A stretch of DNA of 39,534 nt from a virus. The stretch lies in IMG/VR virus record IMGVR_UViG_3300015371_000093, positions 1-39,534 of that record. One strand, given 5' to 3'. The notes beneath the pieces were generated by a model. It was given only the letters and a program-made list of their open reading frames with translations, did no database searches and was not told the DNA's origin. Made by a program: the position numbers and the translations under genes. Shown one piece after another: positions 1 through 39,534 of the stretch; within the stretch, counting starts at the first letter, position 1; each line of letters starts with the position of its first letter.

Positions 1-67
1 ATGAAAGAAGGGGGGCCAGAATTTTGACCCCCCTCCCCCCTATGCGAAAACAAGATCGATCGACGAA
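1..67. other. Intergenic G/C-homopolymer region at left edge
   Basis: This stretch lies downstream of the last minus-strand gene. On the minus strand it has two runs of six G separated by one A, then a run of six C, so GGGGGG can pair with CCCCCC across about 12 bases, followed by TTCTTT. It could be a weak terminator for the RNA polymerase operon. The homopolymer content also resembles what is seen near cohesive ends of some actinophages, but nothing here proves either role. No gene is visible. Confidence 0.35.
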
Positions 68-391
68 TCAGCTCTCGCTTTCATCATCAGAAAGATCTTC
101 GTAATCGCTTTCTTTTACTTTTCTCCACATCCCTGAAACGTTCTCTTGAACGATCTCGTCCATGGCTTGCTCTAGTGCCAGTGCCTGGTCAGCTTCACTC
201 AGTTGATCGCTAGTGATAGCAATCCTGTCTAGGAAGGAGGCAGTGTGGTACCCATGGCCTACGTCAAACGCAAACCATTCCTTGAACTGAGTGAATGGTG
301 AGAAGGGATTGTCGTACGTGGACAGCATGTACTGTCCATGTGTACCCATCACACCATCTAGATTGGTGTTGTTGTTAGTAGTATCACTCAT
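68..391 (-). CDS. Conserved phage protein of unknown function (107 aa)
   Basis: This is the last gene of the nuclease/RNA polymerase operon, starting 9 bases after the stop of the RNA polymerase-like gene. I chose ATG at 391, with AGG 7 bases upstream; a GTG two codons earlier (397) is possible. Residues about 20-80 (containing DNPFSPFTQFKEW, then GYHTASFLDRIA and a Ser/Asp/Glu-rich stretch) look like a soluble domain that I recall from many siphophages of Gram-positive hosts, usually without assigned function. The C-terminus is very acidic and serine rich (DLSDDESES). There is no signal peptide or membrane segment. The position next to the RNA polymerase-like gene suggests co-expression, but no role can be read from the sequence. 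Confidence 0.8.
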   Translation of the reverse strand: MSDTTNNNTNLDGVMGTHGQYMLSTYDNPFSPFTQFKEWFAFDVGHGYHTASFLDRIAITSDQLSEADQALALEQAMDEIVQENVSGMWRKVKESDYEDLSDDESES

Positions 392-399
392 AGCCACAC

Positions 400-3108
400 C
401 TATACCAACCCTTCCTTCAGTGTGGTTAGAGAGACACCCAACGCCTGAGCTACCTCAGCCTGAGTTGCACCAGATGCCAGCATGGCCTTGGCGCGAGCCT
501 TCTTGGTAGTAGTCATGAGAACCTTGGTGCGTGGAGTAGCCAGCTTCTTGATCTCATCTAGATCCGCGTTGTTGAGGATGTCGTTGAGTTTCTTGTTGCT
601 GATCGCACCTGCTTGAATCGCATCCCACTCATCTTGCGTAACACGAATGCGCTTCTTACCTGCACCAGTACGAACTCTCGCTTCAGCAAGAGCTTGGTTC
701 TCGATCTTTCTTCTTTCTTCCTTCTCGATGTCAGGCTTGTTGCGTAGCTTCTGCTTGACTATTGCATTAGCTACTACCTGAGCCTGCCTCTCAAGAGGCG
801 CGTTCTTGAGGGCCGTGTTCAGCTGTACATCCAAGGACGCAACCTGCTTTGCGTATGTTCTCGCAGCTGAAGGATTGCGCACAAGGTTTGGTGTACGTAG
901 TGATTCCTTACGTACCTCGTTTGCTAGGGCCTTCAGTTCATTAGAGTGGGAGGCGTAGATCTTCTCGATCCTCTGTCCACCACCATCGATCAGCGAGAAG
1001 GCGTCCTTTGTTTCAGCTAGCTTCTTGGACTTCTGCTGTACAGGTACAACAGTGCCATCCCTTAGCTTGCGTGTACGGCCTGTCTCTACGAACTGCTTCT
1101 CCCCAGTATGGGGGTTGACAGGGCCGCCTTCACTGACACGTGCTGCCCTACGCTCATTGATCCGTTGCTCAGCCGTAGCCCTAGTGATTAGGGTGGAGGC
1201 ACCAGATCGGGCACTACCTTGGTACTTGGTCTTGAGGGCAGGGATTCCGTTGTCGATGTAGCTCTGCTTGTAATCGAGCTTGTGTTTCTTAGCGTCGATC
1301 ACCACCATGGAATGGCGTACTGCACGGGCTAGCTCAGAATCATTCGCGCCCTTGATGGTCATGTCCGCAATGAGATTGGTGATGTAACCCATCTCTTTCT
1401 GATCGCGACCCTTCACTGCATCAATCGCAACCATACCTGGGTAATGCGGATACGACTTCTTGGGATCGAAGTTCTTGAGACCTTCGAGAGGAGGGGCGCT
1501 CTTGACCTTCCCATGTGGGTTAGGAATCGCAAGCACCGTATCGCCATCGAAGTCAGCACCAGACAGACGTTCAGCCACCTTGTGGTTGATGCCGATGGCG
1601 TCCGTTGCGTTGGTACCAAGAAGCTTCTTAGCTTCCGGGTTACGGTTGTTCACCGTTACTTCCGGAATCTCGAACCTACCACCATGTGGGAATCGCACTA
1701 GCGCGAGCCGCGTGCCATTGGGATGGCTAGGAGCATAGACCTCATGCTCCTTCATGGATGGGATAGGAAGAATCACCTTGGTTGCCTGGTGCTGCATAGC
1801 TGCAGCCTTCAGATGTACTGCTGCCGAATCGGTCTCTTCGGCGAAGGTATCGAGGAGTTTCTTCTTGATCGTCGGATTGGTAAGCGCCTTCAGTTCCTCG
1901 AATTCCTTCATCCTCTTCTCGCGTGTTACAGCTAGCTGCTGCTTAGCGAGTTCGGGCTGCTGCTTGGACAGCATCTGGGCAGGAAGGTTCTTCGACCACT
2001 TATCCCAGTCGCCTTCCTCATTGACGATGTTCAGGTGACCCTTCTGTCCACCAGCCTTGATGGCAGCGCCCCACGGATTGGACATGTCAGTCTTACCGTC
2101 GGGACCCTTATTGGTGGGCTTCAGGACCTGAGATGCCTCATCGTCCTTTGCCTTGAGAGGTGTGCCTCTCTTCTTGTTGGTGTTGAACACCACATCCACG
2201 CCGTCAGGCAGATCGTCCTTGTAGACGGCCATGCCCTTCATGTAGTGAGTGCTGTCCACCATGATGCGGACCTGGGCGTAACGAGCAGCGCCCATGTCGA
2301 GACCCTTGGCTCCTGGACGGATATACATCACGCCGTCCGCTTTGTCTCCACCATCTTCGGCGTAGTTGACCTTGATTCGCCGTGACGACATCGACTTGGG
2401 CGGACCGACTGCTGTCCAGGATTGACCGTTGTCTTCGGTCTTCTCTTGCAGAGGCTGGATCTCGGTTCTCCGAAGAAATGCATCCTTCTGTGTGATCCCA
2501 GGCTTCACCAGGACCTTGGTCTTGGTGTTCTCGCCAGTTCCGAGCTGAGGGACAGGCACGGTGTGTACCTGATATCCCTGCTCCTGAAGCATGGCGACTG
2601 CTGCCTGGAATCGCTCCTTCGAGATGCCGATGCGAGCAGCAACGTTCTCAGTAAGAGCGAGGTCTCGCTCCACACCGATACCGATATCGACGATGTCCTT
2701 CTTGTCGACCTCTCGCTTCAGCATGGCCGAGATGGCCAGAAGTTCTTCCGCCTTCTTGTCGGCACCCTCTTTGAGGAGAGCGCGGACAGACGACTCGGGA
2801 ATACCCATACGCTCGCCGATCTTCACGTTGGACAGCCCCTTGTCCTGCAGACGAAGCGCCATGTTCCGCTTCGCTTGCTTCTGCTCGGCCAGAGCAATAG
2901 TCCTGGCTGCCTGAAGCTGCGTACGGGTGAGACCATACGCCCGAGCAATCTCGGTATCGCTCATGCCATCCTGCTTGCGATGAGCATCAACGATATCGAG
3001 GAACGATTTGTTCCTGGCGCTCTGATTTCCACCAGAACCCCAGGGATAACGCCCTGACTTACGAAGGATGCCGTAGTGAGCCAGGTACTGCTCATCCGTA
3101 AGCTTCAC
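400..3108 (-). CDS. Putative phage single-chain RNA polymerase (DFDGD, double-psi beta-barrel type)
   Basis: This 902-residue protein carries DFDGD at residues 519-523, preceded by SGA and followed by hydrophobic residues and PN. That is the metal-binding signature of the large catalytic barrel of cellular RNA polymerase beta-prime and of single-chain relatives such as Bacillus SPbeta YonO and crAss-like phage polymerases. A second candidate barrel lies upstream, with KGMAVY at 291-296 (the lysine being typical of the partner barrel). The N-terminus holds a motif, LAHYGILRKSGRYPWGSG (residues 9-26), then two helix-turn-helix segments (about 49-68 and 87-113). Another helix-turn-helix ends the protein (876-902). 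The start is GTG with AGGAGG 7 bases upstream, overlapping the nuclease stop (GTGA). The expected role is transcription of phage genes from phage DNA. Catalytic activity is inferred; the barrel assignment needs structure-based confirmation. Confidence 0.72.
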   Translation of the reverse strand: MKLTDEQYLAHYGILRKSGRYPWGSGGNQSARNKSFLDIVDAHRKQDGMSDTEIARAYGLTRTQLQAARTIALAEQKQAKRNMALRLQDKGLSNVKIGERMGIPESSVRALLKEGADKKAEELLAISAMLKREVDKKDIVDIGIGVERDLALTENVAARIGISKERFQAAVAMLQEQGYQVHTVPVPQLGTGENTKTKVLVKPGITQKDAFLRRTEIQPLQEKTEDNGQSWTAVGPPKSMSSRRIKVNYAEDGGDKADGVMYIRPGAKGLDMGAARYAQVRIMVDSTHYMKGMAVYKDDLPDGVDVVFNTNKKRGTPLKAKDDEASQVLKPTNKGPDGKTDMSNPWGAAIKAGGQKGHLNIVNEEGDWDKWSKNLPAQMLSKQQPELAKQQLAVTREKRMKEFEELKALTNPTIKKKLLDTFAEETDSAAVHLKAAAMQHQATKVILPIPSMKEHEVYAPSHPNGTRLALVRFPHGGRFEIPEVTVNNRNPEAKKLLGTNATDAIGINHKVAERLSGADFDGDTVLAIPNPHGKVKSAPPLEGLKNFDPKKSYPHYPGMVAIDAVKGRDQKEMGYITNLIADMTIKGANDSELARAVRHSMVVIDAKKHKLDYKQSYIDNGIPALKTKYQGSARSGASTLITRATAEQRINERRAARVSEGGPVNPHTGEKQFVETGRTRKLRDGTVVPVQQKSKKLAETKDAFSLIDGGGQRIEKIYASHSNELKALANEVRKESLRTPNLVRNPSAARTYAKQVASLDVQLNTALKNAPLERQAQVVANAIVKQKLRNKPDIEKEERRKIENQALAEARVRTGAGKKRIRVTQDEWDAIQAGAISNKKLNDILNNADLDEIKKLATPRTKVLMTTTKKARAKAMLASGATQAEVAQALGVSLTTLKEGLV

Positions 3109-3665
3109 TGCGACACCTCCTCTCTGAGCGTGTTGATGATCTTGTCGAACTCAACGATCTTGTCCATGATCCCCTTGATGAAGGCCGGGTCACCTACATA
3201 GGTGCGACAGCCGTTGTCTTGGTAAATACGGAGTTCTATGTTGATCCGAAATGGATCTACCTCGTACTCCAGACAGAAGAGCGCAGCGTATACCTCCAGC
3301 TGATGCTCGGATGTCCGGGTAACGCCTGTCTTGAGGTCTGAGATCCGCAGACGCCGATATCGGAAAGCAATGGCGTCCACAGTTCCAAACGCGTTGGGTG
3401 AGTAGTAGAGGACCTGTTCTGGCCGCATCCTGTACTGGATGCACTGATTGATGTAGAGGCCAAGCGTAGTGGTCTCGTCATCTTGGATCTCCCGTTCTTC
3501 GATGGCAATCGCCGCGTAGCGATGCTGCTCCACTCCTTCTAGAGCCGCACGAAGAGTCTTCCACCGGAACTTGAGTTTTGGCACATCGTAATTTATCCAG
3601 TGGTAAGTACTCGGACTAAGAAACGCGTGTTGCCCCTCGAGATGCGAATGCTGCCTCCATTGCAT
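3105..3665 (-). CDS. PD-(D/E)XK nuclease, Cas4/RecB-like
   Basis: The 186-residue protein has the order expected of a RecB/Cas4-type nuclease: an N-terminal LSPSTYHWINYD motif, a GTVDAI aspartate segment near residue 97, then DLKTG (the D-x-K of PD-(D/E)XK), then EHQLEVYAALF, matching the conserved Q-x-x-x-Y helix. Family members degrade or process DNA ends, often 5'-3'. No clear four-cysteine iron-sulphur set is visible, so it may lack the cluster of true Cas4. The start is ATG at 3665 with AGGAGG about 11 bases upstream, overlapping the preceding nuclease gene by 50 bases. It is cotranscribed with the VRR-NUC and RNA polymerase-like genes. A role in replication or recombination is likely; there is no CRISPR locus here. 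Confidence 0.8.
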   Translation of the reverse strand: MQWRQHSHLEGQHAFLSPSTYHWINYDVPKLKFRWKTLRAALEGVEQHRYAAIAIEEREIQDDETTTLGLYINQCIQYRMRPEQVLYYSPNAFGTVDAIAFRYRRLRISDLKTGVTRTSEHQLEVYAALFCLEYEVDPFRINIELRIYQDNGCRTYVGDPAFIKGIMDKIVEFDKIINTLREEVSQ

Positions 3666-3927
3666 CCAGCACCTCCTCTTCGTTCTCCTGGCAGATGGTG
3701 GAAGAGAAGCTCATGTCGTTGTGCTTCTCGATGTAGTGCCGTTGGTTGGGACGAAGAGAAGAGCCGAGCTCATCCTTCACTTCGAGAGTCGCCCAATGCG
3801 GACCCCACAACAGAGTCAGGTCTTCGATCCCCTGAATGTAGTTGGCATCGTTCTTGAGGATCTCGCAGCCGGGGAAGCGAAGCTTGAGTCGCTTGATCAA
3901 ACCGGCCTGATACTTGTTCTCTGCCAT
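3616..3927 (-). CDS. VRR-NUC-type PD-(D/E)XK nuclease
   Basis: A 103-residue protein. The core reads GIEDLTLL (catalytic Asp) followed by LEVK (E-x-K) and RPNQRHYIEK, the pattern of small phage VRR-NUC nucleases related to Holliday-junction resolvases. The N-terminal helix has basic residues (IKRLKLRF) and is followed by a KND-x-Y segment. The start ATG has AAGGAGG directly upstream. It is the first gene after promoter H and the T-run hairpin leader, and it opens the operon nuclease - Cas4-like nuclease - RNA polymerase-like protein. The substrate is probably branched DNA or nicked ends during replication and recombination; this is family inference. Confidence 0.82.
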   Translation of the reverse strand: MAENKYQAGLIKRLKLRFPGCEILKNDANYIQGIEDLTLLWGPHWATLEVKDELGSSLRPNQRHYIEKHNDMSFSSTICQENEEEVLDAMEAAFASRGATRVS

Positions 3928-3944
3928 GTTCCTCCTTTCTGGGC

Positions 3945-3987
3945 AAAAAATAGAAGCAAGGTAGGGGGAGGTATCTTCTATCTTCTA
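3945..3987 (-). promoter_or_regulatory. Leader hairpin with T-run (putative attenuator) before nuclease/RNA polymerase operon
   Basis: On the minus strand the leader reads ATAGAAG, 18 bases, CTTCTAT, then a run of T, and 18 bases later the start codon of the VRR-NUC gene. A 7-base-pair stem (3950-3956 with 3975-3981) followed by a T-run resembles an intrinsic terminator placed between promoter H and the first gene. An alternative 5' arm exists at 3982-3987. The same elements recur in the leader at 17884-17949. The stem is AT-rich, so termination strength is uncertain. Confidence 0.5.
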
Positions 3988-4012
3988 TTACAATGTGCGT
4001 TTTTAGTGCGAG
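3987..4012 (-). promoter_or_regulatory. Promoter H (TCGCA-N14-TGTAAT)
   Basis: On the minus strand CTCGCA (4007-4012) is separated by 14 bases from TGTAAT (3987-3992), followed by AGAAGA. It precedes the nuclease/RNA polymerase operon. Unlike the other copies it also has TTGACT overlapping the upstream box (18 bases from TGTAAT), so a conventional sigma-70 -35 element could be present here. Confidence 0.6.
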
Positions 4013-4026
4013 TCAATATCTACTTT

Positions 4027-4515
4027 CTAATGGACCTCGAAAATCTGATACGTGGGCCACGCATACGTCATCAGCTCGATGGACTTGACCACGTCAGACT
4101 CCAACAATCCATAGCGACACGCGGCCTCGAAAGAATTCGGAAAGAGTTCCTCGGTGTCCACGCAGTAGACAGGGTCATCGATGCGGAACAGCGGCGCCGA
4201 TTTGAACTGTCGGTTGTATCGACGAGCGAACCACCTTGGCCGCCACATCAAATTGTCAGCTCGACAGTCTGCCCGATCCCCATTCAGGTTTATCGGCGTG
4301 TCAAAGGTGTCTACGTCTTTCTTGATGAAAGCGCTTGCCACCAGAAGCGGGAGCGAACGATTGACCTGGACACCGTTTCGCATCAAGCCAACGTACACAC
4401 CCCCGTACTGATTCATCCTTGGATGGATGATGTGATCGTGAGTGTCATACCGGACTCGACCAAGATCACTCACGCTATGCTTAGGGAAGCCCTTGATCCG
4501 GGCCCAGTCTTCCAC
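4027..4515 (-). CDS. NUMOD4/HNH-like protein, probably catalytically degenerate
   Basis: A 162-residue protein. Residues 1-25 match the NUMOD4 DNA-binding motif (W-x-x-I-x-GFP, SDLGRVR). The middle resembles an HNH homing endonuclease core (LVASAF, then NLNGD, then CRADNLMW), but the expected histidines of the HR-LVA and NHIDG positions are replaced (L and NL), so the nuclease centre looks lost. The C-terminus (about 115-145) resembles a NUMOD1-type helix-turn-helix. The start is GTG with AAGGAG upstream. It sits alone between the helicase gene and promoter H, in the most AT-rich part of the window, flanked by near-identical 15-base words (4017-4031 and 4580-4594). It may be a decayed homing nuclease or one turned into a DNA-binding regulator. 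Confidence 0.75.
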   Translation of the reverse strand: MEDWARIKGFPKHSVSDLGRVRYDTHDHIIHPRMNQYGGVYVGLMRNGVQVNRSLPLLVASAFIKKDVDTFDTPINLNGDRADCRADNLMWRPRWFARRYNRQFKSAPLFRIDDPVYCVDTEELFPNSFEAACRYGLLESDVVKSIELMTYAWPTYQIFEVH

Positions 4516-4534
4516 GATTTCTCCTTCTCCTCGA

Positions 4535-4644
4535 TTACACAGTTACGGTCGCAACTCTTTTATAATTTTTCATTTAGTATATCTACTTTGTAATAGATAT
4601 TGAGTTCGCGATATAAAAAGGGTTTTGACCCGTAACTGTGTAAT
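4535..4644. repeat. 15-bp perfect inverted repeat enclosing an AT-rich intergenic segment
   Basis: ATTACACAGTTACGG at 4535-4549 is the exact reverse complement of 4630-4644, with 80 bases between. Inside lies a second perfect dyad, ATATCTA/TAGATAT (4579-4585 and 4594-4600, 8-base loop). The arms flank the gap between the helicase and HNH-like genes. They could be paired operators, a large RNA stem in front of the HNH-like ribosome site, or part of a replication origin next to the helicase. I cannot choose between these. Confidence 0.75.
4615..4631 (-). terminator. Short intrinsic terminator after the helicase gene
   Basis: The minus strand reads GGGTCAAAACCC followed by TTTTT and TATA, a small stem with a T-run, 25 to 41 bases past the helicase stop codon. 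The stem is only 4 to 5 pairs, so it may be weak. Confidence 0.45.
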
Positions 4645-4655
4645 TTTAGGGTTTT

Positions 4656-5879
4656 TTAGCCGTTTTTTGGCTTGTTCTCGTCGGGAAACACTCCGGCAGG
4701 CAGGAACACGCTCCCGTGCTTGTGCTCGTTGAAATTCTGCTTCTTCTTCAACGCAGCCCACACTGCGGAGTCAATCGGGGCCTTACTGCGTAATGCGTAG
4801 TAGTACAAATCGCGGTGGAGAGTGTTCAAACGATCGATCCTGCCGTGCGCCTGATGCCACAGTTTGTACGAATATGTCAGGCTCCAAAACGCCATCGTAT
4901 CCGTAGTGGTGCACTCCCATCCTTCGGCCCCTGCCAGGTACTGAACTACATACAGCCACCTCTCGCTGTCTGGGATCTCTTCATGCTTCTGGCCGTTCCA
5001 CTCCGCAAGGGCAGTGCTGTCTTGCTCAAGACGGGGTTGCAGTGCCCTAATCAAATCCAACTCGTAGTTGAAGTTGTAGAAGAGAATGACCCTCTTGTGC
5101 TTCTTGAGAATCTCGAGAAGATGCTTCCCTCTTGATGGGTCACTGTTGACCACCTTACGCATGACCATGAAGAACTCAGCCGAGTTCTTGATCGGTTCGT
5201 TGGTGTACGGATTCCAACGCGCCTTAGTCACCTCTGACAGCTTGCCCAGATCGTAGTCGCACCAGACGTTGATGGGGTGTCTCTTCGTCTCGTACTCATA
5301 CGGCATCTTGACCAGAATCTGGTGACGGTACTTCACCAGACGTTGGACGTTGACGTAGCGGGATATGACTGGGTAGTTCATGAACGGCTTGTAGATCACG
5401 TGCTCGCTTTTGAAATGCGTTCGGTTCCGGTAGAAACCGTTGGCGATGAACACCGGCACGTAATCCATCCACGTGTCACCCGGCGTTGCCGACAGCATGA
5501 TCCAGTGATTCGCCTTCGCGATCTTGAGGAAGTTCTTCACCCACTTGCCATCTCCGACCAGTCGCTGCTCGTCGAAAATGAAGAAGCATCCTCTTAGTGC
5601 GATGTACTTGTGCAGGTTGTTCCAGCTGTCCACGATGAGCGTACCGTGAGCAGTGGCATCCGGCGTCTTGCCGATGGTCCACTGGGCTGCCTCGCGCTCC
5701 CAGTCCTTGGAATCGCGCTTCTTGGCAGTTGTGATGACGATGATCTGCTTGGGTGATTCCTTCGCGACGTAATATGCCAACGCCGTCATGGACTTACCCG
5801 AGCCTACGCCTCCCCAGAGGATGCAGCCGTTATGCATCTTAGGCAGCACTTTCTGCTGATGCTCTCTTAGCTTTGGCAT
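4656..5879 (-). CDS. SNF2-like superfamily 2 DNA helicase
   Basis: A 407-residue protein with SF2 motifs in order: HQQ near residue 7, Walker A GGVGSGKS (23-30), FIFDEQR as the DEAD-like motif II near 104, LSATPGDTW as motif III near 130, a second RecA domain with VILFYNF, motif V AGAEGW, and motif VI QAHGRIDRL with the arginine finger. The length is typical for compact phage SNF2-like helicases, which remodel or unwind DNA during replication or recombination using ATP. The start is ATG with AGGAGG. A terminator-like hairpin with a T-run ends only 18 bases upstream of the start and I see no promoter between, so expression seems to need read-through from promoter A. The motif II variant DEQR instead of DEAH/DEAD is seen in related phage proteins. 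Confidence 0.9.
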   Translation of the reverse strand: MPKLREHQQKVLPKMHNGCILWGGVGSGKSMTALAYYVAKESPKQIIVITTAKKRDSKDWEREAAQWTIGKTPDATAHGTLIVDSWNNLHKYIALRGCFFIFDEQRLVGDGKWVKNFLKIAKANHWIMLSATPGDTWMDYVPVFIANGFYRNRTHFKSEHVIYKPFMNYPVISRYVNVQRLVKYRHQILVKMPYEYETKRHPINVWCDYDLGKLSEVTKARWNPYTNEPIKNSAEFFMVMRKVVNSDPSRGKHLLEILKKHKRVILFYNFNYELDLIRALQPRLEQDSTALAEWNGQKHEEIPDSERWLYVVQYLAGAEGWECTTTDTMAFWSLTYSYKLWHQAHGRIDRLNTLHRDLYYYALRSKAPIDSAVWAALKKKQNFNEHKHGSVFLPAGVFPDENKPKNG

Positions 5880-5896
5880 GATCCTCCTTTCTGAAG

Positions 5897-5923
5897 AAAA
5901 AAAGAGAACCCGTGTGGATTCTC
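5897..5923 (-). terminator. Intrinsic terminator just upstream of the helicase gene
   Basis: The minus strand reads GAGAATCC, ACAC, GGGTTCTC and seven T. The 8-bp stem with one wobble is near-identical to hairpins at 14192-14215 and 18480-18499. It ends the 67-residue gene and lies 18 bases before the helicase start codon. Confidence 0.85.
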
Positions 5924-5936
5924 TTTCAGATTGGTA

Positions 5937-6140
5937 CTAGTTGAGCGATGCCTGCTGGTACATCTTGATGTCGACGTCAGCTTCGATCTCGTCGAGCTTC
6001 TCGATGGAAGCGAGCAGGATCGGCATCTGGAAGACGTTTGGTTCGTCGTCTAGCAGTTGCCTGATTCGGGCTCGGTTGTAATCGATCTTCTCGAGGGTCT
6101 GGGTGAACTGAATCAACAGTGCGATGTGCGGGTTGGGCAT
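5937..6140 (-). CDS. Small protein of unknown function (67 aa)
   Basis: I place the start at ATG 6140, which has AAGGAG 5 bases upstream, rather than at longer upstream candidates that would run into promoter A. The protein is largely helical and charged (MPNPHIALLIQFTQTLEKIDY at the start, then IEKLDEIEADVDIKMYQQ), soluble, with no recognised domain. It is the first gene after promoter A and is closed by a strong hairpin terminator, giving the same promoter-small gene-terminator layout as the cassettes at 18-19 kb. I do not recognise the family. Confidence 0.75.
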   Translation of the reverse strand: MPNPHIALLIQFTQTLEKIDYNRARIRQLLDDEPNVFQMPILLASIEKLDEIEADVDIKMYQQASLN

Positions 6141-6151
6141 GAAAACTCCTT

Positions 6152-6190
6152 GTAGTAGGTCTCTACTACAGTCGATGTATCGCTTGCGAG
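6152..6190 (-). promoter_or_regulatory. Promoter A with perfect dyad over the -10
   Basis: CTCGCA (6185-6190), 14 bases, TGTAGT (6165-6170), then AGAGACCTACTAC. Here the -10 and downstream leader make a perfect dyad, GTAGTAG-4-CTACTAC, which would suit an operator. The 67-residue gene starts 12 bases later. Confidence 0.65.
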
Positions 6191-6197
6191 GGAGCAT

Positions 6198-6236
6198 CCC
6201 CCTGAGCCACCGCGTAGCGTGCGATGACCCAGGGGG
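6198..6236 (-). ncRNA. Structured stem-loop of unknown role
   Basis: On minus-strand RNA, 6225-6236 pairs with 6198-6209 over 12 positions. Two G-U wobbles occur on this strand, which become A-C mismatches on the opposite strand, and a 15-base loop separates the arms. The strand-specific pairing suggests the structure matters as RNA. It lies between the 112-residue gene and promoter A. I do not recognise a known RNA family and it is not a tRNA. Confidence 0.4.
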
Positions 6237-6252
6237 TTAGAGACCTACTACT
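6237..6252. promoter_or_regulatory. Isolated operator-like copy of the TAGAGACCTACTACT element
   Basis: TAGAGACCTACTACT occurs here on the plus strand, the reverse orientation of the copies downstream of promoters A-E, and without a convincing -10 beside it. It may be a stand-alone binding site for whatever protein reads the dyad, or it may pair with the leader of promoter A. Confidence 0.45.
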
Positions 6253-6254
6253 CC

Positions 6255-6274
6255 CTTGCCCGTGTCGGGGCAAG
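6255..6274 (-). terminator. GC-rich hairpin after the 112-residue gene
   Basis: CTTGCCC, 6 bases, GGGCAAG forms a perfect 7-bp stem 7 bases after the stop codon at 6281. No T-run follows, so it may be a weak or factor-dependent terminator, or an mRNA end stabiliser. Confidence 0.4.
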
Positions 6275-6280
6275 CTTGTA

Positions 6281-6619
6281 CTACAGGGTGGCGTTCTCAG
6301 GAGCCGTCATGACCGACTCCGGTGCCTCCTCGAACGAGTTGAAGAACGCCTTCTCGGTGTAGACCTTGTAGCCGCGGTCGGTGTAGAGGAGCCAGTCCCC
6401 CACCCGCAGCTGCGTCTGCCGAGGGTTCTTCGGATTGTGGACACGCACCCGGATGTACGACGAGGAGGGATCCACCTTGACGTTGGTCTGGAGCGCGTCG
6501 GTCTCGAGCAGTCGGATCTCACCCTGGCACCACCCCGCCACCTCGACGAAGTTGTCCGGGGTGATCTTCACCGCATCGACGAAGAGTGGCTTTCTGATGT
6601 AGCGCTTGGTCTGGATCAT
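6281..6619 (-). CDS. Conserved phage protein of unknown function (112 aa)
   Basis: The start is ATG 6619, which overlaps the stop of the preceding gene (ATGA); a GTG two codons upstream is possible. The protein begins with a basic segment (IQTKRYIRKPLFVDAV), then VAGWCQG, then RQTQLRVGDWLLY and YTEKAFFNSFE. I recall this pattern from small soluble proteins found in many siphophages, without known function. It is the last gene of the polymerase operon and is followed by a hairpin. No catalytic motif is visible. Confidence 0.78.
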   Translation of the reverse strand: MIQTKRYIRKPLFVDAVKITPDNFVEVAGWCQGEIRLLETDALQTNVKVDPSSSYIRVRVHNPKNPRQTQLRVGDWLLYTDRGYKVYTEKAFFNSFEEAPESVMTAPENATL

Positions 6620-6726
6620 TTGCACTTTCGGTTGGTCTTGACGTGGTAGTAGATGCTGCCGAGGATGAGGGCGATGGCCCAGATCGTGAGGATCCAGGCC
6701 ACCACCGTCATGATGGTTTTATCCAT
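6616..6726 (-). CDS. Small membrane protein (36 aa)
   Basis: The start is ATG 6726 with GGGACGG just upstream. The protein is almost entirely one membrane helix (TVVAWILTIWAIALILGSIYY) followed by a short basic tail (HVKTNRKCK), predicting a single-pass inner membrane peptide with the tail in the cytoplasm. It overlaps the next gene by 4 bases and lies 11 bases after the previous stop. It is one of many tiny membrane proteins in this genome; no function is known. Confidence 0.65.
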   Translation of the reverse strand: MDKTIMTVVAWILTIWAIALILGSIYYHVKTNRKCK

Positions 6727-6737
6727 AGCCGTCCCGA

Positions 6738-6875
6738 CTACAGCCCCTGGTTGCGCTTCTCTTCTTCGACCTTGTCGATGAACCCCTGCGTGCCCCACAG
6801 CTTGTAGGCGCAGGCGGCACCGACGGCCACGGCCGAGGAGAAACCGGCGAGATAGCCGACGAGAAAGCGGCTCAC
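6738..6875 (-). CDS. Small membrane protein (45 aa)
   Basis: A GTG start at 6875 overlaps the stop of the upstream gene (GTGA) and has GGAG 5 bases before it. The N-terminal half is a glycine/alanine-rich membrane helix (FLVGYLAGFSSAVAVGAACAY), followed by a charged amphipathic tail (GFIDKVEEEKRNQGL). The helix resembles the glycine-rich N-terminal helix of the 250-residue protein at 11631-12383. No function can be assigned. Confidence 0.65.
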   Translation of the reverse strand: MSRFLVGYLAGFSSAVAVGAACAYKLWGTQGFIDKVEEEKRNQGL

Positions 6876-7351
6876 GACTGCTCCTCCATCTCGGCCAGCT
6901 CGCGCTCGAGCTCGTCCTCCTCGATCCACACGTGCATGGTCTTGAGGTAGGCCTTGACGCCGGACTTGCCGTTGACCGTCCAGGTGTACGGGTTGACGAT
7001 CATGTTGATCTTCGTGATGTCGACCCAGTCGAGCTGCTTGATGGTCTCCTCGTCGAGGTTCTTCCGACCGTGGTCGGTGATGAGGACGACGGTGGGCGGG
7101 CGACCCTTGTCGTAGGCCGCTTCGACAGGCAGCCACGGCGTGGCCTCCGTTCCCTCCTCCTTGTCCTCCTCCCTCGGCTCCAACAGCTTGATGTTCCAGC
7201 CGTCGTTGGCCATGGCCTCAGCGTCGCCAGGCTGAAGCACGACTCCGAAGTTGCGGGTCCCTGCCTTGTTGTACGGACCCTCCTTCCCCTCGAAGTTGCG
7301 GAAGATGATCCGTGCGTCACGGATGGTGACACTACCCAGCTGATCGCTCAC
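6872..7351 (-). CDS. Conserved replication-associated protein, possibly ssDNA-binding (159 aa)
   Basis: A GTG start at 7351 overlaps the polymerase stop (GTGA) with AAAGGAG 5 bases upstream. The N-terminal part has ARIIFRNFEGKEG and YNKAGTRNFGVVL; the C-terminal part has DWVDITKINMIVNPYTW and GVKAYLKTM, ending in a very acidic tail (residues about 142-157), as in many ssDNA-binding proteins. I recall this as a widespread phage family located next to replication genes; the binding role is inference from position, size and the acidic tail. Translational coupling to the polymerase gene fits a replisome partner. Confidence 0.72.
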   Translation of the reverse strand: MSDQLGSVTIRDARIIFRNFEGKEGPYNKAGTRNFGVVLQPGDAEAMANDGWNIKLLEPREEDKEEGTEATPWLPVEAAYDKGRPPTVVLITDHGRKNLDEETIKQLDWVDITKINMIVNPYTWTVNGKSGVKAYLKTMHVWIEEDELERELAEMEEQS

Positions 7352-10300
7352 TTGGGCTCCTTTATGAATTCGTCGAAGGATCCGAACTTCTCGATTGTCT
7401 CGAGAGCCTCGTCCTTCAGCTTGTCGAAATAGGTCATGTCGATGTCGTTGCCGTCGTCCATGCTTTCCCAGACGATGGCCTCCATCCACATGTGACCCTT
7501 GGTACGCGACACGGCGTAGTACTTACCGTCGTAGACGCGGTACAGCTTGCCGCCACCGTCGACCACTGGGACGAACTGTCCCGTCTTGCCGATATGGCGC
7601 ATCTTGGTGACGTCGGGCTCGTCGCTCTCGCTCATGTCGAGATACATAGCCCCCTTGACCACGGTGCGTGCCTCGTAGAAGTCCTCCGGCACGATGGCCT
7701 CTTTGGAGAACAGAGTCTTGAAGACGTACGGGTGCTGGAACTGCGCACCCACTGCCTTCCACACGTAGCCCGGGAACTCATCTTCCCAGGGGACCGCGAC
7801 GTTGCCGCCCACGTAGACGGCGTCGTTGACCAGAACGAACTTCTCGTAGAACGCGTCCTGCTCGAACTCGTACCCGTACTGCTGACCGAACTCCTTGATC
7901 TGCTGGACCATCTTGCCAGAGATATCCACCAGCTTGATGGAGTCGGTCTTGATGTGAATGACCTTCACACCTTGTTCCTGCAGCCAGTGCTTCAGATCGA
8001 TCATGAACAGAGCGCCGCGCTTGGCGACGATGTTGTCCCGGTTCCGAATATCCCGGAACGGGTTGTCGAACTTGGCACTGGTCAGGCCGTACACCGTGTT
8101 GATCACGATCTTCAGGGCGTAGGCAAGCTGATCCGCGCTGTCCTCTTCTGTCAAATATGGTGCCAGTCGAGCGCCCATCATGTTCCGGGCCTTCTCGAAG
8201 TCACCTTGCTTGATGGCAACGCGTGCTTCCTTGAGGTCTGAGAAGTTCTTTGTGTATGGACCGAATAGGTTCAGAGCCTCAATGCTGGCGGGGTGCATGG
8301 ATATGACATCCAGCTCCACCACCTTCTCGTACATCCCTGGTTCTGCGTAGACGTAGCCACCCTCAGACGGGTCTTCGCCCTTGTAGGACGACTTACCCAA
8401 CTCGAAGGTGTAGCCCGGGAACTGCTCGGACAGATCCGTGTACACGAAATCCTTCTGCGGCTTCTTCTCCTCGCCGAAGATGATCCGTGCTGTGTGGTTC
8501 TGGGTAGTGTCGTTGACCGTCAAACCCGAGAGCTCCGCCAGGATCTGACGTGCGATGAAGTCTCCCTTGCGGTCGAGGAACACTTCTTCGGTTGCCCGGA
8601 CATCGTTGGCGCAGTACTCCACCACCTGATCGATCATGTCCTCTGGGACATCCTGGTCCCACGGAATATCGAGCTCCATGTGCAGGATCCCGAGATCGAC
8701 CTCCCACTTCTTGAGCGACTTCTTCTCTGACGCGAAGTCCCAGATGTCGGCGTAGGAGAGGTTGTATGCGGCGCCGTACCCTGCGCCACGGTTCCCTTCC
8801 ACCAACCGCTGAGACAGCTTGAACAGCTCGGGGGCGGATGCCCCCATTGAGGCCGCGTAGAGAATGTGGTTGTCGTAGCGGCGGTTGTAGAAACCCACCA
8901 GCTTCAACTTGAACAACGCCTCGACGTCAGACGCCTTCGGGTTGACCATCTTCACCACGTCCTTCGACCCTAGGTACTTCCAGCAGATGACGAACAGGTT
9001 GGGGTAGACCTCAACGTCGTAGAAGGCGATCTCGCCCTCCGGCTCTGCTTCCTTCGCTCCCGGCAGTTCCTCGTGATCGTCCGAATTGAACTTCATTCGG
9101 GAAACCGCCTTGAGGGCGGCATCGCTTTGGTTCGAGGAGTTCACTGCGAAGGCCGTGATGCGTGACCGCATGTCCCTCAGGTCGTAGGTCATACCTGATT
9201 CGTAGGCCTCCTCGAGAATCTTCTCGATGAAGTCGATCGACGGCTTGGTGCCGGGATGGATCTCCTTCTTGAGATTCCGCTCGACGAGCTCTCTGAGTCC
9301 CTTTTCGGATTTGATGACCTTGGCCTTATGCATCTTCTCCTTCTTCTCTTTTAGCGGTAGGCCGCTACTTATCTCCGAAACGGGCACTGCGTTGCATTTC
9401 GACAACCGACGGCGCAGGGCAGCGCCCCCCCGGTACACCTTGATTTCAATTCCATCAGAGTACTCAGTGGCAAGCTGCGATGAATCTCCACTGTAGGTGT
9501 AATGTAGATGTACACCGGACCCTGATTTACTGATCTCTGCGTAGGTGGGGGGCCATTTGGCAGCCGCTTCGAGATTTCGGTCAAGTGCCTTCTCCCCATT
9601 CTGTCGCTTCAGGTCGAAGTCGATCACGATATGCGACTCCTCCACCTTTACATAGTGGAGTTTGTGCGAGTCAATATCTGCTAGTTTGGTGCGAACACTC
9701 CCCCAGCGCTTTTGCGGAGTGCCATCCTCCTTTGCGTACTGCGCAGGAGAATTAGCCAGGAGCTCATCGAGCAGGGACTTCTTCTCTTCCAGCACGAGAG
9801 AATATGTGCCCTCTTCCAACTCCTTGGGCTCCTTGTACTTCTCTGCCTTGAAGCCCATGTAGATCGAGCGGTAGCGAGTACCGTCGATCATCTTCTCGAT
9901 GTGGAACTCTTGGAAGTAGTTCTCGAGTTCCGCCCGCATCTTGTGGCGCTGCAGAGGACGATTGATTCCTGTGTCCTCGCAGAACGCCTTGTACAGCTTG
10001 TACGCCTGGTCCAGCGTGACGAAGTCCTGTGACTCGAATATGTCGTAATGCGCTTCTACGAAGTTGAAGAAAGGATCCGTCTGGAACATCATCTCGGTAG
10101 GGCGGTAATGCTGGTAGTACGACCGACCCATCTCGAGATATCGCTGGTGACAGTGGTACGCGATGGCTCCCAGCTGCTTACCAACCGCAGCCATGAGAGC
10201 ATCGTACTTCTTGGGCCCGAACCTCACCCCAGTGGGATGAATATCCATCAGTCGGCGAAGCAGACCCGACTTGGCGTCTGAGATCCTCACCGGCTGGTTG

Positions 10301-11109
10301 GTCCCGATGAACAGCATCGAGTCAATTCGGGTGGTGTACGGCGACTTGAACTTCTCGTTCACCGTCATCTCCTCGTGGGAGACGATGGAGTTGAGACGAG
10401 TGTTGTCCTCCAGCCTGCTCAGATCGCCGTCGTGCTGGATAGCGACCAAAGGATTGTGCCGGAACTGCTCCATGGCGAAGCTGGCGTTGCTGCTACCAAG
10501 CTCCTTACCGTCGAAGCTCGCCGTGTATCCCTGGAACAACTGCTGGATGATGTGCAGGACCGTGGACTTACCGGTGCCTGCGGATCCGTAGAAGACGAAG
10601 AACTTCTGGATCCTCTTGCTGTCCCCTTCGATGATCGAGCCAATGGCCCACTCGATCTTGTCGCGCTGATCAGCACCGTACAGCGTGCCAAGCAACTCGT
10701 CCCACGCCGAAATATCGCCCTTCTCCAGAGAGTAGGGCAGCCTCTTGGTGGCGTAGTCACGCTGAGACAGCTCCGTATTGGCGAAGGCCAACTTGGAATC
10801 CAGCGGATGCCAGCTGTCCGGCATCCCCTTCAGGTACTTGATGTACTTGTCCCACGTTCCGGTGGCTGAACTGTTCATCCACTTCACGGAATATGGTTGG
10901 TACTGCTTCTCCGCCTCTGTCAGCTCCGCATCGACGAGACGCGCTACGTCGAATGGATCGCGAGACCAGAAACCGGCTCCCTCGTCCCACACGGCGTAGA
11001 ATTTTCCTCCCTGAACCATCAGATCTCTGGATTTGACGACTCGGAAGTCCGGGAACAACGTCACCCGGCCCTTCGCATCTTCTTTTTGACCAATCCTAAA
11101 GAAGTCCAC
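7348..11109 (-). CDS. SF3 helicase - AEP primase-polymerase - family B DNA polymerase fusion
   Basis: One uninterrupted 1253-residue protein. Residues about 120-320 form a D5/P4-type SF3 helicase: Walker A GSAGTGKS (175-182) and the sensor FIGTNQP. Residues about 455-610 form an AEP primase-polymerase domain: DFD at 497-499, SGSGVHLHY, then GIEIKVYRGG and LRRRL. Residues about 690-850 form a 3'-5' exonuclease with D698-x-E700 and ND836 in YCANDV. Residues about 925-1130 form a family B palm: motif A with D934 (DVISMHP), motif B K1000-x3-N1004-x2-YG, and motif C TDS with D1056. The start is GTG 11109 with AGGAGG 5 bases upstream. All replicative activities except strand binding appear on one chain. 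Motif C reads KTDS instead of DTDS; the essential second aspartate is kept. Domain calls are by motif, so boundaries are approximate. Confidence 0.9.
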   Translation of the reverse strand: MDFFRIGQKEDAKGRVTLFPDFRVVKSRDLMVQGGKFYAVWDEGAGFWSRDPFDVARLVDAELTEAEKQYQPYSVKWMNSSATGTWDKYIKYLKGMPDSWHPLDSKLAFANTELSQRDYATKRLPYSLEKGDISAWDELLGTLYGADQRDKIEWAIGSIIEGDSKRIQKFFVFYGSAGTGKSTVLHIIQQLFQGYTASFDGKELGSSNASFAMEQFRHNPLVAIQHDGDLSRLEDNTRLNSIVSHEEMTVNEKFKSPYTTRIDSMLFIGTNQPVRISDAKSGLLRRLMDIHPTGVRFGPKKYDALMAAVGKQLGAIAYHCHQRYLEMGRSYYQHYRPTEMMFQTDPFFNFVEAHYDIFESQDFVTLDQAYKLYKAFCEDTGINRPLQRHKMRAELENYFQEFHIEKMIDGTRYRSIYMGFKAEKYKEPKELEEGTYSLVLEEKKSLLDELLANSPAQYAKEDGTPQKRWGSVRTKLADIDSHKLHYVKVEESHIVIDFDLKRQNGEKALDRNLEAAAKWPPTYAEISKSGSGVHLHYTYSGDSSQLATEYSDGIEIKVYRGGAALRRRLSKCNAVPVSEISSGLPLKEKKEKMHKAKVIKSEKGLRELVERNLKKEIHPGTKPSIDFIEKILEEAYESGMTYDLRDMRSRITAFAVNSSNQSDAALKAVSRMKFNSDDHEELPGAKEAEPEGEIAFYDVEVYPNLFVICWKYLGSKDVVKMVNPKASDVEALFKLKLVGFYNRRYDNHILYAASMGASAPELFKLSQRLVEGNRGAGYGAAYNLSYADIWDFASEKKSLKKWEVDLGILHMELDIPWDQDVPEDMIDQVVEYCANDVRATEEVFLDRKGDFIARQILAELSGLTVNDTTQNHTARIIFGEEKKPQKDFVYTDLSEQFPGYTFELGKSSYKGEDPSEGGYVYAEPGMYEKVVELDVISMHPASIEALNLFGPYTKNFSDLKEARVAIKQGDFEKARNMMGARLAPYLTEEDSADQLAYALKIVINTVYGLTSAKFDNPFRDIRNRDNIVAKRGALFMIDLKHWLQEQGVKVIHIKTDSIKLVDISGKMVQQIKEFGQQYGYEFEQDAFYEKFVLVNDAVYVGGNVAVPWEDEFPGYVWKAVGAQFQHPYVFKTLFSKEAIVPEDFYEARTVVKGAMYLDMSESDEPDVTKMRHIGKTGQFVPVVDGGGKLYRVYDGKYYAVSRTKGHMWMEAIVWESMDDGNDIDMTYFDKLKDEALETIEKFGSFDEFIKEPK

Positions 11110-11122
11110 TATCACCTCCTAA

Positions 11123-11638
11123 CTATTCAGGGAGTATCTCGTCGATGTACGCAGCCATTTGGTACCAGATTTCGATCTGGGTCATGTCGTCATCTGGGTC
11201 CTGCAACGGGAAGAACGACCCCGATCCATCCGTGGCGTAGTTCCGGTAGACGAGAGACTGCAAGATCTCCTCCACCTTCCCCCGCTTGAACTTCGTGAGC
11301 GGATCCGAATATCTTTCGAGTCCGAGGTTGAGCATGAACTGCCATGCCCAACCCTCAGCGGTGCCTCCCACGGTGAAGGCCATCCGCCGTGATAGGCCGA
11401 TCATTACTTCGAGAACCGAGCACGGCATCGTGGAGAGCTCCTCAAAGGCTGGGCCGCCTCTAAGGAACTCCCCACGCAAAGCCAGTCCGTCCATCAAGCG
11501 ATTGTCATCGCCCAATACAAACCAGACGAACTCCGTTTCATGCATCATCCCCAGGACATCTTCGTAGTCCCGGTTCCGATCGATCTCGACTTGAGCAACC
11601 AGCCAGTGGAAATATGCTTCCGCCAGCTGGCTACTCAT
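11123..11638 (-). CDS. Conserved phage protein of unknown function (171 aa)
   Basis: The start is ATG 11638, overlapping the end of the upstream gene by 8 bases; a longer start at 11710 would run far into that gene. The protein is soluble and rich in aromatic residues (YFHWLVAQVEIDRNRDYEDVL, then FVWFVLGDDNRLMDG and LRGEFL). I recall this pattern in phages of Gram-positive hosts near replication genes, without assigned function. It lies directly upstream of the helicase-primase-polymerase gene and is cotranscribed with it. No catalytic motif is obvious. Confidence 0.75.
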   Translation of the reverse strand: MSSQLAEAYFHWLVAQVEIDRNRDYEDVLGMMHETEFVWFVLGDDNRLMDGLALRGEFLRGGPAFEELSTMPCSVLEVMIGLSRRMAFTVGGTAEGWAWQFMLNLGLERYSDPLTKFKRGKVEEILQSLVYRNYATDGSGSFFPLQDPDDDMTQIEIWYQMAAYIDEILPE

Positions 11639-12383
11639 CGTCGAAGCGGACCCTCTTTCTCCTTCGCGCCGACTCGTCAGCGTGCTCGAGCCCGAGGACT
11701 TCCTGGTCATACCGGCCCTCGGATCGGGTGATCTCGAACTCCATGCCGAGCTTGACGTTCCGGATATAGACCAGGTTCGGATCGTTGGATCCGTGCCCGA
11801 ACTTGTCCAGGTTCTCCAGCCCGACCGTCTGGTTCACTTCGGTGACTGGCTGTTCCCGAGCGTCCACGAGGACTTCGTCCCCCTCGTAGTACGTCCATGA
11901 CACGCACTCGATCTCGGGGAACTCCTCGATCTCGTCGACGTGGATGACGTACGGAATCTCGGGCGAGCGGAACTTCACCTCCGACTCGTAGTCCCACTCC
12001 TCGACGACCGTCTCCGCGTGCTCCTCGAAGACGTTCTGTTGCACGACCTCGGCGATTGCCTCGCCTTCTTGGTCGCTGACCGGAATGATCGTCTCCTTCG
12101 CAGGAATCGGAGGAGGCACGTAGCCCTGCTCTTGCACGATGGCTTCGAGCTTGGGCTTCTCCTGCCGAGCGATCTCCTTGCTGCGGTAGTGCTCGCGCAT
12201 CTCGTTAACCTCGGCCTCGATGATGGCGTCCATCTTCAGACGCATCTTCTTCTCGAGGTACACGTACGCGACGGCACCGCCGATGGCAGCACCAGCGACC
12301 AAGCCCATCCCGAAGGACCGGCTTGAGAACGCCAGCTTGATGACCTCCTCGGTGGCCTCAGCGGCCTCGACCAGTTCGGCCAT
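11631..12383 (-). CDS. Membrane-anchored acidic protein of unknown function (250 aa)
   Basis: The start is ATG 12383, overlapping the previous stop by one base (TGATG). A glycine-rich membrane helix (residues about 22-43, GMGLVAGAAIGGAVAYVYLE) is followed by a charged helical stalk (about 44-85), a proline-containing acidic linker, and a C-terminal domain beginning near 155 (VSWTYYEGDEVLVD, then VGLENLDKFG, VYIRNVKLGMEFEI, EVLG). The topology suggests a short N-terminus and a large cytoplasmic or periplasmic domain. It sits next to the 312-residue paralogue of the 16010-16780 protein and may form a membrane complex with it. The function is unknown. Confidence 0.78.
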   Translation of the reverse strand: MAELVEAAEATEEVIKLAFSSRSFGMGLVAGAAIGGAVAYVYLEKKMRLKMDAIIEAEVNEMREHYRSKEIARQEKPKLEAIVQEQGYVPPPIPAKETIIPVSDQEGEAIAEVVQQNVFEEHAETVVEEWDYESEVKFRSPEIPYVIHVDEIEEFPEIECVSWTYYEGDEVLVDAREQPVTEVNQTVGLENLDKFGHGSNDPNLVYIRNVKLGMEFEITRSEGRYDQEVLGLEHADESARRRKRVRFDDE

Positions 12384-13321
12384 CAGTTGCTCCCCCCTTG
12401 CAGGCGCTTCATGTCATCGTTCTCGCCCTCGCCGAGGATGAACTCAATGGGACCGTCGACGTTGAAGTCGAGAAGGATTGACCCCTCCCGGCCGTTGACG
12501 AAGTCTCGGGCCTTGGGATTCCCTCCATCCCAGATCCCGAAGTCGATGAAGCCGTCGCTGTTGGGTCCATCCAGGACCCAGCCGACGACCTGCCCAGCTC
12601 GACTCCTCTCCAGCCCGAGGGCGTCGTAGACGTCGTTCAGGAACAGGTAGCCCTTCGCCTGGAGCTTCTCGTTGGCGTAGTTCTGCTGACACCTGAGGAA
12701 CGTGAGGTTGTACTCGGGATTGCGCTGCCAGCAGTCGGCCAATTCGTCGAAGAATCGCGCATACTGCGAGGGCGCCTCCCAGGGAACGGTGGTCGCCTTG
12801 ACCATTTTTCCCTTTTCCTCGTCCCACACCTCCCGCTCCTCCGAGCCGTACCGCAGCTCGCGGTCCTCGTCCTCGCCGTACTTCTCGATGACGCGTCCCC
12901 GGTACTGCTGGAACGCGGAGTCCACTGCCACATATGCGGCAGCGAGTGCTTCGTTCCTCGTCTGGAGGATGTTCTTGCCCTTGGCGAGACAGGCGATGCC
13001 CACGGCACCCACCACGATGGCCGGGCCGTACAGCTTGAGGATCTTGCCCGTGGTGCGGACGATGATGACGACGCGGTCCTGCTGACGATCTTCCTCCGAG
13101 TACTTCTCGGGGACGTCCTCACGGACGGTGTTGGCCATGTCGAGATCCGACTTGGCCTCGTCGAGGACGGCTTCCAGCTTGAGGGTGGCGCGGCACGCCA
13201 GGACGGTTGACCCGACCATGCTGACGACGCCCGCCCCGAACAGCAGAGAAGGCGCGTTCTTGCTGGCCTGCAGGCCAACTTCCGCAACCTTTCTACTGAT
13301 CGCGGTGGGAATAAGACTCAT
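12383..13321 (-). CDS. Membrane-anchored phage protein, DUF6353-like, paralogue 1 (312 aa)
   Basis: The start is ATG with AGGAGA 5 bases upstream. After an amphipathic N-terminal helix the segment NAPSLLFGAGVV begins a membrane helix (about 22-45), followed by a charged coil, a second membrane helix (about 97-115, KLYGPAIVVGAVGIACL), and a soluble C-terminal domain with YLFLNDVYDALGL, VGWV and LLDFNVDGPI. The gene at 16010-16780 shares the NAP-LL-G-GVV membrane helix, the domain order and the DFNV C-terminal motif, so the two are paralogues. I associate the family with actinophage proteins called DUF6353, but could not search. The role is unknown; it is membrane-bound by sequence. Confidence 0.75.
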   Translation of the reverse strand: MSLIPTAISRKVAEVGLQASKNAPSLLFGAGVVSMVGSTVLACRATLKLEAVLDEAKSDLDMANTVREDVPEKYSEEDRQQDRVVIIVRTTGKILKLYGPAIVVGAVGIACLAKGKNILQTRNEALAAAYVAVDSAFQQYRGRVIEKYGEDEDRELRYGSEEREVWDEEKGKMVKATTVPWEAPSQYARFFDELADCWQRNPEYNLTFLRCQQNYANEKLQAKGYLFLNDVYDALGLERSRAGQVVGWVLDGPNSDGFIDFGIWDGGNPKARDFVNGREGSILLDFNVDGPIEFILGEGENDDMKRLQGGSN

Positions 13322-13330
13322 TAGGGTCTC

Positions 13331-13528
13331 CTACTCGATTTCGATGTTGTCGATGACGTCCTGGACTTCCGACCAGTCCCGGATACCGCGCTTCCAGTCC
13401 CCGATCATCTCGAGGATATGGACCAGCTCGGTGTGCGGCTCCGCCTGGAACTCCTCCACATCCTTCTGCAGAGGGTGATCCTCGGGCAGAGCCGCTGAGA
13501 TCTTCTTCTTCAGCTCGTTGAGATGCAT
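13331..13528 (-). CDS. Small acidic protein of unknown function (65 aa)
   Basis: ATG start, 3 bases after the stop of the 203-residue gene, so translation is probably coupled; the ribosome site is weak. The protein is helical and acidic (MHLNELKKKISAALPEDHPLQ, then FQAEPHTELVHILEMIGDW, ending DVIDNIEIE), soluble, with no membrane segment. It lies between the conserved 203-residue gene and the first DUF6353-like gene. I do not recognise it. Confidence 0.68.
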   Translation of the reverse strand: MHLNELKKKISAALPEDHPLQKDVEEFQAEPHTELVHILEMIGDWKRGIRDWSEVQDVIDNIEIE

Positions 13529-13531
13529 GAC

Positions 13532-14143
13532 CTAGTCCAGCGCCTTCGGCTGGGGGAGGTCGAGCAAATATCCGCCACCCCGAACTCGCGCGACGGACGC
13601 TCCGCGCAGGTCGGTCCACCCCCACTTGTGGTCGGTGTGTTGGGGACTGAACCCGACGAGCTCATACAAGTCCGCCACCGTGGCGACCTCGTATTGGGAG
13701 AGGATGTCGAGCATGCGGTCGATGACCTCTTCGGCACCCTGCAGGTTGTCCAGCACCAGCTCGTCGAAGCTGTGACGTGCTCGTGCAGGACGGGAAGTGG
13801 TGGGCGGCCCTTGGGGTCGCATGGTCTGGCTACGCGCCTGGTAGTTCGTCTGGCTATAGCCGGTTGGCGTCGTGAACGGACGTGGGGCACGGTCGCCCAT
13901 GATGATCCGCTCGAGCATGGTGCGTCCGGTTTCCAGCAGGAGCTGCTGAATCGCGGGAACGACGACGTTGTGTCCGACGTAACCCGCCGCGGACTTGGCG
14001 TCGCCACCGATGAAGACCTCCGAGAAGCGTCGACCCAGCGGCTTCCGCCGCTTGACAGCTTTGGCGGAGGCGACCTGCTCGATCTTCTTGGGCTCACGAG
14101 CCCCGGCCTTCGCCGTTTTGCTGTTGGGTGGGAATTCGCTCAT
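13532..14143 (-). CDS. Conserved phage/mobile-element protein of unknown function (203 aa)
   Basis: ATG start with AAAGGAACC directly upstream. The N-terminus is lysine rich (PPNSKTAKAG, VKRRKPLGRRFSEVFIGGDAKS), then comes an amphipathic segment (VVVPAIQQLLLETG), a low-complexity linker rich in Gln, Arg and Pro, and a well-defined C-terminal domain (DELVL, AEEVIDRMLDILSQY, ATVADLYELVGF, KWGWTDLRGASVARVR, LLDLP). I recall the same architecture from a family common in phages and mobile elements of Gram-positive bacteria; no function is known to me. It is the first gene past the hairpin terminator at 14185-14215. Confidence 0.78.
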   Translation of the reverse strand: MSEFPPNSKTAKAGAREPKKIEQVASAKAVKRRKPLGRRFSEVFIGGDAKSAAGYVGHNVVVPAIQQLLLETGRTMLERIIMGDRAPRPFTTPTGYSQTNYQARSQTMRPQGPPTTSRPARARHSFDELVLDNLQGAEEVIDRMLDILSQYEVATVADLYELVGFSPQHTDHKWGWTDLRGASVARVRGGGYLLDLPQPKALD

Positions 14144-14184
14144 GGTTCCTTTCCGATGATTAGTGAGTCCTAAGACTCAAAGAG

Positions 14185-14215
14185 AAAAAGAGAGAACCCA
14201 TGAATATGGATTCTC
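14185..14215 (-). terminator. Intrinsic terminator upstream of the polymerase operon
   Basis: The minus strand reads GAGAATCC, 8 bases, GGGTTCTC, then TCTTTTTC. It belongs to the same hairpin family as 5897-5923 and 18474-18499. It ends the 88-residue gene and precedes the 203-residue gene, with no promoter of the TCGCA class between. A second small perfect dyad (TGAGTC/GACTCA) follows at about 14163-14178. Confidence 0.75.
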
Positions 14216-14222
14216 CCTTGGA

Positions 14223-14489
14223 CTACTCGGTCTCCTGCTTGGAAAGCTTCTTCTCGCGACGGGCGGTGCGAATGGCGCTGAAGGTGTTGGCGACTCGGTC
14301 GACACCTCGGTCGGTGAGCGGCTTCAGCTTCCAGGCGACGACGATGCCGACCACGGTGGTCCCGACGCTGACGCTGGTGGCGTCAGTATCGATGTCCGTG
14401 GTGGCCTCGAGGGCGTGGTTGGAAGCGGAAGTCACTGCGACGGAGGTGGCGCCGAAGGCGACATCCTTAGCGAGTTCACGCTTGGTCAT
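14223..14489 (-). CDS. Small membrane protein (88 aa)
   Basis: ATG start with AGGAG 8 bases upstream, directly after promoter B, and closed by a hairpin terminator. The N-terminal part is Ser/Thr/Ala rich with a weakly hydrophobic stretch (VAFGATSVAVTSASNHALEA). A clear membrane helix follows at about 37-54 (ATSVSVGTTVVGIVVAW), then a basic helical tail (RTARREKKLSKQETE). The Thr/Asp-rich section between the helices (TTDIDTDATS) is unusual. Function unknown. Its layout repeats that of the single-gene cassettes at 18-19 kb. Confidence 0.75.
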   Translation of the reverse strand: MTKRELAKDVAFGATSVAVTSASNHALEATTDIDTDATSVSVGTTVVGIVVAWKLKPLTDRGVDRVANTFSAIRTARREKKLSKQETE

Positions 14490-14513
14490 TTGAATAACTC
14501 CTAACTTGAGGGT

Positions 14514-14553
14514 TGTAGTAGGTCTCTATTATAAGCGTTGTATTTTGTGCGAG
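14514..14553 (-). promoter_or_regulatory. Promoter B (CTCGCA-N14-TATAAT)
   Basis: CTCGCA (14548-14553), 14 bases, TATAAT (14528-14533), then AGAGACCTACTAC and the ribosome site of the 88-residue gene. Read-through past the 14185-14215 hairpin would transcribe the polymerase operon. Confidence 0.68.
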
Positions 14554-14571
14554 GTGAATGTGCGTTTTGTC

Positions 14572-14596
14572 AAGGGCTATGCGCACCCCAGCCCTT
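14572..14596 (-). terminator. Hairpin at the end of the membrane-protein operon
   Basis: AAGGGCT, 11 bases, AGCCCTT gives a perfect 7-bp stem right after the stop codon of the 208-residue gene. It is followed by GACAAAA rather than a T-run, so its efficiency as a terminator is doubtful. Confidence 0.4.
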
Positions 14597-14599
14597 CTG

Positions 14600-15226
14600 C
14601 TACTCCGAGCGGTAGTCGAGGATCAGCTTGCCCTCGGCCAGGCCCTTCACAAGCTCGTCGTGGTCCATCTCCCGCATCTCCTTCTCGGAGATATGGCGCG
14701 GACCCTCGCCGATGTTGAACACGTTGCCACCCTGAGCCGGGTCGACGACGGGCTCGGTCGGCGGCTCCATGGGCTTGGGCTCCGACTGCTCTCCCTGCTG
14801 GCGAGCTTCCACGTTGGCCTTGACCTCCTCGAGCTTGGACAGCTTCTCGACGTTCTTGAGAAGCTGCTTGGGCACGATGCCGTTGAGGAACTCGGCCGCC
14901 GCCTCGGGGTCGGTGACGATGCCCATGAAGAGCTCGTCGTAGGCCAGCGAGGAACGGAAGTCCGAACGGATCTCCTCGGTTTTCTCGAACCGGGAACCGT
15001 CGGGCGACTTCCTGCCCACGGCCCTGGCGATCAGGTCCTCCATGAGGGCCATGATCTTGCCGCCGTCACCGGACTCCATGACGGTGGTGAAGTACTGCCC
15101 GAGACCTCCGTGAGGCTCGAGCTCGGTCTCCCAGCGCAGCAGCTCTGCCTGCGACATGTGGAAGTAGAACGTTTCGGAAGCCTGCTGGCCCTCGAAGTTC
15201 TCGTACTGCACGGTCTTCTTGAGCAC
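14600..15226 (-). CDS. Conserved phage protein of unknown function (208 aa)
   Basis: A GTG start at 15226 overlaps the previous stop by one base, with AGGAG 8 bases upstream. The N-terminal 120 residues are a compact domain (LKKTVQYENFEGQ, FYFHMSQAELLRWE, GGKIMALMEDLI, GRKSPDGSRFEK, AYDELFMGI, AAAEFLNGIVP). I recall the same order in many phages of Gram-positive hosts, sometimes near tail genes. The second half is a Pro/Glu/Gln-rich linker and a short C-terminal helix. No catalytic residues or membrane segments are seen. It is the last gene of the operon that begins at promoter G. A tail chaperone-like role is possible but not supported by its location. Confidence 0.75.
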   Translation of the reverse strand: MLKKTVQYENFEGQQASETFYFHMSQAELLRWETELEPHGGLGQYFTTVMESGDGGKIMALMEDLIARAVGRKSPDGSRFEKTEEIRSDFRSSLAYDELFMGIVTDPEAAAEFLNGIVPKQLLKNVEKLSKLEEVKANVEARQQGEQSEPKPMEPPTEPVVDPAQGGNVFNIGEGPRHISEKEMREMDHDELVKGLAEGKLILDYRSE

Positions 15227-15540
15227 TAGATGGGCTCCTGGTCGTGGGGCATGGGTCGGTACTGCTCTTCGGATATGGGCTTCGAGAGATCCTCGAGCCG
15301 CCCTCCGACAGGGGTGACGCCGATCCAGAAGTCATCCAGTTCGGCGACATGATCGGTTGGTTCCCTCGGGAGACCGCTTGGGGCGAGGGGCTTCTCAGGA
15401 AGGGTCTTGGAGTACACAACCCATCCCGTTTTTTGGTTGACGAAGACGACCGCGTCGACCTCAATGAGAAGTCGTGCACGGTCGTCCTCGATCATCCAGA
15501 CCCATCGCGTCCTCGCAGTCGGAAGACGCAGAGTCGGCAC
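15226..15540 (-). CDS. Protein of unknown function (104 aa)
   Basis: The GTG start at 15540 overlaps the upstream stop (TAGTG). Its ribosome site is weak, so an internal ATG 15 codons later (15495) is an alternative. The N-terminus is basic with aromatic residues (RTRWVWMIEDDRARLLIEVDAVVFV), then comes a beta-rich stretch (NQKTGWVVYSKTL) and a proline-rich acidic C-terminus. There is no membrane segment or recognised motif. It lies inside the membrane-protein operon and ends one base into the next gene. Confidence 0.65.
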   Translation of the reverse strand: MPTLRLPTARTRWVWMIEDDRARLLIEVDAVVFVNQKTGWVVYSKTLPEKPLAPSGLPREPTDHVAELDDFWIGVTPVGGRLEDLSKPISEEQYRPMPHDQEPI

Positions 15541-15809
15541 TACGCGATCGACTCGCGGTGCCCCTCGTTCGGGGTGTCGGTGTTGTCGGCCTTGGCCTTC
15601 GTGGCCAGGTACAGGCCGCGGAGCCGGTTGACGGCGAGCGTGGCGCCGACGCCGACGGCCAGGATCAGCACGTTCTGCCCGTTGACCTTCTTGACGAGCT
15701 CCGAGACGCCGACCTTCGTGGTCTCCTCGACGACGACCTTGGCGACCTTCGGGGACTTCGCGGCGGCCTTGCCTGCCTGCTTCGCAGCAGCGGTGTTGGT
15801 GGTGGCCAT
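15540..15809 (-). CDS. Membrane protein with Ala/Lys-rich N-terminus (89 aa)
   Basis: I prefer ATG 15809 with AAGGAG 11 bases upstream over a GTG three codons earlier that lies only two bases from the ribosome site. An Ala/Lys-rich N-terminal tail (AAAKQAGKAAAKSPKVAKV) resembles histone-like or DNA-associated tails. It is followed by a membrane helix (about 48-65, GQNVLILAVGVGATLAVN) and a short polar C-terminus. A nucleoid-like tail tethered to the membrane is a possible reading. Function unknown. Confidence 0.68.
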   Translation of the reverse strand: MATTNTAAAKQAGKAAAKSPKVAKVVVEETTKVGVSELVKKVNGQNVLILAVGVGATLAVNRLRGLYLATKAKADNTDTPNEGHRESIA

Positions 15810-15814
15810 GAATA

Positions 15815-16009
15815 TCACTTCTCCTTGTTCTTTTTAGGCGGATTATTCTTCAGGAATGCCTGTAGATCCGCTTCGATGATCTTGCTGTTCTCGACCAGCT
15901 CACGCTTCGCGTCGGCCTGCTTCTCCTTGACGTCCAGAATGATCTTGGTGACGGCTTCGGGGTGACACAGCAAGATGCCAACCCCGACGCCGGTGAGAAA
16001 CCGGAACAT
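15815..16009 (-). CDS. Small membrane-associated protein (64 aa)
   Basis: ATG start immediately next to the stop of the upstream DUF6353-like gene. A short hydrophobic N-terminus (MFRFLTGVGVGILLCH) is followed by a highly charged helix (KEKQADAKRELVENSKIIEADLQ) and a lysine-rich end (NNPPKKNKEK). It looks like a membrane-anchored coiled coil. Function unknown; it is translationally linked to its neighbours. Confidence 0.68.
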   Translation of the reverse strand: MFRFLTGVGVGILLCHPEAVTKIILDVKEKQADAKRELVENSKIIEADLQAFLKNNPPKKNKEK

Positions 16010-16780
16010 CTACCAGATCCGGTTGTAGTCCGTCTTGGGCCCCACGTTGAAGTCGATCGCGATGCAGGGCTTGTCGTCCGGAGTGAACTCCGTCGTGTAC
16101 CTGATCTCGATCGGCGCGTGGTTGGTGTTCCAGCCCACTTCGTCCGAGAATCCCGTCTGCTCGATCCCGATGTCCTCGTAGAACTGGGTCAAGCTGACGT
16201 AGTCGTGGTGGAAGATCTCCGCGTTGAGCTTGTTCTCGGCCTTCTTGATCCGCTCCATGCTGCTGCGGAAGTACCTCGCGGAATATGCGTCGTAGCACAT
16301 CACGTCGCCTTCTGCGAGGACGATGTTCGCGTAGCCGCCGTTCTTCTTGAGAAGTTGGGCCTGCGTTGCGTCCTGCACCTTCTGTTCCTTGGTGATGCCC
16401 ATCTGCTTGGCGACCTGCTCGCGGTATTCCTTGAACCGCTCGTCGGTCAGTCCGTACAGCGTGGCCATCGCAGCCACCTGGGAAGAGCTCACCCGATGTG
16501 CCGCCACGATGGACGTGATGGTGAGCAAGCCCGTCCCAGCGGCAGGCAGGAACAGAGGCCAAGCGAGCTTGACCTTGTCGAGGGAATCGAGTCCCCCGAG
16601 TCCGTCCTGTTCCAAACGGACCTTACGCTCCTCAGCGTCGACCAGCTTGGCTGCTTTGAACGCTCCGCGAGCGGCGAGGATGCCAGTACCTGCGGTTCCG
16701 ACGACACCGACCCCTGTGAGTAGAGCCGGGGCATTGGTCTTTAGGAAATGAGCGCCCGTACGGGCGAGATCTTGGAACAA
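16010..16780 (-). CDS. Membrane-anchored phage protein, DUF6353-like, paralogue 2 (256 aa)
   Basis: I chose a TTG start at 16780 because GAGAGG lies 5 bases upstream and the resulting N-terminus matches the paralogue at 12383-13321; an ATG at 16858 would add 26 residues overlapping the upstream gene. A short amphipathic helix leads to NAPALLTGVGVVGTAGTGILAA (first membrane helix), a charged coil, a second hydrophobic segment (about 73-95, LFLPAAGTGLLTITSIVAAH), a helical region, and a C-terminal domain with YVSLTQFYEDIGIEQTG, VGWN and AIDFNVG. The shared motifs with the 312-residue protein show duplication. The membrane location is seen; the function is unknown. Confidence 0.75.
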   Translation of the reverse strand: MFQDLARTGAHFLKTNAPALLTGVGVVGTAGTGILAARGAFKAAKLVDAEERKVRLEQDGLGGLDSLDKVKLAWPLFLPAAGTGLLTITSIVAAHRVSSSQVAAMATLYGLTDERFKEYREQVAKQMGITKEQKVQDATQAQLLKKNGGYANIVLAEGDVMCYDAYSARYFRSSMERIKKAENKLNAEIFHHDYVSLTQFYEDIGIEQTGFSDEVGWNTNHAPIEIRYTTEFTPDDKPCIAIDFNVGPKTDYNRIW

Positions 16781-16802
16781 CGGAACCTCTCGATCTTGTT
16801 GG

Positions 16803-17132
16803 TTACTGACAGGCGTAGTACGGCGCAGAGCCGTCGGTGCTGATGTACTCCGATCCATCGTTGCCCTTCACCGCGAAGACGCGGTAGCAGTTCCCGGCAC
16901 CGCTCTTTCGAGCCAGGATTTCCACGCGCACGTAGTTGTTGTTGATGCGCTGGTACCAGCCCGTCGCCGATGGATACGACAGGCAGTTGTAGTTGCAGAA
17001 CGTCCGCCAGACGTGAGCCCGGGCGTAGTTCTGAGCGTTGGCGACGTGCAGATATGCCTCGGCCGACATGGCCTTGACGGCACCGAACGCCAAAGCGACG
17101 ATCAGCACGAGGCAAAACAGGATCTTCTTCAC
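16803..17132 (-). CDS. Secreted protein with signal peptide and four cysteines (109 aa)
   Basis: The GTG start at 17132 overlaps the upstream stop (GTGA) with GGAG about 10 bases before it. A typical signal peptide opens the protein: basic VKK, hydrophobic ILFCLVLIVALAFGAV, then a likely cleavage site after AMSA. The mature part (about 85 residues) is Tyr/Asn-rich and contains CNYNC, GNCYRVFAVKG and a terminal CQ, giving four cysteines that could form two disulphides outside the membrane. It is the only clearly exported soluble protein in the window. It might act in the cell envelope, for example against superinfection, but nothing in the sequence proves this. I do not recognise a family. Confidence 0.75.
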   Translation of the reverse strand: MKKILFCLVLIVALAFGAVKAMSAEAYLHVANAQNYARAHVWRTFCNYNCLSYPSATGWYQRINNNYVRVEILARKSGAGNCYRVFAVKGNDGSEYISTDGSAPYYACQ

Positions 17133-17365
17133 TTCTGATCTTCTCCTTCCCTCATCTTTCGTTTGAGGGCTTCGAGGGCTTGCTTCTCGGTGCCTTCTGC
17201 TGTCACGTAGGTCAGCTCGGCATCCGGGAAATGGACGTTCAGCAGCATCACGAAACGACGCTGCTCGTGCTTGTTCCTCCAGTGGTAGAGAAACAACGTG
17301 AGCCGTCCACTGATGATTCCGTAGACGGTGAAGATGAGGAGATCCAGCCAGAAAGAACCCGTCAT
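17129..17365 (-). CDS. Membrane protein (78 aa)
   Basis: ATG 17365 overlaps the preceding stop (ATGA). Residues 4-27 form a membrane helix (FWLDLLIFTVYGIISGRLTLFLYHW). A basic segment (RNKHEQRRF) follows, then a small soluble domain (FVMLLNVHFPDAELTYVTAEG) and a charged C-terminal helix (EKQALEALKRKMREGEDQK). The positive-inside rule suggests a cytoplasmic C-terminal domain. Function unknown; it is part of the overlapping membrane-protein operon. Confidence 0.7.
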   Translation of the reverse strand: MTGSFWLDLLIFTVYGIISGRLTLFLYHWRNKHEQRRFVMLLNVHFPDAELTYVTAEGTEKQALEALKRKMREGEDQK

Positions 17366-17502
17366 CGACGGCGCATCTCTCGGACGAAGATCCAGATGAG
17401 CCACAGCCCACCCGTGAGGAAGACCATGATGAGGTCTCCCAGAAAGCCCAGACAGCCGTAGGGCTTCCGGACCTTGACGGTGTTCTCGTAGACGACCTTC
17501 AC
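17362..17502 (-). CDS. Small membrane protein (46 aa)
   Basis: A GTG start at 17502 overlaps the upstream stop (GTGA) with AAAGG 6 bases before it. A basic N-terminus (VKVVYENTVKVRKPYG) precedes a membrane helix (CLGFLGDLIMVFLTGGLWLIWIF), and the protein ends in a basic cluster (VREMRRR). This looks like a small YqaE- or superinfection-type membrane peptide, but homology cannot be claimed from this alone. Function unknown. Confidence 0.68.
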   Translation of the reverse strand: MKVVYENTVKVRKPYGCLGFLGDLIMVFLTGGLWLIWIFVREMRRR

Positions 17503-17708
17503 TTCAAACCTTTCGCTGCGGCTTGGACGATGATGGTGAAGAACGCATCGGTTCCCACCTTGAAGAAATACAGTCCTGCGGCGAAGCAACCGATCTCCTT
17601 GACGAGATCAACCTTCTGCTCCGTGGTCAGCTTGGGCTCTTCGTCAAGGACGTCAAGCGGGTCCTTCGGCGTCTTCTCGAGGGAGACAACAACTTTGCGG
17701 TTCTTCAT
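17499..17708 (-). CDS. Small membrane protein (69 aa)
   Basis: ATG 17708 overlaps the upstream stop (ATGA), with AGGAG 4 bases before it. The N-terminal half is soluble and charged (KNRKVVVSLEKTPKDPLDVLDEEPK), then a helix (TEQKVDLVKEIGCF) leads into a hydrophobic segment (AAGLYFFKVGTDAFFTIIVQAAAKG). It is probably membrane-associated at the C-terminus. Function unknown. Confidence 0.7.
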   Translation of the reverse strand: MKNRKVVVSLEKTPKDPLDVLDEEPKLTTEQKVDLVKEIGCFAAGLYFFKVGTDAFFTIIVQAAAKGLK

Positions 17709-17854
17709 TTGACTCCTACTGCCGAAGGGTTGAATTTGAGCGCACGCTTCTCCGCCTGCTCCGGAGAGGTCGCTTTGACCATGATGGTCTTCTCTCCGCC
17801 ACCGCTGTAGATCAACGTGACGGGGTACGTCTGCTTCTTGGACTTCTGCTGCAC
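17705..17854 (-). CDS. Small protein, first gene of the membrane-protein operon (49 aa)
   Basis: The GTG start at 17854 has AAGGAG 9 bases upstream; longer starts would run into the leader hairpins. The protein is basic and soluble, with a beta-like segment (YPVTLIYSGGGEKTIMVKA) followed by a helix (SPEQAEKRALKF). This is a compact fold like other tiny phage proteins whose helix ends in a basic face. It is the first gene after promoter G and its structured leader. Function unknown. Confidence 0.7.
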   Translation of the reverse strand: MQQKSKKQTYPVTLIYSGGGEKTIMVKATSPEQAEKRALKFNPSAVGVK

Positions 17855-17883
17855 AGCTTGGAACTCCTTTATTAGGTGGGCAG

Positions 17884-17949
17884 AAAAAATAGAAGATGAG
17901 CAAACTCCGTAAGGAGGGCTCTGTACCAACATACGTTGGCACTCTTCTA
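17884..17949 (-). promoter_or_regulatory. Structured leader with T-run (putative attenuator) before the membrane-protein operon
   Basis: On the minus strand TAGAAGA (17943-17949) can pair with TCTTCTA (17890-17896), closing two inner hairpins (CCAAC/GTTGG and CTCC-TTAC-GGAG), followed by six T (17884-17889), then GCCCACC and, 20 bases later, the ribosome site. The closing arms and the T-run are nearly identical to the leader at 3945-3987, which serves an unrelated operon. Confidence 0.55.
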
Positions 17950-17974
17950 CTATAGGAAAGGTTTTTCTTGCGAG
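17949..17974 (-). promoter_or_regulatory. Promoter G (CTCGCA-N14-TATAGT)
   Basis: CTCGCA (17969-17974), 14 bases, TATAGT (17949-17954), then AGAAGAG. It heads the 49-residue gene and the operon of membrane proteins down to 14600. Confidence 0.62.
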
Positions 17975-17976
17975 GC

Positions 17977-18009
17977 AAAGCTTAGAGCCCATGTAGGGCT
18001 CCTTGCTTT
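17977..18009 (-). terminator. Hairpin at the end of the 75-residue gene
   Basis: GAGCCC, 5 bases, GGGCTC, with outer arms AAAGC/GCTTT, overlaps the stop codon of the 75-residue gene and lies just before promoter G. There is no long T-run, but the position fits a terminator. Confidence 0.5.
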
Positions 18010-18235
18010 AGAGATCGAGCTTCTCGGCGATGGTGGCTAGGGCGATGTTGTCGAATTCGTCCAGCTGAATTCCGGCATCGTCGATCTTCTGAGCCAGCAG
18101 TCGGATCACGTCGTGGTCCGCATCGACAACCTGCGCGAGGGCGCGGTTCTTCTGGCGGAGCTGACGGTTCTGATGGTGGAGCAGAGCGTTCGAGATGGCG
18201 AAACAGCCAATACTGATTACGGCATTGATCGGCAT
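18008..18235 (-). CDS. Small membrane-anchored coiled-coil protein (75 aa)
   Basis: ATG start with AAAGG 5 bases upstream, behind promoter C. A short hydrophobic N-terminus (INAVISIGCFAISNALL) leads into a Gln/Arg-rich helix (HHQNRQLRQKNRALAQVV) and an acidic helix (RLLAQKIDDAGIQLDEF), ending NIALATIAEKLDL. This pattern suggests a membrane-tethered coiled coil. It is a single-gene cassette with its own promoter and end hairpin. Function unknown. Confidence 0.74.
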   Translation of the reverse strand: MPINAVISIGCFAISNALLHHQNRQLRQKNRALAQVVDADHDVIRLLAQKIDDAGIQLDEFDNIALATIAEKLDL

Positions 18236-18267
18236 AACGGCCTTTCGTTGAGGTGTAGTAGGTCTCT

Positions 18268-18293
18268 ATTACAGGCCATGTATTTCATGCGAA
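18268..18293 (-). promoter_or_regulatory. Promoter C (TTCGCA-N14-TGTAAT)
   Basis: TTCGCA (18288-18293), 14 bases containing TACATGG, TGTAAT (18268-18273), then AGAGACCTACTAC. It heads the 75-residue gene. Confidence 0.66.
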
Positions 18294-18318
18294 AAAAGAA
18301 AGGCAACGTCCTTGTTGC
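18292..18318 (-). terminator. Intrinsic terminator after the 26-residue gene
   Basis: GCAAC, 6 bases, GTTGC, then CTTTCTTTTTT on the minus strand. It ends the 26-residue gene cassette and abuts promoter C. Confidence 0.75.
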
Positions 18319-18344
18319 GATTCTTTTATGGAACCTGATGGGGG

Positions 18345-18425
18345 TTAGCTTGCAAAGTGCGCAAGGATCACCGCGTTGTGCGTCCAGAGGACGAGGTTGG
18401 CGGCGACAACTGCGAGGTTGAACAT
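18345..18425 (-). CDS. Very small hydrophobic peptide (26 aa)
   Basis: ATG 18425 with AAGGAG 4 bases upstream and TAA at 18345. The peptide (MFNLAVVAANLVLWTHNAV, then ILAHFAS) is one membrane-length hydrophobic stretch with almost no charge. It has its own promoter F upstream and an intrinsic terminator downstream, which argues that this tiny frame is a real gene even though it is below usual length limits. An alternative is that the transcript itself is the product. Function unknown. Confidence 0.6.
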   Translation of the reverse strand: MFNLAVVAANLVLWTHNAVILAHFAS

Positions 18426-18447
18426 GGTTCTCCTTGGTTGTGGGTTC

Positions 18448-18473
18448 TATATAGACCATGTAAACCGTGCGAG
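18448..18473 (-). promoter_or_regulatory. Promoter F (CTCGCA-N14-TATATA)
   Basis: CTCGCA (18468-18473), 14 bases containing TACATGG, TATATA (18448-18453), then GAACC. It lacks the AGAGACCTACTA leader of its neighbours. It heads the 26-residue gene. Confidence 0.58.
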
Positions 18474-18507
18474 AAAAAAGAGAATCCGTGTGGATTCTCC
18501 CTTTTTT
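18474..18507. terminator. Bidirectional intrinsic terminator after the 57-residue gene
   Basis: GAGAATCC, 4 bases, GGATTCTC is a perfect 8-bp stem (18480-18499) with TTTTTT on the minus strand (18474-18479) and CCCTTTTTT on the plus strand (up to 18507), so it can act in both directions. Confidence 0.85.
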
Positions 18508-18519
18508 GAAGTCTTGTAC

Positions 18520-18693
18520 TTACGGGATGTAAGGGCCGATCTTCTTCTGGCTCTTCCGGATCTTGCGCTCGTACTTCCGCTCCTGGTGGTTCGTCTTGGT
18601 CTTCTCAATCTTGGCGATTGTGAGTTCCTTGACGAGCCACGCAGCAGTGGTCGTAGTAGCGACGATCGGGTCGGTGCTGAGGGTGATGGTCAT
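18520..18693 (-). CDS. Small basic protein (57 aa)
   Basis: ATG 18693 with AAGGAAAC close upstream, behind promoter D; TAA at 18520. The N-terminus is Thr/Ala-rich (TITLSTDPIVATTTTAAWLV), followed by a strongly basic helical C-terminus (KIEKTKTNHQERKYERKIRK, then SQKKIGPYIP). The charge suggests binding to nucleic acid, a ribosome or an acidic host partner; this is inference. It is a single-gene cassette with its own promoter and a strong terminator. Confidence 0.72.
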   Translation of the reverse strand: MTITLSTDPIVATTTTAAWLVKELTIAKIEKTKTNHQERKYERKIRKSQKKIGPYIP

Positions 18694-18719
18694 TTTGTTT
18701 CCTTTAGTAGTAGGTCTCT

Positions 18720-18745
18720 ATTATAGTGCATGTAAAACATGCGAG
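18720..18745 (-). promoter_or_regulatory. Promoter D (CTCGCA-N14-TATAAT)
   Basis: CTCGCA (18740-18745), 14 bases with the dyad GCATG-TTTTA-CATGC starting inside the upstream box, TATAAT (18720-18725), then AGAGACCTACTACT. It heads the 57-residue gene and is the best match to a bacterial -10 in the set. Confidence 0.7.
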
Positions 18746-18777
18746 TTTGCAGGACAAAAATATAATCCGTGAGCGGC

Positions 18778-18807
18778 GAAACCTAAACCCCGTGTATGGG
18801 GTCTAGG
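18778..18807 (-). terminator. Hairpin after the 93-residue gene
   Basis: CCTAGACCCC, 6 bases, GGGGTTTAGG: a 10-bp stem with one wobble, followed by TTTC. It closes the cassette of promoter E. Confidence 0.65.
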
Positions 18808-18836
18808 CTTCGACACTCTTGGAAGGTGGTGTCGTT

Positions 18837-19118
18837 CTACCGAACCTTGGTCAATAGGCCAAGAGCCTTGGTGGATATGACTCCGAGGTGCTCGGCGTTG
18901 ATGATCATCAGGATGCCGACGAGGTTGGCTCCAATCGTCGCTTTCGTGTTGGCACTGACAGGATCGGGAGTGTTGTCGTTCTCGATCTTGTGCAGTTCCT
19001 TCAGTCTGTCGAGGATCTTGCCATACTCGTCTGACGTCGGCTGATGGTCACCAAGCGCAAGCGCCAGGCGGTCGATCTCCCTTTGGGTTCTTGACTTGGG
19101 CTTTGGTTGGTTGAACAT
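18837..19118 (-). CDS. Small conserved-looking protein with C-terminal hydrophobic segment (93 aa)
   Basis: ATG start with AAAGGA 4 bases upstream, behind promoter E. The N-terminal two-thirds is charged and helical (RTQREIDRLALALGD, DEYGKILDRLKELHKIEND). It ends in a hydrophobic segment (TIGANLVGILMIINAEHLGVI) that could be a membrane helix, and a short basic tail. This tail-anchored layout resembles a frequent actinophage protein of unknown role. It is a single-gene cassette. Confidence 0.76.
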   Translation of the reverse strand: MFNQPKPKSRTQREIDRLALALGDHQPTSDEYGKILDRLKELHKIENDNTPDPVSANTKATIGANLVGILMIINAEHLGVISTKALGLLTKVR

Positions 19119-19141
19119 TACGTCCTTTCTAGTAGGTCTCT

Positions 19142-19167
19142 ATTACAAGCCATGTATGGCTTGCGAC
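19142..19167 (-). promoter_or_regulatory. Promoter E (GTCGCA-N14-TGTAAT)
   Basis: GTCGCA (19162-19167), 14 bases with the dyad AGCCAT-AC-ATGGCT, TGTAAT (19142-19147), then AGAGACCTACTA. It heads the 93-residue gene, immediately after the lysis block. Confidence 0.66.
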
Positions 19168-19170
19168 CCA

Positions 19171-19263
19171 CTAGATCCGGTCGATGACCGCGAAAGCTAC
19201 CGCGATCAGGACCAGAAGAAAGACCAGGACGACGATCCAGTAGAGAGGACTTCTCTCGTGCAT
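19171..19263 (-). CDS. Small membrane protein next to the holin (30 aa)
   Basis: ATG 19263 with GAGGGGGTG upstream, 4 bases after the holin stop; TAG at 19171. After MHERSPLYW comes one membrane helix (IVVLVFLLVLIAVAFAVI) and a short DRI end. It is the last gene of the lysis block and probably modulates holin action or sits beside it, as small membrane proteins often do in lysis clusters; that role is inferred from position. It is too short for many gene finders. Confidence 0.6.
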   Translation of the reverse strand: MHERSPLYWIVVLVFLLVLIAVAFAVIDRI

Positions 19264-19267
19264 GTGT

Positions 19268-19654
19268 TCACCCCCTCGGGCGGCGCTTGCCGGTCCTGTG
19301 CCGTGATGCCACGGCCAAGGGCTTGTTCTGGACCTTGAGGACGACTTCCTTCTGTTGAGCCAGCTTCTCGGGATGACTCTCGGGCTTCAAGTTGAGGTCC
19401 ACGGTGCCGGTGCCATCACCGGCTTGGTTCACGACCATGGTTCCGTCGAACCGTTCGTCCGCCTTGGCGTACTTGACCTGGCTGATGCCGAGGATCACGC
19501 CGAGGAAGGTGTCCACCGCGAGGATGGTCCCTGCCACTTCCTGGGGCTTGGGAAGATCCCACAGGGCCGCGAGGGTGACGTAGAGGACACCCACCGCGGG
19601 AAGAACGATCTGGGCCAGCCACTTGAGCCGGTCATACCACTTGCCGGTGATCAT
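19268..19654 (-). CDS. Holin
   Basis: ATG overlaps the upstream stop (ATGA). The N-terminal domain (GKWYDRLKWLAQIVLPAVGV, LYVTLAALWDLPKPQEVAGT, AVDTFLGVILGIS) is the conserved two-helix holin core known from phages of Gram-positive bacteria (Dp-1/r1t-like holins). It forms pores or holes in the host membrane at lysis. The C-terminus is an extended polar tail ending in a basic cluster (ASRHRTGKRRPRG). Length 128 residues. The neighbours are several small membrane proteins; no endolysin gene is present in the window. Confidence 0.86.
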   Translation of the reverse strand: MITGKWYDRLKWLAQIVLPAVGVLYVTLAALWDLPKPQEVAGTILAVDTFLGVILGISQVKYAKADERFDGTMVVNQAGDGTGTVDLNLKPESHPEKLAQQKEVVLKVQNKPLAVASRHRTGKRRPRG

Positions 19655-20004
19655 GGAATGAGTCTCGCTTTCGGAAATGCCTCGGCACAGTTGATCAGAG
19701 ATCTTCCTGTTAGTTCCGCCGAAGTACGGTTGTATGTCTTCACGGCCTCCCGAGCCGCTTTCTTGACGTCTTCCTCTACGGACTTCGCCAAGACGACCTT
19801 GTCGATGTATCTCCGATGCGCCTGCTGGAAATCAGCGTTGGCGAGTCGGTCCTTCTTGCTGCGCTCGCATCCCGCTCGCTGCGCTTTCACAGTCGCAACG
19901 CGCCCCTGGTATGACGAGTAGAAGACGTAGCCGATCACCAGCAGCTGAACCAGCATGCCGATGATGATCAGCCTCGCTAGGTTGTGAGCTGTTCTATCGC
20001 TCAC
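19651..20004 (-). CDS. Membrane-anchored protein in the lysis block (117 aa)
   Basis: GTG start at 20004 with AAGGA 8 bases upstream, overlapping the previous gene by 11 bases. An N-terminal membrane helix (LARLIIIGMLVQLLVIGYVFY) is followed by a charged helical domain (VKAQRAGCERSKKDRLANADF, then YIDKVVLAKSVEEDVKKAAREAV). It has the signal-anchor-plus-coil topology of Rz-like spanins, but actinobacterial hosts usually need other envelope disruptors, so I leave the role open. Two cysteines are present. Confidence 0.73.
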   Translation of the reverse strand: MSDRTAHNLARLIIIGMLVQLLVIGYVFYSSYQGRVATVKAQRAGCERSKKDRLANADFQQAHRRYIDKVVLAKSVEEDVKKAAREAVKTYNRTSAELTGRSLINCAEAFPKARLIP

Positions 20005-20326
20005 AGTTCACGTCCTTGAGGGCGATCACCGTCCGTTTAGGACCGATCAACCCTCGTCGTAGTACAGATGGGCCTACACCAGCGAACCCCTCCGGATGCT
20101 CCATTATGAAGTCTTCCGTCTGCTTGATCTGATCAGCCGCCTGGAACTTCTGAGCACACAGAGCCTCGTGGTTCTGTGCTGAGATCTTGGCGATGTAGTA
20201 GATCGCGACGGCACTGGTAAAGCCGAGTAAGGCGAAGATGATCAACAGCTTCTTGAAGAACCTTCTCAGCCGCATGTCGATGTACTCGACGTAGTGCGTG
20301 AAGAAGGTCTTCTCCCCTTCGGTCAT
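19994..20326 (-). CDS. Membrane-anchored protein in the lysis block (110 aa)
   Basis: ATG 20326 has AGGAGG 5 bases upstream and is preferred over an ATG five codons earlier. A charged N-terminus (TEGEKTFFTHYVEYIDMRLRRF) precedes a membrane helix (LLIIFALLGFTSAVAIYYIA), and the outer part contains CAQKFQAADQ and a C-terminal NCER. It shares the layout basic face - one helix - small domain with two cysteines with its two neighbours, suggesting a related trio. Function unknown. Confidence 0.73.
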   Translation of the reverse strand: MTEGEKTFFTHYVEYIDMRLRRFFKKLLIIFALLGFTSAVAIYYIAKISAQNHEALCAQKFQAADQIKQTEDFIMEHPEGFAGVGPSVLRRGLIGPKRTVIALKDVNCER

Positions 20327-20328
20327 AT

Positions 20329-20796
20329 TCACCTCCTGCATCTAGGATTCTCTTTCCTGAGGGACTCCGCGGTGGGGCCCTCGAGGTTCTTGATGGCCGC
20401 GCACCCCAGTCGGTACCTCTGTTCCTCGGTTACCGATCGGGACAAGCGCTCGAACAGCGCGCGGCACGGACCGACGTCCGATGAGTCAGCGCAGATTTTC
20501 TCTTTGTTGAGGGTCGCTTCGATGGCGGTCTGCGACTGCAGGTTCGCTCCGAGGGCAAGCGCCTTGATCTCTCCATCAGTCTTCGACTGGTTGTGGAGAA
20601 TAAGACCGAACCCGAACAGAGCGAAAAAGCATGCGGTACCGATGATGGAGAACGCAATCAATCCGCGACGGAGCCATCTGGAGAAGCAATCCTCCAAATA
20701 TGCCATGCGATGATCGATCGTCTGCTTGATCTCTGTGTACCCCTTGCGCCGCTCTGGCGGATGGGGGAACTGCTCTTCCGGCGTGTGCTCACTCAT
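20329..20796 (-). CDS. Membrane-anchored protein in the lysis block (155 aa)
   Basis: ATG 20796 overlaps the upstream stop (ATGA). The first 45 residues are polar (SEHTPEEQFPHPPERRKGYT, YLEDCFSRWLRR). A membrane helix (GLIAFSIIGTACFFALFGFGLIL) follows, then an outer domain with several cysteines (KICADSSDVGPC, YRLGCAAIKNLE, NPRCRR). The cysteine-rich outer part would fit a disulphide-stabilised extracytoplasmic domain. It resembles the next two genes in topology. Function unknown. Confidence 0.73.
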   Translation of the reverse strand: MSEHTPEEQFPHPPERRKGYTEIKQTIDHRMAYLEDCFSRWLRRGLIAFSIIGTACFFALFGFGLILHNQSKTDGEIKALALGANLQSQTAIEATLNKEKICADSSDVGPCRALFERLSRSVTEEQRYRLGCAAIKNLEGPTAESLRKENPRCRR

Positions 20797-20960
20797 GGTT
20801 TCTTCCAGAGGTTGAGGAGGGCGACTCCAGTGAGCAATATGGCTACGTACCCTGAGGCAATAGCGGCGGCCACACCGGGATCCTTCTTGACCAGAAGTGC
20901 GTATCCCGCCGACAGGATGATCAGAGCTGCGATCAACCAAAGCCGGTTATTCGCTGTCAT
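20793..20960 (-). CDS. Small two-helix membrane protein, holin-like (55 aa)
   Basis: ATG 20960, overlapping the upstream gene by 14 bases, with GGGAGG about 11 bases before it. Two hydrophobic helices (LWLIAALIILSAGYALLV and VAAAIASGYVAILLTGVALLNLW) are joined by a short charged turn (KKDPG), ending KKP. The size and topology match class II holins, so it could be a second holin or antiholin; this is inferred. Confidence 0.65.
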   Translation of the reverse strand: MTANNRLWLIAALIILSAGYALLVKKDPGVAAAIASGYVAILLTGVALLNLWKKP

Positions 20961-21174
20961 CAGGTATCCGGCCTCCCTTCGATTGGGAAATTTCTTTGAG
21001 TACGTCGAGCCCTTGTCCAACTCCCGCCAAAGTGCCGAAGAAAGGGAGGAAGGCTAATTCGATGCGTCCGGTCAAAGCCCAGAACACAGGCACAAATATG
21101 ATGCCCAGTATCCCGACTAGCTTCAAAGTGAAAGCTATGACTCGAGACCAGGCCTCATACTGCTCTTTGTTCAT
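20947..21174 (-). CDS. Small membrane protein (75 aa)
   Basis: ATG start after a G-rich ribosome site (AGGGAGGGGGGAG). Two hydrophobic segments (VIAFTLKLVGILGIIFVPVFW and LAFLPFFGTLAGVGQ) are followed by a polar C-terminus (GLDVLKEISQSKGGRIPDDSE). It is the first gene after the tail genes, 14 bases past the Gp37-like stop, so it opens the lysis/membrane block. A holin-like role is possible. Confidence 0.73.
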   Translation of the reverse strand: MNKEQYEAWSRVIAFTLKLVGILGIIFVPVFWALTGRIELAFLPFFGTLAGVGQGLDVLKEISQSKGGRIPDDSE

Positions 21175-21188
21175 CTCCCCCCTCCCTA

Positions 21189-22376
21189 CTATTCTTCGGC
21201 GTTTACGACCGAAATAGTTGGGTATTCCTTGTACCCGGTTCGGTCCTGAGAACGGATGTACTCAGTAATACGCGCCTTGCTGAGTTTCCCTTGAAGGTCC
21301 TTCAGCTCGATGACATCACCCAGAGCGTAGTCCACTCCATAGGTGTAGTCATTGATGGGGCTGGTCTCCCCGTCGATGGCACGAATATAGTTGTGATTCG
21401 CGAGTGCATCCTTTGCGTTCTGCTCCCTGAACGCCGCAATGTCTCCAGAGTCCACCACCGTAGTAGTGTAGGTACCCCCACCTTCCTGGTAAGGACGAGT
21501 GATGGTTACCTTGTGCCCAACAGGTTCGGTTTCCGGATCGGTGATGATGGTCCGGCGATTGAACCCTTCGGGTGGAGACAGCGGATCCTCATAGTGAGTC
21601 GAAATGATCCCCTTGTAGTACACGTAACACGTGTTCTTCCAGTTGATGATCGAGTTCACCGACTTGATGTTGTCGAGTGAATCCTGATCTGGATCAAGCC
21701 TCACCAGAGGATATGTGCTCTGGGTGCTCGTTCGGTCCTTCCCCAAGTAAGTGGAGAACTTCAGGACGTATCCGGTTTCCGCATCAGCGGATTCCAGATA
21801 GAGCGTAATGCCAACCCCTTCCTTGGCTGCCACCTGCTGAATAGCGGTGAACAGGGGACCTGTGACAAGGGTTAGCTTCTTAGCGGCCAGAGATGTATCC
21901 ACGGGGCCAAGTTCGAGCCCCGGAATCACCTCGAGATCCCACTCGAGATTTGCCGAAGCGTAGAGCCCCGTGTAAGCCGAAGGATCGATAGCCATGGCGA
22001 ACACGGCCTCTGCGATGAACTCGCTCGGATCCATGTCGTCTCTGGTCAGATCCACGATCAAAGCGGGATCGTCGGTCGAGTCGTAGTTCGGGTTCTTGAA
22101 CCACGCCATGCGTTCGTCCAAAAATGCGATAAGGCTCCGGCCGATAACCGTTGCCAGACCATCTTCAATGGACACCGTGTCGATCCGCATGATCTCCTTG
22201 GTCCCTCTTAGGGCCAAGAATGTCCCCTCCTTCAACTTCGCGAGGGTACTGGGTGTCGCTGGAGCCACGATCTGGAAGTCTCCCGCGTCTGTGTACCGCT
22301 CGGTCCAGATGGCTGAGACGTATTCGTCGACCGTCTCCTGAGCGATGAAGTTCTCGTTCAGCGTGTAAATATCCAC
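21189..22376 (-). CDS. Minor tail protein, ReqiPepy6 Gp37-like
   Basis: I place the start at GTG 22376, overlapping the Dit-like stop by one base (TAGTG), which gives VDIYTLNENF at the N-terminus; longer starts only extend into the neighbour. The 395-residue protein has the pattern of Gp37-like tail proteins (DEYVSAIWTERYTDAGDFQI, then GRSLIAFLDERM, then KNTCYVYYKG and GVDYALGDVIEL), which follow Dit in siphophages of actinobacteria and probably form the baseplate hub or tail tip. No peptidoglycan hydrolase domain is visible. It is the last structural gene before the lysis block. Confidence 0.86.
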   Translation of the reverse strand: MDIYTLNENFIAQETVDEYVSAIWTERYTDAGDFQIVAPATPSTLAKLKEGTFLALRGTKEIMRIDTVSIEDGLATVIGRSLIAFLDERMAWFKNPNYDSTDDPALIVDLTRDDMDPSEFIAEAVFAMAIDPSAYTGLYASANLEWDLEVIPGLELGPVDTSLAAKKLTLVTGPLFTAIQQVAAKEGVGITLYLESADAETGYVLKFSTYLGKDRTSTQSTYPLVRLDPDQDSLDNIKSVNSIINWKNTCYVYYKGIISTHYEDPLSPPEGFNRRTIITDPETEPVGHKVTITRPYQEGGGTYTTTVVDSGDIAAFREQNAKDALANHNYIRAIDGETSPINDYTYGVDYALGDVIELKDLQGKLSKARITEYIRSQDRTGYKEYPTISVVNAEE

Positions 22377-23224
22377 TAGAGGCCGCCGAATCGGTTGAAG
22401 TACGCCAGAGTCCAGGCCTGATCGTTCTCGGTGGCCTCGATCTTGAACGAGCATTCGCCCGGCTTCAAATATGGCCAGATGGCACCGTCACTGACGGCCG
22501 CGAGCAGGTTGGTAGGCGTACCGTCCACCACTTCGATGGACTGAACACGACGAAGACCCTTGACGCTGTTGATCTTGAAATATGTCGTCGCGTCGATGGT
22601 GACCGGATCCACCTCATAGGTGGTCTCCACTCCCCAGGCCGTTGTGGTGAGAGTCAAGGGCCCTGTGTAGTCCAGGTTGTCCTCGGTGGACTCCACCCGA
22701 AGCTCATAGCCCGTCTCGACCGTGCCCAAATATGTGAACACGTTCTCGATGGTTCCGTCGTCCACCAAGCCGGTGATGACCGTCGGATCGACGTCGACGA
22801 AATCCGGGTTGTAGCAGAGAATCGAGACCTGTACCTCGGGATCTTGGCTGAACATGTCGGGCTCAAAGCTCTCGACGGTTCCCTCGATCTGACACGTGGG
22901 AAGGTGGTCCGAGAAGAACCGGAGCTTGGCCCACTGCTCAGGCATCAAATATGCGTAGAGCAGCTGACGAAGAGATGACACCGTCTGGTCCTCCCAGTCT
23001 GGGTTGAGCCCCAGAGTCAAGACGATGTTGCGTTTGGGTGTGGAGACACCCTGGGGACGTTCTCCCCTGCCGGTGGCAAGCGGAACCGAGGTCACGTCGG
23101 CCTTGACCGGACCCAGTCCTTCGATGTTGCGCACTTGAACCGGATCGTTGCTTGGCATGAAGCCGCCCAGCGGAAGAACCGGCGCATCCGGCTGAGGAGA
23201 GAACAGCTCGAGCTTTGTGATCAC
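22376..23224 (-). CDS. Distal tail (Dit-like) protein
   Basis: GTG start with AGGAGG 8 bases upstream. The 282-residue protein follows the tape measure and shows a siphovirus distal-tail pattern: an N-terminal beta-rich domain (VRNIEGLGPVKADVTSVPLATGRG), RNIVLTLGLNP, LYAYLMPEQ, and YNPDFVDVDP leading into a second beta domain. Dit forms the ring joining tube and baseplate. The gene holds an unusually high density of the word CATATT on its coding strand (five copies in about 800 bases, counting one in its leader). Assignment is by position and motif, with fair confidence. Confidence 0.82.
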   Translation of the reverse strand: MITKLELFSPQPDAPVLPLGGFMPSNDPVQVRNIEGLGPVKADVTSVPLATGRGERPQGVSTPKRNIVLTLGLNPDWEDQTVSSLRQLLYAYLMPEQWAKLRFFSDHLPTCQIEGTVESFEPDMFSQDPEVQVSILCYNPDFVDVDPTVITGLVDDGTIENVFTYLGTVETGYELRVESTEDNLDYTGPLTLTTTAWGVETTYEVDPVTIDATTYFKINSVKGLRRVQSIEVVDGTPTNLLAAVSDGAIWPYLKPGECSFKIEATENDQAWTLAYFNRFGGL

Positions 23225-23253
23225 GCTTCATGCCTCCTTTCGAAATATGTGGT

Positions 23254-23304
23254 GACCCCGAGGGCAGGCGAGGAGGAGGATCCGCGACCCATGCCCCCGA
23301 GGTC
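23254..23304 (-). other. Stem-loop between tape measure and Dit-like genes
   Basis: Thirteen positions (23292-23304 with 23254-23266) can pair on minus-strand RNA, two as G-U, with a 25-base loop; no T-run follows. It occupies the only sizeable gap (90 bases) in the tail operon and may set the ratio of tape measure to downstream tail transcripts. Confidence 0.45.
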
Positions 23305-23314
23305 CCACGCTTGA

Positions 23315-26300
23315 CTAGACCGCGTATGGCAAGGCGTTCGGCAAGCCGAGCACCTTCTTCAGCTGGCCTAGCTGGTTCTTTGTCTGGCGGTAGATCTCGG
23401 TATCGGACAACGACTCCGGCGACGTGTTCGTCTGATTGAACTCGATCTTCGGGACCACCTGCTGCTGAGCCTGAGCAGCGGCGATTGCCGCAGCTTGGGC
23501 CGCATTGGCATCCGAAGAAATGCTCTGAGCTTGCGCCGTCGAAAGCGTTGCCACCACAGGAGCGGTGGTGGTGAGATCCTCCATCTTCTTCGCTCCTGCT
23601 TCCACCTGAGACAGATCCAGAACCGGCTTGATCGTCGGGTCCAGATCAATGAGGCCGTTCAACGTGTCGGGCACCGTGCTGACCGCGTCTACGACTCCCT
23701 TGGCCACATCTTCTGCGAGGGCCACTGGCTCAGCACCACCGTCTTCCAGACCGATGGCAAGGCCCTCCATGGTCTGTCTACCGATCTCGGCGAAGACCCT
23801 GGAAGGCGAATGGATACCGAGAACCTTCTTGAACGGACCCGGCAACTTCTTTGCTAGTCCGTCCGCGAGGTCCTCCACCTTGTGCCACAGATCCTTGAAG
23901 CCCCCGAGCATGCCGTCGATGATTGCGGAAGCGATATTCCAACCCGCAGCGCGGAGCTGGTCGTCGTTGTCCCGAATTGCTTTGGCGATGCCGTTGAGAA
24001 GCTTGATTACTGCCTTGAACCCGGCGTCAACCAGGTCCGGAACCGCCTGAGCGATCCCGTTCATGAACTTCTTGATCACTCGAACTCCTGCCGCAAGGAT
24101 CTTCGGCAGAGCGTCGCCAATGCCATCGATGAACTTCACGATGACACGCACACCCGCGGCGATAACCGAGGGCAGGCGTTGGGCGATGGATTTGAGGAAG
24201 GGGACGATGAGCTGCGCACCCTTGGCGATGACTTTCGGCAACCTCTTCGTGACTTCGGTGAGGAACGTCGTAATGACCGTCGCCACCGTTGCCACAACCC
24301 TCGGGAGATTGTTGATGATCCCCTTCAGGAATGAAACGATGAGGTTTGCACCCGAGGTGATGATCTCGGGCAGTTTGTTCTTCAGAGCGTTCAAATATGT
24401 GATCACGATGGTGGCTACCGTGTCCACGATCTTGCCCACGTTGTTCAAAATCCCTGTGAGGAAATTCAGAAGCAACCTGAAGCCTGCCGCAATGAGTTCT
24501 GCCGAATGCAAAGTCACCACATCGACAAACGCGGTGATTAGAGCCCCCACCGCTTCGGCCACCTTGGGAGCGGCCTCGATGATGGTTGCCAATATGGTGT
24601 CGATGATCACGCCAAGAGCAAGGGCAACCCGCGGAGCCACCTTGGCAATCTCCTCCACGATGGCAACCAACCCCTTGACGAAGTTGATCACCAGAGTCGG
24701 AAGGAGGGTCACCAAAGCGGTGATCGCCAAGGATATGGCGGTCACTACCTTAGGTCCTTGCTCACCGAGCAGAGCGAGCCCTGCTGATGCCACGTAGATG
24801 GAACCGGCGATGAGGAGCAGGCCAGCACCAAGCGGAATCAACGCAAGACCCAGCGCCGCAAGCGCCGGAGCCGCAATCAATCCCACGACTGCGATGGTGC
24901 CAAGGACCAAGGCGATTGCCGCCAGGCCCTTGAATATGGTCCCCCACTTCAGCGTCCCGAGGAACGCCAACGTCGGGGCCAAGATGGCCAACGCACCAGC
25001 AGCTGCCAGGAGGGCAACCGAGCCCGGAAGTGTCCCGGCCATGAGCGTGAGGCCCACGGACAGAATCACCAACGAAGCTGCGAGCGCCGCGAGGCCCTTC
25101 ACGAGGTTGAACAGCTTGATCTTCCCCATGACAGCCAACGCTCCGGCAAGAATGCCGATACCCGTCGCCACTACGACCAACCCAGCACCCTGAGCAAGCA
25201 AATATGGACCGGGCGGCATGGCCAGCAGGGCAAGCCCCAACACGACCACAGCTGCCGCCACCCCAACAATGCCCTTGACGAGCGTCTTGAGGTCCATCTT
25301 GCCGAACAGAGCGACGGCACCGGCCAAGACGGTCACGCCAAATGCTGCAGCGATCAGTCCAGGACCGATGAATATGAGCGACGGACCCATGAGCAGAGTG
25401 CCGATGCCAATGGCGGTCAAACCACCAGCGATAGCAACGAGTCCCTTGCCGATCTCCTCCCACTTCATGGTGGCAAATATCTTCATCGCCGCAGCAATGA
25501 TGTTTAGCGCCACACCAAGGAGGATCAGCCCAGCCGCCATCGGAATAATGCGTGTTGCTCCGATGGTCTTCATACCGGCACCCACCGCAACGAGTGCTCC
25601 AGCCACGCCAGCGAGGCCCTTACCGATCTCCTCCCACTTCATCGTGGCGAAGATCTTCATGGCCCCTGCGAGGATGACGAGTGAGGTGGCCAGCAGCACC
25701 ATCCCAGCCGCCATGATCGGAAGCTGGATGAATGCCCCTACCCCTCCGATCTTAGTGAGGAGCGCCATGGCTCCGACGAGTTCGCCGAGTCCCACAGCAA
25801 TTGCCGCCAGAGCCTTCTTGAGCTTGTCGGGATCGATGGTCGAGAGCAGCAGAATCGCCAAACCGAGTACGGCGATGGCCGCACCGATCTTGAGCAGCGT
25901 TCCCGCTTGGAGGTTCTTCTGAACGGCCTTCAGAGTGCCCGTAAGGCCCTCCAGAGCCTCTCGGATCTTCCCGAGGAACCCTCCCCCTACGTCGACCTTT
26001 ATTCCGCCTGAGAGGAACTTTTTCAGATATAGGACAATCGCCGCGAGGAGACCCGTCTGGAGACCCAGAAGGACCTTGTCCACGTCGATGTTCTTGAAAG
26101 CGTCCGAGATGGCGGCACCGAGTCCCTTGAGAGCGTCGGCAACGTTGGAGACGATGGGCTCGACGACTGAACCCACACCCGAGAATATGTCCTTCAGCTT
26201 GTCCCAGGCACGAGTAACCTTGTCAGCGATTCCAGCCAGTGGCTTGAGTGACGCACCGACATCGCCCATGGCATCGGAGAACTTGCTCGTCTCATCCGTG

Positions 26301-29044
26301 CCACCAGCTCCGAACAGGCGCTTGATGGCGTTGGCGAGATCAGAAATAAGCGCGAGCGGCACCTTGAGCACCGCACCGAGCGTCTTGAAGAAGGCGTGGA
26401 GAGCCCCACCCTTGGTGAGGAACTCGTCCGCAGCCGTGAGCATGTCGCCGAACTTGGCTGTGTATCGGAGAAATCCCCCGGAGGTTTTGTTCGAAGCCCC
26501 CAGCAGATCGAAGAACAGCCCGATGATTTCCTTGAACACCGACAGACCGATATGAACCACCGCAAAGAGACCCCTGAAGGTCCTCTGAATAAGGTCCATC
26601 GTGTCCTTGGCCGGGATGAGCTTCTTGGTGAACTCGACGAGCTTGTTGGTCAGGAAGAACAGGTCCTCGCCGGTCTTGGCCGGGAAAATATCCCGGAACG
26701 CCTTCTGGATCGGCTTGAGAATTCCCAGGAGGCCCTTCCACGCGTTCTTGATCGCGTCGATGAGCGCAGTACGGCCTCCGAGATCCTTCCACTCGCTGAG
26801 AACCTTGTTACGGCCCTTGGCCAGCCCATCGGTGAACCCAGTGATGTACTTGGAGAGCGCGGTGAAGGTCTTCTTGGCCTCACCGAAGTCGCCAAATATG
26901 ATCTGGAACGTCTTGGCCCACCCGGACCCGATCGACTCCCGAACAACGCCGAAGAGCTGCCCGATGGTCTTGACCTGGGTCGCTGCATTCTTCGCCGTCT
27001 TGGCCGTCTGGAGAATCGCCTCAGCCTGAGCATCAGTGAAGCCCTGGGCCTTGAGCTGCGCCTTGGTCATGTCCCCTGTGAACTGTCGCAGGGTATTGGT
27101 CAGGACGTCAGAGGTCAGCCACGAGGGCGGGCCCTGGTCTTTACCAGTCATCGACTCACGAGCCGACTTGACACGTTCCGCAGCCGATTCGGCGGCCTCG
27201 ACTTCCTGCTCACGGGCATCCTTGATGACCTTGGCCTGATCCTTCTCGGCCTTGGCCACATCTTCGCGGGCCTTGATGATGGTGTCGCGCTGATCCTGCT
27301 CAGCCTTGGCGACATCCTGTCGAGACTTCACTCGAACCTTGGCCTGATCCTTCTCGGCCTGAGCCAGACGATCGCCTGCTGCCCTCTGGTCCTCCGCGGA
27401 CTTCTTGCGGACATCACGGACATTCTGCTCAGCATCAGACACGGCCTTGGCGGCCCGAACCTGCGCATCCTTGTACTTGTCCGTGGCGACGGTGAGAGCA
27501 TCGCGGGCGTCTTGAACGCGCTTGTCCTTCTCGGTCCCCTTGGTCTTCGTTTCCGCCAGATTCTGCTCGGCGTCATGAAGTTCACGGACCGCTGCGTTCT
27601 GCTTCAAGGTGGCACGAGTTACAGCATCGGCAGCGTCTGTTGCTCGATGCTGTGCGTCCTCAACAGCTCGGATAGCAGCACGTAGCTCCTCCGAGCTTGC
27701 CCCAGAACGCTGAAGCTCTGCCAACTTCGCCTGGGCCGCGGCCAGGTCTTCGGCACTTCTCTTCTGCTCCTGCTGGGCCAGGGTGATCGCATCGCTGAGA
27801 TCCGCCTGGTCGAGCTGAGCAGTGGTGAGTTGATCGGTCGCTGCCTGCAGTTCGTCGGCGCTCGGAGGCTTCATCGCGTCGACGAGACGTTGACGGGCCT
27901 CCACCACGTCGTCTAGGGCGTTCTTTACGTCCTCTGCAGATTGCTTGGTCGCCTCTTTCTGAGCCGCGACCGCATCCGCGATCTCCTGAGACGCCCTCTT
28001 GGCCGTCTCTTTGACTCCATTTTGAGCTTCCTTGACCTTTTCTGCAGCGGCCTTGGTGTCGTCGGCTGCCTGCTGCTGAGCATCACGAACCTTCTGCGCC
28101 GCAGTCGTGATGGCTTCAGCTTCGGCCTTCTGAGCATCCTTGACCCGATCGGCAGCGTTGGCGATTGCCTCAGCAGCCTGCTCGTGGGCATCCTTGATCT
28201 GCTTGGCAGCGTCCTTCTGAGCCTCCTTGAGCTGCTTGGTGCCATCGGCAGCAGCTTTCTGTGTGGCGGAGAGGGACTGACGGAAAGTGTTGCCCGCCTT
28301 TGTCCACTGCTCGAAGGTCTGGCCCACCGGGGAGTTGGTAATGGTCCCCATGGCCTTGCCGGTGTTGAACAGGGCCTTCTGGAACACCTTGCCACCCATA
28401 CCGGCGTTGACAACTGAGTTCCAATCCTGCAGATTGACCTTGCCCGCGGCGATGGCCTGGGACAGCTGGTACATGGCCGTTGAGGCCTGCTCCGAGCTTG
28501 ACCCGGATAGGGCGGCCAGGTTGGCGATGCCCTTGATCGACTCGGTGGCTGGCTTCAGCTTGACACCGGCTGCCGTGAAGGTGCCGATGTTCTTGGCCAT
28601 CTGGCTGAAGTTGTAGATGGTCTGGTCGGAGTACTTGTTCAGCTCTTGCAGAGCGCCGTTGACGTCCTGAAGGTTCGATCCGTCCTGCTGCGTGTTGGCC
28701 AGGATCGTCTGAATCGAGTTCAGGTTCGTCGCATACTCCTGGAAACCATCGGTGATGGGTCCGAGGGAAAGGTTCTTGAGCATCGACGCCCCGGCGAAGG
28801 CCGCCTTGGACGCGATGGTGCCGAGCGCGACCGAAGCCGCCCCCTCAAGAACACTGAATGAGTTGGTGATGGTGTCGACGCCACGACCCAGCGCACTGAG
28901 GCCGGAGAGACCGTTCGACTTCGTACCCACTGTGTTGAGCGCCGTGTCGAGCTGCGACAGGGTCCTCAGGGACTGCTGAGCGTTGCGCTCGAACTGTCCG
29001 TTCTCGAATGCTGCTGAGACAATGCGTTCGTCAATGGTTGCCAT
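23315..29044 (-). CDS. Tape measure protein
   Basis: A 1909-residue protein, the longest in the window. Residues about 90-270 match the tape measure N-terminal domain (SIQTILANTQQDGSNL, NIGTFTAAGVKL, SSSEQASTAMYQLSQAIAAG). A very long Ala/Lys/Glu-rich coiled coil spans about 270-640. Hydrophobic tandem modules fill about 1030-1480, several starting with KW or K and ending in GKGL (for example MKWEEIGKGL twice). The C-terminal third repeats a short unit of the type LP-VI-G-LIV-FL-GI. It sets tail length and probably enters the host membrane during DNA ejection. ATG start with AGGTGA upstream, next to the gp10-like stop. It contains no lysozyme or peptidase motif that I can see. Confidence 0.95.
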   Translation of the reverse strand: MATIDERIVSAAFENGQFERNAQQSLRTLSQLDTALNTVGTKSNGLSGLSALGRGVDTITNSFSVLEGAASVALGTIASKAAFAGASMLKNLSLGPITDGFQEYATNLNSIQTILANTQQDGSNLQDVNGALQELNKYSDQTIYNFSQMAKNIGTFTAAGVKLKPATESIKGIANLAALSGSSSEQASTAMYQLSQAIAAGKVNLQDWNSVVNAGMGGKVFQKALFNTGKAMGTITNSPVGQTFEQWTKAGNTFRQSLSATQKAAADGTKQLKEAQKDAAKQIKDAHEQAAEAIANAADRVKDAQKAEAEAITTAAQKVRDAQQQAADDTKAAAEKVKEAQNGVKETAKRASQEIADAVAAQKEATKQSAEDVKNALDDVVEARQRLVDAMKPPSADELQAATDQLTTAQLDQADLSDAITLAQQEQKRSAEDLAAAQAKLAELQRSGASSEELRAAIRAVEDAQHRATDAADAVTRATLKQNAAVRELHDAEQNLAETKTKGTEKDKRVQDARDALTVATDKYKDAQVRAAKAVSDAEQNVRDVRKKSAEDQRAAGDRLAQAEKDQAKVRVKSRQDVAKAEQDQRDTIIKAREDVAKAEKDQAKVIKDAREQEVEAAESAAERVKSARESMTGKDQGPPSWLTSDVLTNTLRQFTGDMTKAQLKAQGFTDAQAEAILQTAKTAKNAATQVKTIGQLFGVVRESIGSGWAKTFQIIFGDFGEAKKTFTALSKYITGFTDGLAKGRNKVLSEWKDLGGRTALIDAIKNAWKGLLGILKPIQKAFRDIFPAKTGEDLFFLTNKLVEFTKKLIPAKDTMDLIQRTFRGLFAVVHIGLSVFKEIIGLFFDLLGASNKTSGGFLRYTAKFGDMLTAADEFLTKGGALHAFFKTLGAVLKVPLALISDLANAIKRLFGAGGTDETSKFSDAMGDVGASLKPLAGIADKVTRAWDKLKDIFSGVGSVVEPIVSNVADALKGLGAAISDAFKNIDVDKVLLGLQTGLLAAIVLYLKKFLSGGIKVDVGGGFLGKIREALEGLTGTLKAVQKNLQAGTLLKIGAAIAVLGLAILLLSTIDPDKLKKALAAIAVGLGELVGAMALLTKIGGVGAFIQLPIMAAGMVLLATSLVILAGAMKIFATMKWEEIGKGLAGVAGALVAVGAGMKTIGATRIIPMAAGLILLGVALNIIAAAMKIFATMKWEEIGKGLVAIAGGLTAIGIGTLLMGPSLIFIGPGLIAAAFGVTVLAGAVALFGKMDLKTLVKGIVGVAAAVVVLGLALLAMPPGPYLLAQGAGLVVVATGIGILAGALAVMGKIKLFNLVKGLAALAASLVILSVGLTLMAGTLPGSVALLAAAGALAILAPTLAFLGTLKWGTIFKGLAAIALVLGTIAVVGLIAAPALAALGLALIPLGAGLLLIAGSIYVASAGLALLGEQGPKVVTAISLAITALVTLLPTLVINFVKGLVAIVEEIAKVAPRVALALGVIIDTILATIIEAAPKVAEAVGALITAFVDVVTLHSAELIAAGFRLLLNFLTGILNNVGKIVDTVATIVITYLNALKNKLPEIITSGANLIVSFLKGIINNLPRVVATVATVITTFLTEVTKRLPKVIAKGAQLIVPFLKSIAQRLPSVIAAGVRVIVKFIDGIGDALPKILAAGVRVIKKFMNGIAQAVPDLVDAGFKAVIKLLNGIAKAIRDNDDQLRAAGWNIASAIIDGMLGGFKDLWHKVEDLADGLAKKLPGPFKKVLGIHSPSRVFAEIGRQTMEGLAIGLEDGGAEPVALAEDVAKGVVDAVSTVPDTLNGLIDLDPTIKPVLDLSQVEAGAKKMEDLTTTAPVVATLSTAQAQSISSDANAAQAAAIAAAQAQQQVVPKIEFNQTNTSPESLSDTEIYRQTKNQLGQLKKVLGLPNALPYAV

Positions 29045-29425
29045 CTACTTGGTCACCTCCCTCCACATTTCGTCTGCCATGGCCTCAAATATGGGTCGCA
29101 TGGCTGGATTGATGTAATCAACGCCTTGGACATAGCCCCCGGAACGAGTGCCATGCCCATACTGAATGAGAATCGCCACCGGGATGGTGCCCGGTTCTAC
29201 GACATGGGAGTTGTACCAGTGAATGGCGAAATATCCCTTACCTTTGACTACCTCGTAGTACCACCCTTCTCGAGTTTCCCCCGAGTCCACCGGAGTAGCA
29301 GCCTGAAGGGCAGCTACGCCTTGGGCTCCGTACTTCTCAAGCGTCTGAAAGGGCACACCAGTGGCCATGCGCTTGAAAGCCGACAGAGTCCTGGAGAAGG
29401 AGCCTCGACTAGTTACCTTGATCAA
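29045..29425 (-). CDS. HK97 gp10-like tail/neck protein
   Basis: A TTG start at 29425 with AGGAGG 4 bases upstream. The 126-residue protein has the gp10-like pattern: TLEKYGAQGVAALQAATPVDSG, then TREGWYYEV, IHWYNSH, and the C-terminal YGHGTRSGGYVQGVDYINPAM. Proteins of this kind usually sit between head connector and tail tube genes. Here it lies just before the tape measure, after three tail genes, which is an unusual order. Confidence 0.78.
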   Translation of the reverse strand: MIKVTSRGSFSRTLSAFKRMATGVPFQTLEKYGAQGVAALQAATPVDSGETREGWYYEVVKGKGYFAIHWYNSHVVEPGTIPVAILIQYGHGTRSGGYVQGVDYINPAMRPIFEAMADEMWREVTK

Positions 29426-29437
29426 GACTCCTCCTCT

Positions 29438-29680
29438 CTAGGTGATCTTCAGGAGGCGAACGATGACGATTCCGTTCGGCGTGGCGTTCGGCCCACGTCC
29501 TCCGTAGTGTTTGGTTCCTCGAGGACGAGATCCGCCCCCGGAGCCCGGAACGATCAACTGTCCTGACTGATCATCTCCGGATCGGAGTTGCCTCGGACCG
29601 TAGACGGAGGTGTCTGCGAAATCGAACGAACCGTTTCCGCCCGGAGTGGCGATGATGAGCTTGTCGTAAGGATTACTCAT
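29438..29680 (-). CDS. Protein of unknown function in the tail cluster (80 aa)
   Basis: ATG 29680 overlaps the stop of the glycine-rich gene (ATGA). The start I chose gives MSNPYDKLIIATPGGNG; a longer frame would overlap the glycine-rich gene by 90 bases. The sequence is rich in Gly, Pro and Arg (GSGGGSRPRGTKHYGGRG) and ends in a hydrophobic strand (PNGIVIVRLLKIT). It may be a partner or tail-tube addition of the glycine-rich protein. Not recognised. Confidence 0.68.
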   Translation of the reverse strand: MSNPYDKLIIATPGGNGSFDFADTSVYGPRQLRSGDDQSGQLIVPGSGGGSRPRGTKHYGGRGPNATPNGIVIVRLLKIT

Positions 29681-30504
29681 GCGCTGTACAAGATGTAGGC
29701 GCCTGTGACGTCCTTTGCAAATGAACCACCACGACCTCCTCCACCGCCTTCCCCGATATGACCATCCCAAGCGCCATCTTCGGGGTTGGTAAGTGTTTGT
29801 GGGGTATTGAGAGTACTCCCCGGGCCCGAGTTGAATCCTCCAGCGATGCTTTTGCCACCTTCGGCTCCACCACCTGCGGCGGTTTGCCCACCTTTTCCAC
29901 CTTGACCGCCGTTACCTCCTGCCCGAAGCTCCTCAACGGCGCCGGAACCAGGAGGATATACGTTGCGTAGAGCTCGGTTAGCGGAGTTCGGTGCTCTGTC
30001 GTTCTCAGCAGGCGAAGAGGCTCCGCCTTTTCCTCCAGAAGCTCGACAGATGGTTCCTCCAAAGGTGCTAGCGCTCCCATCGGTACCGGGATCACCTTTG
30101 TCTAGGGTGCCGGATCCATCGGAGCCTCCGTAAGCACCATATGAATATGTGCCGTTGGCTCCATCGGTACCAGCTACCCCCACAACCAACGGACAGGAAT
30201 CAGGAAGATCCACCAAAGGAACCGTGACAACTTCAAGACCTCCACCTCCTCCACTTCCCCCCATCGAGAAAACCTCAGAAATGCGGTTGTAGCCGTTGAA
30301 CCGAAAGTTGCTCTTGCCTCCTCGTCCACCAGCCCCACCCACGCAGATGATTTCCGCATGGGTGAAACCGAGAGCGACCCAGTCGGCCTTTTCGAAGGTG
30401 TCGTTGGCCTCAAATATGACAGCCACCGAATCACCCAGATCGGTGAGATCCGGGAGAGCCTCGAGAGGGATGGCATCTCCACCACCCGACAGTTGGACTC
30501 TCAT
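29677..30504 (-). CDS. Glycine-rich tail protein, possible receptor-binding protein (275 aa)
   Basis: ATG overlaps the upstream stop (ATGA) with GGAGG upstream. After a beta-rich N-terminus (DSVAVIFEANDTFEKADWVA), the sequence is dominated by glycine clusters (VGGAGGRGGKSNF, MGGSGGGGGLEV, GGNGGQGGKGGQ, GEGGGGGRGG), the composition of polyglycine-helix bundles known from host-binding adhesins and tail tips. It is probably at the tail surface, possibly for host recognition. Its place between the second major-tail-like gene and the tape measure is unusual for a tail-tip protein. The receptor role is inferred. Confidence 0.65.
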   Translation of the reverse strand: MRVQLSGGGDAIPLEALPDLTDLGDSVAVIFEANDTFEKADWVALGFTHAEIICVGGAGGRGGKSNFRFNGYNRISEVFSMGGSGGGGGLEVVTVPLVDLPDSCPLVVGVAGTDGANGTYSYGAYGGSDGSGTLDKGDPGTDGSASTFGGTICRASGGKGGASSPAENDRAPNSANRALRNVYPPGSGAVEELRAGGNGGQGGKGGQTAAGGGAEGGKSIAGGFNSGPGSTLNTPQTLTNPEDGAWDGHIGEGGGGGRGGSFAKDVTGAYILYSA

Positions 30505-31139
30505 GAGAAGTCCTCCACGAGAGCGAGAAGATCCACCAATGAGGGAAGGCTCGGTGGGGTGGTGTCTGTCCCATAGAGAAGATCTTCCAGCTCCTGAAGA
30601 AGCTCGGGATCGATCCGATACGAGCTGAGTGAAATATGGCTCGTCGGACGGATGCCGAACATCGAAGCCGGAGTGCCTGTGAGTTCCCAGGAGAATGTCC
30701 CTGGGGTAGGTGCGTCTCCCAGGGTCGCGAAACTGGATGCCGCAGGCGAAGCTTGGACGTTGTAGATCACGTGGATCTTGTAGGCCGCTTCGGGATCCAG
30801 ATCTGTTCCCACGCGCGTGCGATAGGACAGATTGAACAGCTGCGTGCGCTGATCATGGACAGAAACCCCCGGGGCAAATTCACGAATCCCCTGGAGCTCT
30901 TCGAACTCATCGGGGTAAGTGAACGCCGAAAGCGTACCCTTGAAGGATCCCGGCACGTGGTGGTCCAGAAACTTCACGCCGTCAATCCAGTAGGACTTGA
31001 CCTCTCGGGTCAGATCCTCACTGAATCCGGTAAGTCCGTTCCAAGGAACTGCGGAACCGTCGGGAAGATAGAGGACACCATGGTCGATGCCTGTTTCCCA
31101 GCGCCGAGCGCCGACTTCGTCCCAGACAAGTGCGGTCAT
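30501..31139 (-). CDS. Second major-tail-protein-like protein (212 aa)
   Basis: ATG start with AAAGGAGG upstream. The sequence parallels the major tail protein at 31719-32609: TALVWDEVGARRWETGIDHG matches TALAWDLVGERLFETGVDHG, AFTYPDEFEEL matches AFTYPDAFAEM, and FNLSYRT, YKIHVIYNVQASP and FSWELTGTP all have counterparts. It lacks the C-terminal Ig-like domain of the first copy. It may be a tail-tube component in low copy number, for example at one end, or a completion protein. The duplication is visible; the specific role is inferred. Confidence 0.8.
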   Translation of the reverse strand: MTALVWDEVGARRWETGIDHGVLYLPDGSAVPWNGLTGFSEDLTREVKSYWIDGVKFLDHHVPGSFKGTLSAFTYPDEFEELQGIREFAPGVSVHDQRTQLFNLSYRTRVGTDLDPEAAYKIHVIYNVQASPAASSFATLGDAPTPGTFSWELTGTPASMFGIRPTSHISLSSYRIDPELLQELEDLLYGTDTTPPSLPSLVDLLALVEDFS

Positions 31140-31149
31140 GATCCTCCTT

Positions 31150-31689
31150 TCATCCTGAGGTTCCGAGCTGGCGCTTGCGCTGCTCGTTCAGTTCGCGGTT
31201 TCGCTGAGCAATCTCAGCCTTGCTCATCTTCTTAGGCGGCTGGCTCTTGTGGTTAGCCACCTGGATGAGCGTGAAGAGTCGGTTCAGATGCCAGTGCTGG
31301 CATTCGAACGGGATTTGGAAGGCCGTCATCCAGTAGTAAATGAGCTCACTGGTGATGACCTCCCGACTCCGAGGTGCAGGAGAGTCCGCAAACCAAGTAG
31401 CGGTCTGCTTGGACTCGATGTAGGCGTTGATGGCCTTGAAGTCGTCCTCGGAAAGTTGGTGGAAAAGTTCCTCCGGGGTTTCTTCGTCAATCGCCATACA
31501 TCTGACGTAGTCGAAGATCTCTTCCCCCGTCTTGTCGCCCTTACCGAGGAAGGGCTTTTCGTGCTTTGACTCCCATTTTGACAAGCTGACCAAGGAATGC
31601 TCCAGCTGGAGCTGAGTGCCACCAACGATGGTGAATTCCTCCACCGTTTCGTCGTATGACTCTGTCCCTCCAACTGTAATAGTGAGCAT
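31150..31689 (-). CDS. Tail assembly chaperone
   Basis: A 179-residue acidic protein between the major tail gene and the tape measure region, the normal site of tail assembly chaperones, which hold the tape measure during tube growth. The N-terminus is beta-rich (LTITVGGTESYDETVEEFTI), the middle helical (SLVSLSKWESKHEKPF, EEIFDYVRCMAI), and the C-terminus lysine/glutamate rich (KKMSKAEIAQRNRELNEQRK). Most chaperones are extended by a programmed frameshift; I see no clear slippery site or second frame here, so a single product is likely. Assignment rests on position and composition. Confidence 0.76.
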   Translation of the reverse strand: MLTITVGGTESYDETVEEFTIVGGTQLQLEHSLVSLSKWESKHEKPFLGKGDKTGEEIFDYVRCMAIDEETPEELFHQLSEDDFKAINAYIESKQTATWFADSPAPRSREVITSELIYYWMTAFQIPFECQHWHLNRLFTLIQVANHKSQPPKKMSKAEIAQRNRELNEQRKRQLGTSG

Positions 31690-31718
31690 TCCTTGGTCCT
31701 TTCAGCTTGCGGAGATGG

Positions 31719-32609
31719 CTACGGCCGCTTGAACGTCCAGTCGTCGTCGCCGACGAGGTTGTAGCCGGACTGGGCGGTGGCACGCACCGTGGCCTGCTGA
31801 CCCGAGGACAGCGCGGGCTGGGCGCCCGGGGCCTTGTTGACGCCGCCGACCTTCCACTGCACACCCGTGACGGTGGGCAGGGTGATGACGCCGGTGCCCG
31901 AGACGAACGTGGGCTGGTTGGCCGACAGGGCCATGTCCACGGCGACCTCACCGGTCGTCAGAACCGCGATGACCTCGTCGGGCTGGGGGAGGCGGGCATC
32001 GTCCGAGACCGTCCCGAACAGGATGTCCTCCAGGTCCGACAGCTTGGCCGCATCGACCTTGGTGGAGTCGATGACCAGCGAAGCGGCGGGCTTCAGCCCG
32101 GTGACCGGGACCGGCGTGGTCGTGATCTCCCACGAGAACGTGATCGCCTCGGGGGAGTCGTTGATGGTGCCGTAGGCCTTCTCCGACGGAGAGGCCTGGG
32201 CGCCGTAGATGAGATGGAGCTTGTAGCCGTGATCAGTGCCGTCGAGGTCGTTGCCGATGTTGGTCCGGTACGCGAGCCCGAAGACCCTGCGCCCCTGCTG
32301 ACCGACGACGACGCCCGCGGTGGGGGTGGCCAGGCCGTCCATCTCCGCGAACGCATCGGGGTACGTGAAGGCCTCGATCGTCGCGCCGAACTCCTCGGCG
32401 GACAGGAGGTTCAGGTACTTGATGTTGTCCGCGTACTGCGGGTTGGACTCCGCGCCCGAGGGGGACTCGGTGACCGTGACGAGGCCGTTCCAGACGTGCG
32501 CCTCGTCGTAGGCCCCGGTCTCATCGGGGACGTAGAGGACTCCGTGATCGACGCCGGTCTCGAAGAGACGCTCGCCGACCAGGTCCCATGCCAGAGCTGT
32601 CATGCTCAT
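31719..32609 (-). CDS. Major tail protein with C-terminal Ig-like domain
   Basis: ATG start with AAAGGA upstream. The 296-residue protein has the tube-forming domain in residues 1-205 (TALAWDLVGERLF, AFTYPDAFAEM, VFGLAYRTNIGNDL, FSWEITTTP) and a C-terminal Ig-like domain (about 210-296, AVDMALSANQPTFVSG to the end). Such domains decorate many tail tubes. A shorter paralogue without the Ig-like domain lies at 30501-31139. The codon usage is very GC-rich, as expected for an abundant protein. Confidence 0.88.
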   Translation of the reverse strand: MSMTALAWDLVGERLFETGVDHGVLYVPDETGAYDEAHVWNGLVTVTESPSGAESNPQYADNIKYLNLLSAEEFGATIEAFTYPDAFAEMDGLATPTAGVVVGQQGRRVFGLAYRTNIGNDLDGTDHGYKLHLIYGAQASPSEKAYGTINDSPEAITFSWEITTTPVPVTGLKPAASLVIDSTKVDAAKLSDLEDILFGTVSDDARLPQPDEVIAVLTTGEVAVDMALSANQPTFVSGTGVITLPTVTGVQWKVGGVNKAPGAQPALSSGQQATVRATAQSGYNLVGDDDWTFKRP

Positions 32610-32619
32610 GTTCCTTTCT

Positions 32620-32919
32620 TCAGAAGAAGAGGTTGATGACGTAGTGGTAGAGATTGTCTGCCGTGAACGACCGGCTGAACTCGCTCATAGGCAGCTCAAC
32701 CACCTTGTCGGGCAGGTCTGTCAGAGGGTTCCGGTCGATGACCGTCACCTGGTACCGCTTGGTGTGTCGAAACGGCCGGTTGTCCGCAAACTCCGTACGA
32801 ATGCCGTCCAGCGAATAGACGATGCAGGGATACTGCATCTCAAGGTTGTTAGGAGGCTGGAAATATACGTGCGGCGTGATGCTCTCAAGGAGCACCTGCA
32901 GCTCAGCTCGTGGGGCCAT
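32620..32919 (-). CDS. Tail terminator protein
   Basis: ATG start with GGGGGG nearby, overlapping the preceding gene by 17 bases. The 99-residue protein has the tail-terminator pattern (LQVLLESITPHVYFQPP, YPCIVYSLDG, RYQVTVIDRNP, LPDKVVELP), with an acidic C-terminus and a final FSRSFTADNLYHYVINLFF. Such proteins cap the tail tube at the head-proximal end. Position between stopper and major tail supports this. Confidence 0.8.
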   Translation of the reverse strand: MAPRAELQVLLESITPHVYFQPPNNLEMQYPCIVYSLDGIRTEFADNRPFRHTKRYQVTVIDRNPLTDLPDKVVELPMSEFSRSFTADNLYHYVINLFF

Positions 32920-33229
32920 GGTAGATCCCCCCTAGCTTGAGGATGAGTCGGGGCGGCTGGACGTCTACATCTGAGACGACCCAACGCGCCCCTTCCCATT
33001 CCACGTAACGGATGGCGAAGAAATGCCCACGGAGGTGCGCATCGGCCACGACACTGAGCGAGTTCTGCACGGAAATATCCGGGTTTACCCGCTCATCTCG
33101 GTCGAGGAGCTGACGACTGTTACGAATAACGTCGCCGTAGTACTGCCGCTCCACGATCGTGTCGGTGAATACACCGGGCTCAGTCTCTACTGACTGACCG
33201 AACCCGATCTTGCCGTGGAACTTCGCCAT
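32903..33229 (-). CDS. Head-tail stopper (head closure) protein
   Basis: ATG start; the ribosome site is weak. The 108-residue protein has a beta-rich pattern conserved among small connector proteins (FHGKIGFGQSVETEPGVF, RQYYGDVIRNSRQL, NSLSVVADAHL, IRYVEWEGARW, LILKLGGIYHGP). I recall this from many siphophages of Gram-positive hosts, where it follows the capsid gene and closes the head after packaging. It overlaps the tail terminator gene. Confidence 0.76.
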   Translation of the reverse strand: MAKFHGKIGFGQSVETEPGVFTDTIVERQYYGDVIRNSRQLLDRDERVNPDISVQNSLSVVADAHLRGHFFAIRYVEWEGARWVVSDVDVQPPRLILKLGGIYHGPTS

Positions 33230-33241
33230 CGAGGCCGAGAC

Positions 33242-35062
33242 CTACGGCGTGGCCTTGCGGAGCACCAGCGCCGACCGGATCTTGACCAGGGCGCCGGAGA
33301 CGCGGGTCTCGATCAGGTACTTGTACTGGTTGTAGTCGATGTCGAAGTCGTCGAACAGCGACACCTCGCCGCCGCGATCCGCGCCGATGTTGTAGTCGGC
33401 GAGATTGACGATGACACCGATCAGGTCGCCGTTCGTGGCGTCCTGGTAGTCGGCTGACTCGAGCACCTCGACGTTCACGATGTTGCCGATGCCCAGGGCG
33501 GCGGCGACTTCGGACAGCGAGTTGTAGAGACGGCGGTTCATGCCGTCCCGCGCGAGCAGCATCTTGGTGCTGATCTGGCGAGTGGTGTACAGCGTCGGCG
33601 AACCGGAGCCCTTGTAGTCGCCCATCGCCACCAGGATGGAGTCGATGACGTCCTGCGGGTCCGTGTCCAGCGCGGCGGTGTCGACCTCGACCGGCAGCGC
33701 GTACAGCTCGTGCTCGTTCGCGATCGAACGGATGCCCGCGCCATCGGTGGCCGCGGCCGGGTCCTTGATCTTGTCCTCCGACGCGACGTCACGGCCGTCG
33801 CCGAAGAGGATCGCGCGAGCGAGCTCCTCCTCGAGCATGAGCCGCATCTCGCCCTTCATCCAGGCGACGACGTCGAAGTCCGTGATGTCGACGATGTCGT
33901 CACGGTCGAGCTGCTGCTTCTTGTAGACCGTCGTGGGGGTGGTGGTCCGCTTCGTGAGGCCGAACCACTCCTCCTTCTTGAAGTTCCCCTTGACGTAGCC
34001 GAGCGCGCGGGCGGACTCCACCGTGATGTCGGCGATGACCGTCTTGATGCGCGAGAACGGGGTCTTGCGCGTGCCGTTCAGCACGGACGAGACCCACTCG
34101 GTGCGGCGCTTGTCGAAGTCCGGGGTCGCGGTGAGCGTCCGGGCCTCGGGGAACAGGATGTCGATGTCGGTGATGCCATGCTGCAGGGCGTAGGCCTCGA
34201 CCGCCTGCTTCAGCGAGCCGCGCTTGCCCGCGTCCTCGACGATGCCCTTGATGGCGTCGTGCGAGAGCTCGTGCTTGGGACCGTCCTTCTTCGTGCCCCC
34301 GGTGTCCTCGAAGACGTTCCTCTTCATGGTCCGCTGGTTTCCTTCCGTCTTGTCGTTGTGGGTGACTTCGGTCTCCTTGCCCGTCTCGGACTCGGCGGCC
34401 GTGAGGGCGGCACCCACGAAGTAGTGGACGACCCCCTTCTGCTCTTCGGACATCTGCTCGTACTGCTGCTCGATGTCCTCGTCGACTTCCTCCTCGACGA
34501 CCTCGGGCTCCTCGCCCACCTTGTCGCCGTGCACGAGGTGCTCACCCGTGTAGATGACCGCCTCGTCCTCGATCGTGACCAGCTCTCCATCGGAGTGCTG
34601 CAGCTCGAGGTTGTCGATGAGCGCGCCCGGGTTGGCACGCGCCAGGACCAGCGAGACCTCACGGATGACGCCGTGAGAGACCTGCTTCGCCTTCTCGACG
34701 AGCTTGTTCGCGAAGATCGAGAGCGAGTCGATGTCCTCGTGCTCGACCAGCTCCTTCGCGTTCTTGCCCTTCGGGGTGTTGTTGAAGTACCCGTACACGT
34801 ACGGGCCCTCGTCGCGGTGCTTGATGATCGCGTGACCCAGAACGTTGTCCGAGTCGTCGTGACCGTGCTGCCAGACGATGGGGATCTTGGCCTCGTCCTG
34901 GTGCGCGAAGGCACCGGCGAGGATCGTCCTCCCGTCCGAGCACTGGAGACCGTACTTGGAGGCCCAACCGGTGAAGTCCGGCTTCCTCTCCTCGGTCTTG
35001 GAGTGCATCAGGCTGTTCTCCGGCGAAGAGTCACCGAAGTCCAGGCGGGACTTTTCTCCCAT
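33242..35062 (-). CDS. Prohead protease - major capsid protein fusion
   Basis: A 606-residue fusion. Residues about 25-170 are an S78-type prohead protease: FTGWASKYG, DGRTILAGAF, VWQHGHD with the histidine (H66 or H68), then LSIFANKLVEKAK with the candidate serine (S115), and VIREVSLVLARANPGALID. An acidic linker (about 180-230) acts like the scaffold region. From about 245 comes an HK97-fold capsid protein (GLTKRTTTPTTVYKKQQ, DDIVDITDFDVVAWMKGEMR, ARAILFGDGRDVASED, VEVDTAALDTDPQDVI, DFDIDYNQYKYLIETRVSG). The two roles are usually separate genes; fused forms are known in actinophages. No separate scaffold gene is seen. Confidence 0.92.
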   Translation of the reverse strand: MGEKSRLDFGDSSPENSLMHSKTEERKPDFTGWASKYGLQCSDGRTILAGAFAHQDEAKIPIVWQHGHDDSDNVLGHAIIKHRDEGPYVYGYFNNTPKGKNAKELVEHEDIDSLSIFANKLVEKAKQVSHGVIREVSLVLARANPGALIDNLELQHSDGELVTIEDEAVIYTGEHLVHGDKVGEEPEVVEEEVDEDIEQQYEQMSEEQKGVVHYFVGAALTAAESETGKETEVTHNDKTEGNQRTMKRNVFEDTGGTKKDGPKHELSHDAIKGIVEDAGKRGSLKQAVEAYALQHGITDIDILFPEARTLTATPDFDKRRTEWVSSVLNGTRKTPFSRIKTVIADITVESARALGYVKGNFKKEEWFGLTKRTTTPTTVYKKQQLDRDDIVDITDFDVVAWMKGEMRLMLEEELARAILFGDGRDVASEDKIKDPAAATDGAGIRSIANEHELYALPVEVDTAALDTDPQDVIDSILVAMGDYKGSGSPTLYTTRQISTKMLLARDGMNRRLYNSLSEVAAALGIGNIVNVEVLESADYQDATNGDLIGVIVNLADYNIGADRGGEVSLFDDFDIDYNQYKYLIETRVSGALVKIRSALVLRKATP

Positions 35063-35098
35063 TTTGACAATTCCTTTCCTTTTTGGATCTTCGGCGAT

Positions 35099-36349
35099 CT
35101 AGGCCGCTTCTTGATCTGGGTTGTCGACCGGTTTCAGGGTCGGTGGTTCGTCCGGAGGCTGGGTGTCAGCCCGAGGCATGTTCGAGTTTCTCAACTCGTC
35201 GGCCTGTGGCTCAGGACGTGGCTTCCAACCGATGACCTGTCGAAGCTCGTTAGAAGAAGCAACCTCATTACGAGCCAGCTTGTCGGCGATGTCCGCAATC
35301 CCCCCTTCACCGCCGATGGGGATGAGCTTGAGACGGTTCGGGAAGAACATCAGCTTCTGCCCCTGAGTCCTGGCGGTCTTGGTGATGAACATACGGTCCA
35401 TCGCCTCGACAATTGCCTGAACACAGGGCTCGACGGTCCGGTTCATGTAGTTCAACATGACCTTCTCGTCTGCGGTGCCGTTCATCACCTCGGCGGTTAG
35501 GCCTAGCTGGGCCCACAGCAGATTCATGAGGTATTCGATCTGCCCCATGAGGTTGTTCTCGGCCGATCGATTCAGCTGAGTGATCTTTTCGGTGGCGTCG
35601 GCGTATGCGATGCCGTACTGACTACCCTTCAACTGATGCTCGATGTCCTTACGGCGTTGCTCTGCAGCTTGCCGTCTGGACTCGGACTTGATCGTGTACG
35701 GGAGCTGGATGATGATGTCCAGCTTGCCCGATGACGACTGCGAATCGACCGAATCCAGCATGTTCAGCTTGGAGATGATGCGCTGGAGGGTCGAGTTCGG
35801 TTCGTTCATGATCGCGTAGAGAGGATTCTCCACGATCGCGCACGACTTCTTCGGAATCGTGATCTGTTCCTTGCGCCCGGTCTTCTCGTTGTAGACGTTG
35901 ACCCTGACGTGCTGCGGATGCCACGCGAGAACTTCCCCCACCCGCATGGTCTGGATGTCGAAGCCCCCCGAGAGGTTCGGGGAGATGGTCGTGTCCACAG
36001 GAACGATCACAGCGACGCCCTTGTCGAACATCGTCATGAACACGTCCTGTCGAAACGCACGAGCGGCCTGATCGACGTTGGCCTGAAGATTCAGGCACGA
36101 ATTGAGCCCGCTGTCGATCTCTTCCATGAACCGCTCATCTTCGTCGACGCGCGAGTGCCTGACTTCGACACCCGCGCAATCGATTCCGAGTCGCGTATAG
36201 ATGGAGGCAATGATGGACATCTCGTTTGAGATGAACATTCGCGGTCGGTCTTGCCGACTGCTCGAGAAATCGCCGTAGGACTGAAGAGGGTCCGTTGGCG
36301 AACTCGTGAACGCGTTCCAGGCATGCTGTAGCCTGTCTGTAAATCCCAT
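35099..36349 (-). CDS. Portal protein
   Basis: ATG 36349 with AGGAGG 5 bases upstream is preferred over a GTG two codons earlier. The 416-residue protein has the HK97-type portal pattern (DRPRMFISNEMSIIASIYTR, then LGIDCAGVEVRH, VFMTMFDKGVAVIVPVD, EVLAWHPQHVRVNVYN, LWAQLGLTAEVMNGTADEK, MFITKTARTQGQ) and a proline-rich C-terminus. It forms the dodecameric DNA entry channel of the head. It precedes the protease-capsid fusion, as expected. Confidence 0.92.
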   Translation of the reverse strand: MGFTDRLQHAWNAFTSSPTDPLQSYGDFSSSRQDRPRMFISNEMSIIASIYTRLGIDCAGVEVRHSRVDEDERFMEEIDSGLNSCLNLQANVDQAARAFRQDVFMTMFDKGVAVIVPVDTTISPNLSGGFDIQTMRVGEVLAWHPQHVRVNVYNEKTGRKEQITIPKKSCAIVENPLYAIMNEPNSTLQRIISKLNMLDSVDSQSSSGKLDIIIQLPYTIKSESRRQAAEQRRKDIEHQLKGSQYGIAYADATEKITQLNRSAENNLMGQIEYLMNLLWAQLGLTAEVMNGTADEKVMLNYMNRTVEPCVQAIVEAMDRMFITKTARTQGQKLMFFPNRLKLIPIGGEGGIADIADKLARNEVASSNELRQVIGWKPRPEPQADELRNSNMPRADTQPPDEPPTLKPVDNPDQEAA

Positions 36350-36362
36350 CAACACCTCCTTT

Positions 36363-38384
36363 CTATTCCCATAGATCTACCAAATCGAGATCGTAGATCT
36401 GAACGCGATGGAGTCGAACGTTAGCCCCCAGAACGAAATTGATATCGCCAAGCGGCGCCTGCTTGTCGGGAGATGATCCGGTCCACCAAATCGAATCGCC
36501 TGACAAATCCCCGTCAAGGTTGACGTTGGGATTCACCGGACGTGTCTTGGGGTGCCGGGCCCAGAAGTGAGCATCCAGGAAAGGACCTCTTCCTCCGACT
36601 TCCAGCCAGTATCGACGACCATCGGCCACGAAACCCCCGTGACCACTCCAAGTGATCAGAGTGCCATCTTTGTAAATATGGAAGTTGGTGTCGTGGCAGT
36701 TCATCTCCTGCTGATGCGACGGAATCCTCCGAAGTCCAATGTTCAACACGGGACTACCGGCCGTGCCATCAAGAGAGATTTCCGCAATGATCAGCGGATT
36801 TCTGATTTGCTGAGCCGTGTATTCGAATGACGCCGCTGAACCGCTTGCGGTTCTCTTGGCGTATCCGCTGGCCACCGTGATGTTCACCACCGAACTAAAC
36901 GCCGCCATACCGCTGTCGAACTTCTCATCAAGGATGAGTCCAGGAGTAGAACTACCCCCACCCCCACTAGGGGGGTCCTCCCAGTCCGCATCCCCATCGG
37001 TAGAACTCTGCTTGGTCAGGATTTGCCCAACCGTTCCGCCAACGGGGATAGACGTACCCCCAGCCGTGATTAGCTCGGTCCACTGATGCAAGACATCGGG
37101 AGGCGCAAGAAGACCTGCGGCACTGTCGACCTTGACTCGGAAAGCGCCCAGTTCTCCAGCATTGAAATATGCGATGTAGGCGGGAGAGTTGGTTCCCGAA
37201 ACGATGCCGTTGCTGTCGATCGTGGCGTTTGCGCCTGGGGCGATCACTGTGACTGCACCTGCTTGGCTGCCAGCTTGATCTCGCTTGTCAACCTTCAGAT
37301 TTGCCGTCGGGTGATCGTTGTAGATGGTCACCACGTGATGCGATGACGTTGTCCGATGCAAGTAGATCGGCTCGGACTTGTAGGGGTTTGAGAACGTCGA
37401 CGGAACGCTATCTGCTGTGATCGCGCGCGACTCTGGAGTCGTTGAAGCAATCCGATGACGGGCGTAGATCTCTCGACCATTGATCGTCGCAACTAGCGGG
37501 TCCGAGACAGGAATCCCTGGCTCAATCCCCGCCGCCAAATCAACGGCCGCGTAATGCAACCCGCCATCGTGCTTGACCATCGAGTGCTCGGAGTACTCAT
37601 CGGAGCTATTCCAAACGCCCTTGTACACCACTCCTTCGGAGGCGATAGGCATGAGCTCCCACGTCGCCTCGGATTCAGCTAGCGGATCCACCCACAGAAA
37701 CGACGTAACCACATCGTCCTTGACTTCGACTCCGACGTAAGCGACGCCAGTGCCGCCAACCGTCTCATCGGGAGGCCCAGTGGAAGTACCAGCAGGCACC
37801 GTGAACGTCAAAGGTGAATTGCTTTCGGCGATCTGGTTCGACAACGGGCCCGAGCCAGGAAATAGCTGATCACCATGCTGACCGTCGAAGAGGGCAATCG
37901 GTCCACCTGCCCACTCGAGCGTCACTTCTTCACCAGCTGCGGCAGGAAGCTTGATGTAGCACGAATTGATCCAGTTCTGAGTAATCCCTGGATCAGGACC
38001 AGGAAAGGCTGTGATCGGGTCGCCCTTCACGGCCAAATATGCGTCGTGATTCGTGCCACCGAACATCGCGTTTCCTGCCTTGACGGCATTCGTAACCACC
38101 GTAGGTGGAGCGATCGGATCGACATCTCCCGGCTCGTTACCCGCAGCGAGTGCACCGTTGGCCACCCACAGCTTGTTGTCGAACGAGACCATGTCGTTGA
38201 TCCCGTACTCGGCCTCTGGATCCCAGACGCCACGCCAAGACAGCTTGGTACTGTCCTTGGTAGGATCGACAATGGTGCCGTCCTCGTTGAGCAACTGAAC
38301 ATGCTCGAGCGGATTGAACGGATCGATCGGCTGGTCCTTGACAAGGACGAACTGTCGAACGCGATCGCTCATGACTCTCGTCAT
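36363..38384 (-). CDS. Fibre-like protein with carbohydrate-binding-type repeats (673 aa)
   Basis: ATG start with AAGGAGG 7 bases upstream. Residues about 48-85 and 260-295 contain two related repeats (WRGVWDPEAEYGINDMV and YKGVWNSSDEYSEHSMV, each followed by G-EP) resembling chitin/cellulose-binding CBM5/12-type modules. The middle is beta-rich and rich in Gly/Thr/Pro. The C-terminal third after a Gly/Ser hinge (GGGGSST) looks like a lectin- or laminin-G-type jelly roll (DEKFDSGMAAFSSVVNIT, then LNIGLRRI, FHIYKDGT, HFWARHPKTRP). It is probably a head or tail fibre that binds host sugars. Its place between terminase and portal is unusual. Confidence 0.72.
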   Translation of the reverse strand: MTRVMSDRVRQFVLVKDQPIDPFNPLEHVQLLNEDGTIVDPTKDSTKLSWRGVWDPEAEYGINDMVSFDNKLWVANGALAAGNEPGDVDPIAPPTVVTNAVKAGNAMFGGTNHDAYLAVKGDPITAFPGPDPGITQNWINSCYIKLPAAAGEEVTLEWAGGPIALFDGQHGDQLFPGSGPLSNQIAESNSPLTFTVPAGTSTGPPDETVGGTGVAYVGVEVKDDVVTSFLWVDPLAESEATWELMPIASEGVVYKGVWNSSDEYSEHSMVKHDGGLHYAAVDLAAGIEPGIPVSDPLVATINGREIYARHRIASTTPESRAITADSVPSTFSNPYKSEPIYLHRTTSSHHVVTIYNDHPTANLKVDKRDQAGSQAGAVTVIAPGANATIDSNGIVSGTNSPAYIAYFNAGELGAFRVKVDSAAGLLAPPDVLHQWTELITAGGTSIPVGGTVGQILTKQSSTDGDADWEDPPSGGGGSSTPGLILDEKFDSGMAAFSSVVNITVASGYAKRTASGSAASFEYTAQQIRNPLIIAEISLDGTAGSPVLNIGLRRIPSHQQEMNCHDTNFHIYKDGTLITWSGHGGFVADGRRYWLEVGGRGPFLDAHFWARHPKTRPVNPNVNLDGDLSGDSIWWTGSSPDKQAPLGDINFVLGANVRLHRVQIYDLDLVDLWE

Positions 38385-38407
38385 TCGAAAGCCTCCTTGT
38401 TAGTTGG

Positions 38408-38872
38408 TTAGTCGATAGAGAACCGCACCCCCGAAAATGCATACCACGTGGCGTCCAGCGTGGCAGGCGCATCGACGGTGACTACTCCAGACGGCTGAAT
38501 CTTGAGAATGCCGTGTTTGTCACCTTGGGCAGGAAGCCAGAAATACAGGCTAAGTCCCTGATCGTGCCGATACCCAACCGGCAACGTGAACAAGGTGACC
38601 CCGATCGTTCCTGGAGCCGCCATACCTCGCATCTCGACGATTCCGTCGGGACGCTTCCGATACACCACCTTGGCTGAGGCATTGAAGTGGTCCCACCCGT
38701 TCGCCTGAAGCTCAGAATCGGGAACCGGAATCCAATCCTCTGTGGACTGAGCTTCTGAACCAGCTCCCGGATCGAATGGTGATCCATCCTCGTTGTACAA
38801 CTCCAACCGAGCTTCTTCTGATCCGAGACGGCGGCCGAGACGTCGGATACTGGCTTTGAACACATTGCTCAT
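38408..38872 (-). CDS. Fibre-like/structural protein (154 aa)
   Basis: ATG start overlapping the terminase stop by 4 bases, with AAGGAGG upstream. After a basic N-terminus (VFKASIRRLGRRLG), the core (NASAKVVYRKRPDGIVEMRG, then GTIGVTLFTLPVGYRHDQGL and LSLYFWLPA) matches a domain recurring in C-terminal parts of tail fibres, where an infused GTIG-LFTLP-GYRP segment is common. It ends in a beta-strand set (GVVTVDAPATLDATWY). It may associate with the neighbouring larger fibre. The fold call is tentative. Confidence 0.65.
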   Translation of the reverse strand: MSNVFKASIRRLGRRLGSEEARLELYNEDGSPFDPGAGSEAQSTEDWIPVPDSELQANGWDHFNASAKVVYRKRPDGIVEMRGMAAPGTIGVTLFTLPVGYRHDQGLSLYFWLPAQGDKHGILKIQPSGVVTVDAPATLDATWYAFSGVRFSID

Positions 38873-39534
38873 TCAAACGCCTCCTTGTTTGCTTTGTAGG
38901 CGATCCAGGCGTCCATCAGAGCCGACACGTTGTCGATCTTTGCCTCTTCGCGCCTCTTGAAGAGCTTGCGGTTGCCGTTGGTGTCCTCCAACGTAATCGC
39001 GTTGCCCATGGCGAACTGCATGAGGAGCTCATCAAAGAGCAGCATCCGATCCTCGGCAAGCTTCTTCAACTCACCAAGCGGAACCGACTCCGACTTAGCA
39101 CCCTGGATGACCTTCTCAATCCCGAACGGCCCGTTCTCTTGCTCCCAGCGTGCGACGAAGGACTTGGCGTTGTACGGGTCGTAGCCCAAGCAACGCACGT
39201 CGTACTCCATCGACTGGGTGAAGGTGTCGACGTCGTCGAAGACGTCATCCATGTCGAGAACAGTTCCAGGCATGACATGGAGCGAACCTTCCTTGATGAA
39301 CTCGTCGTACTTCGCGCGCATGGCCGCGGGGAGCTGGAACAGAGTTCTCTCTGTGATGTAGCTCCTTGTCTTGACGCCAAAGCGCTCTCCGCCCAGAGGG
39401 AAGAGATAAGTGAAAGCGCAGAAGTCGTCTCCTTGCGACAAGTCTGCGCCCAGGGCACACGGGAGCTGCCAAAAATCCTTACGGAGATGAGGCAGGGTCT
39501 CTTCGTAGGTGAAGAAGTAGGTGTACCCCTCCAT
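38869..39534 (-). CDS. Terminase large subunit, C-terminal part (truncated at window edge)
   Basis: The frame runs off the right edge of the window, so only the last 221 residues are seen and the methionine there is internal. They contain the RNase H-like nuclease domain of HK97-type terminases: LGADLSQGDDFCAF (first metal aspartate, residue 31 here), LGYDPYNAKSF (second), and IDNVSALMDAWIAY (third). The ATPase domain lies outside. The enzyme packages DNA into the prohead and cuts it at the ends. It overlaps the next gene (ATGA). Confidence 0.9.
   Translation of the reverse strand: MEGYTYFFTYEETLPHLRKDFWQLPCALGADLSQGDDFCAFTYLFPLGGERFGVKTRSYITERTLFQLPAAMRAKYDEFIKEGSLHVMPGTVLDMDDVFDDVDTFTQSMEYDVRCLGYDPYNAKSFVARWEQENGPFGIEKVIQGAKSESVPLGELKKLAEDRMLLFDELLMQFAMGNAITLEDTNGNRKLFKRREEAKIDNVSALMDAWIAYKANKEAFE

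Follow-up and report, generated by a model that had tools for sequence, protein, structure and literature searches.

A widespread putative phage promoter family and its proposed reader, a YonO-like single-chain RNA polymerase

In a viral sequence of 39,534 nt (IMG/VR record IMGVR_UViG_3300015371_000093, analysed at its full length and called the window below) we find eight minus-strand sites that we judge, with a probability of about 75%, to form a phage-specific promoter class whose reader is the YonO-like single-chain RNA polymerase that the phage itself encodes (phrog_4291; 400..3108, minus). Sequence comparison indicates that these sites are copies of an ancient and widespread family of putative promoters which is not peculiar to the window phage.

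The pattern TCGCA-N14-TRTART has seven exact matches in the window, all on the minus strand, which is the coding strand, whereas dinucleotide shuffles of the window average 0.01 matches and never exceed 1. An earlier sequence-only reading had described eight such sites and all are present, the eighth (copy 6, 18448..18472) being off consensus with a TATATA ending. The architecture given there, TCGCA-N14-box, is real but too short: a spacer element and a downstream block also belong to the motif, which is more fully TCGCA-N6-ACA-N5-TATAAT-GAGACC. Six bases past the TCGCA box, the window sites carry ACA or a one-base variant, and a longer block that had been missed, TRTARTAGAGACCTACTA, is common to five of them. 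A scan of the window with a profile built from other phages reported only the eight sites as matches, at 11.7-29.7 bits; in shuffled sequence the best score averaged 6.4 and reached at most 13.8 bits, which places one weak site (11.7 bits) inside the shuffled range and another (14.1 bits) barely above it.

The strand and placement of the sites are consistent with the original proposal that they are promoters. Six of the eight lie 24-60 nt from a downstream ATG with a Shine-Dalgarno-like sequence, the site at 18472 has an ATG opening a short frame about 23 nt downstream, and the site at 17973 is followed by a 64-nt structured leader or ncRNA. Copy 1 (3987..4011, minus; TCGCA..ACG..TGTAAT, AGAAG-start type), found by site match and profile, carries an upstream TAGATATTGAC element and heads the VRR-Nuc/exonuclease/RNAP operon, a position kept in relatives, about 900 nt upstream of the polymerase gene. 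Directly after it comes an attenuator-like hairpin with a T-run (3943..3982, minus; an 8-bp stem, then TTTTTT), for which the folding z is only -1.65 over a 37-nt stretch. Site matches define copy 2 (6165..6189, minus; TGTAGT-AGAGACCTACTAC, 25 nt to the ATG) and copy 3 (14528..14552, minus; TATAAT-AGAGACCTACTAC, upstream of ORF 14223-14489). Site match and profile together define copy 4 (17949..17973; TATAGT-AGAAGA, with folding of a predicted downstream ncRNA as additional evidence), copy 5 (18268..18292; TGTAAT-AGAGACCTACTAC, upstream of ORF 18008-18235), copy 6 (TATATA-GAACCC, the sole imperfect -10), copy 7 (18720..18744; TATAAT-AGAGACCTACTAC, upstream of ORF 18520-18693) and copy 8 (19142..19166; TGTAAT-AGAGACCTACTAG, upstream of ORF 18837-19118), all on the minus strand. 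The genes preceded by window sites are non-structural, and no site was found before structural genes. Scans of the window with Rfam and for tRNAs gave no match.

Where such sites drive short terminated RNAs, the geometry of the terminators bears on where transcription begins. Strong terminator stems close to promoters numbered 38; in 15 of them the stem begins exactly on the base that directly follows the -10-like box, and a further 8 reach three bases upstream and thereby include that base; in head-swapped controls, a mean of 2.2 and a maximum of 7 stems started at this base. Since the 5' arm of the terminator starts there, the RNA 5' end probably lies at about the first base after the box and not some 7 nt later. 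Sigma70-type initiation takes place about 6-9 nt after the -10, and the sequence-only reading had likewise predicted a start about 7 bases downstream; on this point the terminator stems contradict it, and its proposed refutation, a lack of transcript ends at that distance, would have discarded a genuine promoter. In the window, the predicted 64-nt structured ncRNA with an intrinsic terminator (17885..17948, minus) has a closing stem, AGAAGA/UCUUCU, that begins at the first base after the box, and it folds more stably than each of 200 shuffles (MFE -26.1 kcal/mol, z -5.9). Arthrobacter phage Gordon is another genome with predicted ncRNAs next to such promoters. An ncRNA family represented in 6 genomes shows 13 compensated pairs, and its closing stem likewise sits at the first base after the -10; this stem is nearly invariant, and its support therefore comes from position and not from covariation.

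The motif occurs in Gordonia, Streptomyces, Arthrobacter, Curtobacterium, Rhodococcus, Lactococcus and Faecalibacterium phages and in dozens of metagenomic phages, with 3-31 copies in nearly all genomes and almost always on the coding strand. In Scap1, RosaAsantewaa, Tanis and Rima most sites score 28-49 bits, all on the coding strand, compared with a best shuffled score of about 14 bits. In G109, a pattern scan of the whole contig gave eight sites, and a 20-kb stretch had no clear motif by profile. Searching 50,697 phage records for the consensus gave 1,077 places in 184 of them, and the organism counts of the motif never exceed those of the polymerase set (Gordonia, 55 in both; Streptomyces, 54 in both; Rhodococcus, 4 in both). 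Co-occurrence with phrog_4291 was judged on contigs of at least 40 kb; 25 of 26 such motif-bearing contigs encode the polymerase, so that on this scale the motif is found only in polymerase-encoding phages, the exception being a contig of 107 kb in which it matches once. The motif is essentially absent from bacterial genomes, appearing in a collection of 84,980 species in 3 short contigs, two of them phage-like. This co-occurrence, together with the start geometry and the box variants described below, makes the polymerase-like protein, suggested as reader from the window alone, the best candidate, although shared phage ancestry alone could explain the link.

The -10-like box varies coherently by lineage, reaching forms that sigma-A would not be expected to read, and this variation weighs on whether the sites are instead ordinary early promoters for host RNA polymerase with sigma-A and an unusual -35 region, a reading we consider unlikely. 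Exact TATAAT, the sigma-A consensus, is present in most lineages, the sites precede small early-looking genes, and the repeat of cluster DJ Gordonia phages, described as a 50-bp motif in Vardy and a 43-bp motif in Conley, was published as a sigma70 -10 promoter sequence (PMC9671010, PMC10868162). This repeat is almost certainly the same element as the window motif; both phages encode a phrog_4291-type polymerase, and Vardy has the consensus. The box is nevertheless TTAAAT in RosaAsantewaa, TTTAAT at many Yotsuba sites, TAGTAAT in G016, TGTAAT at most G022 and G039 sites and CTTTAT in a Faecalibacterium phage, while CGC and the position of ACA persist. Across 20 distant genomes, base -11 (sigma-A numbering) is A in 62%, T in 24%, C in 8% and G in 6%, with T at the next base in 90%; T, G or C is the rule at -11 in RosaAsantewaa, many Yotsuba sites, G016, G022, G039, FP_oengus and half of the window sites. 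The sigma-A pairing of A at -11 with T at -7 is thus true of many lineages but not overall. Neither a -35 element 16-18 bp upstream nor an extended -10 is present; the conserved TCGCA box sits at 14 bp, the bases upstream of it are T-rich only, and ACA and GAGACC are conserved too. Confinement of the motif to phages with a YonO-like polymerase also speaks against host sigma-A, which we set aside because of the -11 variants and the start geometry; the same two observations support the earlier view that the window sites are not standard sigma-A promoters.

Host polymerase might alternatively be redirected by a phage activator bound at TCGCA/ACA, in the manner of T4 MotA. A box near -30 (sigma-A numbering) combined with TATAAT resembles the layout of T4 middle promoters, and a possible accessory factor exists in the small conserved phrog_4303 protein (68..397, minus, in the window), the gene for which lies directly 3' of the polymerase gene in 9 of 9 phages compared. 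This protein, however, has no DNA-binding domain match in Pfam, a sigma70-type start conflicts with the stem geometry and some variants lack A at -11, so that activation of this kind seems improbable. We regard as very improbable a third possibility, that the sites are not promoters but regulatory operators, either repressor sites or start-associated sequences as in some mycobacteriophages. In the window, TGTARTAG-AGAC-CTACTACA forms a near palindrome over the -10, and one AGAGACCTACTAC copy stands without a promoter on the plus strand at 6239. The dyad is missing in relatives, where GAGACCCC follows TATAAT, and a repressor operator over the -10 was rejected on that account; the motif is moreover strictly oriented upstream of start codons, and some copies are followed by ncRNAs with terminators.

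The window polymerase has the properties expected of a two-barrel RNA polymerase. The catalytic DxDxD motif is present as DFDGD at residue 519, with D519, D521 and D523 invariant, and its structure model shows the two-barrel fold, matching QDE-1 (6e-10), P74-26 gp62 (1e-6) and, weakly, phi14:2 gp66. Helix-turn-helix units lie at about residues 36-67, 94-113 and 867-901, the second of them around R109. The corresponding polymerases are gp55 in Streptomyces phage Scap1, gp92 in Gordonia phage Tanis and gp94 in Arthrobacter phage Mudcat. Covariation of promoter bases with polymerase residues across 59 genomes gave a weak enrichment of helix-turn-helix columns, for box base 5 only; in Lactococcus phage P078 the box TTTTA accompanies the helix SPGSVTNYA, a suggestive pairing that G048 does not repeat. 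The GenBank record of ReqiPoco6 names its polymerase a 'structural protein'.

Under reading by this polymerase, TCGCA would lie at about -25, and ACA at about -14, while the AT-rich box to be melted (TATAAT or a variant) would span -6 to -1; the (A)GAGACC or (A)GAAG that follows directly would supply the first transcribed bases. Contacts with the TCGCA and ACA boxes are probably made by the helix-turn-helix domains, and on this proposal no sigma factor would be needed. The promoter class would serve short terminated ncRNAs and the small genes that lie between the tail module and the replication module, and its special form with the attenuator-like hairpin may drive the polymerase operon itself, giving autogenous control; because that operon has the same promoter type, the first polymerase would have to be supplied by transcription from a host promoter, by read-through or with the virion. 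We lean towards a self-sufficient, self-activating, sigma-free system across Actinobacteria-to-Firmicutes phages, in which a single-chain crab-claw polymerase reads the bipartite TCGCA + ACA promoter by means of sigma-region-4-like helix-turn-helix domains fused to it and begins RNA synthesis at the edge of the AT-rich box, for mRNAs and for previously unseen short structured phage ncRNAs.

T7 promoters are likewise compact and sigma-free and place the melting box right in front of a transcript that begins with G (TATA-GGGAGA, compared with TATAAT-GAGACC here), but the T7-type polymerase is an unrelated right-hand enzyme and the specificity boxes here lie further upstream. SPbeta YonO is, like the window polymerase, a single-chain two-barrel enzyme that transcribes phage genes, with late genes transcribed from one promoter (PMC5467207); that promoter maps to one late operon and its sequence was not defined in that paper, whereas many copies precede non-structural genes here. 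Unlike the window-type polymerase, SPbeta YonO has no helix-turn-helix match in Pfam, and the 60-90 kb stretch of SPbeta has no motif match. A TATAATGGG site occurs upstream of SPbeta yonK and is left out of the evidence. The two-barrel single-chain polymerases P23-45 nvRNAP gp64 and P74-26 gp62 also have their own promoter motif (PMC10770324), but theirs is rich in GC and shows less conservation than our bipartite motif with its AT-rich box at the probable start, and the polymerase families are distant.

The cluster DJ repeat itself had already been noticed, in publications that covered one cluster and drew no link to a polymerase, a wider family or a start site. The YonO discovery paper left open which promoter YonO reads and whether it needs a partner. 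For a large family of YonO relatives, in hundreds of sequenced phages including laboratory phages of Gordonia, Streptomyces and Arthrobacter, a precise promoter sequence and start site can now be proposed. If true, this would show a cellular-type polymerase core finding promoters without a sigma factor, correct the sigma70 reading in genome notes, yield a polymerase-promoter pair that is portable, assist in correcting gene starts that are misplaced, and uncover a class of phage ncRNAs.

All eight minus-strand promoters proposed by the sequence-only reading (TCGCA, 14 bases, then a -10-like box) are present in the window, and the family extends beyond it. TCGCA-N14-TRTART is exact at seven of them against 0.01 expected, the eighth carrying TATATA in place of TRTART, and a longer block, TRTARTAGAGACCTACTA, is common to five of the eight. 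In this virus record of 39,534 bases, nearly all recognised genes lie on the minus strand, in the order structural genes, small genes, primase/polymerase, helicase, then a nuclease operon, and ending with an RNA-polymerase-like protein of 902 residues (phrog_4291, 400-3108, minus strand); by gene order, the nearest named relatives are Streptomyces phages Scap1 and RosaAsantewaa. The small-gene region includes two paralogous DUF6353 (phrog_2152) proteins (12383-13321 and 16010-16858, both minus strand). One reverse-orientation copy of AGAGACCTACTAC, the initial transcribed sequence of the window promoters, lies at ~6239 (plus strand), ~50-60 bp upstream of promoter copy 2 (6165-6189, minus strand), so read-through RNA over it could pair with the 5' end of the new transcript.

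A pattern scan recovered the same element, often multicopy, in other virus contigs, and 378 sites give the consensus TCGCA-RRAWWT-ACA-N-GGCC-TATAAT-GAGACCCC, in which the search patterns' fixed bases, ACA exempted, are conserved by construction. Profile scanning, for which shuffled sequence seldom exceeded 14 bits, placed strong sites in Scap1 (6), RosaAsantewaa (6), Tanis (12), Rima (12) and Mudcat (7), all on the coding strand, as are the TTTTA-box versions in Lactococcus phage P078. Sites in these named phages are mostly immediately 5' of small genes, with no strong site found in the structural gene blocks, and across 41 genomes the coding strand holds almost all sites. Four Scap1 promoters (locus L209; 23101, 23396, 23769 and 26839) fall within annotated gp27, gp28, gp29 and gp36, shortly 5' of a better-placed ATG, so these annotated starts are probably too early. 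Nearly all of 20 more distant genomes, found via the polymerase, contain CGC[AG]-N6-ACA-N5-T[N]T[TA]AT, and a repeat search without a motif prior returned 12 copies of [AG]CGCG-AAAAAT-[AGT]CA-N5-CTTTAT-GGAAGG in Faecalibacterium phage FP_oengus (about 15 by profile). Some copies drive tRNA-like sequences, in P078, FP_oengus and a relative (loci L215 19488, L216 2909 and L363, the last being genome G089).

Sigma-A starts transcription ~7 nt past the -10, which would leave the first 6-7 bases after the box out of the RNA. Some promoter copies drive no gene and are followed instead by a short predicted RNA with an intrinsic terminator at its end. The stem of this terminator has its 5' arm start exactly at the first post-box base in 15 of 38 strong cases, against a mean of 2.2 and a maximum of 7 when promoter heads were swapped among sites, and 8 further stems take in that base. 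Directly after promoter copy 4 (site 17973), a predicted 64-nt RNA without an Rfam match (17885-17948, minus strand; three-way junction plus terminator; MFE -26.1 kcal/mol, z -5.9) is closed from this base by AGAAGA/UCUUCU. Homologous 83-86 nt RNAs directly 3' of the promoter in six genomes (loci L238:11163-11245, L367:11923-12007, L368:5613-5698, L369:8479-8562, L370:2690-2774 on the minus strand, and L373:894-977) share 13 pairs with compensating changes, conserved loops CGAATGT and AGTTCGNNNCTC, and a closing stem at the same position; this stem is itself nearly invariant, so its support is positional. Hairpins are repeated in other promoter-adjacent short RNAs of relatives (genomes G010, G012, G032 and G060), where the same loops recur (ATTGCGA, AATGCTCGA, GGATTACCG, GGAGTGC); these may serve as protein-binding sites. 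We infer that the RNA starts with the G or A that immediately follows the box, rather than ~7 bases past it as originally predicted, and the promoter would therefore read TCGCA (-25), ACA (-14), TATAAT (-6 to -1), GAGACC (+1), a layout like that of T7 promoters, which are read by an unrelated enzyme.

The repeat has been reported in two genome notes on Gordonia phages of cluster DJ, where it was called a sigma70 -10 promoter (PMC9671010, PMC10868162). Box variants, in our comparison, shift as a set within genomes (TTAAAT in RosaAsantewaa, TTTAAT in Yotsuba, TAGTAAT in genome G016, CTTTAT in FP_oengus; TGTAAT in genomes G022 and G039 and at half of the window sites) while the CGC and ACA boxes are kept. 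Concerted change of this kind at scattered sites points to a reader encoded by the phage. Position -11, where sigma-A has a strong preference for A, is A in 62% in the distant genomes, and the next base is T in 90%. Moreover, phrog_4291 occurs in all motif contigs of at least 40 kb but one, which has a single match. A consensus 43-mer matched 1,077 places in 184 of 50,697 phage records; compared by counts and a spread of 60 rows, its organism counts are the same as in the polymerase search for Gordonia, Streptomyces, Rhodococcus and saliva phages and are lower for Arthrobacter, Curtobacterium and Microbacterium, where motif versions may, like Mudcat's, be too diverged for blastn. Among 84,980 bacterial and archaeal species (one genome each), a 20-base pattern matched three contigs, each of 3-4 kb: two look phage-derived, from what we take to be tail-protein reading frames, and the third is an insertion-sequence contig, probably matched by chance. 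Given the coherent drift and the co-occurrence, recognition by the RNA-polymerase-like protein, as had been guessed, is the best-supported reading. We found no open-access paper tying this repeat to the polymerase; the YonO paper left the promoter sequence to be determined (PMC5467207), and the motif of P23-45 gp64, by contrast, is GC-rich (PMC10770324).

The window polymerase has DFDGD at residue 519, and its AlphaFold2 model (mean pLDDT 80.6), whose PDB fold matches are QDE-1, P74-26 gp62 and, weakly, phi14:2 gp66, indicates a two-barrel enzyme. It contains helix-turn-helix units at about residues 36-67, 94-113 (this one similar to sigma region 4) and 867-901, whereas Pfam found none in SPbeta YonO; covariation of their residues with the promoter boxes was tested and not established. 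Directly downstream of the polymerase in 9/9 phages compared (of Actinobacteria, Lactococcus and Faecalibacterium) lies phrog_4303 (window 68-397, minus strand), a small protein without known function that could be an accessory factor of the polymerase.

In relatives, most of about 40 loci have a special promoter version ~900 nt 5' of the polymerase gene, with AGAAGG replacing GAGACC, usually the same box variant as the rest of the lineage, and a TAGATATTAAC-like element upstream of TCGCA that other copies lack. Its window counterpart is site 4011 (promoter copy 1), after which come a hairpin and a T-run, an arrangement that suggests the polymerase operon would be under autogenous control with attenuation.
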